DNA from: Tridacna crocea
Taxonomy: Eukaryota > Mollusca > Bivalvia > Cardiida > Cardiidae
DNA: 64,000 bases
NCBI GenBank assembly: GCA_943736015.1
Contig: OX031070.1
Location: forward strand, 26,247,673 to 26,311,672
Reading direction: 5' to 3'
The position numbers and the translations under genes were made by a program. Below are positions 1-64,000 of this stretch, in pieces. How positions within the stretch are numbered: position 1 is the stretch's first letter; each line of letters opens with the position of its first letter. The notes under the pieces were generated by a model, which saw only the letters and a list, made by a program, of their open reading frames with translations, was not told the origin of the DNA and searched no databases.

Positions 1-97
1 GAAAAGGAGGAAATGCTGTGTAACAACAGTACTGTATAACAAACCTGATTATTCTTTTTGAATTCCAAAAAATTACCAAATCTGTGTTGTTGAGTAC

Positions 98-292
98 TTT
101 AACCCCTTACCAACTTATTATGCAATATCCAGATTTTAGATTTTCCGGAATTCAAAGCATTTCTCCTTTTTCCACAATGTTTTCTTACTCTATTAAAGTC
201 AAGTTGCATTTTTTGAGTCATGTTTATTTTTGTCTGCAAATGCTTAAATGCTTACATTTTAGACAAGTCTAAAATCTTTTCATTTAGTAAAA

Positions 293-298
<6 letters not shown>
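98..298 (+). mobile_element. TTAA-1 MITE, decayed
   Basis: TTTAACCCCTTACCAA start, half a hairpin core (ATTTCTCCTTTTTCCACAATG) and a readable long arm; the left half of the core is lost. Bases 1-25 are a fragment of another core. Confidence 0.6.

Positions 299-323
<25 letters not shown>
299..323. repeat. (CA)n microsatellite
   Basis: About twelve CA units. Confidence 0.97.
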
Positions 324-348
324 TAAAAATAGAAATACATGTACATCT

Positions 349-465
349 GAGCCATACTATGTGAAAAGGAGGCTTCATGCATCCGCAAAAAAAAAAAGGG
401 AGAAAAAAACTATCGACCAAGGTCAGCCTGCCAGGTCAGCACAGTCCGGCCTGGGCCAAAACTTT
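349..465. mobile_element. family I inverted-repeat element, fragment
   Basis: GAGCCATACTATGTGAAAAG end and the AAGGTCAGCCTG..GGTCAGC segment match the elements at 35.2 and 36.0 kb. Confidence 0.45.
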
Positions 466-555
466 AAGCTGTTGATAAATTTTCTGCATGCTCAAGGACC
501 AGTGCATCTCATGTAGATTGGTTGTTATACACAATGGATTTCATGGACCCATAAT

Positions 556-745
556 CAGATCTCCAGACAGAGGGAGTGATTTTGATTTCGAAATTGAAAA
601 TATTTATTTCTGTTCACTAAACCCTATATTGTGGTTACTCATTAGAATCGGCTCATCGAGCCGATTCTAATGAGTACCCACAATATAGGGTTTGAAAGAA
701 GAAATAATGAATTTGGAATACAGTCATTCCTTTTCTGGAGCTCTG
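556..745. mobile_element. CAGAG palindromic (hAT-like) MITE
   Basis: CAGATCTCCAGACAGAGGGA end and ..TCTGGAGCTCTG end, with central hairpin GGTTACTCATTAGAATCGGC either side of CTCATCGAG, about 629-690. Confidence 0.75.
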
Positions 746-749
746 TGTA

Positions 750-991
750 TTAACCCTTTACTCCATAGATACTCATTTCTACACATTGCTTGTAGGAGCC
801 TAAATGGAAAACTTTTTGGCAAAAGGTGAAATTGCTCGTGAAGAGCTCGTGATGAGCAATTTCACCTTTTGTCACAATGTTTTCTATGCTATCAATTGGT
901 ATCATTTACACATAAGAAACGGCTTCATCCTTGCTGTCATTTAGGGTCAATTAGAGATGCCATAGAAATGCCTTATGGGGTAAAGGGTTAA
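750..991 (+). mobile_element. TTAA-2 MITE
   Basis: TTAA 750-753 and 988-991 flank CCCTTTACTCCATAGATACT ... GGGGTAAAGGG. The core hairpin AAGGTGAAATTGCTCGT has a small internal duplication at its tip (CTCGTGAAGAGCTCGTGATGAG). Confidence 0.85.
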
Positions 992-1067
992 TACTATCGT
1001 GACTTGGATGGTATCATGCACCCCTTTTGCAAGAGCACGGCTCAATTATGCTTTTTCCTTGTTGTAG

Positions 1068-1260
1068 GATAGTGGAACCACTGCATTGCTGGAAAAGGTT
1101 GGAGAAATACACTCAACTGCTGACTTTCCGAGGCAGCAACAGACCTCACACACGGACCTCATCTTGAACACTCGAGATCTACAGGACATGATGGATCTGT
1201 CAGATAGTCTGTTTTCTAGTCTCAACCAGCCATTTGCCTTTCCCAACCCTAGAGAATTGT
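1068..1260 (+). CDS. Mondo: Mondo exon (first in window)
   Basis: Follows TTGTTGTAG and ends before GTAAGT. Begins in phase 0 and ends with one base of the next codon. Encodes a segment with DLILNTRDLQDMMDLSDSL and then QPFAFPNPRE, which resembles the LSDTLF..QPF..P.P.E stretch that precedes the acidic motif in vertebrate Mondo proteins. Confidence 0.85.
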
Positions 1261-4200
1261 GTAAGTATAAATTTTGTTTATTTTATTTGCTAATTGGTAA
1301 CTGTGTTTTCTTTTTAACCCTTTACCAAACAATATTATGTCTTATAACCGTTGAGGAAAAGTCTAAATTCAACACATGGGAAAAGGAGAAAACGCTAACT
1401 AGGACAAGTCCAAAATTTTATCCTTTGGTCAGGAGAGCCTGAATTTATAAAGTTCCTGAACTTTGAAAATACATGTAGTAATGTGTTATTCTGTAAGTGA
1501 AAATGCTCTGATTTTCGACTTTATTTAATGAAGTCTTTTCATTACCTGATGAATCAAATTTACAGTAGACAATACCCATGTAGTACCAGCAACACGAACT
1601 AAGGTTGCGTACATCAGTAAAATCAAAGTAAAACAAAGCAACAAGAGAAATTTCTCCTTTAACCCATTACTCCATAGATATTCATTTCTACACATTGTTT
1701 GTAGGAGCCTTTGGAAAACATTGTGGCAAAAGGTGAAATTGATCGTCACAAGCAATTTCACCTTTTGTCACAATGTTTTCTATGCTATCAAAAGGTATCA
1801 TTTACACATAAGAAACCACTTCATCCTTGCTGTTATTTAGGGTCAATTAGAGATGCCATAGAAATGCCTCATGGGATAAAGGGTTAAAGCTGTTAAAATG
1901 TTTTCCCTTTTGCCACCATGTTTTCTATAGCAGTTTTATGCTTGAGGTGAAAAGAATGTCTGCAGGAGGTTGTTTGTTAACTTTGTTTCCTATCTTACAG
2001 CTGGCCTTGGCTATGCCGATTTTATTCAGCCAGGACTGGTTCAACTTCAGCCTAATTTAGATGATTTTATGGATTTAGATCCCTTGACTGGTATGTGTGT
2101 TTTTTAATCAAACGAAAAACTACATATTCATTTGAAATAAAAAGACATGTGAACCAGTTACCACACAATCCCTACTTTTGATGCCCTTAGAAAGAAGCTA
2201 TTAGAAAACATTGTGGGAAAAGGAGAAAATGCTGGTAACCAGCATTTTCTCCTTTTCCCACAAGGTTTTCTACCCTTCACAAAATAAATTTCAAATTTTC
2301 AGTCACTTCTCTTTTGTCATCTGCAAACGCTTTCGATTTGGACAAACTGAAAATTCCGTTGTTTGGTAAGGAGTTAAAGTCTGTGCATTGCTTTGGAACT
2401 CTACTCTGTTGAATCCTTTATTTATCCTCGGAAACTGATGACTGGTCCAAATTGAAAGCTATTGCAGATGACAAATATGGCTCAAGTGCTACAAGAATTA
2501 GTCATGCAATAGGTTAAAAAACAAATTTTGTGGAAAAAAGAGAAAATGGTGGTAACAAGCATTTTCTTTTATTATACCCCCGCAAACAAAGTTTGTGGGG
2601 GGTATACTGGAATCAGCCTGTCTGTCGGGTGTGCAGTTGGTCTGTCCGCAAAATCTTGTTAGGACAAGTCCTCCTACAGTTTCAGTCCAATTTGCTTGAT
2701 ACTTGGCAGAAGTGTTCATTAGGAGCTGTAGATTTGCAAGACGCAAATTTTGTGAAAATTCCATCAAGAATTACAGAGTTATTGCCTCTGATTTGACTTA
2801 AAAATGCTTTTCCAGGCAACTCCTCCTACAGTTTCTGTCTGATTCACTTTAAACTTGGCAGAAGTGTTCATTAGGAGTTGTAGATGTGCAAGACACAGCT
2901 TTCATGAAAATTCTATGAAGAATTAATGAGTTATTGCCACAATGACATGAAATATAGGGGCGGGGGTATTTATCACCTTTAGTGATAGTTATTCTAGTTA
3001 GATCGTATTTTCAGTCTTCAAAGCCTAGCTGTGAAAGCTCAGTCAGTAGTACTTAGGGCTCAAGGGTTCCACCCTTGGCTTTCTTTCCGAGTATTAATGA
3101 TAGTCAATGCAACGCAATTCATTCCTCTCACTGCTGACTATTGGCCAGTGGCTTTGAAAGAAAACTACTAGTACTCGTAAAAAAAAGCTCAGAAAAACAT
3201 GGATATATAACTTACATAATGTTGAAAATGGCATTAAACACCATACAATTAATCAGCAGTCAGAGTAGAAATCAATTTCTTAACCCTTGAAGCGCCTAGA
3301 AGTTGTTTTTGTGGTCAGAAGTAGATCAAAAGCATATTTGCACAAAACGTGTACCCTGATCTTCCATCTGCACTGCCCTCTTTGCGGAGTCTGCACAGAC
3401 AAAATGCAGTCATGAAAATGCAAATTATCTTGGTCTTATTGTATATTGAAAATATTTATTCAGTTTATTCAGCACTATGAGGATCTCTTGAAATATTTCT
3501 TTTTATAGATATGCTGACTGGATCTAGGTCTCAACAAATTCTCAACCAGACAGAAAACACCCAGGTAAAAGTTTGAATCTCTTCGAAGCAAAAATATTTT
3601 TAACTTGTGGAATTTCAGAGCTCCTGCAGACATTATATAAATGATGGCATAAATCATGATAGGTCATTTATGAAATGGAAAATGCTGGTTACCAGCTTTT
3701 CCAACAAAATTTTTGAAAGGTTGGCATGGCTTGGTCGTTAAGACTTGGAATTGTTAAGCTTTTATGTACACCTGTACCAAATGACCTAATTTCAGACTTG
3801 AAAGCATTTGCAAATGACGAATCTTGGTCACATGGTGGAATTTGTGATGGGTTTTTTTTTTATCATTTAAAATTGATTATCCTGGCTGATCTGATAGAAC
3901 TCAAATAATATTGAAAGTGGCAGAAACCAATGTTACAGCTCTAATAAACAATCTCAAGATTTCACAACTCTGAAAAAGAGGTCTATTGAAAATATTCTGA
4001 GAAAAGGAGAAATGATGGTAGCCAACATTTTCTCCTTTTCCTGCAATGTATTCTACCCTTCCAAAAGTAACTTTTATATTTAGTCAAATATTTTTGTGGT
4101 ATTTGTCGAAGACAATACCACTATGAGTTCAAGATTGAATTTTGATAACCATGTATCTTATTTTGTGCAAAGCCAAAGGAAATAAACCCAGTTAAACTCA

Positions 4201-7200
4201 TTTTTTCTCAGGCAAATGAGTTTTACGGTGGCACTCAGATATGTAATTTGAAATGGCATATTAAAATACATTGGGCGAGGCCATCGATTGTTGAGATGCT
4301 TATTTTTTATTGAAAAAAGCTTCTCTCGCTCATAGCCTTTTATGGGCGCAATGATACAAATTTGCCAAATGACCTTGGGCTTTTTCGTTCCAAAACCAAT
4401 TCGTTCCATAGCTTGTTCGTCCTATGATTGCGCGCTACTCCATTTGATTGCTCATGAATATTTATAGATAGAGGTAATTGATTGTAATGTTGGAAATTAA
4501 ATGTAAAAGGCTAGAGATATTCCAAAATTATAGTTTTCAGGAACAAACTTAATTTTGTTCGATATATCAATAGGATTTTTCTCTCTATTCGTCATGCATC
4601 CTATTGTCGGGGGGCGTTACTCCTGCTTCCTACTAATGATCAAAGGGAAACCACTTATACAAAAGTAAACGAAACTGTCATGAATACTCTCCCTTAAACC
4701 GAAAAGGTATTCATTTGCTTAGTGGGTTGACTTTTAAGCCAGTATTTGAACAATATGTCACGGTTTCTTTCAAACTGTTAATTCCACACAATAGGGTTTC
4801 CTTGACAAATACCACTTCAGCGTTCCCAGCGCTTTGATTTATGTTGGCTAGAAGTGTTTTCATTTCATACCACTCATAAGTATTGCTATCTGTTACAGGG
4901 TTTAAGCCATTACCACACAATCCCTACTTTTGACGCCCCTGAGAAAGAAGCCTTTAGAAAACATTGTGGGAAAAGGAGAAAATGCTGGTAACCAGCATTT
5001 TCTCTTTTTCCCACAATGTTTTCTACCCTTCACAAAACAAAATTGAAATTTTCAGTCACTTTCATTTTGTCGTCTGCAAATGCTTTCAATTGGACAAACC
5101 TAAAATTTTGTCGTTTGGTAATGAGTTAATCTTTTATACAGTAAGTAAACACTGGGTTTTTTTCACAGGAGTGTCCTTGGGCAAGACACTTCAGAGCCTA
5201 GCCTAGTACTGGTGAAACCCAGGAAACATGAATATGTGAACTGTCGCCGTGATATGACTGAAATACTGTTGAAAGCGGCGTAAAACACCATTCAAAAAAA
5301 AAAAAAAAAAAAGTAAGTAAGTATCTGAAGGTGTAAAGATCACTTTGTACAATAATGGGTAGAGTTTTACTGTATTGTTTGCAATGTAGTCAGCGGATAT
5401 TATTTATTTTAGATTGGCCAACATTCGAGGCTGCAGCATGGTGACGTAGAAATGGCACTTTCACCCCAAATCATGACACAAGATCAGATGATAAATAGCC
5501 AGCTTAGTCAGCCTAGTCCAGGGCCGTCCAACAGAATGATGGTGGATAGTCCAGGACTAACACCTACTGCTGGGTTATCGGAGCAGGATCCTATGATTGT
5601 TGACACAGAGAACTTTATTCTGAATCAGCTGCAGATTCTCCAGCAACAAAAACAAGCGGAGGATATAAATCGACAACTCCAGCAACAAAGGATATTGGAG
5701 ATGCAGAAAAAGAAACAGCAAGAAGAACAAGAGCGTCGCCAGGAACAGGAGAAACAAGAACAGCAGCTGCGAGAGCAGCAAAAACAACAACAGCAGCAAC
5801 AACAGAGAACACAGTTACAGGCTTTGTTACAAAATAAGCCTCAGATAAAGAACATTTTGACAGCTATGGGTGAAAATGCTCCAGCATTACTAGAGGAGTT
5901 ATCCAAAAGTTTACAAGCCCAACAGGCTCAGAATCAGCCGAGTTTGTCTGGGACTACGACTCAAACCCCTGTCTTGAATCAAAGTCAACCAAAGGCTCAA
6001 GTACAAATGCAAAAGACTAATATGAGTCAAAGTGCAAGTCAATTTCAGCTGCAACTTAGCTCAGGGAATTCAACTTTGATTTCAAATCTGTTAAACTCAA
6101 ACAATCAGACTACACAACAGAAACCTGTTCAGTCTATTAATAATACCAGTGCCAAAGCAAGACTTAGTAGCAAGTTTGCAGGTAATACCAGCATTCTTGC
6201 AGCTCTGACTGCAGATGAAAAGCAATCAGCTTTGAGCAAAATGACTGTGCAACCAGCAATAGTGAATAATAAACTTAAACCAGCTCTCAGTGCTAATATT
6301 CCAAAGAAAGACAATGCAGGCTTTACAATTCCAACAGTGAGTGTCCTTCCTCTTTGCTCTTTAATTTTTTACTACACCATCCCATTTATTAACGATTTTG
6401 AAAGATAAGGTTTTTGAAAACATTGTTGATAAAGGAGAAAATGCTGGCAAATAGCTTTTTCTCTTTTCCCACAATGTTTTCTACCCTGTCAAGGAAAGAA
6501 GTCATATGAGCTACATTCAATTTTTCATCAGGAAATTTGGATAGGTCTCTTTTTAGCTCCACTTGCCCAAGGCCAGCAGACCTGTCATGGCCTGGTGGCT
6601 GTTGTGTGTCAGTGTGTTAATGCGTCTGACCATGCTTGTAATAATTTTTATTTCAGGCATCTTTTCTGAAACTACCCGTCCAAATTCAGTGAAATTTCAC
6701 AGAAATTATCCTACCATGGTCCTCTTCAGAATTCGTTGAAGAATTTGATTCCTACAAAAACTCTGGTTGCTATGGCAACAAAACTAAAAAAAATTAACTT
6801 TTTTATAAATATTTTTTTTTTTAAAACTTCAAGGCCTAGGGCCTCTGAATTTGGCATGTGGCTTTATCTAATGGGCAGTTACAAGTTTCTTTATAATACA
6901 GGCCAGGGATCAAAATTGTCTCCATCCCAGGGATCACAAGTTTAACATGGGTTTCCATTTATGGTCTTTTCAATTAAAACATTAATTAAGGTAAAAGCTT
7001 GAAAAGCCAGTGGAGTGATACAGGGCCATCATGGCTGTCTTGTTTTTGTGTTAATCAGGGTGAACATGTTTCATTTTCTCAGCATGGAATATACCATGTG
7101 AAAATGACAAACTGTTTTTTGTGAGCAATTGCTCATTTTTCCAGCATTGTTTTCCAAAGCTGTCTACTGAAGAATTATTTGATTTTTGCTGTAATTAATC

Positions 7201-10200
7201 AGTAATACATCTTTCTCTCGCCTCGAGTGCATACCTTTTTCAGGCACATACTTATTTAAGAACTTTCCAATGTGACAAGGTACTGGTTGAACAATTTTTT
7301 TTTGTTTATTGTTAATCAAAACTGGTATTTTGTAAAGTTAAATGGTATGCTATATCTGTCACTGTAACAGGTTCCATATCGAGCTAAGGTTAAGCCTCGA
7401 GTGATTGCACCTGCACCACCAGCCCCAGCCACGACGACACAATCAACTATCTCCCAACAAAACTCTTACTTGGCACAACTGTTAACCACAGGTAAGTGGA
7501 GTCTATACTTGATCAGTTGACTTCTGACTTCAAAGCAGGGTAATACGGTCCATAGTGTACAGGACTTGAAACTAGGAGGTTGTTTGTCTAACTTTTTACC
7601 AAACAACAATATGTTAGGTTTGACGAAATTGAAAGCATTTGCAGACGACAAAATAGAAGTGACTGAAAGTTTAAGATTTGTTTTGTGAAGGATAGAAAAC
7701 TTTGTGGGATAAGGAGAAATTGCTGGTTACCAGTATTTTCTCCTTTTCCCACAATGTTTTCTGAAGGCTTCTTTCTTAGGGGTCGTCAAAAGTAGGGATT
7801 CTGTGGTAATGGGCTAACTCTTTATCAGACGACAAAATTTAAGACTTGTCCAAATTGAAAGCATTTGCAGATGTGTAAATAAACGTGACTCAGAATTTGA
7901 AACTACTTTAGAACAACCAAAATATCGTGTTTTTAGGAGGTTTCTTCCTGTGGGTCGTAAAACCAGGTATTTTTGGGGCAACTAATTTCTTTCAGAGAGA
8001 TTAGGATTCAATCCTCATGGTTGTTTTGACTATGTTTATGTGGGAAAGTAGCTATTGACTTTGGAATATTTTTGTGCGAAGTCATGATAAGAGAATTTCT
8101 AGAAAAGTGTGGATAGATGCTTGCCACTTGATACTTCTGTAAAAATTTTAATAACAACATTGAACATACCACCCAACTCATAGTTTGAACAGCTTTGGGG
8201 ACCTGTACTCTTTTCTAAATGACAAAATTTACACTGGTCCAAATTGAAAGCACCTGGTGACGACAAAATGAACATAACTCAATAATTGAAATTTCTTTCC
8301 AGCAGCAGTAAAAACATAGTGGGAAAAGGAGAAAATGCTGGTAACTAGCATTTTCTCCTTTTCCCACAATGTTTCCAAAAGGCTCCTGTCCCAGGCTTGT
8401 AAAAACCAGGGACTGTTTGGTAAAGGGTGAAGGAAATGATTTTTTGAAGACATTGTTGGAAAAGGAGAAAATGCCTTTAACCAGTGTTTTCTTCTATTCT
8501 AACAAAATATACTGCACTTTCAAGGCCATTGCCTGTCATTTGGTCAACACTTGTTAATGGTTTCAATGTAAACATGCCTGAAGGTTAGTCAGCTACTGAA
8601 AAGGTTAAACAGGCCGTTCTTTCACGTCTTCGTGTGAAGTATTTAATAGCTCTATTTGAACTCCTATACTAGTTTTCAAAATCATAAACTTGTCCACATA
8701 TGATAGTGCTGGAAGATGACTAATTTAACTGTAGTGTATATATAGGATCTGATATGAGTTGGCTTTGAGATAAGATTTTATTCAACAAGTCGAGAAATTG
8801 TTGTTAAGCAAGCCTAGGCGAGCTTATAAATATTTTTCAAGTTTAATAAATTTTTATCTCAAACGCCCATGAAAGTCAGATTCTTTTTATCACATAACAA
8901 TTTTTCACAAATATAGATCAGATGATACAAAAACATTCATAACTGCACCCGCGGTATTTTTCATGAGACCCATTCACTTGTATGAAATGACGTAAAAATG
9001 ATGTCAAAAATGACATCACACAAATGTGATATCAAATGTGTATAAGATAAGAACATTTGTAATGGGTATATTACACTGAAAACAAGGGAGGTTATGTGAT
9101 AAATGATGGAGTTTTGAAAGGGAGAAAAACAGTTTCAGAACAGTAGAAAGCTGTGATTTCTCACATTGTGTTGAGTCTTCCTGTTTGGTGTTGAAATAAA
9201 GAAATATAAGTAAATTGGATTCAAAAAGGATCTTGAGAGTAGTTTGGACTTTTTTAAAATCAATAACTGATTTCTTATTTCTCTTATTGTTTAGGTACTT
9301 ACCCAGGGGCCTTAGTGAATGTGAAGGAGGAGGCAGCTCTGGCCAACTTGCAAGCAATTCAACCAGCCCCAGGCCCAGCCAGCCCACAGGGTTCAGCCAC
9401 TCAATCCCAGTCCTCCCCAGTTACAGTATCAATTCAAACAGTGGGTGATTTACTAACTATAATGAATCTATAGATGATGAACAAATTTGATTCTTTAGCC
9501 TTTAGCCCTTTCCCAAACTATAAATTTTGGACCCTTCCAAACCGAAAGACTATGCAGACGACGATTTTAGATTTGGAGAAATTGCCAGAAAGTTCTCAAA
9601 GAGGATAGAAAACACTGAGGGAAAAGGAGAAATTGCTCATTATGAGCAATTTCTCCTTTTCCCACAATGTTTTCAAAAGACTTTTACTGTAGACACGTAA
9701 AAACCAGGGCTTGTTTGGAAAAGAGTTAACATGCATTAATATAGCCCTGACCAAAGATTTTATGAAAGCATTATGAGAGGAGAAGACTGTGCTGCTAACA
9801 AGCTTTTTCTCATATGGAAAACGTTTCTTTCACTCTTTTCAAATGTGTAACTTTTTACCACACAACTTGGACTTTTAACATCCTTAAGAAAGAAGCCTTT
9901 GAAAACATTGTGGGAAAAGGAGAAAATGCTGGTAACCTTTCCAAACCAAATTTCAATTTTTCAGTCAAATTTATTTTATCATTTGCAAATGCTTTCAATT
10001 TGGACTAGCCTGAAATTTTCCCATGTGGTAAGGAGTTAAGAATTAAAGGATTCATCTTTCTGCACATTATAGCAACATTACATGAAAAATCTAAAATTTT
10101 ATTTTGTTAACAAAAAGCTCTGTGGAGGACATTCTATGAAAAAGACTAATCATAGGGTCATAGGCTAGATCAGTAAGACACTGCAGAGCCTTAACACTTT

Positions 10201-13200
10201 ACCAGATGACAAAATTTTAGACTGTTCCAAATTTAAAGCAGAAGCAGACAACAAAATTAATGTGTCTCAAAAATGGAAATTTGTCTTGGGAAGGGTAAAA
10301 AACATTGTGGGAAAAGGAGAAAATGCTGGTTACCAGCATTTTCTCCTTTTCCTACAATGATTTCAGAAGGCTTGATGGATTCTTGAAAACCAGGGATTTC
10401 TTGGTAAAGAGTAATCTGAATTCTGGCTCCGTGATGACACTTCAGAGCCCTGTCCTGTGTGTCACATGACATATAAGTGAGCTGTTGGCATAATATAACT
10501 GAAATACTGTTGAAAGAGGTGAAACATCATACAATGAAACTAGTCACAATGATTTTTGGATATTAAGGTGGTCAGTATGCATTGACCTTTTTAGCAACTC
10601 CTCATTTTTTTCATTTCAACTTAAGGCAATTTCAAACTGATATTAGTGAACACTGACAAGTAAAAATGTTTTTTCGTTTGACGAATCATTTGTTCATTCG
10701 TTCACTTGCTCGTTCACTCACCCATTCACTCACTCACTTTGAAGACGAGGGAAATGATCTTCGTGAAACTGCCACTAAAGGCATTAAAAGACATGCTTTT
10801 CTGTTTTTCAGCTTACTCCAGATTTTCCTACCAGTGTATTACTAGCAGCAGCCAATCATGCTTTCAGTTCAAACTCTTTAACTGTGAAAGAAGTTTTACA
10901 GAATGTTTCTCTACCAGGTATGTTGCGACAGTGGTGTTAATTTCTTTGTATAGTGTTTTATAGCATTTTCAACATTGTTTCAGTCATTAGATTGTCCAGA
11001 GTACCTACCAGTGATTCCCTAGAGGAGTTCCCTTTACCAGTGCTTTGCACAATTATTTGTCTCTGGCCACTAGATGCTTTTCTTCATAACCATTGCGTGG
11101 TGAGGAAGAAATGAATCCTGTTGCAGTTACTATCATTAACTTGTCTTGTCAGTGTTTAGAGCACTATAATCAACCTATACTTGTCCAGATTGAAAGCATT
11201 TGCAGACGACAAAGTAAATGGGACTCAAAAATTGAAATTTGTTTTAGAAAGAGTTGAAAAAATTGTGGGAAAGGGAGAAAATGCTGGCTACTAGCATTTT
11301 CTCCTCTTCCCACCATGTTTTCAAAAGGATTCTTCCTCGAGGTTGTCAAAAGTTGTCATTGTGTGGTTAAGGGTTAACAAAAACAAGCTTATATAACCCT
11401 TTACCACACAATCCCGACTTTTAACGACCCTCAGAAAGAAGCCTTTTGAAAACATTGTGGGAAAAGGAGAAAATGCTGGTAACCAGCATTTTCTCCTTTT
11501 CCCACAATGTTTTCTACCCTCCACAAAACAAATTTCAAATTTTCAGTCACTTTTATTTTGTCGTCCGCAAATGCTTTCAATTTGGACAAGTCTACAATAT
11601 TTTTGTTTGGCAAAGAGTTAAACTTGGTGTCCGTGTAGATAGTGATAAATTATATTTTCAGCATCACCCAATACCTCAGTTATATTGGCAAGCTCCTCTC
11701 AGCAGAAGCCTGAAGGTGTTATTTCACCCGCCCCATCCCCATCACCAACCCCCATGTTTTCTCCAACGGCTGAAACAAGTCCTGCATCCGTCAGCTCACC
11801 AGTCTCCAGCTCTATGGATGAATATCATTACACCTTGGTGGGTATTATTTGGTCATTGAATATTACTCTTGACAAAATTAAAATGGATATTTTCAGTCAG
11901 AATCAAACTCAATACTTGTTTAATTCGTTTCCAAACGACAAAATTTTAGGTATGTCGAAATCGAAAGCATTTACAGTCAGCAAAATAAAAGTGACTGAAA
12001 ATTTGAAATTTGTTTTGTGAAGAGTAGACAACATTGTGGGAAAATGAGAAAATGCTGATTACCAGCATTTTCTCCTTTCCCCACAATGTTTTCTAAAGGC
12101 TTCTCTCTCAGGGTCATCAGAAGTAGGAATTGTGTTTTAATGGGTTAATTGGGTTAATAAATATTTTTACATTTATGGAGGGGCAACAGAACTTGTTATG
12201 GGGGGGGGGGGGGGGGGGGGGGGGAGGCAAAACTCATGAATATTGTTATACTCAGGCAGAAGGAATGTTTTCAGGGGTAAACTGGAATCCGCCTGTCTGT
12301 CCGTGTGTTCGTGTGCTAGTATGTCTTTCTGTGTACAAAATAGTGTCAAAGCGCTGGCAGGGATATAAAGTCACATTCAGAGACAGCTCTAGTTTTTCCT
12401 AGGGCCATCTATTCCAGCATATAGGTAAAGTTTAATCCAACTTGGCATATACTTTGACTTTCCCATGTGCATTGAGTCTCATCTTGTACATTATCCTTCT
12501 TTAACATGGAGGGTTAGGTAGTGAATAGATTTTTAGCTCACCTGAGCACATAGTGCTCAGGGTGAGCTATTGTGATCGATCGTTGTCCGGCGTCCGTCCG
12601 TGTGTCCGTCCGTCCATCCGTCCGTCCGTGAACAATTACTTAAAAATTCTTCTCCTCTGAAACCGCCCAACAGATTTCAGTGAAACCTCACAGAAATGAT
12701 CCTTAGGTGATGCACTTTCAAAATACTTCAAAGATTTGAATTCCATGGAGAACTCTGGTTGCCATGGCAAGCGAGAGAAAAAACTTTAAAAATCTTCTTG
12801 TCCCAAACCGTAAGGACTAGAGCTATCATATTTTGCATGTAGCATCATCTAGTGACCCTCTACCAAAATACTTCAAATTATGGCCCTAGTGTTGAAAATG
12901 GCCCTATGTTGTGGGTTTTTGGATTTCACATGGAGATAAAGAAGGAAATCTTTAAAAATTTTCTTGTCCCAAACCATAAAGGCTAGAGCTCTCATATATG
13001 GCATGTAGTATCATCTAGTGGCCCTCTATTAAAATACTTCAAATAATGGCCCTAGTGTAGAAATTGGCCCTATGTTGTGGGTTCTCGGATTTCACATAGA
13101 GATAAAGAAGGAAATCTTTAAAAATCTTCTTGTCCCAAACCGTAAGGGCTAGAGCTTTCATATTTGGCATGTAGCATCATCTAGTGACCCTCTACCAAAA

Positions 13201-16200
13201 TACTTCAAATTATGGCCCTAGTTTGAAAATGGCCCTATGTTGTGGGTTCTCGGATTTCACATAGAGATAAAGAAGGAAATCCTTAAAAATCTTCTTGTCC
13301 CAAACCATAAGGGCTAGAGCTCTCATATATGGCATGTAGTATCATCTAGTGGCCCTCTACCAAAATACTTCAAATAATGGCCCTAGTGTGGAAATTGGCC
13401 CTATGTTATGGGTTCTCCGATTCCACATAGAGATAAAGAAGGAAATCTGTAAAAAACTTTATGTCCCAAACCTTAAGGGCTAGAGCTTTCATATTTGGCA
13501 TGCAGCATCATCTAGTGGCCCTCTACTAAAATACTTCAAATTATGGCCCTAGTGTTGAAAATGGCCCTATGTTGTGGGTTCTTGGATTTCACATAGAGAT
13601 AAAGAAGGAAATCTTTAAAAATCTTCTTGTCCCAAACCATAAAGGCTAGAGCTCTCATATATGGCATGTAGTATCATCTAGTGGCCCCCTATTAAAATAC
13701 TTCAAATAATGGCCCTAGTATGGAAATTGGCCCTATGTTGTGGGTTCTCGGATTTCACATAGAGATAAAGAAGGAAATCTTCAAAAATCTTCTTGTCCCA
13801 AACCTTAAGGGCTAGATCTTTCATATTTGGCATGTAGCATCATCTAGTGGCCCTCTACCAAAATACTTCAAATTATGGCCCTAGTGTTGAAAATAGCCCT
13901 ATGTTGTGGGTTCTCGGATTTCACATAGAGATAAAGAAGGAAATCTTTAAAAATCTTCTTGTCCCAAACCATAAAGGCTAGAGCTCTCATATATGGCATG
14001 TAGTATCATCTAGTGGCCCTCTACCAAAAGACTTCAAATAATGGCCCTAGTGTAGAAATTGGCCCTATGCTGTGGGTTCTCGGATTTCACATAGAGATAA
14101 AGAAGGAAATCTTTAAAAATCTTCTTGTCCCAAACCTTAAGGGCTAGAGCTTTCATATTTGGCATGCAGCATCATCTAGTGGCCCTCTACTGAAATACTT
14201 CAAATTATGGCCCTAGTTTGAAAATGGCTCCATGTTGTGGGTTCTCGGATTTCACACAGAGATAAAGAAGGAAATCCTTAAAAATCTTCTTGTCCCAAAC
14301 CATAAGGGCTAGAGCTCTCATATATGGCATGTAGTATCATCTAGTGGCCCTCTACCAAAATACTTCAAATAATGGCCCTAGTGTGGAAATTGGCCCTATG
14401 TTATGGGTTCTCCGATTTCACATAGAGATAAAGAAGGAAATCTGTAAAAAACTTCTTATCCCAAACCTTAAGGGCTAGAGCTTTCATATTTGGCATGTAG
14501 CATCATCTAGTGACCCTCTACCAAAATACTTCAAATTATGGCCCTAGTCTTGAAAATGGCCTTATTTTGTGGGTCCTCAGATTTCACATAATGATAAAGA
14601 AGGAAATCTGTAAAAATCTTCTTGTCCCAAACCTTAAGGGCTAGAGCTTTCATATTTGGCATGTAGCATCATCTAGTGACCCTCTACCAAAATACGTCAA
14701 ATAATGGCCCTAGTGTGGAAAATGGTCCTATGTTGTGGGTTCTCGGATTTCACATAGAGATAAAGAAGGAAATCTTTAAATATCTTCTTGTCCCAAACCA
14801 TAAGGGCTAGAGCTCTCATATATGGCATGTGGTATCATTTAGTGGCCCTCTACCAAAATAGTTCAAATAATGGCCCTAGTGTGGAAATTGGCCCTATGTT
14901 GTCTGTAGTTGTTGGTGTATTTAACAACATTATAATACTAACTTGTATAGAAAGTCTTGAATCGGCAAACATTCTCTACTAAGTTTGCTCAAATCAGGCA
15001 ACTTTTTGCCACACACCAAAAGTCCTAGGGCTTTGTTATTATTCCTTCAAAACTCTGTTCTGGAGGTATATAGGAGTCAGCTTGTTGGTCCGTCCATCCA
15101 TCCATCCATCAGTCTTTCTGTAGCATTTTCTTGTCAGAGCTTGTTCTCAACAACTACAGGACAGATTTCATTCAAATTTTAGAGAGACTCGGTGCCAAGC
15201 AAGAATGTGCATATTATATTTTGGTGACGGTTCATTGAATTTTTACAAAGTCATTTTCCTTTGATGAAATTTCTTGTTCTCCCTATTTTTCAACAACTAT
15301 TGGACAAATATCATTCAAACTTCTCTTAAATATTTATATAACCGGGTTTGGTTAAGAAAGATTATCTTCTTATCTAAACCAAGAAGACCTAAAGCTTTGG
15401 CCTTGCACTTCGATATTTGGTATTTATCTTCATTGTAAATCTTTACTGCTTGGTACTCAGGTGAGCGATATAGGACCATCATGGTCCTCTTGTTTTGCAT
15501 GGATTCCTGGGCCTGTATTCACCAACTATTCTTAAGAACGTTCTTTGTCTCATTCTCCAGAATTTTCTATATTTGTAAGTAACACAACTCCGGATTTGCT
15601 AAACCATTTGGTTTGGCTAAACAGTCAAAAGTTGTGTTACTTACAAATGTAGAATACCTTGGAGAATAAGACTAAGAATTTCCTCAAGAATGTTTGGTGA
15701 TTACGGTGTTCTGAATTTTTTTTTCTTTACTAAATGATGAATTTTCAGAAAGGTCCAAATTGAAAGCATTTGCACACAACAAAGTCAGTATTTCACAAAT
15801 TAGAAACTTTTTTCTGTAATAGGTTGAAAAAAAAAGAAAATGTTGGAAAAGGAGAAATTGCTGATAACCAGCATTTTCTCTTTTTCCTACCATGTTTTCA
15901 AAAGGCTCCTTCATCAGGGCTCTGTAAGATCTGCATGGTGTGGTAAAGAGTTCATAAAAATAAGAAATAATACATTTTTAGAAATCTCCCGAGCCGTCCT
16001 ATGCAGAAATGCAACCCATCGATAGACGAGATGATGATGACTCGAAGAAAACAACCCATTTGTCATCCGAGAAGAAAAGGAGATACAATATTAAGGTACA
16101 TTGAACATTTTTTAAACGATGGAGAAGCTTGCCTGTAGTATTTCTGGCCCATTCTCATCAACCATTCTAAATTAAACTCTTAAACTCTGTATCAGACAAC

Positions 16201-19200
16201 ACAATTTTAGATTTTTCCTACTAGAAAGCAACTACACAGAGCTCCAGATAAGAGGGAGAGATGGTACTCTAAATCCATTATTTCTTTTCCAAACCCTATG
16301 TTGTGGGTACTCATTAGAATCGTCTCGACAAGACGATTCTAATGAGTACCCACAACATAGGGTTTAGTTGAGAATAACTAATATTTTCAAGTTTGAAATC
16401 TAAAGATCACTCCCTCTGTCTGGGGCTCTAACTACAGGTGACAAATATGATGCAAATGGTAGGACTTAGTGTTCAAAAGACTAGAAACCCTTGTTGAAAA
16501 AAGAGAAACTGCTGCATATCAACATTTTCTCCATTTCACACAATGGTTTCAGAATCCTACCTGAAGGTTGTTAACATAGTGGCTTGTGCCATAATAGATT
16601 AATTACAAATTTAAAGATGAGGCTCTATGAATAGGCAAACTATTTTTATCCCAGAACTAAACAGATATTTTGAATTGTTGATGAAAGTGATGTCAGGTTC
16701 AGTGTTAGCCCTCTATGCATGAATTGGTTTAAGTATTGAATGGTTGTAGTAAATTTTTTCACTGCACCTATATTATCTTCTTCACAAATTTTATTTGCAA
16801 TATTTCCTAGTCCATATGTCATCAGATTGACTTGAATTATTATACCCCCCCAAAACTCTGTTTTGGGGGGTATATAGGAGTCAGCTTGTTATAATTTAAA
16901 ATTGCGTTCATGAATGGGACAAAGAAACTGGTTGTAATTAAAAGTATATCTTGGGTTATAGATAGGTGTATGAAACATGTCATAAGAATACACAATCTGT
17001 TGCAAATATGACATGCTTTGGAAGAATTGGTTTACTACATCCGCAAAAGGTTTCAACCCATTTCAACATGCACATTTTGTGCAGTATGGCCTGTGTTGAA
17101 ACCAAGACAGTGCAAAAAGTAAATTTTAGGACACAGTAATTATTGTGATGACTTGCTTTGTTTAATGCATCATGAGGTGATTTAAACCTGCTTTTGCTAG
17201 AATGCAGCTAAATTGAAATGACTTAACTTTTTTACTATTGGTTGGAAAGTTTTATTTAACCCTTTACCCAACATTCCCTGGTTTTTACAAGCCTTAGATG
17301 GAAGCCATTTGAAAACATTGTGGGGAAAAGGAGAAAATGCTGGTAACCAGCATTTTCTCCTTTTCCCAAAATATTTTCAACCCTGCTGGAGACAAATTTC
17401 ATTTTTTGAGATATGTTTATTTTGTCATCTGCAAATGATCCCAATTTGGACTAGAATTTTGTCGTTTGGTAAAAGGTTGAGCAAAGGACAAAGTCTAAGA
17501 CTGTCCAAATGCCAAATGTGATTCAAATGACCGGATTTTTCCTGAAGGGTATAAAAATGTTGTGGGAATAGGAGAAAAAAACTGGTTATCAGTATTTTGT
17601 CCTTAACCCTTGTATTTCTTGGACTTAAGGAAAAAAGGATTGGGTGGTTAAAGATATAAAGTCAACAACATTTCTGGATTCTACCAAAAGCAATCTGAAC
17701 CTAAATTGTGCATTTTTCCCAAGACACCTTTGTTCAGACTCGGACAGTATGAAAAAGCAAGAAAGTGAATATGAAAAATCTGGGTCCTTATTCACCAGCC
17801 ATTCTTAGGATCATTCTCATTCTGCAGAATTTTGTCAATGTGAAAGCAACAGAACTTCTGATTGGCTAAACCAAACCATTTGGTTTAGCCAATCAGAAGG
17901 TCTGTTGCTTTCATAGTCAGAAAATCTTGAAGAATAAGACAAAGAATGTTCTCAAGAATTGTTGTTGAATGTGGATCTTGGATTCTTTTCTTTATTAATT
18001 TTTTAAAACATTGGATATAGGCTTTTTTCTCTGTCCATATTTGGTAGTAAAGTAGAAATTGATTTTCAAAAATAGCTGAACAATAAAATAAAATTATCAA
18101 AACAATAATTCTAATCGGTTTTTAATACAGAAAGGTTTCTTTATTTAGTTCTAGTCTTGCCAAAGCACTTGCAGTTAGTTATGGTGGATACCTATGCTTT
18201 GCATTTAATTGCTTCACCGACACATTTCTAGGAATCCCAGTCTTTGTTTTGATAAGGACAATTTCGCTTGCCTTTCACAATTTCCTTTTTCCTGGACAGT
18301 ATAGATTATGATCAGACTTGACAGTACAAGAAAGTGGATCTGCATTATACATTGTATGTTGAGATTTTCAAAAGAAAAACCATATTGAAGTTGCAATGGG
18401 GGTTTATGTTTATCAACCACAAAAGTACTATTCATTAATAATGATGTCAGATTTTTTTTACTGCCTAAGGAATATAGCAAAGGTTTCTTGAATGATGTTC
18501 TTTGAAAACATATTTTTTGCAGAATTTTCAAGTAAGGACAAGGAATTACTTCTCTTGATTAAATTTAAATTTGCCGAATAGGGCACAGGGCTCCAGGTAA
18601 GAGGGAGTGATGGTTTTCTAAATCCATTATTTCTCTTTGAAACCCTATGTTGTGGGTACTCATTAGAATCGGCTCGATGAGAGGGTTCTAATGAGTACCC
18701 ACAACATAGGGTTTCAAAGAGAACAATTAATATTTTCAATTTTGAAATCAAAATCACTCCCTCTATCTGGAGTTCAGAGGGTAGCACAGACAGTCGTGTA
18801 GTGTACAGGACTTGAAAACAGGAGATCTCTGGTTCAAGTTCCTTGTTGGAGTTTTCTTTCTAAGGTATGATGAGACTCATCATGACATGATTCATTCCCC
18901 TCTCACTGCTGATCATAGTTTCACAAACTGTTCTGTGGGAAAGCAGCCGATGGCTGGGGAGAATTGTTGCATTGGCTGTTGGACATGGTGCATCTTTTCA
19001 ACTGAAATAATTTAGAAAATGGTGTTAAACATTTTGAAAAAAATTGCAAAACGAAACAAACAAAATTATTTCTGATTCATAGATATTTTACCCTTTGTCA
19101 TGCCGTGTCATGTTTATATGTTTGGTAGATTAAGGTTTCCTGGAAATTTTATCTACATGAAATGAAAAGATAAAATTTCCTGGAAAGTATGATTTATCGC

Positions 19201-22200
19201 AAAAGTCTTCTAAAAGATCCCTGATAGTTATCTTATATCTTTTACTGTGACATAAAATTTTGCAAGTTGTTCATAACTACCTTAGTAAGACAGGGCCCTA
19301 GTACCCAATATTTTGGCAACATTTAATTTATTGTCCTCAAGTTCTTACAACTTGAACCAGTCTGAAGTTTTTTTTTGATTTCATATATAGTTAATTTTTA
19401 GTGTGCTTTGCAGTTCAAAAAGTTCATGACCAAGATAGAGATCAAGATAGGCAACATCGAATTTTCAGTCGGATCTTGGCCTGTATCCACTAATCATTCT
19501 TTAGAATGTTCTTTTTCTCCGGAATTTTCTGAATTTGAAAATATCAATACATCTGATTGGCTAAACAATTCTGCTAAACATATTTCAACTTCCAAATCAG
19601 AAAACCTCCAAGAAAAGGCTAAGAATGCTATTAAACCTTTACCAAACAATCCCTGGTTTTTACGACCCCGACATAGAAGCCTTTTGAAAACATTTTGGGA
19701 AAAGGAGAAAATGCTGGTAAACAGCATTTTCTCCTTTTCCCACAATGTTTTCTACCTGGTTGGAAACAGATTTCAATTTTTGAGTTCCGTTTTTTTTGTC
19801 GTCTGCAAGCACTTTCAATTTGGAAAAGGCTAAAATTTTGTCGTTTGGTGAAGAATTTTGGAAGGGTGGGTGGATACAGACCCCAGTGTTTGAAAGTAGA
19901 TATATTTTTAAAGATTTTTTTACCAGAAAGGCCTTATACCTTTTGTCTAAGACAGACCAAAAATGTCTATTTCTGAGGCTGTTCATCAACTAGTTATTTA
20001 TAATAACAACTCTTTGTAAGGTAGCTTTTGATAGCAATTTGGGATCAGGGAAAATGTTGATCAAGAGCATTTTCTCCTTTCCCAGAATGTTTTCTGTCCT
20101 TTCAACAACAAATTCTGCTATTTTGCCACATTTACTGCTGGCCTTCAAATGATAGATAGATATTTATTTCATGGCATAACTGTAGTTTCTTGTTATAAAT
20201 TTCACAATAACAAATGGAAAGAGAGAAAAAAAAAAAAACTGTATAATGTCCAACAATGCTCCAGCTATAGGGGGCTTGATGCATCTCTATGACCCATGGT
20301 ACCAAGCAAGCTATCACCTCCTTATGTTTCCATAATAAGGAGCAACTTATTAACCCATTACCACACAATCCCTACTTTTGACGCCCCTGAGAAAGAAGCC
20401 TTTAGAAAACATTGTGGGAAAAGGAGAAAATGCTGGTACCCAGCATTTTCTACTTTTCCCACAACGTTTTCTACCCTTCACAAACCAAATTTCAAATTTT
20501 CAGTCACTTGTATTTTGTCGTCTGCAAATGCTTTCAATTTGGACCAGTCTAAAATAGTGTCGTCTGGTATCGGGTCAGTAGACATACAGATAATTAACCA
20601 ATAGTGAAAAAGAGTTTGCAGACGATTATTTTAGATCTGGAGAAAAATTGCAGAAAGTTCTCAAAAAGGGTAGAAAACAGTGTGAGAAAAGGAGAAATTG
20701 CTTGTTACGAGCAATTTCTCCTTTTCCCACAGTGTTTTCAAAAGACTTTTACTGCAGACACGTAAAAACCAGGGCTTGTTTGGGAAAGCCCCTTTTTCAC
20801 AGAACATGGCCCAAATATAAGACAAAGAATCAAGTTAACAAATCTATAGATACAGATGTATATGTTATAGGAAAGTCTAAAATCTGTAGTCTGGTAAAAA
20901 GATGATAAGTAAACTACTGTCTACGTGGATATATTATATGCTTGTCGAAAATTTGCAAATTCCCGCTAACGGACATTTTGCAAACAGAAATGTGTGCGAA
21001 TCCAAGATGCATGTTATTTGTTGGTACACTTTTAGTAAAATACGCAAACAGAAAAGTAAGCAAATTTTCCAGATTCACAAAATCACTAAAATTTCCACAT
21101 GGTAAATATGTCCACTCATGTGGCCTTTTCTCATTTCTCCGTTCATTCTCGCTTCTCTGTTCATGTACTAAAGCAGAAGGAATAACCGCTCGTGATGTTT
21201 TGTCCCACCCAGGTTCTATTCTACTCTTGTCAGATATTATGCATAACATCCTACCCTACATCAATAGTATTTTTCTATCGTGTAAGACACAAAAATAAAA
21301 CAAAAGAGTGTAATTTTCACAGTTTGAAAGAAAATACTGCATTAGATACATTAAAATGCAAATTTTCGATGTTTTTCAACATTAAATACACTTAAATGGT
21401 TGTATTTACCCTTACGTATAAATGGGCTAGTCCATCTAAACTGGAGTGTAGAATATTCATCAATCATTAGCGACCGGCCTTTAGAATCAATTGAATGAAT
21501 GGAAAAATGAGAAAGTCGCCATACTACCCAGATTGGCGAGGTAGGTTTGAAAACATCCTGGGATCGAATCTTTTGATGCAAGTCGTGGTGCATTTTTTCA
21601 GTTAAAAGTTTGATTCAGATTTTATATTTGATCATTACATGAAAATTTTGATTCCTTGACCAAAAATGTGCATTTTGTGAGCTTATTTTTGCGTAGGAGA
21701 ACGGAGAAAAGAGAACACAGTATATACAGTAATTGGTTAAAAGTTAGCTTTGCTTCAGTAGCTTTCCACATGAAAGTTTCTCAAGTTGCACTGTTATTAA
21801 TTGTAGCTGCCTAAGTATGCATTACATGAGCTAAAGTTCGAAATAAAAGTCTGCACAAGACTTGTTTTGTTTTTATTTTAGACTGCAGGCCAGATGCAAA
21901 AGGTATGTCTATTACTATCTATTTGGCTAACTAGTATTTGTATCTATCTTACAGCATTGATGTAATACAATGACAGAGAAATTTACTCTTTACTGGACAA
22001 ATTTTGGGCCCATATTCACCAAATATTCTTGAGAATATTCTTAGTCTTAATCTCCAAGGTTTTCTGTATTTGTTAGTTACACTACTTCTGATTGGCTAAA
22101 CCATTCGGTTTAGCCAACCATTCGGTTTAGCCAATCAGAAGTTGTGTTACTTACAAATGTAGAAAATTCTGGAGAATAAGACAAAGAACGTTCTTAAGAA

Positions 22201-25200
22201 TGGTTGGTGCACACGGCCTTGGTATCCTCCATGTTGACTCAAAGAATTTGCAGACAACAAAATAACTGTAGCTAAATATATTGTCGGAAAAAGAGAAAAT
22301 GTGTGCTACCAGCATTTTCTCCTTTTCTTACAAGGTTAAAAGAGTGCTCTTTCTGAATGTCATCATACCTTAAATATTTGTGAGAAAGAGTTTAAGGAAT
22401 AATTCTTTTATTAAATCCTAACCATGTACCTTATGATTTCATGTTTGTACCAGCTTGAAGCAGACTTCACAAGGATTGTCCATAATGTTTTCAAAAGCAT
22501 TGTTCCACAGGTAGTGAAAAAAAAAAAATGAAATTTTCAATATAGGGATAAATTGAAAGGCATAATTTTTCTATCTTTAAATTTATGAAGGCCCTTAATC
22601 CTTAATCACACAAATTTTGAGTTAACCCATTACCACACAATCCCTACTTTTGACGACGCTGACAAAGAAGCCTTTAGAAAAAATTGTGAGAAAAGGAGAC
22701 AATGCTGCTAACCAGCATTTTCTCCTTCCCCTGCAATGTTTTCTACTCTGCATAAAAGAAATTTCAAATTTTCAGGAACTCTTATATTTTGTTGTCTGCA
22801 AGTGCTTATGATTGAGACAAGCCTAAAATTTTGTCGTTTGGTAATGAGTTAAAATCAACCTTGAATACTTTGACAATTGAGGAAGTGCTAAAAACTATCA
22901 TTTGTTCCATTTTTCCTAAAATTATTTACTCTTTGAAAGGCAAATTGATGTATCCTGTAAATGATCGGTTTTGGACCTGTCAAAAATTTTGTTGTTTGAT
23001 AGAGTTAAATTTCTTCACGGGACCATGCAATTTAAGCTCATCAGTATTGAAAGCATTTTCAGATATCAATTTCAGATATCAATTTCATTGAGGCTCAACT
23101 GATGCAATTTTCTTTGATAGGGTAGAAAGTAGAAAGTATTGTGGGGAAAAAAGAAGAAAATGCTGGTTACCAGCATTTTCTCTTTCTCCCAAAACGTTTT
23201 TAAATGCTTCTTTCCCAGGGTAGTTAAAAGTTGATATTGTATGGGTAAAGGTTAATACATTGTTCTTGTACTGACTGAAAGTATGTTTCATTTGTTCTGC
23301 CCTGTAAGGGTTCAGGTAGATTGGCACTGCCCTAGAGCTCTGTCTGATCTATCCCTTCACCACAAAATCTTGACTCTTTACCACAGAATTCTGAGTTTTG
23401 ATGCCCTTGAAGAAAAAGCCTTTTGAAAACATTGTGGGAAAAGGAGAAAATGCTGGTAACCAGCATTTTCTCCTTTTTCCATGTTTTCTACTCTTCCCAA
23501 ATCAAATTTCCTTTTTTTTTTTTTTTAGCAATGTTTATTTTGTCATCTGCAAATGCTTTGACCAGCCTGAAATTTTGTCGTTTGGTAAAGAGTTCAGTCT
23601 TCACAATTGTGAGTGAATGAATTTTGGGAAAAATGTTGAAAATGAAGAAACTGTTGGTAATCTTTCAATTTCCTCTTTTCCTGCAAAGTTTTCTACCTTT
23701 CTACACACACAAAAATTGCTACTTTCATCACAATTATGTTCACATCTGCGAATTCTTCCAATTAGGAAAAGTCTAAAATTTTGTTTTATTGAGATTTTAT
23801 ATGACTGGGAAGGTTGGTATTCTGCATAAAGAAAATTGTCAATAAAAGTTTCAGTCTCTGTTGAAAAAGAAATGGGCAGTAATTTCTCAAAAGCTTTTAA
23901 TCTAAATTAAGTCAACACCAGTATGAAAAAAAAAAACAAATAAATTGTTTGATAATTTGCCATTCAACTTCCTCTGGAATATGTATTATGAGAAGAGTCT
24001 TATAACGTGCTGAATTAAGATGGTAGGAACTGGTTAAACAGTAGCATTAACTCTTTACCACATAATCCCTACTATTAACAACCCAGGGACAAAAGCCTTC
24101 TGAAAACTTTGTGGGAAAAGGAGAAAATGCTATAACTAGCATTTTCTCCTTTTCCCACAATGTTTTCTTCCCTTCCCCAAACAAATTCCATGTTTCAGTC
24201 ACATTGATTTTGTTATCTGCAAATGCTTTCAATTTGGTCTGGTCCAAAATTTTGTTATTTGGTAAAGAGTTAACAGTAGTTGGTTGAAAAATTCTAACCT
24301 TTTCCATATTCATTTCTACAACAAGTTAAAATTGTTTCAAATTATGGTATTTTTCTTTGAGAGAAAGAAGAAAGTTAGGATGTGTTGCTCACTGTCATTT
24401 TCTCATTTCAGCACAAATTTTTCAATAGCTTCCAAGAGAACGGCCTTTTATTCCTTTCCCGAACAATCCCTGGTTTTTACGGGTCAGGAATAGAAGCCTT
24501 TTGAAAACATTGTGGAAAAAGGAGAAAATGCTGGTAACCAGCATTTTCTCCTTTTCCCACAATGTTTTCTACCCCATCATATAGAATAATCATCTTTTTA
24601 GCGACTGTTAATTTTTCATCTGCAAAATGCTTTCAATTTGGTCGGGTCCAAAATTTGCCTTTTGGGAAAGGGTTAAGGTGAAGGATTATTTTGCTTGTAA
24701 GGCAAGATGCTAGTTTAGAATCTTCTGACTTGTACAATGAGATCACACTGTGCCTGCTGTAAATAGTTGTAAACATTGTATAGCAGGCTTTTCACCTTGT
24801 TATGCAATGTTTTCACAAGCTGTATTTTGCAAATTTGCCTGTTTTGAAATTTTGATTTACTCTGTCCAAAAACCAGACTTTTCCAAATTGAAGGCATTTG
24901 CAGACAACAAAAGGATATTGTTTTAACGCTTTACTACATGAGAAAAGTTTAGACTGGTCCAAATTGAAAGCATTTGCAGATGACAAAATAAAGGTGACTG
25001 AAATATTGAAATTTGTTCTGGAAAGGGTAGAAAACACTGTGGGAAAAGGAGAAAATGCTGGTTACCAGCATTTTCTTCTTTTCCCACAGTGTTTTCAAAA
25101 GGCTTCTTTCTCAGGGGCGTCAAAAGTAGGGATTGTGTGGTAATGGGTTAAAAGGTGAAAAATATTGTAAGGAAAGGAAAATGCTAGTTACCAGCAATTT

Positions 25201-28200
25201 CTCCTTTTTCCCCCACTATATTTTCAAGAGCATACATCTTCAGGGTTGTTTTATAAAGAGTATAACTTTACATTTGCTGATCTCTTTTTAGAAGGTGCAT
25301 TTTCTTTTCTTATCTTTTCAGTCTGGGTTTGAAGTTCTGCACTCTCTGATACCTTCTCTGAGCTCAAACCCCAATGCTAAAGTTAGCAAGGCAGCCATGT
25401 TGCAGAAAAGTTAGTATTTACCCCTTGTCAAACATTTGTCTATTTTAACCCTTAACTCATTATCAAACGACAAAATCTTAGGTTTTCCAAAAAGAAAACA
25501 TTTGCAGATGACAAAAGTGACTGGAAATTAAAAAGTTGTTTCGTGAAGGGAAGAAAACATTTTGGGAAAATGAGAAAATGCTGGTTACCAGCATTTTCTC
25601 CTTTTCCCATGATGTTTTCTAAAGGCTTCTTTTTCAGGGGCGTCAAAAGTAGGGATTGTGTGGTAATGGGTTAAAGTGCTGAATTAAAGCAAGAGACACT
25701 TTTGAAATAGGAAAAAGCATTTGAAATATTGCTGTACCACGGGTTTTTTTTTTGCAAGAATATGTAACAAAATCGTGGACACTGTAGATCTAAGATCAGA
25801 CTGCTGGTTCTGTGCAGTCTGATCTTGATCTACACTGTACTCAAAAACAAGTTAAGTCGGTTCAAGTGCTTTAAGGATTAATAACCCCAAGGAAGTAAGC
25901 TTTTGCAAAGTTTTTAGGGAAATAAGAAGCATTTTCTCCTTTTGTTAGTATTATTTTCCCTTTAAAAAATGAATGAAAATATTTAACTCTTTACCAAATG
26001 ACAAATTTTGGACTGGACCAAATTCAAAGCATCTGCAGACAACAAATTACGTTCTCGTAATAATTATGATGTTTCTGACTTTGATAGAGTAGAAAATATT
26101 GTTGGAAAAGGAGAAAATGCTGGGTACCGACATTTTCTCCTTTCGTACAATGTTTTCCAAAGGCCGCTTCCTCGGTCGTGATAGCTAGGGTGATAGCTGG
26201 GGATTGTTTAGAAAAGGGTTAAATTTTTTCCAGGTAACATGAAAAATGTGGCTGAAGTATTGAAATTTATTTTTGGAAGGTTTACCAGCATTTTCTCCTT
26301 TTCCTCTGATGTTTTCAGAAAACCTATCCTCAGAATCATTAAATCTCTTGATTTTGTTGTAAAGGAATGTCTGACATACAGAAAGATGCATTTGTACTGC
26401 CATGAGTTACAACCTATGAGTGCAGGGCTTTTTATCAGCCATGCATTTTCTCCTGTTCCCACAGTGATTTTCAAATGGACCTTTACCCATTACCCCATAA
26501 GGAATTTCTATGGTATCTCTAATTAACCCAAAGTAACAGCAAGGATGAAGGCGTTTCTTATGTATATGACACCTTTTGATAGCATAGAAAACATTGTGGC
26601 AAAAGGTGAAATTGCTCGTCACAAGCAATTTCACCTTTTGCCCACAATGTTTTCTAAAGGCTCCTACAAGCAATGCGTGGAAATGAGTATCTATGGAGTA
26701 AAGGGTTAAAACATTGGTGGTAGTTGCTAATTTGATACCTGTTTCGGCAGACTTTTTTCTGGCCATTTGGAAATAAAGTCGAGTCAATACTGGTGTGATA
26801 TAGCCAGGAAACACATGCATTGGTGCACTTACTGTCATGATAAACTGCAATACAAGCAAAACATTGCATTGTTTGATAAAAGTCCATATATAACTGTGAT
26901 TTTCTTTGTTGTGTGAACAGCTGCTGAGTATTGTAGAAAACTGAAGACTGAGAGAGCACAGATGCAGAAGGAAGCAGATATACTCAAACAAGAGATCGGC
27001 TCTCTCAATCAGGCAATAAGGTATGTCGGTAGCGTTTGACTATATACTTGGAATCAGCATTTTTGCCTTGTTCTACAATGTTTTCTACCTTGTCAAAGGC
27101 TGCTGTAATCATTTTAACTACTTTCATTTTGTTTTCTGCAGATGCTTGCAATTGATAGTGGACATAATTTTGTCAGTCTGTAAAGAGTTGATAATTTACC
27201 CAACAATTCCCCATTTTAATGACTTTTTGAAAGAAACCTTTTGGAAACGTGGCGGGAAAGGGAGAAAATGCTGGTAACCAGCATTTTCTCCTTTTCCCAC
27301 AATGTTTTTAATCTATGATGGACAATTCAAATATTTGAGCCACCTTTAATTTGTTGTCTGCAAAGGCTTTCTATTTTGCCCAGTCTGAAATTTTATTGTC
27401 TGGTAAAGAGTTGATAGAGTTCGTTTACTGTTACTGGGACCTTTGGCAGTGAACAAAATGCAAAAATTTACTACTGTAAATGTGGATATTATTGCAGGTC
27501 TTGAATTTCAAGAATACCACAATACTGACTTTGGGCGGAATCACATTTCTGTGAATTTTTTTTATCATGGTCATTGAATTTAACAAATTCCCATTTTCAC
27601 TTTGATCAAATGTATTTAAATATCTAAATAAGCAGTGTGAACCACCACTGGACTGGTGTTCTGGTTGATTTTGATAAAAAAAAAAAAACACTCGTTGAAG
27701 TCGGCATGGGTCCCTGTCAATTTTTTCCACATGACCCGATGTTTAGATGAAATACACCTTTGTCTAGCTTAGATTTGCACCGAAGGATACCTTTGGATTT
27801 TTATAAATATGCGAAAACTGCAAAGATTTTCACAATGCAAACATTTCCGGTTTTACAGTCAAAATAACCTTGATAATCTGTTTAAAAGTCATATAATGGA
27901 CAAGTCTTCACCATACAAGAAGATTTTAGCCTTGTCCACATTGAAAGTATTTGCTGATGAAAAATTCAGTTGGACTAAAATGGTAGGAGTTGTCTTTGGA
28001 AAGTTTGCAAACATAGTTAGAAAAAAAATGTTGGTTATCAGAGCTTTTAGTGCTCAAGTTGAGCCTTCGTGATTGTTCTGTGTCCAGCATCTGTCGTCTG
28101 TAGTGTTTCATCAACTTTTACCTTATGTATGTTCTGTAGGCTGTATTTGCTGTCTGATTCTCATGAAAATTGGTCAGAATGTTTGCTTTGTGGTATCTTA

Positions 28201-30859
28201 GAGAGATTGAAAGTGGGTCAGCTCAGGTGAAAATCTAGGTCAAATCCTAGGAAAAGCTTGTGGACAAGAAGCAGCAATTTAAGTTCAATACTCGTGAAAC
28301 TTAGTCAAAATGTTTGTCCAGTATTTAACCCATTACCACACAATCCCTACTTTTGATGACCCTGAGGTAGGAGCCTTTTTGTAAGCAGCATTTTCTCCTT
28401 TTCCCACTATGTTTTCTACCCTTCCAAAATCAAATTTCAATTCTTCAGCCACATTTATTGTGTCGTCTGCAAATGCTTTCAATTTGGACCAGTCTATAAA
28501 TTTGTTGTTTGGTAAAGAGTTAAGAAAACTTGTGAGACTGCTTGTCCTAATATCTTGTGATTTAAACCTCTACCAAATATTCTCTGGTTTTTACGACCCT
28601 GAGGCTTTTGAAAACATTGTGGGAAAAGGAGAAAATGCTGGTTACCAGCATTTTCTCCTTTTCCCACAATGTTTTCTACCCAGCTGGAAACTAATTTCAA
28701 TTTTCGAGTTACATTAATTTTGTCGTCTGCAAGTGCTTTCAATTTGGACCAGTCTAAAATATTGTCGTTAGGTAAAGGGTTAATATGGACATGTTTGTTC
28801 AAAAGGTGCAGGTGAGTGCCTTCAGAGCCATCATAGCCCGCTTGGTTCCAAAGAATCTTACATTATCCCTTGATACACAATCTCTCTTTGATTTCAGTAT
28901 GTGCCAACAACAGTTACCAGCCACAGGTGTACCTGTCACACGTCAAAGGGCTGATCAAATGAAGGAAATGTTTGAAGAGTTTGTTAAACAGAGGACTCTT
29001 ACAAACTGGAAATTCTGGATAGTATCCTTTCTATAGAGAACGAGACCTGTGGTCTCTTGAATTTGGGTTTAACTCTTTACCAAACGACAAAATTTTAGAC
29101 TTGTCGGAATTGAAAGCATTTGCAGATGACAAAATAAAAGTGATTGAAACTTTGAAATTTGTTTTGCAAAGGGTAGAAAACATTGTAGGAAAAGGAGAAA
29201 ATGCTGGTTACCAGCACTGTCTCCTTTTCCCACAATGTTTTCAAAAGCCTTCTTCAGGGTCGTTAAAAAACTGGGATTGTGTGGTAAAGAGTTAAATTGA
29301 ACAGATGTTCAGTAATTTTTCTGTCAGCGATATTTACCGGATCAAATGCAGGAGTTCATTCATTTAGCAAAAATTTCTGTTAAAATGCAAAGGCTTGCAA
29401 ATGTACAGTAGTATTCTAAACAATTTTATTCAAAGCGATAAATATATCTTGTAAGTTGCTTTGTCACCATCCTCTTTCTTATACATATATATGTGAATGA
29501 AGCAAATTTTTCCTTGACCCAACATCAGTTTTCACTAATAATTCGCAATTTGTTTGATTCGTACAATACAATGGTATCAACTGCCAGTGTGGATGAGTTG
29601 TGTAGATCAGTATTAGCTTGGCTGGATCAACATTGTTCCCTGCCATCATTAAGGCCAAGTAAGGATGTTTCTGCTAAGATTTCTCATTTTCTTGCTAATG
29701 TTTTTTCAGGTTATTGTGAAAAGATCATAGGACTTGTGTTTTTTACCCCTAGCACAAAGGCCGTAAGCCTTTACCTCGCAATCATGACTATTAACAACCC
29801 TATGTAAGGGGCCTTTTGAAAACATTGTGGGAAAAGGAGAAAATGCTGGTGACCAGCATTTTCTCCTTTTCCCACAAAGTTTTCTGCTCTTCCAACAATA
29901 AATTTCAAATTTTAAACCACATTTATTTTGTCATCTGCAAATACTTTAAATTTGAGCTGCTCTGTCATTTGGTAAAGAGTTTAAGGCAAGCTTTTGTCAT
30001 TCTGCTGTGTCCTGCATGCATCATTGCTATTGTGTCATCGACTATTACTTTACTGTACATGACCAATCCCATTGCAGTCTGTTTAGCTTCATTTGATGTT
30101 TTCATCTGCAAATGTTTTCTTCAAATTTTGACGCATGTACAATTTTGTTGTCTTTTAACAACAATCCCTACTTTTGACGACCCTGACAAAGAAGCCTTTA
30201 GAAAACATTGAGGGAAAAGGAGAAAATGCTGGTAACCAGCATTTTCTCCTTTTTCCACAATTTTTTATACCCTTGCCAAAACAATTTTTAATTTTTCAGC
30301 CATGTTTTATGTTGTTGTCTGCAAATACTTCCAATTAGGACAAGACTAGAATTTTATTGTTTGGTAAAGAGTTAAATAAGTTTGCAACAATTTCTTTTTA
30401 TAGAACTTTTTTTTTTTTTAATTTCAGTATTATATGAAGAATTTAGCAACCAATTATTTTCAAAAACAGTCAGAGAAACCTTGAACAGTTATACTTTTGT
30501 TTCTTCTAAGAAATGCATACATCATCTGTGCATTTTAAACTTGGTCTTGTCCTCTGTCTGAATGCATATTACAAGAATATGTGCCCAGGGGCAATCTTCA
30601 ACCATGGACAATAGCGCTTGCATCTTTCAATGATTTTTTCTTCAGTAAGATCCTAAAGACATCTAGATTGTTATTCACTTTACAAAGTGTCCTCTTACTG
30701 AGTTTTCTGCAATCTGTTTACCTTTCAGTTGCTGCAAATGCAATGCGCCATTTGAGTACCACTACGAGTATTTTGTCAGACCCAGCCAGAGTACCAGAAC
30801 AGGCAGCCCAGGCTGTAATAAAGAGACAGAAAAGTTTAAGCGAGGAAAACAACACATGA
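1068..30859 (+). CDS. Mondo: Mondo (MondoA/ChREBP-type) bHLHZip transcription factor, 5' end outside window
   Basis: Nuclear/cytoplasmic shuttling transcription factor that, in this family, pairs with Mlx and binds carbohydrate-response E-boxes when sugar phosphates rise. Exons seen: 1068-1260, 2001-2090, 3509-3564, 5413-6336, 7371-7491, 9295-9440, 10812-10917, 11662-11837, 15982-16095, (optional 21882-21902), 25322-25409, 26921-27020, 28898-29021, 29529-29658, 30729-30859. All have AG/GT borders and matching phases; the sum is 2499 nt, 832 residues plus TGA. In window numbering: acidic DDFMDLD near residue 88, Gln-rich segment in 114-421, Pro/Ser-rich 422-620, basic region HLSSEKKRRYNIK ending at 642, helix 1/loop/helix 2 643-680, zipper 680-705, then the C-terminal domain shared by Mondo and Mlx (NWKFWI..LIIRNLFDSYN..VSTASVDEL..WLDQHCSLPSLRP). 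The tail TTTSILSD..VPEQA is Mondo-specific and rules out Mlx itself. The N-terminal glucose-response regions are not in the window, so the real start lies upstream. Family call is from memory of vertebrate and fly homologues. Confidence 0.93.
1314..1433 (+). mobile_element. TTAA-1 MITE, internally deleted
   Basis: Short arm and left core remain; the right core and most of the long arm are gone. Immediately after the first Mondo exon's donor. Confidence 0.6.
1659..1887 (+). mobile_element. TTAA-2 MITE
   Basis: TTAA at 1659-1662 and 1884-1887. The core hairpin is almost perfect. In the intron after exon 1; a TTAA-1 core fragment follows to about 1950. Confidence 0.87.
2001..2090 (+). CDS. Mondo: Mondo exon, acidic DDFMDLD motif
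   Basis: Acceptor TATCTTACAG and donor GTATGT. Read in phase it gives GLGYADFIQPGLVQLQPNL followed by DDFMDLDPLT, a conserved landmark of Mondo proteins (QPGL..LQP...DFMD). Ends with one base of the next codon. Confidence 0.9.
2154..2377 (+). mobile_element. TTAA-1 MITE
   Basis: Right TTAA 2374-2377; left TTAA lost. Core hairpin complete with GGTAACC centre. Confidence 0.85.
2410..2570 (-). mobile_element. TTAA-1 MITE, interrupted
   Basis: Long arm and core up to CATTTTCTTTT; then cut by the TATACCCCC element that begins at 2573. Confidence 0.55.
2573..2995 (+). mobile_element. TATACCCCC element (bivalve-type non-autonomous repeat)
   Basis: Starts TATACCCCCGCAAACAAAGT with a stem to TTTGTGGGGGGTATA, contains GAATCAGCCTGTCTGTC and two roughly 165-bp internal repeats (GGCAGAAGTGTTCATTAGGA at about 2705 and 2860), and ends in GGGGGTATTTATCACC. 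Confidence 0.65.
3030..3260 (+). mobile_element. SINE-like element, decayed
   Basis: Contains ATTCATTCCTCTCACTGCTG and the 3' tail AATGTTGAAAATGGCATTAAACACC, shared with copies at 18.8 and 34.6 kb. Confidence 0.6.
3284..3430 (+). mobile_element. TTAA-3-like fragment
   Basis: TTAACCCTTGAAGCGCC opening resembles the CCCTTT..GTGCC end; the interior has diverged. Confidence 0.35.
3509..3564 (+). CDS. Mondo: Mondo exon, short linker
   Basis: 56 nt between TTTTTATAG and GTAAAAG. Phase fits both neighbours; encodes DMLTGSRSQQILNQTENTQ. No recognised motif; supported by phase and splice signals only. Confidence 0.7.
3660..3880 (-). mobile_element. TTAA-1 fragments
   Basis: Core-derived GAAAATGCTGGTTACCAGC then a long-arm piece (AAATGACCTAATTTCAGACT). 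Confidence 0.45.
3970..4090 (+). mobile_element. TTAA-1 core fragment
   Basis: Only the hairpin core and a little of the long arm (CTACCCTTCCAAAAG) remain. Confidence 0.55.
4091..4900. other. intron sequence, nothing recognised
   Basis: AT-rich intron DNA between Mondo exons 3 and 4. No splice-bounded ORF or element that I know. Confidence 0.6.
4902..5129 (+). mobile_element. TTAA-1 MITE
   Basis: TTAA at 4902-4905 and 5126-5129, termini GCCATTACCACACAA and TTGTCGTTTGGTAATGAG, GGTAACC centre. Confidence 0.92.
5171..5313 (+). mobile_element. SINE 3' part with poly-A
   Basis: GTGTCCTTGGGCAAGACACT through ATATGACTGAAATACTGTTG and GCGGCGTAAAACACC, then an 18-20 A tail and GTAA repeats. The tail is typical of mollusc SINEs sharing a conserved 3' domain. 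Confidence 0.75.
5413..6336 (+). CDS. Mondo: Mondo large exon, glutamine-rich region
   Basis: Acceptor TTATTTTAG, donor GTGAGT, 308 codons with no stop and phase 0 at both sides. It holds LSEQDPMIVDTENFILNQL, a strongly charged and Gln-rich stretch of coiled-coil type (about 5630-5820, with a run of Gln codons, mixed CAA/CAG, at 5786-5806), and Asn/Gln/Ser-rich sequence. The stretch NILTAMGENAPALLEEL recalls the ..LL...P.L...L segments of the central Mondo region. Polyglutamine tracts of this kind often vary in length between individuals. Confidence 0.88.
6410..6500 (+). mobile_element. TTAA-1 core fragment
   Basis: TTTTTGAAAACATTG..GGAGAAAATGCTGG and a matching right stem; ends missing. Starts about 75 bp after the Gln-rich exon. 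Confidence 0.55.
6549..7046 (+). mobile_element. pearl/Helentron-like element, short decayed copy
   Basis: TTTTTAGCTCCACTTGCCC start and GATACAGGGCCATCATGGCT-GTCTTGTTTTT end, as in the 12.5-kb element; core repeats mostly absent. Confidence 0.6.
7371..7491 (+). CDS. Mondo: Mondo exon, Pro/Ala/Thr-rich
   Basis: Acceptor ACTGTAACAG, donor GTAAGT. Encodes VPYRAKVKPRVIAPAPPAPA and then a Thr/Gln/Ser-rich run ending YLAQLLTT. Phase 0 in, phase 1 out, matching the next exon. Confidence 0.85.
7587..7818 (-). mobile_element. TTAA-1 MITE
   Basis: Long arm first (AACAACAATATGTTAGG), GGTTACC centre, short arm ending GTGGTAATGGG. Ends CTAA rather than TTAA. Confidence 0.82.
7815..7985 (-). mobile_element. 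TTAA-1 MITE, core lost
   Basis: Begins at the right end of the preceding copy; long arm complete, hairpin deleted, short arm remnant GGGTCGTAAAACCAGG. Confidence 0.6.
8208..8430 (-). mobile_element. TTAA-1 MITE
   Basis: Long arm left, but the core centre reads GGTAACT, the polarity expected of the other orientation. Confidence 0.78.
8436..8560 (+). mobile_element. TTAA-1 fragment
   Basis: Diverged core (GACATTGTTGGAAAAGGAGA) and a remnant TTTGGTCAACACTTGTTAA terminus. Confidence 0.5.
8561..9294. other. intron sequence, nothing recognised
   Basis: AT-rich DNA before the Mondo exon at 9295; a short GACGTAAAAATGATGTCAAAAATGACATCAC segment has three half-palindromic TGACRT motifs (about 8989-9019). 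Confidence 0.5.
9295..9440 (+). CDS. Mondo: Mondo exon, linker
   Basis: Acceptor TTATTGTTTAG, donor GTGGGT. Encodes GTYPGALVNVKEEAALANLQ and then a Pro/Ser/Gln-rich tail. VKEE is a possible sumoylation-type site (psi-K-x-E), by pattern only. Confidence 0.82.
9503..9729 (-). mobile_element. TTAA-1 MITE, GAAATTGCTC core subfamily
   Basis: Right TTAA 9726-9729. The core is GGAGAAATTGCTCATTATGAGCA, unlike the AAAATGCTGG core, and the ends are TTTCCCAAAC type. Confidence 0.82.
9846..10039 (+). mobile_element. TTAA-1 MITE lacking right half of hairpin
   Basis: Short arm, left core up to CTGGTAACC, then directly the long arm. Right TTAA 10036-10039. Confidence 0.78.
10191..10414 (-). mobile_element. 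TTAA-1 MITE
   Basis: TTAACACTTTACCAGATGAC start, GGTTACC centre, end TTGGTAAAGAGTAA. Confidence 0.85.
10437..10540 (+). mobile_element. SINE 3' part
   Basis: CACTTCAGAGCCCTGTCCTG to TAACTGAAATACTGTTGAAA and GTGAAACATCATAC, homologous to 5171-5313 but with no long A tail. Confidence 0.55.
10812..10917 (+). CDS. Mondo: Mondo exon, linker
   Basis: Acceptor CTGTTTTTCAG, donor GTATGT. Encodes LTPDFPTSVLLAAANHAFSS then NSLTVKEVLQNVSLP. Phases 0 in and 1 out. Confidence 0.82.
11160..11377 (-). mobile_element. TTAA-1 MITE
   Basis: Left end decayed (CACTATAATCAACC); right end AAGGGTTAA, TTAA 11374-11377. Confidence 0.75.
11394..11621 (+). mobile_element. TTAA-1 MITE
   Basis: Termini ACCCTTTACCACACAATC and TTTGGCAAAGAGTTAA; perfect core. 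Ends about 40 bp before the Mondo exon at 11662. Confidence 0.9.
11662..11837 (+). CDS. Mondo: Mondo exon, Ser/Pro-rich
   Basis: Acceptor TATATTTTCAG, donor GTGGGT. A run of SPAPSPSPTPMFSPTAETSP gives many SP/TP sites that could be phosphorylated. A donor 4 bases downstream (GTATTA) would break the frame, so 11837 is preferred. Confidence 0.82.
11919..12148 (-). mobile_element. TTAA-1 MITE
   Basis: TTAA 11919-11922 and 12145-12148. Begins about 80 bp after an exon donor. Confidence 0.87.
12200..12224. repeat. poly-G run (25)
   Basis: 25 consecutive G; may be length-variable or G-quadruplex-forming. Confidence 0.95.
12240..12470 (+). mobile_element. non-autonomous repeat fragment related to 45.3 kb
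   Basis: GGAATCCGCCTGTCTGTCCG, GTGTACAAAATAGTGTCAAAG, CGCTGGCAGGGATATAAAGTC; the last segment recurs at about 45427. Confidence 0.5.
12531..15496 (+). mobile_element. pearl/Helentron-like element with long tandem core
   Basis: Starts TTTTAGCTCACCTGAGC with a short stem (GAGCACATAGTGCTC), then CGTCCGTCCG repeats and a AACCGCC..CAGATTTCAGTGAAA segment. A tandem core follows, then a tail GGTGAGCGATATAGGACCAT and CATGGTCCTCTTGTTTT. A truncated TATACCCCC-type element (about 15040-15150) sits inside the distal part. No coding capacity seen. Class assignment is from memory of mollusc pearl/HINE elements with about 160-bp repeats. Confidence 0.7.
12640..14905 (+). repeat. tandem array of about 165-bp units, about 13-14 copies
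   Basis: GGAAATCTTTAAAAATCTTC recurs at about 12944, 13110, 13275 and onward. Two variants alternate: one with CATATTTGGCATGTAGCATC and AAATTATGG, one with CATATATGGCATGTAGTATC and AAATAATGG, giving a roughly 330-bp higher-order period. Confidence 0.93.
15508..15710. mobile_element. CCAAT palindromic MITE, diverged
   Basis: GGGCCTGTATTCACCAACTA start; arms AAGTAACACAACTCCGGATT and AAGTTGTGTTACTTACAAAT. CCAAT sites mutated in this copy. Confidence 0.75.
15722..15952 (-). mobile_element. TTAA-1 MITE
   Basis: Long arm left, decayed; core centre GATAACC (polarity swapped). Ends about 30 bp before the basic-region exon. Confidence 0.7.
15982..16095 (+). CDS. Mondo: Mondo exon, basic region and start of helix 1
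   Basis: Acceptor TACATTTTTAG, donor GTACAT (weaker). Encodes an acidic lead RRDDDDSKK and then TTHLSSEKKRRYNIK, the DNA-contacting basic segment. H, E and RR fall in the H..E..RR positions that read the CANNTG E-box in class B bHLH proteins. The exon ends exactly after NIK; in vertebrate homologues the next residues are LGFDTL. Confidence 0.92.
16183..16615 (-). mobile_element. TTAA-1 MITE split by a CAGAG palindrome
   Basis: Long arm to AGAAAGCAACTACA (16236), insertion 16237-16429, then AACTACAGGTGACAAATATG and the rest of the copy to TAATAGATTAA. Confidence 0.7.
16237..16429. mobile_element. CAGAG palindromic (hAT-like) MITE inserted in a TTAA-1 copy
   Basis: CAGAGCTCCAGATAAGAGGG start and ..CTCTGTCTGGGGCTCT end. 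The 7-mer AACTACA flanks both sides (16230-16236, 16430-16436), consistent with a target duplication; hAT elements make 8 bp. Central hairpin GGGTACTCATTAGAATCGTC at about 16313-16349. Confidence 0.78.
16852..16890 (+). mobile_element. TATACCCCC element, 5' end only
   Basis: TATACCCCCCCAAAACTCTG with matching stem and TATAGGAGTCAGCTTGTT; the body is missing. Confidence 0.6.
16891..17255. other. intron sequence, nothing recognised
   Basis: Unremarkable intron between the basic-region exon and the candidate microexon. Confidence 0.5.
17256..17480 (+). mobile_element. TTAA-1 MITE
   Basis: TTAA 17256-17259, short-arm variant TCCCTGGTTTTTACAAGCC; ends GGTTGA. Confidence 0.85.
17481..17660 (-). 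mobile_element. TTAA-1 MITE, decayed
   Basis: Directly abuts the previous copy; core reads GTTGTGGGAATAGGAGAAAA with a broken right stem. Confidence 0.55.
17783..17978. mobile_element. CCAAT palindromic MITE
   Basis: Central TTCTGATTGGCTAAACC and GGTTTAGCCAATCAGAAG facing arms at about 17855-17900. Confidence 0.85.
18596..18777. mobile_element. CAGAG palindromic (hAT-like) MITE
   Basis: CAGGGCTCCAGGTAAGAGGG start, ..TCTGGAGTTCAG end; hairpin around GTGGGTACTCATTAGAATCG. Confidence 0.8.
18788..19050 (+). mobile_element. tRNA-derived SINE
   Basis: Leading part has a B-box-like GGTTCAAGTTCC (18833-18844); the body has ATTCATTCCCCTCTCACTGC and GTGGGAAAGCAGCCGATGG, shared with 34.5 kb; tail AAAATGGTGTTAAACA. 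Confidence 0.65.
19051..19470. other. intron sequence, nothing recognised
   Basis: No gene or element that I can name. Confidence 0.5.
19473..19631. mobile_element. CCAAT palindromic MITE, decayed
   Basis: GCCTGTATCCACTAATCATT start; only one intact GATTGGCTAAAC remains. Confidence 0.6.
19632..19858 (+). mobile_element. TTAA-1 MITE
   Basis: ATTAAACCTTTACCAAACAA start; core ATGCTGGTAAACAGCAT; long arm ends TCGTTTGGTGAAGAA. Confidence 0.83.
20040..20120 (+). mobile_element. TTAA-1 core fragment
   Basis: AAAATGTTGATCAAGAGCATTTTCTCC and part of the long arm. Confidence 0.5.
20350..20577 (+). mobile_element. TTAA-1 MITE
   Basis: TTAA 20350-20353; core centre GGTACCC; right end degraded to GGTATCGGGTCA. 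Confidence 0.85.
20594..20790 (-). mobile_element. TTAA-1 MITE, GAAATTGCTC core subfamily
   Basis: GAGAAATTGCTTGTTACGAGCAATTTCTC hairpin and ..ACACGTAAAAACCAGGGCTT short arm; left terminus missing. Confidence 0.75.
20940..21880. other. intron sequence, nothing recognised
   Basis: About 0.9 kb upstream of the candidate microexon without a recognisable element. Overlapping open frames on both strands here lack splice or protein support. Confidence 0.5.
21882..21902 (+). CDS. Mondo: candidate 21-nt in-frame microexon of Mondo
   Basis: A pyrimidine-rich acceptor (TTTTTATTTTAG) is followed by seven open codons, TAGQMQK, and a consensus donor GTATGT. Both sides are phase 0, so it can be included or skipped without a frameshift. 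Inclusion would put seven residues between NIK and SGFEVL in helix 1. The known family sequences I recall lack it, so it would be optional or a chance match of splice signals in a 9-kb intron. Confidence 0.33.
22006..22220. mobile_element. CCAAT palindromic MITE
   Basis: GGGCCCATATTCACCAAATA start; the inner arm CCATTCGGTTTAGCCAA is duplicated at 22103-22133. Confidence 0.85.
22245..22400 (-). mobile_element. TTAA-1 MITE, decayed
   Basis: TTTGCAGACAACAAAATAAC, core AGAAAATGTGTGCTACCAGC, degraded ends. Confidence 0.5.
22622..22852 (+). mobile_element. TTAA-1 MITE
   Basis: TTAA 22622-22625 and 22849-22852; several core mismatches (GCTGCTAACC). Confidence 0.87.
22853..23255 (-). mobile_element. 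two TTAA-1 copies, one decayed
   Basis: A decayed piece to GATAGAGTTAA (about 23008), then a long-arm-left copy with AAATGCTGGTTACCAGC core, ending GGGTAAAGGTTAA. Confidence 0.6.
23373..23592 (+). mobile_element. TTAA-1 MITE
   Basis: CTTTACCACAGAATTCTGAG start, complete core with a small right-stem gap, TTTGGTAAAGAGTTC end. A further decayed copy follows to about 23790. Confidence 0.8.
24047..24273 (+). mobile_element. TTAA-1 MITE
   Basis: TTAA at 24047-24050 and 24270-24273. Confidence 0.9.
24449..24676 (+). mobile_element. TTAA-1 MITE, TTTCCC-end subfamily
   Basis: CCTTTCCCGAACAATCCCTG start and CTTTTGGGAAAGGGTTAA end; short arm CGGGTCAGGAATAGAAGCC. Confidence 0.88.
24923..25151 (-). mobile_element. 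TTAA-1 MITE
   Basis: TTAA 24923-24926 and 25148-25151; CACTGTGGG core variant with GGTTACC. Confidence 0.9.
25152..25262 (-). mobile_element. TTAA-1 fragment
   Basis: Core and short-arm remnant directly after the previous copy's TTAA; ends 60 bp before an exon. Confidence 0.5.
25322..25409 (+). CDS. Mondo: Mondo exon, helix 1, loop and helix 2
   Basis: Acceptor TCTTTTCAG, donor GTTAGT. Encodes SGFEVLHSLIPSLSSNPNAK and VSKAAMLQK, which lines up with GFDTLHSL..L....KVSKA..LQK of ChREBP/MondoA. Confidence 0.93.
25452..25674 (-). mobile_element. TTAA-1 MITE
   Basis: TTAA 25452-25455 and 25671-25674. Confidence 0.9.
25760..25880. mobile_element. TTAA-3 palindrome fragment
   Basis: AAGATCAGACTGC..GCAGTCTGATCTTGATCTAC hairpin; ends worn. 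Confidence 0.65.
25983..26222 (-). mobile_element. TTAA-1 MITE
   Basis: TTAA 25983-25986 and 26219-26222. A further decayed core piece lies at about 26240-26370. Confidence 0.85.
26400..26709 (-). mobile_element. TTAA-2 MITE next to a TTAA-1 core fragment
   Basis: TTAA-2 spans about 26480-26708 (CCCATTACCCCATAAGG .. GTATCTATGGAGTAAAGGGTTAA) with core AAGGTGAAATTGCTCGTCAC; the 26440-26478 piece is a TTAA-1 core remnant. Confidence 0.8.
26921..27020 (+). CDS. Mondo: Mondo exon, helix 2 end and leucine zipper
   Basis: Acceptor TTGTGTGAACAG, donor GTATGT. Completes TAEY of helix 2 and gives CRKLKTERAQMQKEADILKQ then EIGSLNQAI, heptad-spaced hydrophobics that pair with Mlx. Confidence 0.93.
27193..27415 (+). 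mobile_element. TTAA-1 MITE
   Basis: Short arm AACAATTCCCCATTTTAATG, core complete with GGTAACC centre, end TCTGGTAAAGAGTTGA. Confidence 0.8.
27416..27900. other. intron sequence, nothing recognised
   Basis: Intron between zipper exon and C-terminal-domain exon. Confidence 0.5.
27900..28050 (-). mobile_element. TTAA-1 long-arm remnant
   Basis: TTTTAGCCTTGTCCACATTG and GTATTTGCTGATGAAAAATT; hairpin lost. Confidence 0.45.
28325..28523 (+). mobile_element. TTAA-1 MITE lacking left half of hairpin
   Basis: TTAA 28325-28328 and 28520-28523; short arm runs straight into AGCAGCATTTTCTCC. Confidence 0.83.
28562..28783 (+). mobile_element. TTAA-1 MITE
   Basis: TTAA 28562-28565 and 28780-28783; perfect core but the centre is GGTTACC, opposite to its arm polarity. 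Confidence 0.9.
28898..29021 (+). CDS. Mondo: Mondo exon, start of C-terminal domain
   Basis: Acceptor CTTTGATTTCAG, donor GTATCC. Encodes SMCQQQLPATGVPVTRQRAD and QMKEMFEEFVKQRTLTNWKFWI, very close to the CQQQLPATGVP..R and NWKFW motifs of vertebrate ChREBP/MondoA. Confidence 0.94.
29069..29295 (-). mobile_element. TTAA-1 MITE
   Basis: TTAA 29069-29072 and 29292-29295, 47 bp after an exon donor. Confidence 0.92.
29529..29658 (+). CDS. Mondo: Mondo exon, C-terminal domain
   Basis: Acceptor GACCCAACATCAG, donor GTAAGG. Encodes FSLIIRNLFDSYNTMVSTAS and VDELCRSVLAWLDQHCSLPS, the hydrophobic dimerisation/cytoplasmic-retention region shared with Mlx. Confidence 0.94.
29762..29983 (+). mobile_element. 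TTAA-1 MITE
   Basis: GTAAGCCTTTACCTCGCAAT start, centre GGTGACC, end TTTGGTAAAGAGTTTAA. Confidence 0.82.
30155..30374 (+). mobile_element. TTAA-1 MITE
   Basis: Start TTTTAACAACAATCCCTACT, right TTAA 30371-30374. Confidence 0.85.
30729..30859 (+). CDS. Mondo: Mondo last exon
   Basis: Acceptor TTTACCTTTCAG. Encodes IAANAMRHLSTTTSILSDPA, RVPEQAAQAV and a short charged tail to TGA at 30857-30859. The TSIL.DP..VPEQA tail is diagnostic for Mondo. Confidence 0.94.
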
Positions 30860-30992
30860 AGGAAAATTATTTCTGCATTCACCAGCCATTTAGAATTGAT
30901 GTGACAATCCAAATTGCAAGTCTGTTTGCCATATCCACCAACCTTTCTAAGTTTTGTTCTTATTTTTAACTATGAGGTTAACTTGCTGATAC

Positions 30993-31144
30993 GTTAACTG
31001 TTCACCAAACAGTTTCAGACTGTTCCAAAATGAAAGCATTTGCAGACAGCAGTTTTTGCTTGAATGGTGGGATTTGTAATTGATAGGATAGAAAACAGTT
31101 TGCAAAAAGGACAAAATGATGGCAACCAGTATTTTCTCCTATTC
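30993..31144 (-). mobile_element. TTAA-1 MITE, decayed
   Basis: Long arm CAAACAGTTTCAGACTGTTCC and a diverged core, in the Mondo 3' flank/UTR. Confidence 0.55.
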
Positions 31145-31148
31145 CCTT

Positions 31149-31374
31149 AAATCTTTACCATACAATCCCGACTTTTAACAACCTTGAGAAGGAAGCCTTT
31201 TGAAAAAATTGTGGAAAAAGGAGAAAATGCTGTTAACCAGCATTTTCTCCTTTTTCTACAATGTTTTTTACCCTTCACAATACAAATTTCAAATTTTCTG
31301 TCACTTTTATTTCGTCATCTGCAAATGCTTTTAATTTGGACTGGTTTACAATTTTGTCATTTGGTGAAGAGTTA
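31149..31374 (+). mobile_element. TTAA-1 MITE
   Basis: CTTAAATCTTTACCATACAA start; long arm ends CATTTGGTGAAGAGTTAA. A short-arm fragment follows to 31432. Confidence 0.85.
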
Positions 31375-31942
31375 ATGTTTTCAGAAGCCTTTTTTCTAGG
31401 GTCCACAAATGAAGATGTTTTGGTAAAGGTTTAATATGCATTTTGTTGGCCAATCAAATGGTTTCTTTGGGTTCAGAAGAACTGAATTTTGAATGATTGG
31501 TGAATAGTGCCCAGTAAATCTGACTGGTTGAGTTGATATGTCATGACCAGTTGGAAGCCTGGTCTCTGAATTTCAGGAATAGTGAAATGAGATTAAAACA
31601 TGGTTGTTGAATGCATGACTTTGTGCCATATTTTTGCCCCAAAATTGTGAACTTGTATAGTTTGGGGACAAATAAGGGCATTTTATACAGCATGGTTGTG
31701 CTTTTATGTAGTGGGTGGATTGTGCTTGATGCTTTAAAGTTTTACATATTTGTGAATGGAAAGAGGACATATGACTTTTTGATACCAGTTTTGCCGGGGA
31801 TGATGGTAAAGTTGAATGATGGGCTAGATATCAAGGGCACTGGAAATGTTACTTTTAGATATGTGGAAAATCTGTGATCTCGTTTTGGCAGCTTAATTAC
31901 TATCCCTTATGAGTTGTAATTGTATGTTTTCCCTGCCTGTGT

Positions 31943-31948
31943 ATTAAA
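31943..31948 (+). promoter_or_regulatory. possible Mondo polyadenylation signal (ATTAAA)
   Basis: The variant signal ATTAAA lies 1.08 kb after the stop and is followed by a U/GU-rich tract (GTTTTTCTGTTTTGG). The 3' UTR would then contain TTAA-1 fragments and one nearly whole copy. No better signal was seen closer to the stop; position unproven. Confidence 0.22.
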
Positions 31949-32019
31949 AAGAAGTTTTTCTGTTTTGGTCCCTTTTCTAGAAATGTTTTGAATATTTGTA
32001 AAGAAGATTTAGTTGTAAT

Positions 32020-32170
32020 CCATACAGCAAATTTCAGACCTGACCATCTTAAAAATATTTGACAGACTACTTATGTTAAAACTGAACTTAAAAAATGTTT
32101 TTGCAAAGATAGAAATCATATATGGAAGGAGAGAAAATGCTGCTGTCCAGCATTTTACTGAATTTACCAC
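32020..32170 (-). mobile_element. TTAA-1 MITE, decayed
   Basis: AATTTCAGACCTGACCATC, GGAGAGAAAATGCTGCTGTC; another decayed core at 32440-32530 and a family-I-like piece at 32270-32345. Confidence 0.45.
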
Positions 32171-32529
32171 CAGAAGTAATATTTCCTGTTATTTTCAATT
32201 AAAGGATGAATTTATGAACCTAAATGAATCCTCATATGGTTTTGGATATTTGTGACCTATCAGGCAAAAAGGGATCATCTGGGAACCCTGACAAATGTCG
32301 ACCCTTGGCAGACTGTGCGGATTGCGTTGGCTGACCAGGATCGACACTTTTGCTGTTAGGATATTATCTCTATGAAAAAGGTCATTCTACCATACTACTC
32401 AGTCATTTATGAACTATCAAATTACTGTTTTTTGATACGAGAGAAAACATTGAGGAAAAATGAGAAAATGCTAGTTATCAGCATTTTCTCCTCTTCTCAC
32501 TTTCTTTTCAAAAGCACTATTCCATTTGT

Positions 32530-32885
32530 TCATTAAAACAGTGTTAGAGTATGTATTTATTAGGTATACCAGAGCACTTATTTATATTTTACACTTTTCA
32601 CATAATAGAACATGTTGAACCAAGTGCCATTGCAAGACTTTTTGTTGACAATGATATGGCTGAACAGTGGTTTGGTTCACCAAAAGAAAGATTGTGTTAC
32701 CTATTTTGAAATGCAATAGGTTAATCTTATAATAGCTAAAACGATGACAGATTGGTATATGACATAGCTGCAAGTTTTTCAAGATAATAGTTGCCATTAT
32801 GAAGTTGGATGTTTGCAGTCATTTGGCAAGCTGTTTCATCCTAAATCTTGTATTCCAGACATTGTTGATATACATTTGCATGTGA
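32530..32885. other. intergenic sequence, nothing recognised
   Basis: AT-rich, no element identified. Confidence 0.5.
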
Positions 32886-32888
32886 ACC

Positions 32889-33097
32889 ACCCTTTACCAC
32901 ATAATAAAGACTCTGGGGAATATTGCTTTGGAAAATGTGGTAAAAGGAGATGCTGGTAACCAACATTTTCTCCTTTTCCAACAATTTTTTTCTATCTATC
33001 CAAAGACAAAACCATCATTTTAGCCAGTTTGAATTTGTGGTCTGCAGATGTGTTCAGTTTTGGCAAGTCTAAATTTTTCTCATTTGTTAGAGAGTTA
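32889..33097 (+). mobile_element. TTAA-1 MITE, diverged
   Basis: CCCTTTACCACATAATAAAG start and GTTAGAGAGTTAA end; left core shortened. Confidence 0.7.
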
Positions 33098-33241
33098 ATT
33101 CTAATGTAGGACTATCAAACTCGAAGACTCCCTGACTGGAAGAATGGCACAATGCATAAGAATTACTTTCTAATGAAACTTTGATGCATAATTGACTTCA
33201 TAGATGTGAACACTAATATGTGTAGAGGGAAGAAAAAAACT

Positions 33242-33479
33242 TTAACTCTTTCCCAAATTACAAAATTTTAGACTGGTCGAAATTGAAAGCACTTGCAGTC
33301 GACAAAATAAACATAACTCAATTATTGAAATTCGTTTCAAGCAGGGTAAAAAACGTTGTGGGAAAAGGAGAAAATGCTGGTTACCAGCATTTTCTCCTTT
33401 TCCCACAGTGTTTTCAAAAGGCTAATATCTGAGGGTGAAAAAAAAGAAAAAAAACGGGGATTTTTTGGTAAAGGGTTAA
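33242..33479 (-). mobile_element. TTAA-1 MITE
   Basis: TTAA 33242-33245 and 33476-33479; short arm has an A-rich insertion (GAAAAAAAAGAAAAAAAACG). Confidence 0.9.
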
Positions 33480-33756
33480 GACAGTGGGATATTTGTGTTG
33501 CATCTTTGTAATAATATTTTTGATAATTTGTGTAAAAAGGGTATAACATCCCCAATGTATCATTTCAACCAACAAAACTACTGTTGCTTTATTCCTCCAG
33601 TTTGGATCAAGATCAATATGAATATTCAGGACAAGAACAAACTTGAAATTGCTGTTGTTTCAGTGTTAATTCTAGACTGGAAAACTTTTATTTGGGTTGC
33701 AAGGACGGTTGTTAGTGTTTATTTTAGTAGCCATTCATTACGTATGTGCCTTAGAA

Positions 33757-34150
33757 CATCACCTTCGCGAGCCAAGTTTACGATCCTTACGTGAATCTTA
33801 CCTTGGCTGATTGAGCCTGATTTCGAGATTCCTGTGATGTGCCCTTTATTGGATGCTGGTTATTACCCCCCTTCAAATTATATTTCTAAGAGCAAATGAA
33901 ATATCGTTTTACAAACTGCTTACTAATACACATGAAGTGATACGCAGATGTCCACGTGGGTTTTCCATGTTTACCTTCTATTCGAAAGGTAGCATCGTTG
34001 TGAAGATGAAATGCTACGAGCGATTTCATTCGTTGCAGCTAGAGCTTGCTGCATCCAATGAAAAAGCCTATCGAGTGAATGTAAAAATCAAGCTCGATCC
34101 GCCAAGGTTAGAGTAACGTAGTGAACTGTCAGCCTTGACTTGCGAAGATG
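33757..34150. mobile_element. family H inverted-repeat element
   Basis: Ends CATCACCTTCGCGAGCCAAG and CCTTGACTTGCGAAGATG; inner CTACGAGCGATTTCATTCGT segment. Nearly the same element lies at 58016. Confidence 0.8.
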
Positions 34151-34307
34151 TAGATCAGTTGTCCATACAAGTTTTTCGTCAATATAAAAGGAGTGATCAT
34201 AGTAATGAGAACACGTGTACTAATAATGAATATTTTTTTTCCTCTACAAAATGTTTCATTATATGTTTTATTTCAGATATACACTGTCATCCAGCCTACT
34301 AGACATC

Positions 34308-34533
34308 TTAACCCATTACCACACAATCCCTACTTTTGACGCCTCTGAGAAACAAGCCTTTTGAAAACACTGTAGGAAAAGGAGAAAATGCTGGTAAGCA
34401 GCATTTTCTCCTTTTCCCACACTGTTTTCTACCCTTCCCAGGACAAATTCAATTTTTCATTCACCTTTATTTTGTTGTCTGCAAATGCTTTCAGTTTGAA
34501 CCAGTCTAAAATTTTGTCTTGTGGTAAAGAGTT
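34308..34533 (+). mobile_element. TTAA-1 MITE
   Basis: TTAA 34308-34311; CACTGTAGG core variant; ends GTGGTAAAGAGTTA. Confidence 0.9.
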
Positions 34534-34534
34534 A

Positions 34535-34806
34535 TCTCCTGTAGAAGTTGTGTTGTGAGTTTGATCCATGGCTTGGCCAGTTTCTTTCTGAGGATTGATG
34601 ATAATCACTGCGATAGTATTCATTCCTCTCTGACCGCTGATCTTTCTTTCAAAGATGGTTATGTAGGAAAGCAGTCGATGTGTTGGAGAGAATATTTTGC
34701 CGAGTACTGGTAACAGAAACTCCAGGAAAGCATAGATAGGTGCATTGGCCACCCCGACATAACTAAAATAATGTTGAAAATGGCGTGAAACACCATACAA
34801 TCAATA
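34535..34806 (+). mobile_element. SINE
   Basis: TGAGTTTGATCCATGGC is a B-box-like position; ATTCATTCCTCTCTGACCGC and GTAGGAAAGCAGTCGATGTG in the body; tail AATGGCGTGAAACACC then AATCAATAAATCAATTG. Confidence 0.7.
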
Positions 34807-34898
34807 AATCAATTGATCAATCGCCACCCTGTATGGTAGAGAATGCAGAACTCTGTATTTACTAGTGGCTGTGAATTATTTCATTATTCATAAAGCAG

Positions 34899-35129
34899 TT
34901 TAACTCTTTACCAAAAGAAAAATTTATAGACTGGTCCAAATTGAAAGCATTTGCTGATGACAAAATGAATGTGACTAAAGAATTGAATTTTGTTTTTGGA
35001 AAGGTAGAAAACATTGTGGGAAAAGGAGAAAATGCTGGTTACCAGCATTTTCTCCTTTTCCTACAATGTTTTCAAAAGGCTGTCTTTCTCGGGCTTGTCA
35101 AAAGTCGGGATTGTGTGGTAAAGAGTTAA
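34899..35129 (-). mobile_element. TTAA-1 MITE
   Basis: TTAA 34899-34902 and 35126-35129. Confidence 0.92.
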
Positions 35130-35205
35130 TTCTTCACCAAATGACAAAATGTAGACTTCCAAATTCACACTCTACAGGACAAATTAACCTAAGCTCAAAC
35201 AATAT

Positions 35206-35718
35206 GAGCCATGCTCTGTTAAAAGGGGGCTTAATGTATCGCTGGGATGCATTATACTAAGCAAGCCATCGTATGGTCTGCAACACGAGAATAGGGGCAT
35301 TCGGACATATGCATAAAGTGTCATCTCGGATCAGGCTATGCTGTCAGTGCAGGGTAATCCGAAAGGACATTTTCTGTTTCTGTGTAATTTTCTGTTTTTT
35401 CGCAGGTATACTGAAGCACAAAATCTAATGTAGTTGTAAAGTGCCATCTCAGATTAGCCTTCGCGGACTGAGACGACCTTTTACGCAAATGTCCAAATGC
35501 CCTTTTTCGTGTGTTGCAAGCCATGTAATGTTGGATCTGTAATACCCACTTTTCTAGCAACTTGTTTAAACAGGGGGTAAATTGGTCCCTGAACATACAG
35601 AAAATTGACTGATAGTAAAATGTTTTGGCCCAGATCAGCCTACACAGACTGCGTAGGCTGACCTGGGTCGATACTTTTCGGAGATGTGTTAAACCCTTTT
35701 TTTTAAAGAGCATGGCTC
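35206..35718. mobile_element. family I inverted-repeat element, interrupted by family G
   Basis: Ends GAGCCATGCTCTGTTAAAAG and TTTAAAGAGCATGGCTC; inner hairpin CCCAGATCAGCCTACAC..GTAGGCTGACCTGGG. Family G sits at 35294-35516. Confidence 0.75.
35294..35516. mobile_element. family G inverted-repeat element, nested
   Basis: GGGGCATTCGGACATATGCA start; ..TTTACGCAAATGTCCAAATG CCCTTTTT end; inner GTGTCATCTCGGATCAGGCT and its partner. Confidence 0.75.
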
Positions 35719-35850
35719 TAATGTTTTTCTTTAAGACTGTAGAAAACATGGTTTGAAACGGAGATGAATTGCTGCTTACTTGCAGTTTTTGTCCTCTTCC
35801 CACTATGTTTTCAGATGCCTTCCTCTTTTGGAGTTTTGCTGAAGGGTTAA
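35690..35850 (+). mobile_element. TTAA-1 remnant
   Basis: Diverged core (GAGATGAATTGCTGCTTACT) ending GCTGAAGGGTTAA. Confidence 0.4.
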
Positions 35851-35966
35851 AAATCAATGATGTGACTTTCTGTAGAATGATTGAACAGTTTTGTACTATA
35901 GCACTGATGCTCAAAGTGTGATCATTGTTTTATGTTAGATAATAAATCATCGTCGCTGACGTGATT

Positions 35967-36224
35967 GAGACATGCTCTGGCAAAAGGTGGCTTTGTGTAT
36001 CTCCACGATCTATGATACCAGGCAAGTCACCACAATAATGGATACATGAAACCCATTTTATGTAACAACTCACTGAATCATGAGCTACAATGGTCCTTTG
36101 ACATACAGAAAATTTAACATATAGCAAAAAGTACAGACCCAGGTCAGCCTGCTCGAAATGCGCAGGCTGATCTGGGTCAGTGTATTTTGTAGATACATCG
36201 AACCTCCTTTTCATAGAGCATGTG
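35967..36224. mobile_element. family I inverted-repeat element
   Basis: GAGACATGCTCTGGCAAAAG start; hairpin CCCAGGTCAGCCTGC..GCAGGCTGATCTGGG at about 36130-36178. Confidence 0.7.
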
Positions 36225-36348
36225 TGATATGTGTAGTATTAATAATATTGCCTTGTACCTCAGCATAAGTCAATTATGCCTACTATTACGGCCATATATA
36301 TATGATTCTGTCTGTTAATGTTATTAGCATAACATTGTCAGAGCTCCA

Positions 36349-36518
36349 GATAAAAGTAGTGATTTTGAATTTAAAATTGAAAATGTTGATAATTCTGCGC
36401 TAAACCCTAGGTTATGGGCACTCATTAGAGACGATTCTAATGAGTACCCACAACATAGGGTTTGAAAGAGAAATAATGAATTTAGAATACCCATCACTCA
36501 CTCTTATCTGGAGCTCTG
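36349..36518. mobile_element. CAGAG palindromic (hAT-like) MITE
   Basis: CAGAGCTCCAGATAAAAGTA and ..CTTATCTGGAGCTCTG; loop shortened to GAGACGATTC. Confidence 0.85.
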
Positions 36519-36794
36519 ATAGTGCTGAGTAATTAGAATATGTTGGTGGTATGTTTGAAAGGTTTCTGTTTTGTCTCATAATGCACATTTTTATGTCTTT
36601 GTTTACTTTTGTTGATGCACCTACACTGAGTGAACTAATATAGAAACTGTATACGGGGGCATTTGACTTTGAATACAGGCTTACTTGCCATTGCAGATAA
36701 TGGTTGGGACTTCGAGTGGTATTATGTGATCATTTTGGAATTGCATTCCAAATAGGAAGATTTTTTCGAAAACATCTCGATTTCTGATTGGCAT

Positions 36795-37019
36795 TTAAAC
36801 CTTCCCAAACAACAAATTTTGGACCTTTCCAAACCAAAAGAGTTTGTGGACGACAATTTCAGATTTGGACAAAATGGCAAAAAGTTCTTAAAAAGGGTAG
36901 AAAACACCGTGGGAAAAGGAGAAATTGCTCGTTACGAGCAATTTCTCCTTTTCCCACAGTGTTTTCTAAAGACTTACACTGCAGACACATAAAAACCAGG
37001 GTTTGTTTGGGAAACAGCT
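36795..37019 (-). mobile_element. TTAA-1 MITE, GAAATTGCTC core subfamily
   Basis: TTAA 36795-36798, ends CCTTCCCAAACAACAAA and GTTTGGGAAACAGCTAA; core GAGAAATTGCTCGTTACGAG. Confidence 0.88.
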
Positions 37020-37029
37020 AACCATATCG

Positions 37030-37251
37030 TTTAACTCTTTAGTTGACAACAAGAAAAAATATTTCTCCAAGTGAAAATGTCCAAATACAAAGCATTTGCA
37101 GATGACAATTATTACAAGGTGCCTAAATGGAGCAACTTTTCTTTTATAGTTTGGGAAACATTGCACTACTAGCATTTTTCCTTTTCCCAATTTTTGCAAA
37201 AGGCTTTCTTTGAAGGGTCGTTATAAGTCAGCATTGTATGGTAAAGGGTTA
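37030..37251 (-). mobile_element. TTAA-1 MITE, decayed core
   Basis: TTAA near both ends; left core mostly lost (ACATTGCACTACTAGCATTT). Confidence 0.65.
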
Positions 37252-37311
37252 AAATAGATGGAAAAATACCTTGCTCAAAAGACTGAAAGCTTCACCAAAC
37301 AGTCCTGCATT

Positions 37312-37539
37312 TAACTCTTTACAGCGCAACAAAATCTTAGACTTGACTAAATTGAAAGCAGTTGCAGACGACAAATTTAAGATAGCGAAAATGGCATAAT
37401 TTTTCCTTGATAGAGCAGAAAACATTGTGGGAAAAGGAGAAAATGCTGGTTACCAGCATTTTCTCCTTTTCTTACAATGTTGTCAAAAGGTTTCTTTCTC
37501 AGGGTCGTTAAAAGTCAGGATTGTGTGGGAAAGAGTTAA
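37312..37539 (-). mobile_element. TTAA-1 MITE
   Basis: TTAA 37312-37315 and 37536-37539. A decayed core follows at 37545-37640. Confidence 0.88.
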
Positions 37540-37719
37540 ACAACCCTTAAAAAGAAGGTTTCGGAAAAGATTGTGGTTAAAAGGTGAAAATACTGGTTAC
37601 CAGCATATTCTCTACTATTACAGCGATATTTTCTAATGTTTCATCTGGACTCCGTTGGTTAGGTTTGACATGTTGAAATTTATGTTAACTGGACAATCAT
37701 GTTGAAATTTACTTTTTCC

Positions 37720-37948
37720 TTAACCCATTACCACACAATTCCTATTTTTGACGCCCCTGAGAAGGAAGCCTTTTGAAAACACTGTAGGAAAAGGAGAAAA
37801 TGCTGGTAACCAGCATTTTCTCCTTTTCCCACAGTGTTTTCTACCCTTCCCAGAACAAATTTCAATTTTTCAGTCACCTTTATTTTGTTGTCTGCAAATG
37901 CTTTCAACTTGGACCAGTCTAAAATTTTTTCATGTGGTAAAGAGTAAG
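37720..37948 (+). mobile_element. TTAA-1 MITE
   Basis: TTAA 37720-37723; right end AAAGAGTAA (one base lost). Confidence 0.9.
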
Positions 37949-38171
37949 GGAGTACTAGATATGCTGAAATTTTAATTTGATCAAATTGACATGTTTCAGC
38001 AGCTGGAAGATATCATTTTTCCCTAACAACATACATAACAAATGGAAATCAACCCTGTTCAATAGGGCTGTTATGACTGACATTAACCATTCTGACCAAA
38101 TAAGCATTTTTTTTAAAAGAATTAGGGTACTTTAAAACTTACATGGGTTGAAACCCAAGGCTGTTTTTGTA

Positions 38172-38398
38172 TAATCCTTTATCAAACCATGCTGTGTTTT
38201 CATGATTCTTGAGTTAACAGGCTTTTGAAAATATTGCGGGAAAAGGAGAAAATGCTGGTAACCAGCATTTTCTCCTTTTCCCACAATATTTTCTACCATG
38301 TCATAGACTGTCTATCATTATGGTTGCATAAAATTTATTTTCTGCAAATACTTTTAATTCGGAAAAGTCTAGATTTTAATTGTTGGATAAAGGATTAT
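38172..38398 (+). mobile_element. TTAA-1 MITE
   Basis: AATCCTTTATCAAACCATGC start, ATATTGCGGG core variant, end TTGGATAAAGGATTA. Confidence 0.8.
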
Positions 38399-38399
38399 G

Positions 38400-38634
38400 T
38401 GTTTACTGATCGAAAAAAAAGTTTGGACTGGACCAAACTGAAAGCATTTGCAGTTTGCAGACAACATATGAAGTGTAGCTTTAGTGGTTACTTACGTATT
38501 CTATATGGTGGATAACATTGGGGGAAAAGGAGAAAATGCTGGTTACCAGCATTTTCTCCTTTTCCCACAATGCTTTCTAAACCCTTCTCTTTGAAGGTCG
38601 CTAATAGTGTGGATTATGTGGTAAAGAGCTGAAT
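38400..38634 (-). mobile_element. TTAA-1 MITE
   Basis: Abuts the previous copy; GTTTACTGATCGAAAAAAAAG start, perfect core, end GGTAAAGAGCTGAA. Confidence 0.8.
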
Positions 38635-38780
38635 TAATATTTATTATACGGCTGTTAATTCTCTGAGAATTTGCTGTCTGAAAAGTGTGACTTTTTCTGA
38701 TTGCCCGGTGACTTATGTAGACATTGAATTTATTGTACAGATGATTCATATTTTGTCTTGTTGTTGATGTAGAAAGTTCT

Positions 38781-39008
38781 TTAACCCTTTCCCAAACAAT
38801 CCCTGGTTTTTACGGGTCTGGAATAGTAGCCTTTTGAAAACATTGTGGGAAAAGGAGAAAATGCTGGTAACCACCATTTTCTCATTTTCCCACAATGTTT
38901 TTTACCCTATCATAGACTGAAATCATCTTTTCAGCAAGAGTTGAATTGTTGTCTGCAAATGCTTTCAATTTGGTCTAGTCCAAATGTTTGTCGTTTGGGA
39001 AAGGGTTA
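38781..39008 (+). mobile_element. TTAA-1 MITE, TTTCCC-end subfamily
   Basis: TTAA 38781-38784 and 39005-39008; ends CCCTTTCCCAAACAATC and TCGTTTGGGAAAGGG. Confidence 0.92.
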
Positions 39009-39199
39009 AATTTCAGTCGTAAGGAATGGCAAAAAAAAAATCCATAGGGTAACAACATATTGTATGCATAAGTAATCAAGATTCATATTTGTAGTAAATG
39101 TTGTTTATTCATAGTAATTGTACATATATATACATGTATATATTTACCATATATAACTGTACGGTCTTATTAGTGATCCCATTATGATAAACTTCTTAC

Positions 39200-39622
39200 T
39201 TAACCCACTGCCACACAACAAAATTTTAGACTGGTTCAAATTGAAAGCATTTGCAGACTACAAAAATAAAGGTGACTGAAAAAATGAAGTTTGAGGTGTA
39301 ACTTAATTATAAAATGTACACAAGCTTTCGGCAGTACAACAGCCTTCTTCAAGTGTGATCCTGTGATAAAATGCCTGCAGTCAATCACAGGATCACACTT
39401 GAAGAAGGCAGTTGTACCTCCGAAAGCTTGTGTACATTTTATGATTAAAAGTTACATTTGTCAAGAAGAGGATATATCATGGTTAATTCTGGGACAGGTA
39501 GAAAACACAGTGGGAAAAGGAGAAAATGCTGGTTACCAGCATTTTCTCCTTTTCCTACAGTGTTTTCTAAAGGCTTCTTTCTCCGGGGCGTCAAAAGTAG
39601 GGATTGTGTGGTAATGGGTTAA
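39200..39622 (-). mobile_element. TTAA-1 MITE with a nested palindrome
   Basis: TTAA 39200-39203 and 39619-39622. The long arm is interrupted at about 39295-39460 by an unrelated inverted repeat. Confidence 0.88.
39298..39456. repeat. foldback insert inside a TTAA-1 copy
   Basis: Two arms of about 72 bp, TGTAACTT..ATGTACACAAGCTTTCGG..CACACTTGAAGAAGG type, face each other across CTGCAGTCA. Confidence 0.85.
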
Positions 39623-39847
39623 CTCTTCACCACACAATTCCGACTTTTAATGACCCTGAGAAGGAAAGCCTTTGAAAACATGGTGAGAAAAGGAGAAAAT
39701 GCTGGTGACCAGCGTTTTCTCCTTTTCCCACAATGTTTTCTACCTTTTCCAATTCAAAATTCAGTTTTTGATTCACATTTATTTTGTCGTCTGCAAATGC
39801 TTTCAATTTGGGCTAGTCCAAAATTTTGTCGTTTGGTAAAGAGTTAA
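39619..39847 (+). mobile_element. TTAA-1 MITE
   Basis: Shares TTAA 39619-39622 with the previous copy; right TTAA 39844-39847; centre GGTGACC. Confidence 0.92.
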
Positions 39848-39849
39848 TG

Positions 39850-40058
39850 TGAAAGCCATTGACTTGTCCATATCCAAAGCATTTGCAGTGGATAAATAAA
39901 TTTTTTAATCAGTCGCAGGATTTCTCTTTGAAAGGGTTCAAAAATGTGCTGTAAAAGCAGAAAATGCTGGTTACCGGCATTTTCAGCTTTTGGAATGATA
40001 TTTTTGATATCTGTCTGCTTCAGGTTGTTAAAATTCATGACTGTGTGATTAAATGTTA
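39850..40058 (-). mobile_element. TTAA-1 MITE, decayed
   Basis: GACTTGTCCATATCCAAAGC long arm, core GCAGAAAATGCTGGTTACCG, no clean ends. Confidence 0.6.
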
Positions 40059-40059
40059 A

Positions 40060-40460
40060 ATTATACTGCCTGTAGTTTATAACCCAGGCCTATTTTCTCT
40101 AGTAGCAATAAAATTTGAAATGCAATATGTGAGACACATCACTTGATTGGCTGTGATGGTGTTACCTCGGCCAATGAGATTGCCTGTCTTTGGAAAATAA
40201 TTATTTATAATGGCTACTTAGTCTGGTCATCTGTAGTTTGTTAATGATTATTATAGTGCTAACAAAAGTGAAGAAATGTACCCATAGTTAATGGGAAGTT
40301 GTTATTTGTATGTAAAAAAAAAAAAAATTGTAACTTGCATATGCAAGGATAGGGGTCTCAGTGGTAAAAGCACAAGTTTTAGAATTGGTAAATTTTGGGT
40401 TTAATCCACACTTTAGACAGTAGGACCATTTTCCACTCACACACAAATAAAAACTTGTGT
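40060..40460. other. intergenic sequence, nothing recognised
   Basis: Includes an ACTTGATTGGCTGTG..CGGCCAATGAGATTG pair (40143-40180) with CCAAT motifs, otherwise unremarkable. Confidence 0.5.
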
Positions 40461-40461
40461 C

Positions 40462-40690
40462 TTAACTCTTTACCACACGAGAAAATTTTAGACTGGTCCA
40501 TATTGAAAGCATTTGCAGACGACAAAATAAAGGTGACTGAAAAATTGAAATTTGTTCAGGGAAGGGTAGAAAACACTGTGGGAAAAGGAGAAAATGCTGG
40601 TTACCAGCATTTTCTCCTTTTCCTACAGTGTTTTCAAAAGGCTTCTTTGTCAGGGGCGTCAAAAGTAGGGATTGTGTGGTAATGGGTTAA
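40462..40690 (-). mobile_element. TTAA-1 MITE
   Basis: TTAA 40462-40465 and 40687-40690. Confidence 0.92.
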
Positions 40691-40916
40691 CCCTTTTCCA
40701 AATCACAAAATTTTATACTGGTCCAAATTGAAAGCATTTTCAGACGACAAAATAAACCTAACTCAAAAAATTAAATTTGTTTCTAGCAGGGTCGAAAACT
40801 GGAAAATGAGAAATTTGTTTCTAGTGGGGTAGAAAACTTTGTAGGAAAAGGAGAAAATGCTGGTTACCAGCATTTTCTCCTTTTTGCTCAATGTTTTCAA
40901 AAGGCTTCTATCCCAG
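40687..40916 (-). mobile_element. TTAA-1 MITE, right end truncated
   Basis: Shares the TTAA at 40687-40690 with the previous copy. TTTCTAGYRGGGTMGAAAAC is duplicated around 40780-40830; stops within the short arm. Confidence 0.82.
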
Positions 40917-40919
40917 GTC

Positions 40920-41560
40920 AATGCATCTCAAATAACAAACTTGATCTCTTTCCCATCAAGTTCCTCATTGGAGACATATTTCAGTAACAGGATAAGTAAG
41001 GTTCCCGATTTCTGAGTTTACACAGCGGTCTAGACTCAACCTAGTAGAGTGATGGATTTAACCATTTACCACACAGTTTGAAGTTTTAAAGACCCCAAAA
41101 TAAAGACCTTTCAGTCAAAGACTTTAAGACTTTCAATCAAATTTAAACAAATGAAAGATACCCAGAGTTAAATAATAGTTACGGCAAATGGGTCAGATTG
41201 GCATATCTATGCCCAGTTTCAGGAAAGAAAACTTAGGTTTCTTATTTTACTAAACTCTACTTCTGATCCAAGGTTCTGGCTAAATTGGAGTTTGTTATTT
41301 CAGACACAATTTAGTAGCGTAAACAGATTATGGTAACATTCTGAAATCCTGAGGTGACACCACTTCTCAGACTTGGCGAAGCAAACTAAATTGACTTAAT
41401 TAACGGCTGTAAGTTCATTATTTTGCTCAGTTCAGTCTGAAACCTCAAACGTTGTGTCAATAATGCAGGACTTGAATATATACCAAAAGTTTGTTGATGT
41501 TAATGAAATGCATCTGAAATAATAGTTTCAGCTGAAGTCAGAAAATAAGTCTGTTGGCGG
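40920..41560. other. intergenic sequence, nothing recognised
   Basis: No supported gene. A short TTAA-1 short-arm remnant may be at 41059-41115. Confidence 0.5.
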
Positions 41561-41567
41561 GTTTGAA

Positions 41568-41780
41568 TTAACCCTTTTGGTGCCATAGGTGAAAACATTG
41601 ACTCTTGTGGACGGCATTGATCAAGATCAGACTGCACAGAATGTGCAGTCTGATCTTTGATCTATGCAGTCCACTTGTGTAGTCAAGCCTGTGCAATCAA
41701 ATGCTTTATATGTTTTAATGAAATGTATTTAGAGCCGTCAAAAGAGGTTGATTCTATTCATTTGGCACTGAAGGAGGTAA
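41568..41780. mobile_element. TTAA-3 MITE
   Basis: TTAACCCTTTTGGTGCCATA start and TTTGGCACTGAAGGAGGTAA end; hairpin GATCAAGATCAGACTGCACA and TGTGCAGTCTGATCTTTGATC at 41620-41663. Confidence 0.8.
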
Positions 41781-41880
41781 ACAAGAGAGCTGAGACTTAA
41801 GCTTTCCTGTGAAAGCAGGCCCTACAGTACCTTATTTACCTAATACTCTTCTAAGTTGTTTTCTCAGTCTCCATTTAGAC

Positions 41881-42106
41881 TTAACTCTACCAAGCGACAA
41901 AATTTTGGACTGTTCCAAATTGAAAGCCTTTGCAGACGACAAAAAAAATGCGACTTAAATATTGAAATTTATTTTGAGAAGGGTAGAAAACACTGTGGGA
42001 AAAGGAGAAAATGCCGGTTACCTGCATTTTCTCCTTTTCCTACGGTGTTTTCAAATGGCTTCTTTCTAAGGGTTGTTAAAAGTCGGAATTGTGTAGTAAA
42101 GAGTTA
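41881..42106 (-). mobile_element. TTAA-1 MITE
   Basis: TTAA 41881-41884 and 42103-42106; core has GCCGGTTACCTGC. Confidence 0.9.
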
Positions 42107-42181
42107 AAAAGTATTTCAGTTTTTGATCAGCTAAACCATTTTTTTTTTGCAAAATTTGTATAACCTATCAGAAATTGTTTT

Positions 42182-42410
42182 TACCCTTTCCCAAATGACA
42201 GAATTTTGGACTAGACCAAATTGAAAGCATTTGTAGACATCAAATTAAAAGATAATACAAATGGCAATTTTTGTCTATGAAAGGGTAGAAAACACTGTGG
42301 GAAAAGAAGAAAATGCTGGTTACCAGCATTTTCTCCTTTTCCTACAGTGTTTTCAAAAGCCTTCTTTTACCAACATCGTAAAAATTAGGGATTGTTTGGA
42401 AAAGGGTTAA
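42182..42410 (-). mobile_element. TTAA-1 MITE, TTTCCC-end subfamily
   Basis: ACCCTTTCCCAAATGACAGA start and GGAAAAGGGTTAA end (42407-42410). Confidence 0.87.
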
Positions 42411-42439
42411 TTTCACGTATGGAACATTCTCAAGAATGT

Positions 42440-42482
42440 TATAAGGTGAGCAATTATAGGGCTGTATCAGCCCTCTTGTTTT
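42440..42482 (+). mobile_element. pearl/Helentron-like 3' end fragment
   Basis: AGGTGAGCAATTATAGGGCTG and CAGCCCTCTTGTTTTC match the terminal hairpin and end of the larger elements. Confidence 0.5.
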
Positions 42483-42749
42483 CTTTCTCATTTCACTGGC
42501 ACAAATCACACTGTCTTACATAGTGACATTTCTTTTTTTCGCATAACAAATTTAATCTGTAATGCTTTCAAAGCTGCTGATTTGTCCATTACATTGCAGT
42601 GGCAGTACTTGAAAACTGGTAACTATAATGTAATAATAAACAAAAAGCTCTCAGTGTTTTGTTGTGAACTTTTTTCCAGAAACTTTTCTATCAGTTTATG
42701 CTACATGATAGACTTTCCCTACCCACCCCCCTTTTTGCGATGTAAATAT

Positions 42750-42976
42750 TAATTCTTTACCAAACGACAAAATTTTATACTTGTCCAAATTGAAAACATT
42801 TGCAGACGACAAATCAATAGTGGATCAAATGGTGGAATTTGTCCTTAATTGAGTAAGAAATATTGTTGGAAAAGGAGAAAATGCTGGTTACTAGTACTTT
42901 CTTTTTTTCCAACATTGTTGTCAAGAGGCTTCTTTCTCGGGGTCGTTAAAACCAGGGCTTGTTTGGCAAAGCATTA
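42750..42976 (-). mobile_element. TTAA-1 MITE
   Basis: TTAATTCTTTACCAAACGAC start; end TTGGCAAAGCATTAA. Confidence 0.82.
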
Positions 42977-43022
42977 ACTTGGCTGGAGGAAAATCAGCAA
43001 AGGAAAGAAAAAAAAAAAAAAA

Positions 43023-43234
43023 TTAAACCTTTCCCAAACGACAGAATTTTCGACTGGTCCAAAGTAAAAGCACTTGCAGACGACAAAATAAACCTAACTC
43101 AAAAATTGAAATTTGTTTCTAACAGGGTAGAAAACATTGTAAGAAAAGGAGAAAATGCTGGTTTTCCCACAATGTTTTCAAAAGGCTTTTATCTAAGGGT
43201 TGTAAAAACCAGGGATTGTTTGATAATGGGTTAA
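43023..43234 (-). mobile_element. TTAA-1 MITE lacking right half of hairpin
   Basis: TTAA 43023-43026 and 43231-43234; after AATGCTGG the sequence jumps to TTTTCCCACAATG. Confidence 0.85.
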
Positions 43235-43394
43235 TGATAAATTGGGCTTCATAATGACTGAATATCTGGTTAAGCACCTGATTTTGTAACAACGACTTTC
43301 TAAAACAATTTCCTTGAAACCTCTAACTAGTACATCATGGCATATGAAACCTTTAATAACGTTAAGTAAAAAAAATACTCGTGACAGAGAACTT

Positions 43395-44652
43395 TTTTAG
43401 CTCACCTGAGCACAACATGCTCAAGGGGAGCTTTTAGGGTCCCCCGGTGTCCGTCGTCCGTCGTGCGTCGTCAACAATTCTTTAAACATCGACTCCTCCT
43501 AAACCGCTGGGCCAATTTGGACCAAACTTCGCTGGAATGTTCCTTGGGAGGTCCTCTTTAAAAACTGTTCACAGAATTTGATTCCGTCAAACACTCTGGT
43601 TGCCATGGCAACGAAATGGAATTTTTTAGGAAATTCTTTAAAAATCTTCTTCTCTGAAACCGATGGCCAGATTTTAAAATAGTTTCACAGAGATGTTCCT
43701 TGGGTGACCCTTTTCAAAAATTGTTTGTGAAATTTTGATTGGTCAAGAAGCATGGCTCTGGTGAATGGGGGCTTCTTGTACTATACAGAAATGAAGAAAT
43801 TCTTAAAAATTCTTCTTCTCTGAAACCGCTGGTCAGATTTTGAAATAATTTAACAGAGATGTTCCTTGGATGACCCTTTTCAAAAATGTTCGTGAAATTT
43901 TTATCTGTCAAGAAACATGGCTCTAGTGAATGGGGGCTTCTTGCACTATAGGGAAATGAAGAAATTCTTAAAAATTCTTCTTCTCTCAAATGGCTGGTCA
44001 GATTTTGAAATAGTTTCACAGAGATGTTCCTTAGATGACCCTTTTCAAAAAATGTCGGTGAAATTTTGATTCGTCAAGAAGCATGGCTCTGGTGAATGGG
44101 GGCTACCTGCACTATATGGCAATGAAGAAATTCTTAAAAATTCTTCTTCTCTGAAACGGCTGGTCAGATTTTGGAAAAATTTCAGAGATATTCCTTAGAT
44201 GACCCTTTTCAAAAATTGTTCGTGAAAGTTTGATTCGTCGAGAAACATTGCTCTGGTGAATGGGGGCTACTTGCACTATATGGAAATGAAGAAATTCTTG
44301 AAAATTATTCTTCGCTGAAACGGCTGGTCAGATTTGAAAATTGTTTCATGGAAATATTCCTTTAATGACCTTTTTCAAAATTTGTTCGCGAAATTTTGAT
44401 AGGTCAAGAAACATGGCTCTGGTGAATGGGGGCTACTTGCACTGTACGGAAATTAAGAAACTCCTAAAAATTCTTCTTTTCTGAAACTGCTGGTCAGATT
44501 TTGAAAGGACTTTTACAGATGACCTTTTAAAAAGTGCTTGGCAAAATAATGATTTTGTTTCCAGTGTTTCAATACCTTCAAAAAAAAACGAAAGGCTATG
44601 GTCCTCTCAAAAATTCAGGTGAGCGATCCAGGGCCATCTTGGCCCTCTTGTT
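43395..44652 (+). mobile_element. pearl/Helentron-like element with tandem core
   Basis: TTTTTAGCTCACCTGAGCAC start with stem GAGCACAACATGCTC, CGTCGTCCGTCG repeats, about 5-6 core units of about 170-175 bp (GAAATTCTTAAAAATTCTTC), and CAGGTGAGCGATCCAGGGCC to GGCCCTCTTGTTC end. A different subfamily from the 12.5-kb element. Confidence 0.72.
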
Positions 44653-44661
44653 CACAGTGAT

Positions 44662-44887
44662 TTAACCCTGTACTCCATAGATACTCATTTCTACGCATTG
44701 GTTGTAGGAGCCTTTGGAAAACATTGTGGCAAAAGGTGAAATTGCTCGTGACGAGCAATTTCAAGTTTTGACAATGTTTTCTATGCTATTAAAAGGTGTC
44801 ATATACACATAAGAAACGGCTTCATCCTTGCTGTTATTTAGGGTCAATTAGACATACCAAAGAAATGACGTATGGGGTAAAGGGTTG
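44662..44887 (+). mobile_element. TTAA-2 MITE
   Basis: TTAA 44662-44665; core GGTGAAATTGCTCGTGACGA; right end mutated to GGGTTGA. Confidence 0.85.
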
Positions 44888-44987
44888 ACCACAGTGGTCT
44901 GCTACAAGAAAACATCAAGTAGTGCAGGAACAAGTGTACTGATTAGAATCTCAGAATAAGAGGTTGGAAAGTCTTTGAGAACAAGCT

Positions 44988-45150
44988 AACCTTTCAGCAC
45001 TGCAGGAAAACGGTGGTGGGGGATGGGGGGGGGGCTTTGGTGGATAGCATTGATTAAGATCAGTCTGATAAAGCAGTGCAGTCCGATCTTGGATCTGTAT
45101 TCTGCTTGTGTATAGAAGATAAGATCGCTCTGCGTATCAGTGGATTGGTC
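44988..45150. mobile_element. TTAA-3-like element
   Basis: CTAACCTTTCAGCACTGCAG start and AGATCAGTCTGAT..GCAGTCCGATCTTGGATC hairpin; contains a G-rich run. Confidence 0.55.
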
Positions 45151-45168
45151 CTTCTTTTTTCAGTCATT

Positions 45169-45310
45169 TAAACCTTTCCCATACAAAATTTTATGTCTTA
45201 ACGAACCTGTCGGGGAATACATCAGGAAACATTGTGAGAAAAATAACAGATGCTAGTTATAAGCATTTTCTTTTCCCACAAGATTTTCTACCCTTATGAT
45301 CCAAATTTTA
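45169..45310 (+). mobile_element. TTAA-1 MITE, decayed
   Basis: TTTAAACCTTTCCCATACAA, diverged core, CTACCCTTATGATCC; cut by the element at about 45320. Confidence 0.5.
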
Positions 45311-45319
45311 TTAACAGAG

Positions 45320-45480
45320 ATTAATTATACACCCTCAGAACGATTTTTTTCCGGGATATGCTGCAATTAGCATGTCTGTCTGCGTGTCCGTCTGTGTACA
45401 AAATACTAGTAGTTGTCTGTTTCTGTCAAAGCGCTGGCGGGGGTATTAAGTCATATTCTGTGACAGCTTCAGTAAATTTT
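45320..45480 (+). mobile_element. non-autonomous repeat fragment related to 12.3 kb
   Basis: CTGTCTGCGTGTCCGTCTGT, TCAAAGCGCTGGCGGGGGTA. The following AAATTTTGTCGTCTGCAAAT resumes a TTAA-1 long arm, so this piece is inserted in that copy. Confidence 0.5.
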
Positions 45481-45533
45481 GTCGTCTGCAAATGCTCTCA
45501 ATTTGTACTAGTCTAGAAATTTTGTCGTTTAGT

Positions 45534-45752
45534 GTTACCTATCGCACACTAAGCCTAGTTTTCACAACCCAAAGTAAGGAGGTCTTTGAAAACATTGTGG
45601 GAAAAGGAGAAAATGCTGATAACCAGCATTTTCTCCTTTTCCCACAATGTTCACTACCGTATCAAAGACAGAAATCATTAGAGCTACAAATAATTTTTCG
45701 TCTGCAAAAATTCTCAATTTGGACCAGATTTTGTCGTTTGGTAAAGAATTAA
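45534..45752 (+). mobile_element. TTAA-1 MITE
   Basis: Left end worn (GTGTTACCTATCGCACACTA), core complete, right TTAA about 45749-45752. Confidence 0.78.
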
Positions 45753-45978
45753 CCTTTTACCACACAATCCCTTCTTTTGACGACCCTGAGAAAGAAGCCT
45801 ATAGAAAACAATGTGGGAAAAAGAGAAAATACTGGTAAACCAGCATTTTCTCCTTTTCCCACATTGTTTTCTACCCGTCACAAAACAAATTTGACATTTT
45901 CAGTCACTTTTATTTTGTTGTCTGCAAGTGTTTTCAATTTGGATAAGCCTAAAATACTGTCGTTTGGTAATGAGTTAA
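45749..45978 (+). mobile_element. TTAA-1 MITE
   Basis: TTAA 45749-45752 shared with the copy on the left and 45975-45978 shared with the copy on the right. Confidence 0.9.
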
Positions 45979-46202
45979 CCCTTTCCCAAACAAGCCCTGG
46001 TTTTCACGTGTCTGCAGTAAAAGTCTTTTGAAAACACTGTGGGAAAAGGAGAAATTGCTCGTAACGAGCAATTTCTCCTTTTCCCACAGTGTTTTCTACC
46101 CTTTTTGAGAACTTGCTGCAATTTTCTCCAAATCTAAAATTGTCGTCTGCAAACACTTTTGGTTTGGAAGAGTCCAGAATTTGTCGTTTGGTAATGAGTT
46201 AA
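45975..46202 (+). mobile_element. TTAA-1 MITE, GAAATTGCTC core subfamily
   Basis: CCCTTTCCCAAACAAGCC start, core GAGAAATTGCTCGTAACGAG, right TTAA 46199-46202. Confidence 0.9.
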
Positions 46203-46411
46203 AAAGGATTTTCGTGCTGAAAGCGTCCAACTCATCTATAAACTGCACACAGACTCGAGAAATAATTATATTTCCGAATATAGCAAATCCTATTAGGCAT
46301 CCTAATGGAATAGAATTATATGATATAAGTTTCCTATTAAAGTAATTAACACGTCTGGTTTAATGCTAGACTTTTTGGCATCAATAAAGGACGACACGAT
46401 TTGACATGTAG

Positions 46412-46840
46412 GCCTAATAGCTCTAAATTCAGACTTTAGCCTCCTTTATTTTTCCTCCACATAGCCCTAGTCGTTTAGAGTAGAGCTATTACAAATTAAG
46501 TCTTCGGTCATTTGAAGGTGTGGGTTCGCGCGCTGGCCCACTTGCTCTAGGCCTAATAAGCTCTAAATTCAGACTTTAGCCTCCTTTATTTTTCTTCCAC
46601 ATAGCCCAAGTCTTTGAGAGTAGAGCTTTTAAAAATTAAGTCTTAGGTCATTTGAGGGTGTGGGTTTGCGTGCTGGCCCACTTGCTCTAGGCCTAATAGC
46701 TCTAAATTCAGACTTGAGCCTTCTTTATTTGTCCTCCGCATAGCTCAAGTGGTTGAGAGTAGAGGTTTTAAAATTTAAGTTTTTAGTCATTTGAGGGTGT
46801 GGGTTTGCATGCTGGCCCACTTGCTCTCGATCTAAATTCA
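46412..46840 (+). repeat. three tandem tRNA-like units of about 139-140 bp
   Basis: Units begin GCCTAATA at 46412, 46551 and 46691. Each holds an A-box-like TAGCYCAAGTSGTTKAGAG and a B-box-like GTGGGTTCGCGCGCTGGCCC, spaced as in a tRNA with a long variable arm (Leu/Ser type). Anticodon stem is not convincing, so these are tRNA-derived repeats rather than a working tRNA. Confidence 0.7.
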
Positions 46841-46848
46841 GTATTGTT

Positions 46849-46884
46849 GCGTGTAACCTAATAAATATTGTCTATTAGGTTACC
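46849..46884. repeat. short inverted repeat
   Basis: GTAACCTAATA and TATTAGGTTAC flank AATATTGTC. Confidence 0.8.
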
Positions 46885-47021
46885 TGAAACGATTTTGAAT
46901 TAGGATTGAGCGCCATCGGACTGGCCGTGTGAAAATTCTGTCTTCTAGATTTGACGTCATATCGAGAGGTGCCCTGTAATCTATGCAACGAGCACCTAAA
47001 AAGAACCAGACGTAAATCTGG

Positions 47022-47230
47022 CCAGGACCTCTTTTCACCAACCCTTCTTGAGAATATTCTAAGGCTTATTCTACAAGGTTTTCTAAATCCGTAAGTAACA
47101 CAACTTCTGATTGGCTAAACCATTTGGTTTAGCCAATCAGAAGTCGTGTTACTTACAACTGTAGAAAATTACGGAGAATAAGACAAAGAACGTTCTTAAG
47201 CTTCTTAAGAATGGTTGGTGAATACGAGCT
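47022..47230. mobile_element. CCAAT palindromic MITE
   Basis: Perfect TTCTGATTGGCTAAACCA and TGGTTTAGCCAATCAGAA at 47106-47143; outer arms match to TTGGTGAATACG. Confidence 0.9.
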
Positions 47231-47379
47231 CAGCTGGATGGGTTTTGTCATCCTGCATGATTGCCCGTAACAAAACCAGAAGCTTTCAAGGGTGGGAGGG
47301 GGAGGGGCGGGGAAAGGAGGGTCGTAACTATACAATGACTGGTTGACCAACAGATTTAATGCCCAACTTGGTAGCTGGT

Positions 47380-47660
47380 TAATTCATTCTCCACCTCAAT
47401 GACTGGCTAACAGCCTGACTGACCCACTGGTTGTTTGACCAACTAGTTTGACCTACTGACCTAGTTGCTGGTGGACCAGCTGTCCTACTTACTGACTCGG
47501 TGGACGGCTGATAGAATGGCTGCTTGTACAATAAATGGGCTGGCTGACTGGCTTACTGATTCACTGGCCCTATTTCTTGCCAGCCACATGGATGATTGAC
47601 TGGCTGAATGCAGTGTTAATAGACAATCCTGCAAGTTGACTGGTTGACCCGTACAGTGAC
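47380..47660. repeat. cryptic GACTGGCT-type simple repeat
   Basis: Many GACTGGCTRAC, GACTGACC, GGCTGACTGGCTTACTG words in loose tandem, likely an aged microsatellite. Confidence 0.7.
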
Positions 47661-48130
47661 TGACAGACGGACGCTCTAACGATTACCAACCTACGTACAA
47701 TCACACAAGAAAAACGGTACAGACAGTAACCCAGCCAATCTTACGACACAAGAGGGTACACCAAAATAGAACGGAGACGTAGTTGACAGAAAAGGACAAC
47801 TCAAAGAAGTGACAACAACTTTCGATCATTCTTCAAATTGTTCTTGGACTTCCTCAGACACCAATTAATTGTCCTTAAAGGCCTTATCCCGTTTTACACT
47901 ACATTTCTTTCCCTTTCTGCTATATCATCGGTCAATTTCAGACTTCAGAGAACTTGCAATCTCATGAAGGATCTCCACTGACTAATTACTACTGAGATTT
48001 TAGCAAACAATGCCATGAAAAAGGTAATATTTAGGTTCTTTTTCCAACTATAGGAGCCCATATTATTTCTTCACTGTACGTAAAGTAAACGTAGTCTGTC
48101 GCAAATAGAGTTGGTTAGAAATTTACATTA
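47661..48130. other. intergenic sequence, nothing recognised
   Basis: No ORF or element. Confidence 0.5.
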
Positions 48131-48133
48131 ATC

Positions 48134-48362
48134 TTAACCCATTACCACACAATCCCTACTTTTGACGCCCCTGAGAAAGAAGCCTTTTGAAAACACTATG
48201 GGAAAAGGAGAAAATGCTGGTAACCAGCATTTTCTCCTTTTCCCAGAGTGTTTCCTACCCTTTCCAGAATAAATTTTAATTTTTCAGTCACCTTTATTCT
48301 GTCGTCTGCAAATGCTTTCAATTTGAACCAGTCTAAGATTTTGTCGCATGGTAAAGAGTTAA
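48134..48362 (+). mobile_element. TTAA-1 MITE
   Basis: TTAA 48134-48137 and 48359-48362. Confidence 0.92.
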
Positions 48363-48762
48363 AAATAGTAACAATTTGTCTTTGCCTGATATATTTTCTG
48401 TCGAGCAGCTTCGACTGTTCTTCATTCTGGTTTGCAAACTTGAACTTTTTCTCGTTCGTTTTATGAAATTCTACTGAATGTGTCTATATACCAAACGAAT
48501 TTAAGTCGTGCCATTTATGGAAATTATTTGTAGGCCTAATGCGAAAATGAAAATCTGTTTTTGAACGGTCGGTCCAAGTATTAGTCGCAGGCAGGAAAAC
48601 GACTTTTATAATAATGAAAAAAAAACAAACTACATGTAAGTTGCATGACGAATGCGTGCCAAGCGTAAAGGGTTATATAGAAGAATTTGTTTAAAACTAG
48701 ACTTAATGATTGGATCAATTGGCAGTAGGCTTGTACATAACGTTTAAGGTCTACTGCATCTA

Positions 48763-49092
48763 ATTCTCATACTAAAAGACGAAAGCTGCCAAGATTAGCC
48801 TAAAAACTTTTACAAAAAGTCAGTGTTACACGATATTTACCGATGAGATAGTGAGTGTACGGCCCTTAACGGCCCTTCGACTCTCATTTCAAAAGACGGA
48901 AGTTTCGAAGAACGGCTGAAATGCTTTTACGAAAACGTCGATGTTACACGATATCTATCGATGACTTACTGAGCCTACGGCCCTTACTCTCATATTGAAT
49001 TATGACGAAAACTGTCGAGATTGACCGAATAGCCTTTACGAGAACGTCGATGTTACACGATATTTACCGATGAGTTAAGGAACGCAATCTTT
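48763..49092 (+). repeat. three diverged tandem units
   Basis: GTTACACGATATTTACCGATGA ends units at about 48825, 48953 and 49052 (spacing 128 and 99), each preceded by TTTTACRAAAACGTCGAT-like sequence and followed by TACGGCCCTTA. Confidence 0.75.
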
Positions 49093-49316
49093 AACTCTTT
49101 AATAGACGAGAAATGTTTGAGTTCAAACTTAAAGCATCCGTCCAGCCGTCAAATTAAATGTAGAGGAAATAACTGGATTTGTCTTTAAAAGAACGGAAAA
49201 CATTGTGCGAAAAGGAGAAAATGCTGGCCACCAGCATTTTTTCCTTTTCCTACAATGTTTCAATAGCCTTACTTCTCAGGTTCTATAAAATTCTTGATTA
49301 TATGGTGAAGTGCTTG
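49093..49316 (-). mobile_element. TTAA-1 MITE, diverged
   Basis: TTAACTCTTTAATAGACGAG start; core centre GGCCACC; end ATGGTGAAGTGCTTGAA. Confidence 0.72.
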
Positions 49317-49319
49317 AAG

Positions 49320-49620
49320 GGAAAACGGTGACAAAACTGGAAGTCTTTTCGTTCAACGATTGAAAATCGTTTATCTTTTATAATGAAAATTTATTGCCCA
49401 TGAATCAATTCGGATATGACAGACTGATAGATTTAGGATAAAATTACAGAATTATTTCCATCATTTAACTGTCTTCGTAGTCTGTATATGATAGACGTGG
49501 TCAAAGATTGGGCTGCAATTTGTGTATTTTTGCATTGTGTATTAGTATTGTGACCAGTAAATTAAAAAGTATGATACATGCATACGCCAAAATGTATTTC
49601 CTTATCAGATGCGTGGTCAC
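49320..49620. other. intergenic sequence, nothing recognised
   Basis: Unremarkable. Confidence 0.5.
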
Positions 49621-49840
49621 TTAACCCATTACCACACAATCCCTTCTTTTGACGACCCTGAGAAAGAAATCTTTAGAAAACATTGTGGGAAAAGGAGAAA
49701 ATGCTGGTAACCAGCATTTTCTCCTTTTCCCACAATGTTTTCTATACCCTTCTGAAAACAAATGTCAAATTTCCAGTCACTTTTATTTTGTCGTCTGCAG
49801 ATGCTTTCGATTTGGACCAGCCAAAAATTTTGTAGTTTGA
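49621..49840 (+). mobile_element. TTAA-1 MITE, right end cut
   Basis: TTAA 49621-49624; the terminal GGTAAAGAGTTAA is replaced by AAGTGCCGTCTCGGATTAAC, a family G or I fragment. Confidence 0.83.
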
Positions 49841-49869
49841 AGTGCCGTCTCGGATTAACCTGCACGGAG

Positions 49870-50395
49870 CGGGCCGAAACTCAAGCCAGTTGCATCACAG
49901 CGATGAACCCCTTTTTACCAGAGCAAGAAGGCTCAATTATATTCGGAATCTATTTTTTTTTACCCCCGGATTAACTGTGATAACAAAACAATCTATAGTT
50001 GTTTCTTGATTATCAATGTCAAGTGCCAATTACGCACAGAAAACATCGTATGGGAGTGACAGAAATGGGGAATAATGTTATACTACATCTCAAATCTTTC
50101 AACTGAAATTAATGAGATTCCCTTGTGCAGTGAATTTTAATGGGGGTGTTTCCGCCATTACTTCAAATTGACCTAGAAACCATCGCGGATTAAAGGCAAC
50201 TTTACGTTTAAAGAAATATGAAAAAAAAAAAATAAAATAAAATAAACTTTGAATTATTTTTTCTCCGTCAACTAGGAATGCCAAAACATATTTTAATATG
50301 AAAGCTCCCAGCTATCTCTGTTCGATTGTAAACGGTTTCACTCGATTTTCACTGTGTTTGAAGGGTACGTGCCTCTCTTTATTTGTTATATACGC
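49870..50395. other. intergenic sequence, nothing recognised
   Basis: Contains an AAATAAAATAAAATAAA run near 50230; no gene. Confidence 0.5.
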
Positions 50396-50399
50396 TTTA

Positions 50400-50552
50400 T
50401 TGTTGAGTTTGATGAGTTTAAGTGAGTACCCGCAACATAGGCTAAATCAGGTATCGTATAAACGATCCCTGGTTAAGCCTATGTTGTAGGTACTCACTTA
50501 AATTGTCCAATCTAAGCAGTATTACGTGTGTACCCTCATCAAACTCAACAAA
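50400..50552. repeat. nested inverted repeat
   Basis: Inner arms AAGTGAGTACCCGCAACATA / TATGTTGTAGGTACTCACTT and outer arms TGTTGAGTTTGATGAG (50402) / CTCATCAAACTCAACA (50536). Inner arms resemble the CAGAG-palindrome stem. Confidence 0.8.
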
Positions 50553-50699
50553 AATGTCACAGTACATTTTAAAGTCTTCACCCTGCTAAATAACTGAAAT
50601 GAAACTTTCGATTCGATAGTTAACCGTGTAAAATTGTTGCTATATATAGTTTCAAAGACATATATTCCAGGGAAAAATATCTCTGTGTCGAACAGTGTA

Positions 50700-50815
50700 T
50701 ATTTAAGACCAGACTGCAAGTTCTGTGCAGTCTGATCATGATCTACATTGCCCGCAAAGGTCAGAGTATCCTGCTTCGCAGTCCAGGTTTAATGTTTCAT
50801 TGAATATTGTAGGCC
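50700..50815. mobile_element. TTAA-3 palindrome fragment
   Basis: AGACCAGACTGCA..TGCAGTCTGATCATGATC hairpin. Confidence 0.55.
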
Positions 50816-50822
50816 TAATGTC

Positions 50823-51056
50823 CTTTTATAACTCGACAAAGGGACAACATTTGGAGTGGTCAGAATTCAAAGCATTTGCTGATGACAACAGTTACTAGAA
50901 TGATGCCCAAACAATGGAGTTGTATATGAAAAGTAAGAAAACATTGTGAGAAAAGGAAAAATGCTGTTTATCAGCTTTAGCTCCTATTCCCACAATATTT
51001 TCAAAAACTTCCTTTCTAAGGGCCGATAAACTCCGGATTGTGTGGTGAAGTGATGT
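50823..51056 (-). mobile_element. TTAA-1 MITE, decayed
   Basis: ATAACTCGACAAAGGGACAA start, GAGAAAAGGAAAAATGCTGT core. Another decayed long arm lies at 51057-51170. Confidence 0.55.
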
Positions 51057-51178
51057 CTTTAACGAACGTCAAAAACTACGATTTAATTGAAAGTTTTTGA
51101 AGACGACCAGTTAAATATGGTACAGCTGATAAGATTTGTTTCTGAAAGGATAGAAAACGATGTGAGAACAGCAAGAGT

Positions 51179-51193
51179 CCCCCCCCCCCCCCC
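51179..51193. repeat. poly-C run (15)
   Basis: Fifteen consecutive C. Confidence 0.95.
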
Positions 51194-51286
51194 TTTCATA
51201 AATTTATAGCTTCATCAGTCGTCACTACTCGGCCGTTTCCGTAACTACACTTTTTTTAATCTTTTGTATCACCGGATCAACCGAGG

Positions 51287-51294
51287 TATATATA
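51287..51294 (+). promoter_or_regulatory. possible TATA box of the THAP gene
   Basis: TATATATA inside the palindrome GGTATATATACC, about 345 bp before the ATG at 51638. The only TATA-like element close upstream of the gene. AT-rich DNA makes chance occurrence likely. Confidence 0.18.
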
Positions 51295-51637
51295 CCGAAT
51301 GCCGAGGGATTAATTTTGATCGACGAATCTTACACGGGTGTGCTTCCATTGTTTCTGTCGTATCGGTTCAATACAAAGATTGATGGCAGGTTACAAATTA
51401 TTTATTGCATTCCGAATGCCAGAGTTTATCAACGAATCCGAAGTTTGTCGAATTCCGTCTCCGATCTGTCGATTTTGATCGATGGGTCTCTGGGCCAATC
51501 AAAACACAGCAGTGTGCATCATATTTACAAAGGGTTGACGAGGTTAGACAAATTGTGTGTTAGACAACATTTTTTTGAATCTGTTAAATTGTTATCAAAA
51601 TAGCAATTGTTCAAAATCGCCATATAAGACCTGCGAC

Positions 51638-51838
51638 ATGGTGAAAAGATGTAGCCATGGTATGTGTGACAGTGACAATCGTTATCCAGAACGGCTGGAG
51701 GGGGGAGTTAAATTCGTCCCTTTTCCGAAACCCCGAACAAATTTTGAGAAATGTCTTCGATGGATAAAACTTTGTGGAAGACCCCATGAGCAACTCAATA
51801 CATCAAGGATCAACAAAAATCGTTATATATGCACAAAG
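51638..51838 (+). CDS. THAP gene exon 1
   Basis: Starts at ATG (MVKRCSHGMC), 67 codons, donor GTTTGT after ICTK. An upstream in-frame extension lacks any motif; THAP fingers normally begin within a few residues of the first Cys, so this ATG is chosen. Confidence 0.82.
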
Positions 51839-54800
51839 GTTTGTATAAATATCATTTTTCGAAGCACTTGCAAATCAAATAGAGATAGTATAATTTAGTA
51901 CATTCGGACCCAAGACGATTCGGTCGGACGCTGACTAGCGATTTTCAAGAAGCTTTAACCCCAAAGTTGAGAATAACGGTTTGGAGGTCATCCCCAAACT
52001 GCTTATAATTCCAAACCGAACACTGTAAACCATATGTCCAGCTTTTTTGAAGGAATAATTAAGACTTTCAAAAGATAACTACTGATATCAGAAGAGAGAG
52101 AAAGGTGTCAAGAAATGGAGAGAATACAGAGATATATTTCAGTGTAGAAAAAGATCACAAAACAAAAATACCCATGCCAATTGATTGAGACAAAAAGACA
52201 GAGAAAAAGTAATGGAAATCTTTAGAGAGAAAAAGAGACATCTGGAGACAAGAAATTTAAATAAACTAAATATGAAAATTAATTTCCTTTACAAGTGATG
52301 CAAGAGAGTGACAGAAAAAGAGATACTGAGAGAGAGAAAGAGAGATATCTACGATCCAGTAGGGCAATAGCCCTGAGTGGTTTATTCATTAGGTCTCATA
52401 ACTTACAACATGGTTTATTGAAATATAAACCAATGGATTGATTATTTATTGTGCCTCATAAGTCACAACTGTGGTTTATTGAACAATAAACTGCAATAGA
52501 AAGATTATGGTACTTCTTAATTATACAGTGCTCATTGTATTTCAGCATTTTGCTAATGGTATGTGGCCAACAGAGGAGTTTCCTGATCCTCTCCCAGCAG
52601 AATCCTACATCTCAGACCTGAAGTCACGCAGACCATACATGTCAAAGAGAAGAAAACTGCTGTCTCAGTCCTCAACAAGGTTTGTCCAACAATTTTCACC
52701 TTTCAATATTATCTTGCTTTATAGTTTATGAAATTACTTATTGTTAGAATGACACTTTGAATTCTTTAGGTAATAATTAAAACACTACGAAAAATGTTCT
52801 AGAAGGATAAAGTGTTTCTAACTCTTGAAAAGGTAATAGCCAAAATATTGAACATTATAGTGTTATTTCTCATAGTACAAGTTGTTAGTTTTTTAATCAC
52901 ATATGGGATTTTTTGCATGTTTTTTGGATTAGTTCAGTGAAATAAAAAGGGGAAATGGGAGTAATTTATATCACTAACTTTGGACTTTATTAATAATTGC
53001 ACAAGGATAATAAAAAGACTAAAACAGATAATGCAGGATGAAAGAGTCTCATTTCCCTTAACTTTTTACCAAACGACAAAGTGTTGGACTAGTCCAAACT
53101 GAAAGCATTTGCAAACGACAAAATAAATGTGAATCAAAAATTGAATTCTGATTTTGGAAGGGTAGAAAACAATGTGGGAAAACGAGAAAATGCTGGTTAC
53201 CAGCATTTTCTCCTTTTCCCTCAATGTTTTCAAAAGACTTCTTTCCCAGGGTCGTCAACAGTCAGGATTGTGTGATAATGGGTTAATGAGCTACCCAGAA
53301 ACTGTTTTGTTATTAACACTTTTATCAAATGGCAAATTTTTGGACTGGACCAAATTCAAAGCATCAGCAGACAACAAATTAAATCTTGGTAATATGATGA
53401 TTTCTGACTTTGATAAGGTTACCAGCAATTTTTCCTTTTCCCACAACTTTTTCATAGGCTTCTTTCTCAGGGTCATTAAAAGTCGGATTTGTGTGGTAAA
53501 GAGTTAAACCTCACTTTTTGGTATGTTCATTACATATGGTTGTTATAGAGTACTATAAAGACTAAGAATAAAGTTACTTGTACAATAAATAAATCAATAC
53601 ATACTGAAATCAAGGAAGAAAAATAGTGTTTGTTAAAAGAATTCAATATTTACCCATGTCAGTATGTGCAGTCTGACCTTTGTCAAAAGTTTTTGCTTTT
53701 AGTGAACTTTTCAGCATGTTAAAGGATGATACTACCTCATTATTCAGTTGATTTATAGGCAGCATTGGTTTTATGGATACATAATCATGTGACTTACTCA
53801 CTATATGGCTTACAGCATGGGGGAAAGGACATTCGAACATTTGCGTAAAGTGTCGTCTTGGATCAGCCTGCGCAGTCTGCGCCGGCTAATCCAAGACAGC
53901 ACTTTACGATTGCATTAGATTTTATGCTGCAGTACACTTGCACAAAACAAAAATTGCATAAAAACGGAAAGTGTTGTTTCGGATTAGCCTGCGCGGACTA
54001 TGCAGGCTGATTGGAAACGACACTTTACACAACTGTCTAAATTGACAAATGTCCGAAATCGGCAAATGTCCGAAACAACACTTTACGCAAATGTCCGATT
54101 GCCCCTTTTTGCATGTTGCTCGCCATATTGCATCACAAAGAGGCATCAAAACCCATTTTGTCAGAGCATGGTTCATTATGTGTTTATTGTATATTTATAG
54201 GGATGAAACTTGTGAGAAAGAAAATGAAAGATCTTCTAGTGGAACAAACTGTTCTGCAACACAGACTGAAAACATGTGTAAGTATTTATTGGATAGGAAT
54301 TTTATACCCCATTCAATGATATTTCACAATATCAGGGAAACAGCATCACTATTCATTCATTCCTGGAACAAACTGTTCTGCAACACAGACTGAAAACATG
54401 TGTAAGTATTTGTTGGATAGGAATTTTATACCCCATTCAATGTTATTTCAAAATATCAGGGAAACAGCGTCACTATTCAGTATTCATTCATTGTCTAAGT
54501 TTTACTTTATCTGGACTAGATACCTAATTGTCTTGCAGAAGGACACTCTCCACACCTTAACCATTGAGCCAAACAGGACCCAGGCCTAATCAAAGATTTA
54601 CATGGTATATGAAAAGAGGCCTTCAGAAAAAACGGTATGCACAACAGATGATAATTATGGCCTGTCACACGTGAAAAGATACATTCAGAATTTTGTATAA
54701 AATGTTGTCTCAGATCAGAGTAAGTGCAATTAACTCCTTGGCAAAACAAAATTTTGGACATGTCCAAATTGAAAGCATTTATATTTTTGCAGACACCACC

Positions 54801-55566
54801 GCAGAGGTCTCTCAAATGACTAAAGTAGCCCTTGATATGGTAGAAAACCTTGTGGGAAAAGGAGAAAATGCTGGTTATCAAGCATTTTCTCCATTCCCAG
54901 CAATGTTTTCAAAAGCCTTCTTTCTCATGGTCATTCAAAGTTGTGATTGCTTGGTAAGGGGTTAAAAGGAAATATTTAGGGTCCCAAATGCATTGTTACT
55001 TTTCCTAAAACTTTGATTAAGGTACTCCTAAAACAGCTTTGACTGGGCGATTTAAATTGGTAACCTCAACATAAGCTAATTGCACGAGTAATCTTCTAAA
55101 TAACCATTATGTATCTTGACTTATGTTGTCGGTTTACCTCAAAAACCTTGTAACTACAACTCTTTTCAAGGTGTAGTTACGAGGTTTTTGAGGTAAACCG
55201 ATGATATGATCCATGTTTTAAACATTATCATAATTGTTACAATAAAGTTAACTTCTCTTTTTCTTTCTAAATTACAGGGGTCGACCCAGTGGATATGATC
55301 CATGTTTTAAACATTATCATAATTGTTGCAGTAAAGTTAACTTCTCTTTTTCTTTCTAAATTACAGGGGTCGACCCAGTGGAAATGATGTGTTTAGTTGC
55401 AGAAAACAAAGCGCTGCGTGCAGAATTGGCAAAAGCTAAATTTGATTTAATGAACAGAGTGGGTCAGCCTTCAAAAACCGACAGAGAAATCACTTATAAC
55501 GGGACACCTTTAGTAACTCTCGAGCGGATAGGTCCGTTTACATGGACAAGTGCTTTGCAGTCATAG
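51638..55566 (+). CDS. THAP-domain zinc-finger protein, four exons
   Basis: Exons 51638-51838, 52546-52679, 54201-54277 and 55367-55566 join in phase to 612 nt (203 residues plus TAG). Residues 1-85 form a THAP domain, a DNA-binding C2CH zinc finger: ligands C5, C10, C65 and H68 (C-X4-C-X54-C-X2-H), conserved FPxP at 29-32, W42, and PT..FPDPLPA at 75-85. The Cys-Cys-His spacing is at the long end for the family. A basic stretch near residue 95 (SRRPYMSKRRK) could be a nuclear signal; residues 102-136 are polar. The last exon starts with a short coiled coil (VAENKALRAELAKAK), the usual dimerisation element after a THAP finger. The final 35 residues (YNGTPLVTLERIGPFTW) I do not recognise; they could be a remnant of a longer THAP-transposase-type protein. 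Function beyond DNA binding is not inferred. Confidence 0.82.
51900..52380. other. THAP intron 1, purine-rich part
   Basis: From about 52080 the + strand is A/G-rich with many GAGAGA words; no element. Confidence 0.55.
52375..52500 (+). repeat. two 61-bp tandem units
   Basis: GTCTCATAACTTACAACATG and GCCTCATAAGTCACAACTGT open two copies that each end in TGGTTTATTGAA..ATAAAC; ends 45 bp before THAP exon 2. Confidence 0.75.
52546..52679 (+). CDS. THAP gene exon 2
   Basis: Acceptor TTGTATTTCAG, donor GTTTGT. Begins with the zinc ligand His (HFANGMWPTEEFPDPLPAES), so the C-x-x-H pair is split by the intron, as in many THAP genes. Confidence 0.85.
53058..53285 (-). mobile_element. TTAA-1 MITE
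   Basis: TTAA 53058-53061 and 53282-53285; in THAP intron 2. Confidence 0.9.
53314..53506 (-). mobile_element. TTAA-1 MITE lacking left half of hairpin
   Basis: TTAACACTTTTATCAAATGG start; long arm joins TTACCAGCAATTTTTCC; right TTAA 53503-53506. Confidence 0.8.
53819..54110. mobile_element. family G inverted-repeat element
   Basis: GGGGAAAGGACATTCGAACA start, ..TTTACGCAAATGTCCGATTG CCCC end; internal GGATCAGCCTGCGCAGTCTG and GATTAGCCTGCGCGG repeats. Confidence 0.8.
54201..54277 (+). CDS. THAP gene exon 3
   Basis: Acceptor GTATATTTATAG, donor GTAAGT. Encodes RDETCEKENERSSSGTNCSA TQTENM, a polar linker. Its last 37 nt and donor are copied 124 bp downstream (54365-54401). Extension to the second donor meets an in-frame stop, so the first donor is used here. 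Confidence 0.68.
54241..54488 (+). repeat. 124-bp tandem duplication covering the end of THAP exon 3
   Basis: The stretch beginning GGAACAAACTGTTCTGCAAC occurs at 54241 and again at 54365, each including the donor GTAAGT. The copies differ at only a few positions, so the duplication looks recent. Confidence 0.85.
54730..54965 (-). mobile_element. TTAA-1 MITE
   Basis: TTAA 54730-54733 and 54962-54965; centre GGTTATC; in THAP intron 3. Confidence 0.87.
55129..55202. repeat. inverted repeat upstream of THAP exon 4
   Basis: Arms GTCGGTTTACCTCAAAAACC and its complement at about 55169-55200 enclose a short loop. It abuts the 89-bp duplication, and may have promoted it. Confidence 0.75.
55204..55381 (+). 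repeat. 89-bp tandem duplication covering the acceptor of THAP exon 4
   Basis: ATATGATCCATGTTTTAAAC at 55204 and 55293 begin two nearly identical units, each ending in TTACAGGGGTCGACCCAGTG. Two competing acceptors result. Confidence 0.88.
55367..55566 (+). CDS. THAP gene exon 4 with stop
   Basis: Acceptor TTTCTAAATTACAG. A second identical acceptor lies 89 bp upstream (exon would start at 55278), but 89 is not a multiple of 3 and that choice leads to early termination, so 55367 is preferred. Encodes WVDPVEMMCLVAENKALRAE and a 45-residue tail to TAG 55564-55566. Confidence 0.75.
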
Positions 55567-55580
55567 TTGATGGAGAAACA

Positions 55581-55809
55581 TTAACCCTTAACCAAACAAT
55601 CCCTGGTTTTTACGGGTCAGGAATAGAAGCCTTTTGAAAACATTGTGGGAAAAGGAGAAAATGCTGGTAACCAGCATTTTCTCCTTTTCCCACAATGTTT
55701 TCTACCCTATCGTATAGAAAAATCATCTTTTTAGCAACTGTTAATTTTTCATCTGCAAAATGCTTTCAATTTGGTCTGGTCCAAAATTTGCTGTTAGGGA
55801 AAATGTTAA
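55581..55809 (+). mobile_element. TTAA-1 MITE, TTTCCC-related subfamily
   Basis: TTAA 55581-55584 (15 bp after the THAP stop) and 55806-55809; short arm TTTTTACGGGTCAGGAATAG. Confidence 0.9.
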
Positions 55810-56113
55810 CCCTTAGCCAAACGACAAAATTTTGGACTCAACCAAATTGAAAGCATTTGCAGACGACAAAATAAATGTAGCCCAAATGATGATTTTTGTC
55901 TTGAACTCATTACCATGCGACAAAATTTTAGGTTTGTCCTAATCGAAAGCATTTGCAGACGAAAAAATAAAAACGACTGAAAATTTGAAATTGTATTTCG
56001 AGAGAAAAGGAGAAAATGCTGGTTTCAAATATTTACTCCTGTTGCCACAGTGCTTACTAAAGTCTTTTTTCTCAGGGTAGTTATAAGTGGGGATTGTTTG
56101 GAAATGGTTTAAT
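55806..56113 (-). mobile_element. TTAA-1 long arm plus a second decayed copy
   Basis: A half copy (55806-55903) begins at the TTAA ending the previous copy, then a copy starting CTCATTACCATGCGACAAAA with a damaged core. Confidence 0.6.
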
Positions 56114-56189
56114 AGGATAGAAAACATTGTGGGAAAGGAGAAAGTGCTGGTTACCAGCATTTCTCTCTTTTTCCCACAATATTTTCAAA

Positions 56190-56413
56190 AGGCCTTAAGT
56201 TATCTGATTTTTACGACCCTGAGAAAGAAGCCTATAGAAGACATGGTGGAAAAAGGAGAAAATGCTGGTTACCAGCATTTTATCCTTTTCCCACAATATT
56301 TTCTAACCTATCAAAGTCAGAAATCAACTTTTTTGACAAGATTTAATTTGTTGTCTGCAGAAGCTTTGAATTTGGTCTGGTCCAAAAATTTGTCGCAGTT
56401 TGGATAAAGAGTT
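56190..56413 (+). mobile_element. TTAA-1 MITE
   Basis: Short arm left (TTTTTACGACCCTGAGAAAG), but the core centre is GGTTACC; end TTTGGATAAAGAGTTAA. Confidence 0.72.
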
Positions 56414-56529
56414 AAGGAACACTTTATTTGCCATCTACAAATGCTTTTATTGTGGACAAGGCTAAATGCTTTTCGTCATGTAAAGAGTTCAACTGCCTAA
56501 AAGGTTATAGGAAAAATTCTTGCCAATCG

Positions 56530-56763
56530 TTAACCCTTTACTCCATAAGGCATTTCTATGGTATCTCTAATTGACCGTAAATAACAGCAAAGATGAAACC
56601 GTTTCTTATGTACTAGTATATGGCACCTTCTGATAGCATAGAAAACATTGTGGCAAAAAGGTGAAATTGCTCGTCCCGAGCAATTTCACCTTTTGCCACA
56701 ATGTTTTCCAAAGGCTCCTACAAGCAATGCGTAGAAATAAGTATCTATGAATTAAAGGGTTAA
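56530..56763 (-). mobile_element. TTAA-2 MITE
   Basis: TTAA 56530-56533 and 56760-56763; core GGTGAAATTGCTCGTCCCGA. Confidence 0.87.
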
Positions 56764-57085
56764 AAAACAAAATACTGATATTTCAAAGATCTTTATGGTG
56801 GAAAAAAAAAAGAAAACAAAAACCAAAAATATAGATGTATACATTTTAAATGTTTAAAAAAAAAGTAATAAATGTAAATAGCATTATCCAACTTGTGTTT
56901 TACTTTCTTTCCTCGTGTCAAAAATTTTCTAAGTACGAAACGGTAAACAAACAATATGCAACTGTTTTGAAACTTAACACCGCAACAGTATTAAACGTAG
57001 GGTAGGTAAATGCTTGATTGGCTTTCAGAATCCAGTTGTTGCCAAACGATGTTAATCGTTTAGCTATTCAGAGAAATTTGACGCC
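56764..57085. other. intergenic sequence, nothing recognised
   Basis: AT-rich; AATAAA at 56876-56881 without a supported gene end. Confidence 0.5.
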
Positions 57086-57086
57086 T

Positions 57087-57315
57087 TTAACCCATTACCC
57101 CACATTCCCTACCTTTGACGACCCTGAGACAAAAGCCTTTAGAAAACATTGAGGGAAAAAGTGAAAAATGCTGGTAACCAGCATTTTCTCCTTTTCCCAA
57201 AATGTTTTCTACCCTTCACAAAACAAATTTCAAATTTTCACTCACTTTTAATTTGTCGTCTGCAAATGCTTTCGATTTGGACAAGCCTTAAATTTTGTCG
57301 TTTGGTAATGAGTTA
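57087..57315 (+). mobile_element. TTAA-1 MITE
   Basis: TTAA 57087-57090 and 57312-57315. Confidence 0.92.
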
Positions 57316-57447
57316 AAGCAACTTGTGTTCCAATACACTGTTACTAGAAGTCGCTTGCAGTGAATAAATCTTTGTGTCCGTCACAAGGTTTTAGGGCTGA
57401 TATAAATTTACAGCTCAGTTTCAGGCTTATCAGCGTTGATTATATTA

Positions 57448-57899
57448 TTTAACCCTTTACCACAGAATGACGACTTTTAACACCCTTGAGAAAGAAGCCT
57501 TTTGAAAACACTGTGGGAAAAGGAGAAAATGCTGGTAACCAGCATTTTCTCCTTTTCCCGAAGTGTTTTCTACCCTATCAGGATCAAGTTTAATTATTTG
57601 AGTCGTATTTTAATCCTTTCCCAAACACTCCCTGGTTTTTACGGGTCTGGAATAGTAGCCTTTTGAAAACATTGTGGGAAAAGGAGAAAATGCTGGTAAC
57701 CAGCATTTTCTCCTTTTCCCACAATGTTTTCTACCCTATCATAGACAGAACTCCTCTTTTCAGTAAGAGTTGATTTGTCGTCTGCAAATGCTTTCAATTT
57801 GGTCTAGTCCAAAAGTTTGTCGTTTGGGAAAGGGTTAATTGTCTGCAAATGCTTTTTATTTGGACAGGGTCAAAAATTTGTAGTGTGGTAAAGGGTTAA
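57448..57899 (+). mobile_element. TTAA-1 MITE containing another TTAA-1 MITE
   Basis: Outer copy: 57448-57609 (short arm, core, start of long arm) and 57838-57899 (TGTCTGCAAATGCTTTTTAT to GGTAAAGGGTTAA). The inner copy interrupts its long arm. Confidence 0.88.
57610..57837 (+). mobile_element. TTAA-1 MITE nested in another copy
   Basis: TTAA 57610-57613 and 57834-57837 with TTTCCCAAAC / GTTTGGGAAA ends; removing it and one TTAA rebuilds a continuous long arm. Confidence 0.92.
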
Positions 57900-57988
57900 A
57901 CAGCTTTACCACACAATCCCGTCTATTTGACTGCTCTAGGGAGAAGCCGCTTGAAAATATTGTGGAAAAGGAGAAAATGCCGGATCTG
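57900..57988 (+). mobile_element. TTAA-1 MITE, truncated
   Basis: Short arm and left core up to AGAAAATGCCGG, then lost next to the family H element. Confidence 0.7.
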
Positions 57989-58015
57989 ATCAAATAAATC
58001 TCATTAGGGTGTTCT

Positions 58016-58413
58016 CATCATCGCGAGCCAAGTTTACGATCACTACGTGGATCTTACCTTGGCTGATTGAGCCCGATTTCGAGATTCCTGCAATGCGCCC
58101 TCTATTGGATGCTGGTTATTACCCCCCTTCACATCATATTTCTAAAAGCAAATGAAATATCTTTTTACAAACCGCTTACGAATACACATGAAGCGATAAG
58201 CAGACATCCACGTGGGTTTCCATGTTTACCTTCTATTCGAGAGGTAGCGACCTTGTTCTATTTTTATCAAAGATGAAATGCTACGAGCGATTTCATTCGT
58301 TGCAGTTAGAGCTGGCTGCATCCAATGAAAAAGCGTATCGGGTGAATGTAAAAAGCTCGATCCGCCAAGGGTAGAGTAGCGTAGTGAATCGTCAGCCTTG
58401 GCTTGCGAAGATG
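58016..58413. mobile_element. family H inverted-repeat element
   Basis: CATCATCGCGAGCCAAGTTT start and CCTTGGCTTGCGAAGATG end; interior almost as in 33757-34150. Confidence 0.82.
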
Positions 58414-58750
58414 GGATTCCCCTTTTCTTCAGATCACAATAATATGCTCTATTACATGTATTGTATGTGTAAATAAGCAATGTAACCTTCAATAAATTGT
58501 CAAGTGTAAGAACGGGTGGAAAATAGTTATTGTACGGTAGTAGGGTGTCGAGCAAATAAAGCAAAATGGAACAAGGGATGGTACCATGAAACATTTTCCC
58601 ATGGAATATTGCAATAGTAAAATCTCATTCTATTATAAATTATATGCCGTGAACATTTGCTATAAAATCAACACTATCTCTTTTTTGACAGAACTTCACA
58701 AAATTTACGTAGATAAATGCTTTCTTTATCTTTCACATCTTGAGTTTACG

Positions 58751-59345
58751 ACTTCCTCGTTGGTGTAATCAATGCAAGGAGCTGTATGCTCGCTAACCGA
58801 TTTTACCTGCATAAAACCAGGCTTGCATGAACCTTTCTTGATTCAATGAATCCCCGTGGAGTCCCGGTATTTCTTATTCTATAGAATAGGACCTTGGCCT
58901 TTCTCTATGGCATGTCGTAGAAGGCGACTAAAACTAGAGACAAACGGCTGCTTTCCTGGAAATTCATAGCGTTGCAGCAGGCTGGGTGGTTCTTGTTCCA
59001 AATCCTAAATGTGTATTTTTTTCTCGATGTAAATAGGGTTTGGAATGGGAATCAATTGGCCTGTGGGGACCCCGTGTGGTTTAATCGGGGGTATAAGAAT
59101 AATCCACTGCAGTCCAGCGATCGTCACATCTGCCATTTCATCTGGCGGAACAAACGTGACAGTAAGCATGTCGTAAAAGGTGACAAAAGGGGCATCATTT
59201 TGTTTTGTCCATTTCTCATTTATCATGTTTGTCTTATGTTGTTGCACATGTATGTTATTTTCACCTCGCATTATTGTTTACGAATTAAGTGCGCCCAATA
59301 TGAACCAAGTTCTCGACGGGCCTTAAAACGCTATTCATTCATTCA
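58751..59345 (+). mobile_element. retrotransposon-like (SINE/LINE tail) sequence
   Basis: GTGGAGTCCCGGTATTTCTT, CATGTCGTAGAAGGCGACTA and its relative CATGTCGTAAAAGGTGAC at 59167, and a tail CGACGGGCCTTAAAACGCTA followed by (ATTC)n, typical of non-LTR 3' ends. Confidence 0.55.
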
Positions 59346-59370
59346 TTCTTTGATTCAATGATGATTTCTC

Positions 59371-59441
59371 AATTCCAAGACAATTCCTTTGATTGGCTGG
59401 GGCAGAATGTCCCAGCCAATCAAATAGCTTGTCTTGGAATT
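59371..59441. repeat. inverted repeat with CCAAT motifs
   Basis: TTTGATTGGCTGGG and CCCAGCCAATCAAA arms, extended by AATTCCAAGACAA / TTGTCTTGGAATT. Confidence 0.85.
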
Positions 59442-59452
59442 TAGGCTTTTAC

Positions 59453-59681
59453 TTAACTCATTACCAGATGACAAAATTTTACACTGGTGCAAATTGAAAG
59501 CATTCGCAGACGACAAAATAAAAGTGACTGAAAATTTTAAATTTGTTTTGTGAAGGGTAGAAAACTTTGTGGGAAAAGGAGAAAATGCTGGTTACCAGCA
59601 TTTTCTCATTTTCCCACAATGTTTTCCAAAGTCTTCTTTCTCAGGGTCGTCAAAAGTAGGGATTGTATGGTAATGGGTTAA
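59453..59681 (-). mobile_element. TTAA-1 MITE
   Basis: TTAA 59453-59456 and 59678-59681. Confidence 0.92.
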
Positions 59682-59684
59682 AAT

Positions 59685-60180
59685 GGTTGGTGAATACAAT
59701 GCAGTACTGCATCATCGATTCAAGACGTGGGCGTTCTTAAAATCAGTTCTAAGAGAACTGAATATAATTTTTGTAATTTAGACATACCGGTAAACAAAGT
59801 GCAGTGCCTTCAAACAGTTTAGTAGAAGTTTTGTAGATTTATCTTTCTCCTTTGTTAATTTATCGCAGCCATTGGTTATCCATATGGGGAGGCCCCAGAA
59901 AGTTGTTAACTTTTTTTGGTGGAGGACAGTACAAGATGCAAGACAAAACGCATCGTAATGGCTGGTTCTGTAACAGTATGTCAATATCCAAGTTATATTG
60001 CACTGCCAGACAAGAGCTTGATTCAAAATCTAATTTCTGAAAGACGCTAAGTGATTTTTGTTGGGCAGCTAGGGGAATTGAACTCGTACCATTCAACCAT
60101 CCAAATATTACAAATGCCGTGCTCTACCACTTTAGTTACTTGGTCTAAGATTTCAATCGGTATTCGACACTAGTTTCGAC
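59685..60180. other. intergenic sequence, nothing recognised
   Basis: No supported gene; frames on both strands overlap without motifs. Confidence 0.5.
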
Positions 60181-60187
60181 AAAATCA

Positions 60188-60398
60188 GGGCCCATATTAA
60201 GCAACCATTCTCAAGAAAGTTCTTGGTCTGGATGACAAGAATTTTCTAAATTTGAAAACAAGACACCTTCTGATTGGCTAAACCGAAAGCTAAACCTTTC
60301 GGTTTAGCCAATCAGAAGTTGTGTTATTTTCAAATTTAGAAAATCTTGGAGAATAAGACTAAGAATATTCTTAAGAGTATTTGGTGGATACTAGTACG
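60188..60398. mobile_element. CCAAT palindromic MITE
   Basis: CTTCTGATTGGCTAAACCGA and TCGGTTTAGCCAATCAGAAG arms at about 60268-60319. Confidence 0.88.
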
Positions 60399-60404
60399 GA
60401 CCTA

Positions 60405-60594
60405 GGGTTTGTATTCATTTACCATTCTTAAGAACATTCGTCGTTTTATTCGCCATATTTTTTTCAAACTTTTAAAGTAACACAACTTCTGATTGGCTAA
60501 ACCTTTCGAATGGTTTAGCCAATCAGAAGTTGTGTTACTTACAAACGTAGAAAATTCTGGAGAATAAGACAAAGAACGTGAATACTGACCCAGG
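60405..60594. mobile_element. CCAAT palindromic MITE (array unit 1)
   Basis: TTCTGATTGGCTAAACCTTT and AATGGTTTAGCCAATCAGAA arms. Confidence 0.88.
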
Positions 60595-60715
60595 ACATCC
60601 TAATTTTAAATAACGCCCTTGAACTATATATTAGCTTACGGAATATTGCGCAGATTGTTAGATTATATTGCAGAAAAAATACTTTTAGCTCTGCCCTATT
60701 CGATGTTCTCAATCC

Positions 60716-60944
60716 TTAACCCTTTCCCAAACGACAAACTTTTGGACTAGACCAATTCGAAAGCATTCGCAGACGACAATTCAACTCTTGCTGAAAAGAT
60801 GATTTCTGTCTATGATAGGGTAGAAAACATTGTGGGAAAAGGAGAAAATGCTGGTTACCAGCATTTTCTCCTTTTCCAACAATGTTTTCAAAAGGCTACT
60901 TTTCTAGACCCGTAAAAACCAGGGATTGTTTGGGAAAGGGTTAA
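60716..60944 (-). mobile_element. TTAA-1 MITE, TTTCCC-end subfamily (array unit 1)
   Basis: TTAA 60716-60719 and 60941-60944; ends CCCTTTCCCAAACGACAAA / GTTTGGGAAAGGG. Confidence 0.93.
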
Positions 60945-61199
60945 GCTGTTTAGAGCGACCCGGTGACCTTTTGTGGACAGGTAAGATCAAGATCAGACTG
61001 CACATACCGTGTAGATAGATCTTTTATCTTCACTGTCCGATAAAAAGGTATCTTTCATGCTGAAAATATCTTTAAAATAGCAAATTCTAGGTTTCACTAT
61101 GGGTTTGAAAGTTTCACTTTATTTATCTAACAGTTAAGGCTGAATTCGAAGGCATAATTATAGTTTTTACGTGTACATTTCGTTAGTTCACAACAAATA

Positions 61200-61427
61200 C
61201 ATCTTCTCAAGCCAAGGGTGAAAATCCACTACGCTAGTCTACCCTTGGCGGATCGAGCCTGATTTCGACAGTCCCGCTATACGCATTTTCATTGGTTACA
61301 GCTAGCTGTAACTGCACGAATCAAATCGCTCGTAGCATTTCATCTTTGATAAAAATCGGATTATTACATCTTCGCTAGCCAAGGGTGATGATCTACTAAG
61401 ATCCCGTAACCTTGGCTGGCGAAGATG
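61200..61427. mobile_element. family H element (array unit 1)
   Basis: CATCTTCTCAAGCCAAGGG and CCTTGGCTGGCGAAGATG ends; shorter interior than the 33.8-kb copy. Confidence 0.85.
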
Positions 61428-61679
61428 CACCAAACATTTCTCAATACAAAAGTCAAAAGTATCTGTTTTTTAACATTTTAAGTATTTGTAAAGGCGTGGT
61501 CTCAAAAAATAACATACACTAGTATATCACGTGACGCGGTGTAAATGCAAGGCTTAAAACGTACCATAAATACTGTTTTATCCCCACGGGGCTAAGATTA
61601 TTGGCAAATCGGCTTTCAAGCTTTTTTTCTTCCTGGTCTAGGACTGCTCTACCATTTAGAGTCCCTATCAGGATATCGT

Positions 61680-61745
61680 ACAGGGTAGAGTCAAGATCAG
61701 ACTGCAAAGAATGTGCAGTCTGATCTTTTACTCTAGCCTGTCCGT
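61680..61745. repeat. TTAA-3 hairpin (array unit 1)
   Basis: GTCAAGATCAGACTGCA / TGCAGTCTGATCTTTTAC. Confidence 0.8.
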
Positions 61746-61767
61746 GACATGTATGCTGTAGAATAAT

Positions 61768-61933
61768 CTTAAGAACATTCGTCGTCTTATTCGCCATAAT
61801 TTTTCCAACATTTAAAGTAACACAACTTCTGATTGGCTAAACCTTTCGAATGGTTTAGCCAATCAGAAGTTGTGTTACTTACAAATGTAGAAAATTCTGG
61901 AGAATAAGACAAAGAACGTGAATACGGGGTCAG
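61768..61933. mobile_element. CCAAT palindromic MITE (array unit 2)
   Basis: Same arms as unit 1. Confidence 0.88.
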
Positions 61934-62055
61934 GACATCCTAATTTTAAATAACGCCCTTGAACTATATATTAGCTTACGGAATATTGCGCAGATTGCTA
62001 GATTATATTGCAGAAAAAATACTTTTAGCTCTGCCCTATTCGATGTTCTCAACCC

Positions 62056-62284
62056 TTAACCCTTTCCCAAACGACAAACTTTTGGACTAGACCAATTCGA
62101 AAGCATTCGCAGACGACAATTCAACTCTTGCTGAAAAGATGATTTCTGTCTATGATAGGGTAGAAAACATTGTGGGAAAAGGAGAAAATGCTGGTTACCA
62201 GCATTTTCTCCTTTTCCAACAATGTTTTCAAAAGGCTACTTTTCTAGACCCGTAAAAACCAGGGATTGTTTGGGAAAGGGTTAA
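62056..62284 (-). mobile_element. TTAA-1 MITE (array unit 2)
   Basis: TTAA 62056-62059 and 62281-62284. Confidence 0.93.
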
Positions 62285-62539
62285 GCTGTTTAGAGCGACC
62301 CGGTGACCTTTTGTGGACAGGTAAGATCAAGATCAGACTGCACATACCGTGTAGATAGATCTTTTATCTTCACTGTCCGTAAAAAGGTATCTTTCATGCT
62401 GAAAATATCTTTAAAATAACAAATTTTAAATTTTCACTATGGGTTTGAAAGTTTCACTTTATTTATGTAGCAGTTAAGGCTGAATTCGAAGGCATAATTA
62501 TAGTTTTTACGTGTACAATTCGTTAGTTCACACCAAATA

Positions 62540-62769
62540 CATCTTCTCAAGCCAAGGGTGAAAATCCACTACGCTAGTCTACCCTTGGCGGATCGAGCCT
62601 GATTTCGACAGTCCCGCTATACGCATTTTCATTGGTTGCAGCTAGCTGTAACTGCACGAATCAAATCGCTCGTAGCATTTCATCTTTGATAAAAATAGGA
62701 TTATTATACATCTTCGCAAGCCAAGGGTGATGATCCACTATCATCCCGTAACCTTGGCTGGCGAAGATG
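62540..62769. mobile_element. family H element (array unit 2)
   Basis: Ends as in unit 1; right part reads CATCTTCGCAAGCCAAGG. Confidence 0.85.
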
Positions 62770-63129
62770 TACCAAACATTACTCAATACAAGGATTTAAA
62801 TTGTCAAAAGTATCTGTTTTTTAACATTTTTAAGTATTTGTAAAAGCGTGGTCTTAAAAAATAACATATAGTAGTATATATATCACGTGACGTGGTGTAA
62901 ATGCAAGGCTTAAAACGTACCATAAATACTGTTTTATCCCCTAGGGGCTAAGAGAATTCAATTATTGGCAAATCGGCTTTCAAGCTTTTTTCATCCTGGT
63001 CTAGGACTGCTCTACCCTTCAGAGTCCCTATCACGGTATCGGACAGGGTGGAGTCAAGATCAGACTGCAAAGAATGTGCAGTCTGATCTTTTACTCTAGC
63101 CTGTCCGTGACATGTACGCTGTAGAATAA

Positions 63130-63294
63130 TCTTAAGAACATTCGTCGTCTTATTCGCCGTAATTTTTTCAACTTTTAAAGTAACACAACTTCTGATTGGC
63201 TAAACCTTTCGAATGGTTTAGCCAATCAGAAGTTGTGTTACTTACAAATGTAGAAAGTTCTGGAGAATAAGACAAAGAACGTGAATACGGGGTC
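63130..63294. mobile_element. CCAAT palindromic MITE (array unit 3)
   Basis: Same arms as units 1 and 2. Confidence 0.88.
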
Positions 63295-63418
63295 AGGACA
63301 TCCTAATTTTAAATAAGGCCCTTGAACTATATATTAGCTTACGGAATATTGCGCAGATTGTTAGATTATATCGCAGAAAAAATACTTTTAGCTCTGCCCT
63401 ATTCGATGTTCTCAACCC

Positions 63419-63646
63419 TTAACCCTTTCCCAAACGACAAACTTTTGGACTAGACCAATTCGAAAGCATTCGCAGACGACAATTCAACTCTTGCTGAAAA
63501 GATGACTTCTGTCTATGATAGGGTAGAAAACATTGTGGGAAAAGGAGAAAATGCTGGTTACCAGCATTTTCTCCTTTTCCAACAATGTTTTCAAAAGGCT
63601 ACTATTCTAGACCCGTAAAAACCAGGGATTGTTTGGGAAAGGGTTA
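63419..63646 (-). mobile_element. TTAA-1 MITE (array unit 3)
   Basis: TTAA 63419-63422 and 63643-63646. Confidence 0.93.
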
Positions 63647-63902
63647 AGCTGCTTAGAGCGACCTGGTGACCTTTTGTGGACAGGTTAGATCAAGATCAGA
63701 CTGCACATACCGGGTAGATAGATCTTTTATCTTCACTGTCCGTAAAAAGGTATCTTTCATGCTGAAAATATCTTTAAAATAACAAATTTTAAATTTTCAC
63801 TATGGGTTTGAAAGTTTCACTTTTTTTATCTAACAGTTAAGGCTGAATTCGAAGGCATAATTATAGTTTTTACGTGTACAATTCGTTAGTTCACACCAAA
63901 TA

Positions 63903-64000
63903 CATCTTCTCAAGCCAAGGGTGAAAATCCACTACGCTAGTCTACCCTTGGCGGAACGAGCCTGATTTCGACAGTCCCGCTATACGCATTTTCATTGGTT
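63903..64000. mobile_element. family H element, cut by window end (array unit 3)
   Basis: Left half only. Confidence 0.8.

Follow-up and report, generated by a model that had tools for sequence, protein, structure and literature searches.

The CMITEs of Acropora corals, as described in PMC2872659, are related to piggyBac, produce TTAA duplications, and have CCCTTT-type ends. Between families, their internal region varies less than the TIRs; they also form tandem arrays, and an empty allele with TTAA has been reported (PMC2872659). The MITE family found in the 64,000-nt stretch of Tridacna crocea DNA analyzed here (the window) resembles the CMITEs in all these respects. However, CMITEs are ~100 bp long, with ~1,600 copies estimated in Acropora millepora (PMC2872659), whereas the present MITE is ~229 bp long and its near-full copies number ~0.5 to 0.7 million by extrapolation. 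Further, the main text of PMC2872659 contains neither "palindrom" nor "hairpin," whereas the MITE described here has a 67-nt palindrome.

The TTAA target, short TIRs, and asymmetric ends of this MITE are also seen in piggyBac of Trichoplusia ni and piggyBat of Myotis, which, unlike it, are protein-coding elements (PMC11707139). In both, the transposase binds subterminal repeats and palindromes; the latter span 19 bp in piggyBac and ~12 to 14 bp in piggyBat (PMC11707139), in contrast to the central 67-nt palindrome of the MITE. KolobokP and other Kolobok elements, as presented in PMC9587614, similarly duplicate TTAA, abound in bivalves, and form multimers, but they have RR...YY rather than CC...GG ends and belong to another transposase group. 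As for abundance, MITEs are also a major component of the Aedes aegypti genome, where 143 families account for ~16% (PMC3422177), as against a single family and its sister at ~1/5 here. The MITEs of bivalves likewise occupy a large genome share but are left unclassified in PMC10294476, whereas this family can be tied to piggyBac. Its unusual features are abundance and the 67-nt palindromic core, for which the coral CMITEs with their conserved core are a published parallel (PMC2872659).

Organization of the MITE and its TTAA borders

An iterative profile search finds 116 nonoverlapping copies or fragments in the window (53 on the plus and 63 on the minus strand), including 62 near full length, i.e., extending from profile position 8 or lower through at least position 210 of 217. 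All matches together cover 20,373 of the 64,000 bp (31.8%). An earlier note on this DNA had counted 80 to 90 copies occupying about a quarter of it; the abundance is confirmed, but the share is nearer a third. With a looser cut (up to position 12 through at least 200), 68 copies can be aligned at their two ends. The 229-bp consensus, both TTAA included, consists of a 55-nt left side, a 67-nt palindrome (positions 56 to 122; two 33-nt arms and one center base), and a 107-nt right side. This agrees with the previously proposed ~230-bp layout of short arm, hairpin, and long arm, although the nearly perfect hairpin is longer than the 60 bp then given.

At its ends, the consensus carries TTAACCCTTTACCACAC, and its TIRs match at 15 of 17 positions, TTAA included. 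As in piggyBac MITEs, the ends carry the CC[C/T]T motif, as given in PMC2872659, along with short TIRs, and the ~229-bp consensus has no coding capacity and no transposase. Comparison of eight long open frames of the window with Pfam gives no match above a curated cutoff, in line with the earlier statement that no transposase frame is present. The absence of copies from exons likewise holds for eight exon-like stretches recognized in the first gene, which were called by reading the sequence, without a database match: none of them overlaps a copy. Searches of Rfam at gathering thresholds and of ARAGORN for tRNAs return no match, nor does a scan of viral and prokaryotic contigs for a 27-nt hairpin word. 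The features of the window are listed in Table 1. They include copies of a second family, diverged but with a core of the same type, which is mixed in with the single family proposed earlier.

Table 1. Selected MITE copies and related features of the window
Feature	Position	Strand	Remarks
Representative near-full copy, TTAA to TTAA	4902..5129	+	Profile match; 40 scored places elsewhere in genome, 90-97% identity; RNA fold z = -10.6 vs shuffles
Palindromic core of this copy	4955..5025		35-nt arms, 1-nt center, 97% complementary
Near-full copy	11393..11621	+	Adjoins exon-like stretch 11649-11856
Near-full copy	59453..59681	-	
Chain of three copies	45533..46202	+	Neighbors with one common TTAA
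Member of 4-copy cluster	36800..37010	-	Core ...GAAATTGCTCGT...
Other members of GAAATTGCTCGT-core cluster	9506-9718, 20609-20783, 45986-46199		
Copy in ~1.34-1.36-kb tandem duplication	60716..60944	-	
Copy in same duplication	62056..62284	-	
Copy in same duplication	63419..63647	-	
Nested copy	55902..56112	-	Joined flanks with one TTAA, gapless junction; right border now TTCA
Copy nested in hairpin of inverted copy	31147..31375	+	Empty site with one TTAA, gapless junction
Copy nested in another copy	37311..37539	-	One-TTAA gapless junction; left end closest to C7 element, 36/44 nt
Copy nested in another copy	57610..57838	+	One-TTAA empty site, 3-nt gap near junction
Copy at another copy's terminal TTAA	40462..40690	-	Realigned on one flank only, because of this location
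Nested case	24923-25151		26 gap positions in empty-site realignment
Second family	750..991	+	Same kind of core; TTAACCCTTTACTCCATAG end
Second-family copy	1659..1887	+	
Second-family copy	26485..26695	-	Profile match
Second-family copy	44676..44884	+	Profile match
Second-family copy	56533..56744	-	Profile match

An exact TTAA is found at the 5' border of 47 and at the 3' border of 42 of the 68 copies. The single TTAA columns are kept in 56 to 61 copies, in agreement with the borders described earlier, and its outer T and A in 58 to 60. Immediately outside, the commonest base occurs in only 28 and 27 copies. The first position after TTAA is C in 53 copies. Eleven of 53 neighboring MITE pairs have a common border TTAA, and nine of these overlap by exactly four bases. 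Of the six nested copies examined, three leave clean empty sites, in which both flanks realign to the consensus with one TTAA and a gapless junction, in keeping with the TTAA target of the earlier note; the other three are a site realigned on one flank, one with a 3-nt gap, and one with 26 gap positions (Table 1).

Abundance and piggyBac relatives in the genome

In 20 further 10-kb stretches placed systematically in the 1.049-Gb genome (200 kb in all), MITE coverage is 22.6% (95% confidence interval, 16.9 to 28.5). Every stretch contains at least one match, with coverage ranging from 1 to 48%, and none is found in 200 kb of the same genome after reversal or Markov-1 randomization. Genome-wide, a single exact 32-nt end word is present 51,072 times (25,486 and 25,586 on the two strands; reversed control, 0), and 51,072 of the 58,406 exact 28-nt ends directly follow TTAA. 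These counts and the sampled stretches address the genome-wide copy count that the earlier note had proposed. The sampled stretches contain 127 near-full copies, by a cut looser than that giving 62 in the window, which corresponds to 0.67 million per genome. If scaled by three exact-word counts, the estimates are 0.65, 0.57, and 0.49 million; they are lower because the sample contains 10, 13, and 23 such words against an expected 9.7, 11.1, and 16.8; the genome share scaled in the same way is 22, 19, or 17%. By extrapolation, the genome contains ~0.5 to 0.7 million near-full copies, and the family and its diverged sister make up roughly a fifth of it.

The genome also has 118 matches to the piggyBac transposase domain (Pfam ID PF13843); among the best 30, 26 have no stop inside the match. 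One of them belongs to a piggyBac element, C7:18507265-18513640, which is bounded by TTAA on either side and has a perfect 18-bp TIR and a stop-free catalytic frame. Its transposase aligns with both piggyBat (E = 5.8e-39) and piggyBac (E = 8.2e-33). The left 44 nt of this element are identical to the best MITE copy at 36 positions and to the MITE consensus at 34. A second clade member with a MITE-like left end, C15:28718224-28711023, shows 33 and 29 identities, respectively, whereas six ends of four other piggyBac families give 21 to 25 and shuffled ends at most 25 to 29. At the right TIR, counted by hand, C7 matches the MITE consensus at 15 and C15 at 14 of 17 positions. The C7 element contains four copies of a subterminal motif at 35-bp spacing, of which the MITE keeps one. 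All 12 genome matches of the C7 subterminal region are followed, 1.3 to 9.1 kb downstream and on the same strand, by a PF13843 match (coordinates compared by hand); the exact C7 end is found in one copy only, the C7 element itself. C7 is a possibly autonomous relative with similar ends, as sought in the earlier note, and the larger elements that have the left end and terminal repeats of the MITE encode a piggyBac transposase and not that of another superfamily.

The MITE left arm is present in the C7 and C15 elements. In the parts of them that were read, neither the palindrome nor the portion of the right arm internal to the TIR is matched, except in whole nested MITEs, which suggests that the MITE is not their simple internal deletion. 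With no more than 82% identity at the left end, the two elements are related to the parent but are not the parent itself. For the 118 transposase matches, the flanks first read were 951 b on the upstream side of 20 and 1,101 b on the downstream side of 14, with further stretches around four; because these represent only part of the matches, a closer partner may exist. By eye, some MITE halves near other transposases resemble nested insertions.

A five-copy piggyBac family encoding 492 aa was first taken as the parent because MITEs adjoin its transposase. Letter-by-letter comparison of two of the five copies shows that these MITEs are insertions in the intron and 3' part. The true ends of the family lie further out.

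We conclude, with a probability of about 0.9, that the MITE is a nonautonomous piggyBac element that has its left arm and right TIR from the C7/C15 clade and has most likely been moved in trans. The earlier assignment to piggyBac-like elements is supported by the TTAA borders, the one-TTAA empty sites, and the ends shared with PF13843-containing elements. The left arm corresponds to the terminal repeat and first subterminal repeat unit of this clade, which comprises the C7 and C15 elements and ten more places, and the right end to its short terminal repeat. The clade transposase would most likely excise the MITE at the bordering TTAA; the excised copy would insert at a different TTAA, in many cases at or within an older copy, and such cut-and-paste transposition, combined with repair or replication, might have raised the copy number.

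A Kolobok transposase would also generate TTAA duplications, and Kolobok elements are present in molluscs (PMC9587614). However, their 5'-RR...YY-3' ends, as given in PMC9587614, differ from the 5'-CC...GG-3' ends of most of the 68 copies, and the elements with MITE-like ends encode piggyBac, which makes a Kolobok origin extremely improbable. TA adjoins many cores on at least one side, in some cases on both, as might be expected of a Tc1/mariner-type element with a TA duplication or of a TA-inserted hairpin element within a TTAA element. Either origin is very unlikely: all four TTAA bases are kept at both borders, in 56 to 61 of the 68 copies per column, and among the near-full copies of the window, an exact loss of the palindrome is not seen (none of the gaps in the 10 near-full copies with gaps of at least 12 nt removes positions 56 to 122). 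The density could also have been local, reflecting a window artifact or a tandem satellite instead of a dispersed family, given that some copies are chained, three lie in a tandem duplication, and window subfamily 32-mers number 9 against 3.1 expected. That reading is refuted by the genome-wide counts, with matches in 20 of 20 systematic stretches at 1 to 48% coverage and 51,072 exact 32-mers spread evenly over both strands, and retains a negligible probability.

Conservation of the palindromic core

The core, which the earlier note had rightly called unusual, differs between copies by 7 to 8%, compared with 19 to 20% for the arms and 17% for the TIRs. Because the profile was built from the family itself, near-full copies so chosen may favor intact cores. 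The lower divergence also holds within one subfamily, and the core remains the least diverged region when copy pairs are chosen by another region, in pair distances that left out two of the three tandem-duplicated copies. The two core halves covary between subfamilies, as judged against shuffle controls that ignore relatedness. Taken together, the lower divergence and this covariation suggest that the palindrome has been maintained in transposing copies. The reason may be that copies with a good palindrome transpose better, the core serving within the element as a site for binding or as a structure. A stronger version, in which the core is a selected cis-acting module that acts through folding or, as an outsized palindrome, through binding of transposase C-terminal domains and has made the MITE a hyper-amplifier reaching ~1/5 of the genome, is a proposal that we regard as rather unlikely.

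The core may instead be a passive relic, an inverted duplication that dates from the origin of the MITE and has been copied along without selection on transposition, its symmetry being kept by half-to-half repair or by conversion between copies. We consider this explanation somewhat less likely than not. Within single copies, the hairpin halves decay almost independently (paired, 0.856; expected, 0.821), and 81 of the 151 two-sided core changes come from just five subfamily-defining pairs (63, 69, 76, 81, and 86). Changes seen in a single copy are somewhat rarer in the core than elsewhere (40/3,629 versus 104/6,130, P = 0.019; in another comparison, 26/1,146 versus 77/1,922, P = 0.009), as correction between halves or copies would also produce. 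On the other hand, at all distances covered, core divergence stays below that of the TIRs and arms, with CpG columns excluded and with pairs chosen by another region, and between the two families the core is identical at 58 of 67 positions, compared with 22 of 38 in the left arm; both observations argue against a passive relic.

For one noncoding family to account for ~1/5 of a gigabase animal genome is an unusual success. Because the genome contains piggyBac elements with matching ends, and the MITE a conserved palindrome that can be deleted, the reason why certain MITEs reach such numbers can be tested directly. Double-stranded RNA might also arise from the long hairpins, several of which are located between exon-like stretches of a gene. 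If the core is a selected cis-acting module, the conserved cores of the coral CMITEs would represent the same strategy, either shared or reached by convergence.

Copies and insertion sites in the window

An iterative profile seeded with a single copy of the main family, a TTAA-bordered MITE, identifies 116 nonoverlapping copies or fragments in the window, including 62 that are near full length (profile positions up to 8 through at least 210 of 217); all profile matches together cover 20,373 bp (31.8%). The majority consensus, 229 bp long with both TTAA included, has a 67-nt palindrome flanked by 55 nt on the left and 107 nt on the right. The palindrome contains two 33-nt arms around one center base, with 33 of 33 pairs complementary in the consensus, and the terminal repeat matches at 15 of 17 positions, counting TTAA. 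Among 68 copies, an exact TTAA is found at the left border of 47 and at the right border of 42, and the columns immediately outside TTAA have a near-random base composition. The first gene of the window, presumably Mondo/MLXIP-like, has exon-like stretches at 1068-30856. None of 8 such stretches, called by reading the sequence, overlaps the MITE; the pieces of this gene region scanned against Pfam matched no family.

The flanks of six nested copies were rejoined with one TTAA and realigned to the host copy (see the table). In three cases, the junction is gap-free and both flanks realign. Both facing borders are defined for 53 neighboring pairs; 11 of these have a common border, with an exact 4-base TTAA overlap in 9. 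Because TTAA is symmetric, duplication of TA within an obligatory TTAA target is indistinguishable from duplication of TTAA; the four-base duplication is preferred as the simpler reading.

Several other repeats are seen alongside. An unrelated element with the near-perfect palindrome AAACCCTATRTTGTGGGTACTCATTAGAATCGGCTC and apparent inverted outer arms GAGCTCCAGA...AGGGAGTGAT is also present in other genome stretches (L013, L014, L022, and L023). The window also contains three shorter-period tandem arrays, with different units in the two 166-bp ones, and a longer tandem unit that carries one MITE in each repeat.

Coordinates of the elements, nested copies, and other repeats
Feature	Location	Length or period	Details
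C7 element (piggyBac)	C7:18507265-18513640	6,376 bp	left end, right end, perfect 18-bp inverted repeat
Stop-free transposase frame of C7 element	C7:18510562-18511659		open frame 508 aa
C15 element (relative)	C15:28718224-28711023		start TTAACCCATTACCGTTCAATAACGCCTTTTGACGCCCC; TIR 15/18
Profile seed copy	window 4909-5128
Nested copy	window 55902-56112		gap-free, both flanks realign
Nested copy	window 31147-31375		gap-free, both flanks realign
Nested copy	window 37311-37539		gap-free, both flanks realign
Nested copy	window 40462-40690		inserted at terminal TTAA of another copy; single flank alignable
Nested copy	window 57610-57838		3-nt gap
Nested copy	window 24923-25151		26 gap positions
AAACCCTATRTTGTGGGTACTCATTAGAATCGGCTC element	window 619-697, 16287-16365, 18636-18718, 36402-36467
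Tandem array	window 12780-14902	166 bp	12.8 copies
Tandem array	window 43630-44506	166 bp	5.3 copies
Tandem array	window 46409-46827	140 bp
Tandem unit	window ~60400-64000	~1.34-1.36 kb	identity 97.5 and 96.7% over about 0.9 kb

Abundance across the genome

The genome (1.049 Gb in 31 contigs) was sampled in 20 stretches of 10 kb at round coordinates. All 20 contain at least one profile match, with a total of 280, of which 127 are near full by a cut looser than that behind the window's 62, and together the matches cover 45,277 bp of the 200,000 sampled (22.6%; 16.9 to 28.5 as the 95% bootstrap interval). The reversed and Markov-1 versions of these stretches gave no matches. Exact-word counts, which span the whole genome and are independent of the profile, show 51,072 occurrences of one subfamily's 32-nt left end (25,486 on one strand and 25,586 on the other), 58,406 of this word without TTAA, and 88,271 of a 45-nt hairpin word; end and hairpin words read backwards are absent genome-wide. 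The three words occur 10, 13, and 23 times in the sample versus 9.7, 11.1, and 16.8 expected, so the sampled stretches are representative to somewhat rich. By extrapolation, we infer roughly 0.5 to 0.7 million near-full copies and a MITE share of about 17 to 23% of the genome. Exact 33-nt ends of the second, diverged family, whose core is of the same kind, number 9,789 genome-wide. The window itself is above average for the subfamily of copy 7592-7817, with 9 exact 32-mers versus 3.1 expected.

Relatives among piggyBac elements

The piggyBac DDE domain (PF13843) has 118 matches in the genome, and 26 of the 30 best are stop-free inside the match. The flanks read were 951 b on the upstream side for 20 matches and 1,101 b on the downstream side for 14. 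Left ends of four other types (TTAACCCTTTATATACGA, TTAACCCTTTCAGTGCGGG, TTAACCCTAGTCATGCGGG, and TTAACCCATTTATGCCTAGCG) are found in 10 of the 20 upstream stretches, indicating that the piggyBac elements of this genome commonly have TTAACCC ends; the MITE start, CCC[T/A]TT, fits such ends. These four types coexist in the genome (L031, L033-L038, L042, L044, and L047). The scores of four 624-aa piggyBac matches (C10, C18, C3, and C4) are almost the same, and three of these scores are equal.

The MITE left arm, TTAACTCTTTCCCACACAATCCCGACTTTTTACGACCCC, is found further upstream of the C7 transposase frame and is followed by three more instances of the motif ACAATCCCGACTTTT, spaced by 35 bp; the right end is TGTGTGGGAAAGAGTTAA. 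The C15-type relative has five genome copies with nearly equal PF13843 scores; between the two compared, identity is 99.75% across 2.0 kb of upstream sequence and 98.6% across 1.1 kb on the downstream side. Over the left 44 nt, the C7 and C15 elements share 36 and 33 positions with the best MITE copy and 34 and 29 with the consensus; the controls give 21 to 25 (six ends of four other piggyBac families) and at most 25 to 29 (shuffled ends). The subterminal region L067:45-400 has 12 genome matches, itself included, all located 1.3 to 9.1 kb upstream of a same-strand PF13843 match, as compared by hand. The catalytic part of the C7 element has a stop-free translation of 467 aa, which can be aligned with piggyBat (9c0f; E 5.8e-39) and piggyBac (6x67; E 8.2e-33). 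The alignment includes the blocks VDEAM, FFDNFF, and GGVDLNDQ, which we take to hold the catalytic aspartates; a putative first exon was read from the sequence by eye. In the C7 and C15 parts read, nested MITE copies aside, neither the right arm (inside the terminal repeat) nor the palindrome has a counterpart. Thus, the MITE probably did not arise by simple internal deletion of these two elements.

Conservation of the palindrome and spread of the family

The window and the 20 stretches together supplied 226 near-full copies with 180 or more positions aligned. Measured against the consensus, the hairpin arms of these copies are 7.8 and 7.2% diverged, compared with 19.7% for the left arm, 19.2% for the right arm, and 16.7 and 16.6% for the two terminal repeats. 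Neither CpG columns nor the choice of pairs accounts for the low hairpin value: for pairs with a right-arm distance of 0.2 to 0.3, the difference amounts to 11.5% within the hairpin and 26.4% within the left side. Within one subfamily, the hairpin diverges by 3.9% versus 9.7% in the right arm (60 copies) and by 5.0% versus 9.6% (19 copies). Single-copy changes are also rarer in the hairpin (40/3,629 versus 104/6,130, P = 0.019, and 26/1,146 versus 77/1,922, P = 0.009, in the 60- and 19-copy subfamily sets, respectively), a deficit weaker than that of overall divergence. Two-sided changes that preserve pairing number 151 in 270 copies, versus a mean of 44.9 and a maximum of 65 in 300 shuffles ignoring relatedness, and 81 of the 151 are due to five subfamily-defining pairs; the window alone has 48 in 87 copies, versus 14.4 and at most 25 in 1,000 shuffles. 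Pairing inside single copies shows a slight excess over independent decay (0.856 versus 0.821). Between the main and second families, identity is 58/67 in the core, 22/38 in the left arm, 60/83 in the right arm, and 14/17 and 13/17 in the terminal repeats. From sequence comparison, we read the core as probably maintained mainly in transposing copies; correction between hairpin halves or between copies possibly contributes.

The closest published case found is that of the coral CMITEs. The Acropora study describes them as piggyBac-related elements with TTAA, CCCTTT ends, and tandem arrays, an internal region better conserved than the TIRs, and about 1,600 estimated copies in A. millepora (PMC2872659). 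Compared with that description, the Tridacna MITE differs in its long palindrome and far greater abundance. A bivalve-wide study reports MITEs as a considerable genome part and leaves them unclassified (PMC10294476).

A transposase of the C7/C15 clade would bind the terminal and first subterminal motifs of the MITE, cut it out at TTAA, and put it into other TTAA sites, with abundant targets presumably coming from the MITE family itself; copy number would grow as donor sites are repaired or replicated. The palindrome may assist by binding the C-terminal domains of the transposase, by analogy with those of piggyBac and piggyBat, which bind subterminal palindromes (PMC11707139), or, alternatively, through a putative folded form. 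A 492-aa multicopy piggyBac family (L040, L043, L053, and L063) also has MITE copies within its first intron and 3' part, and the MITE is therefore a parasite carried within relatives of its probable helper.
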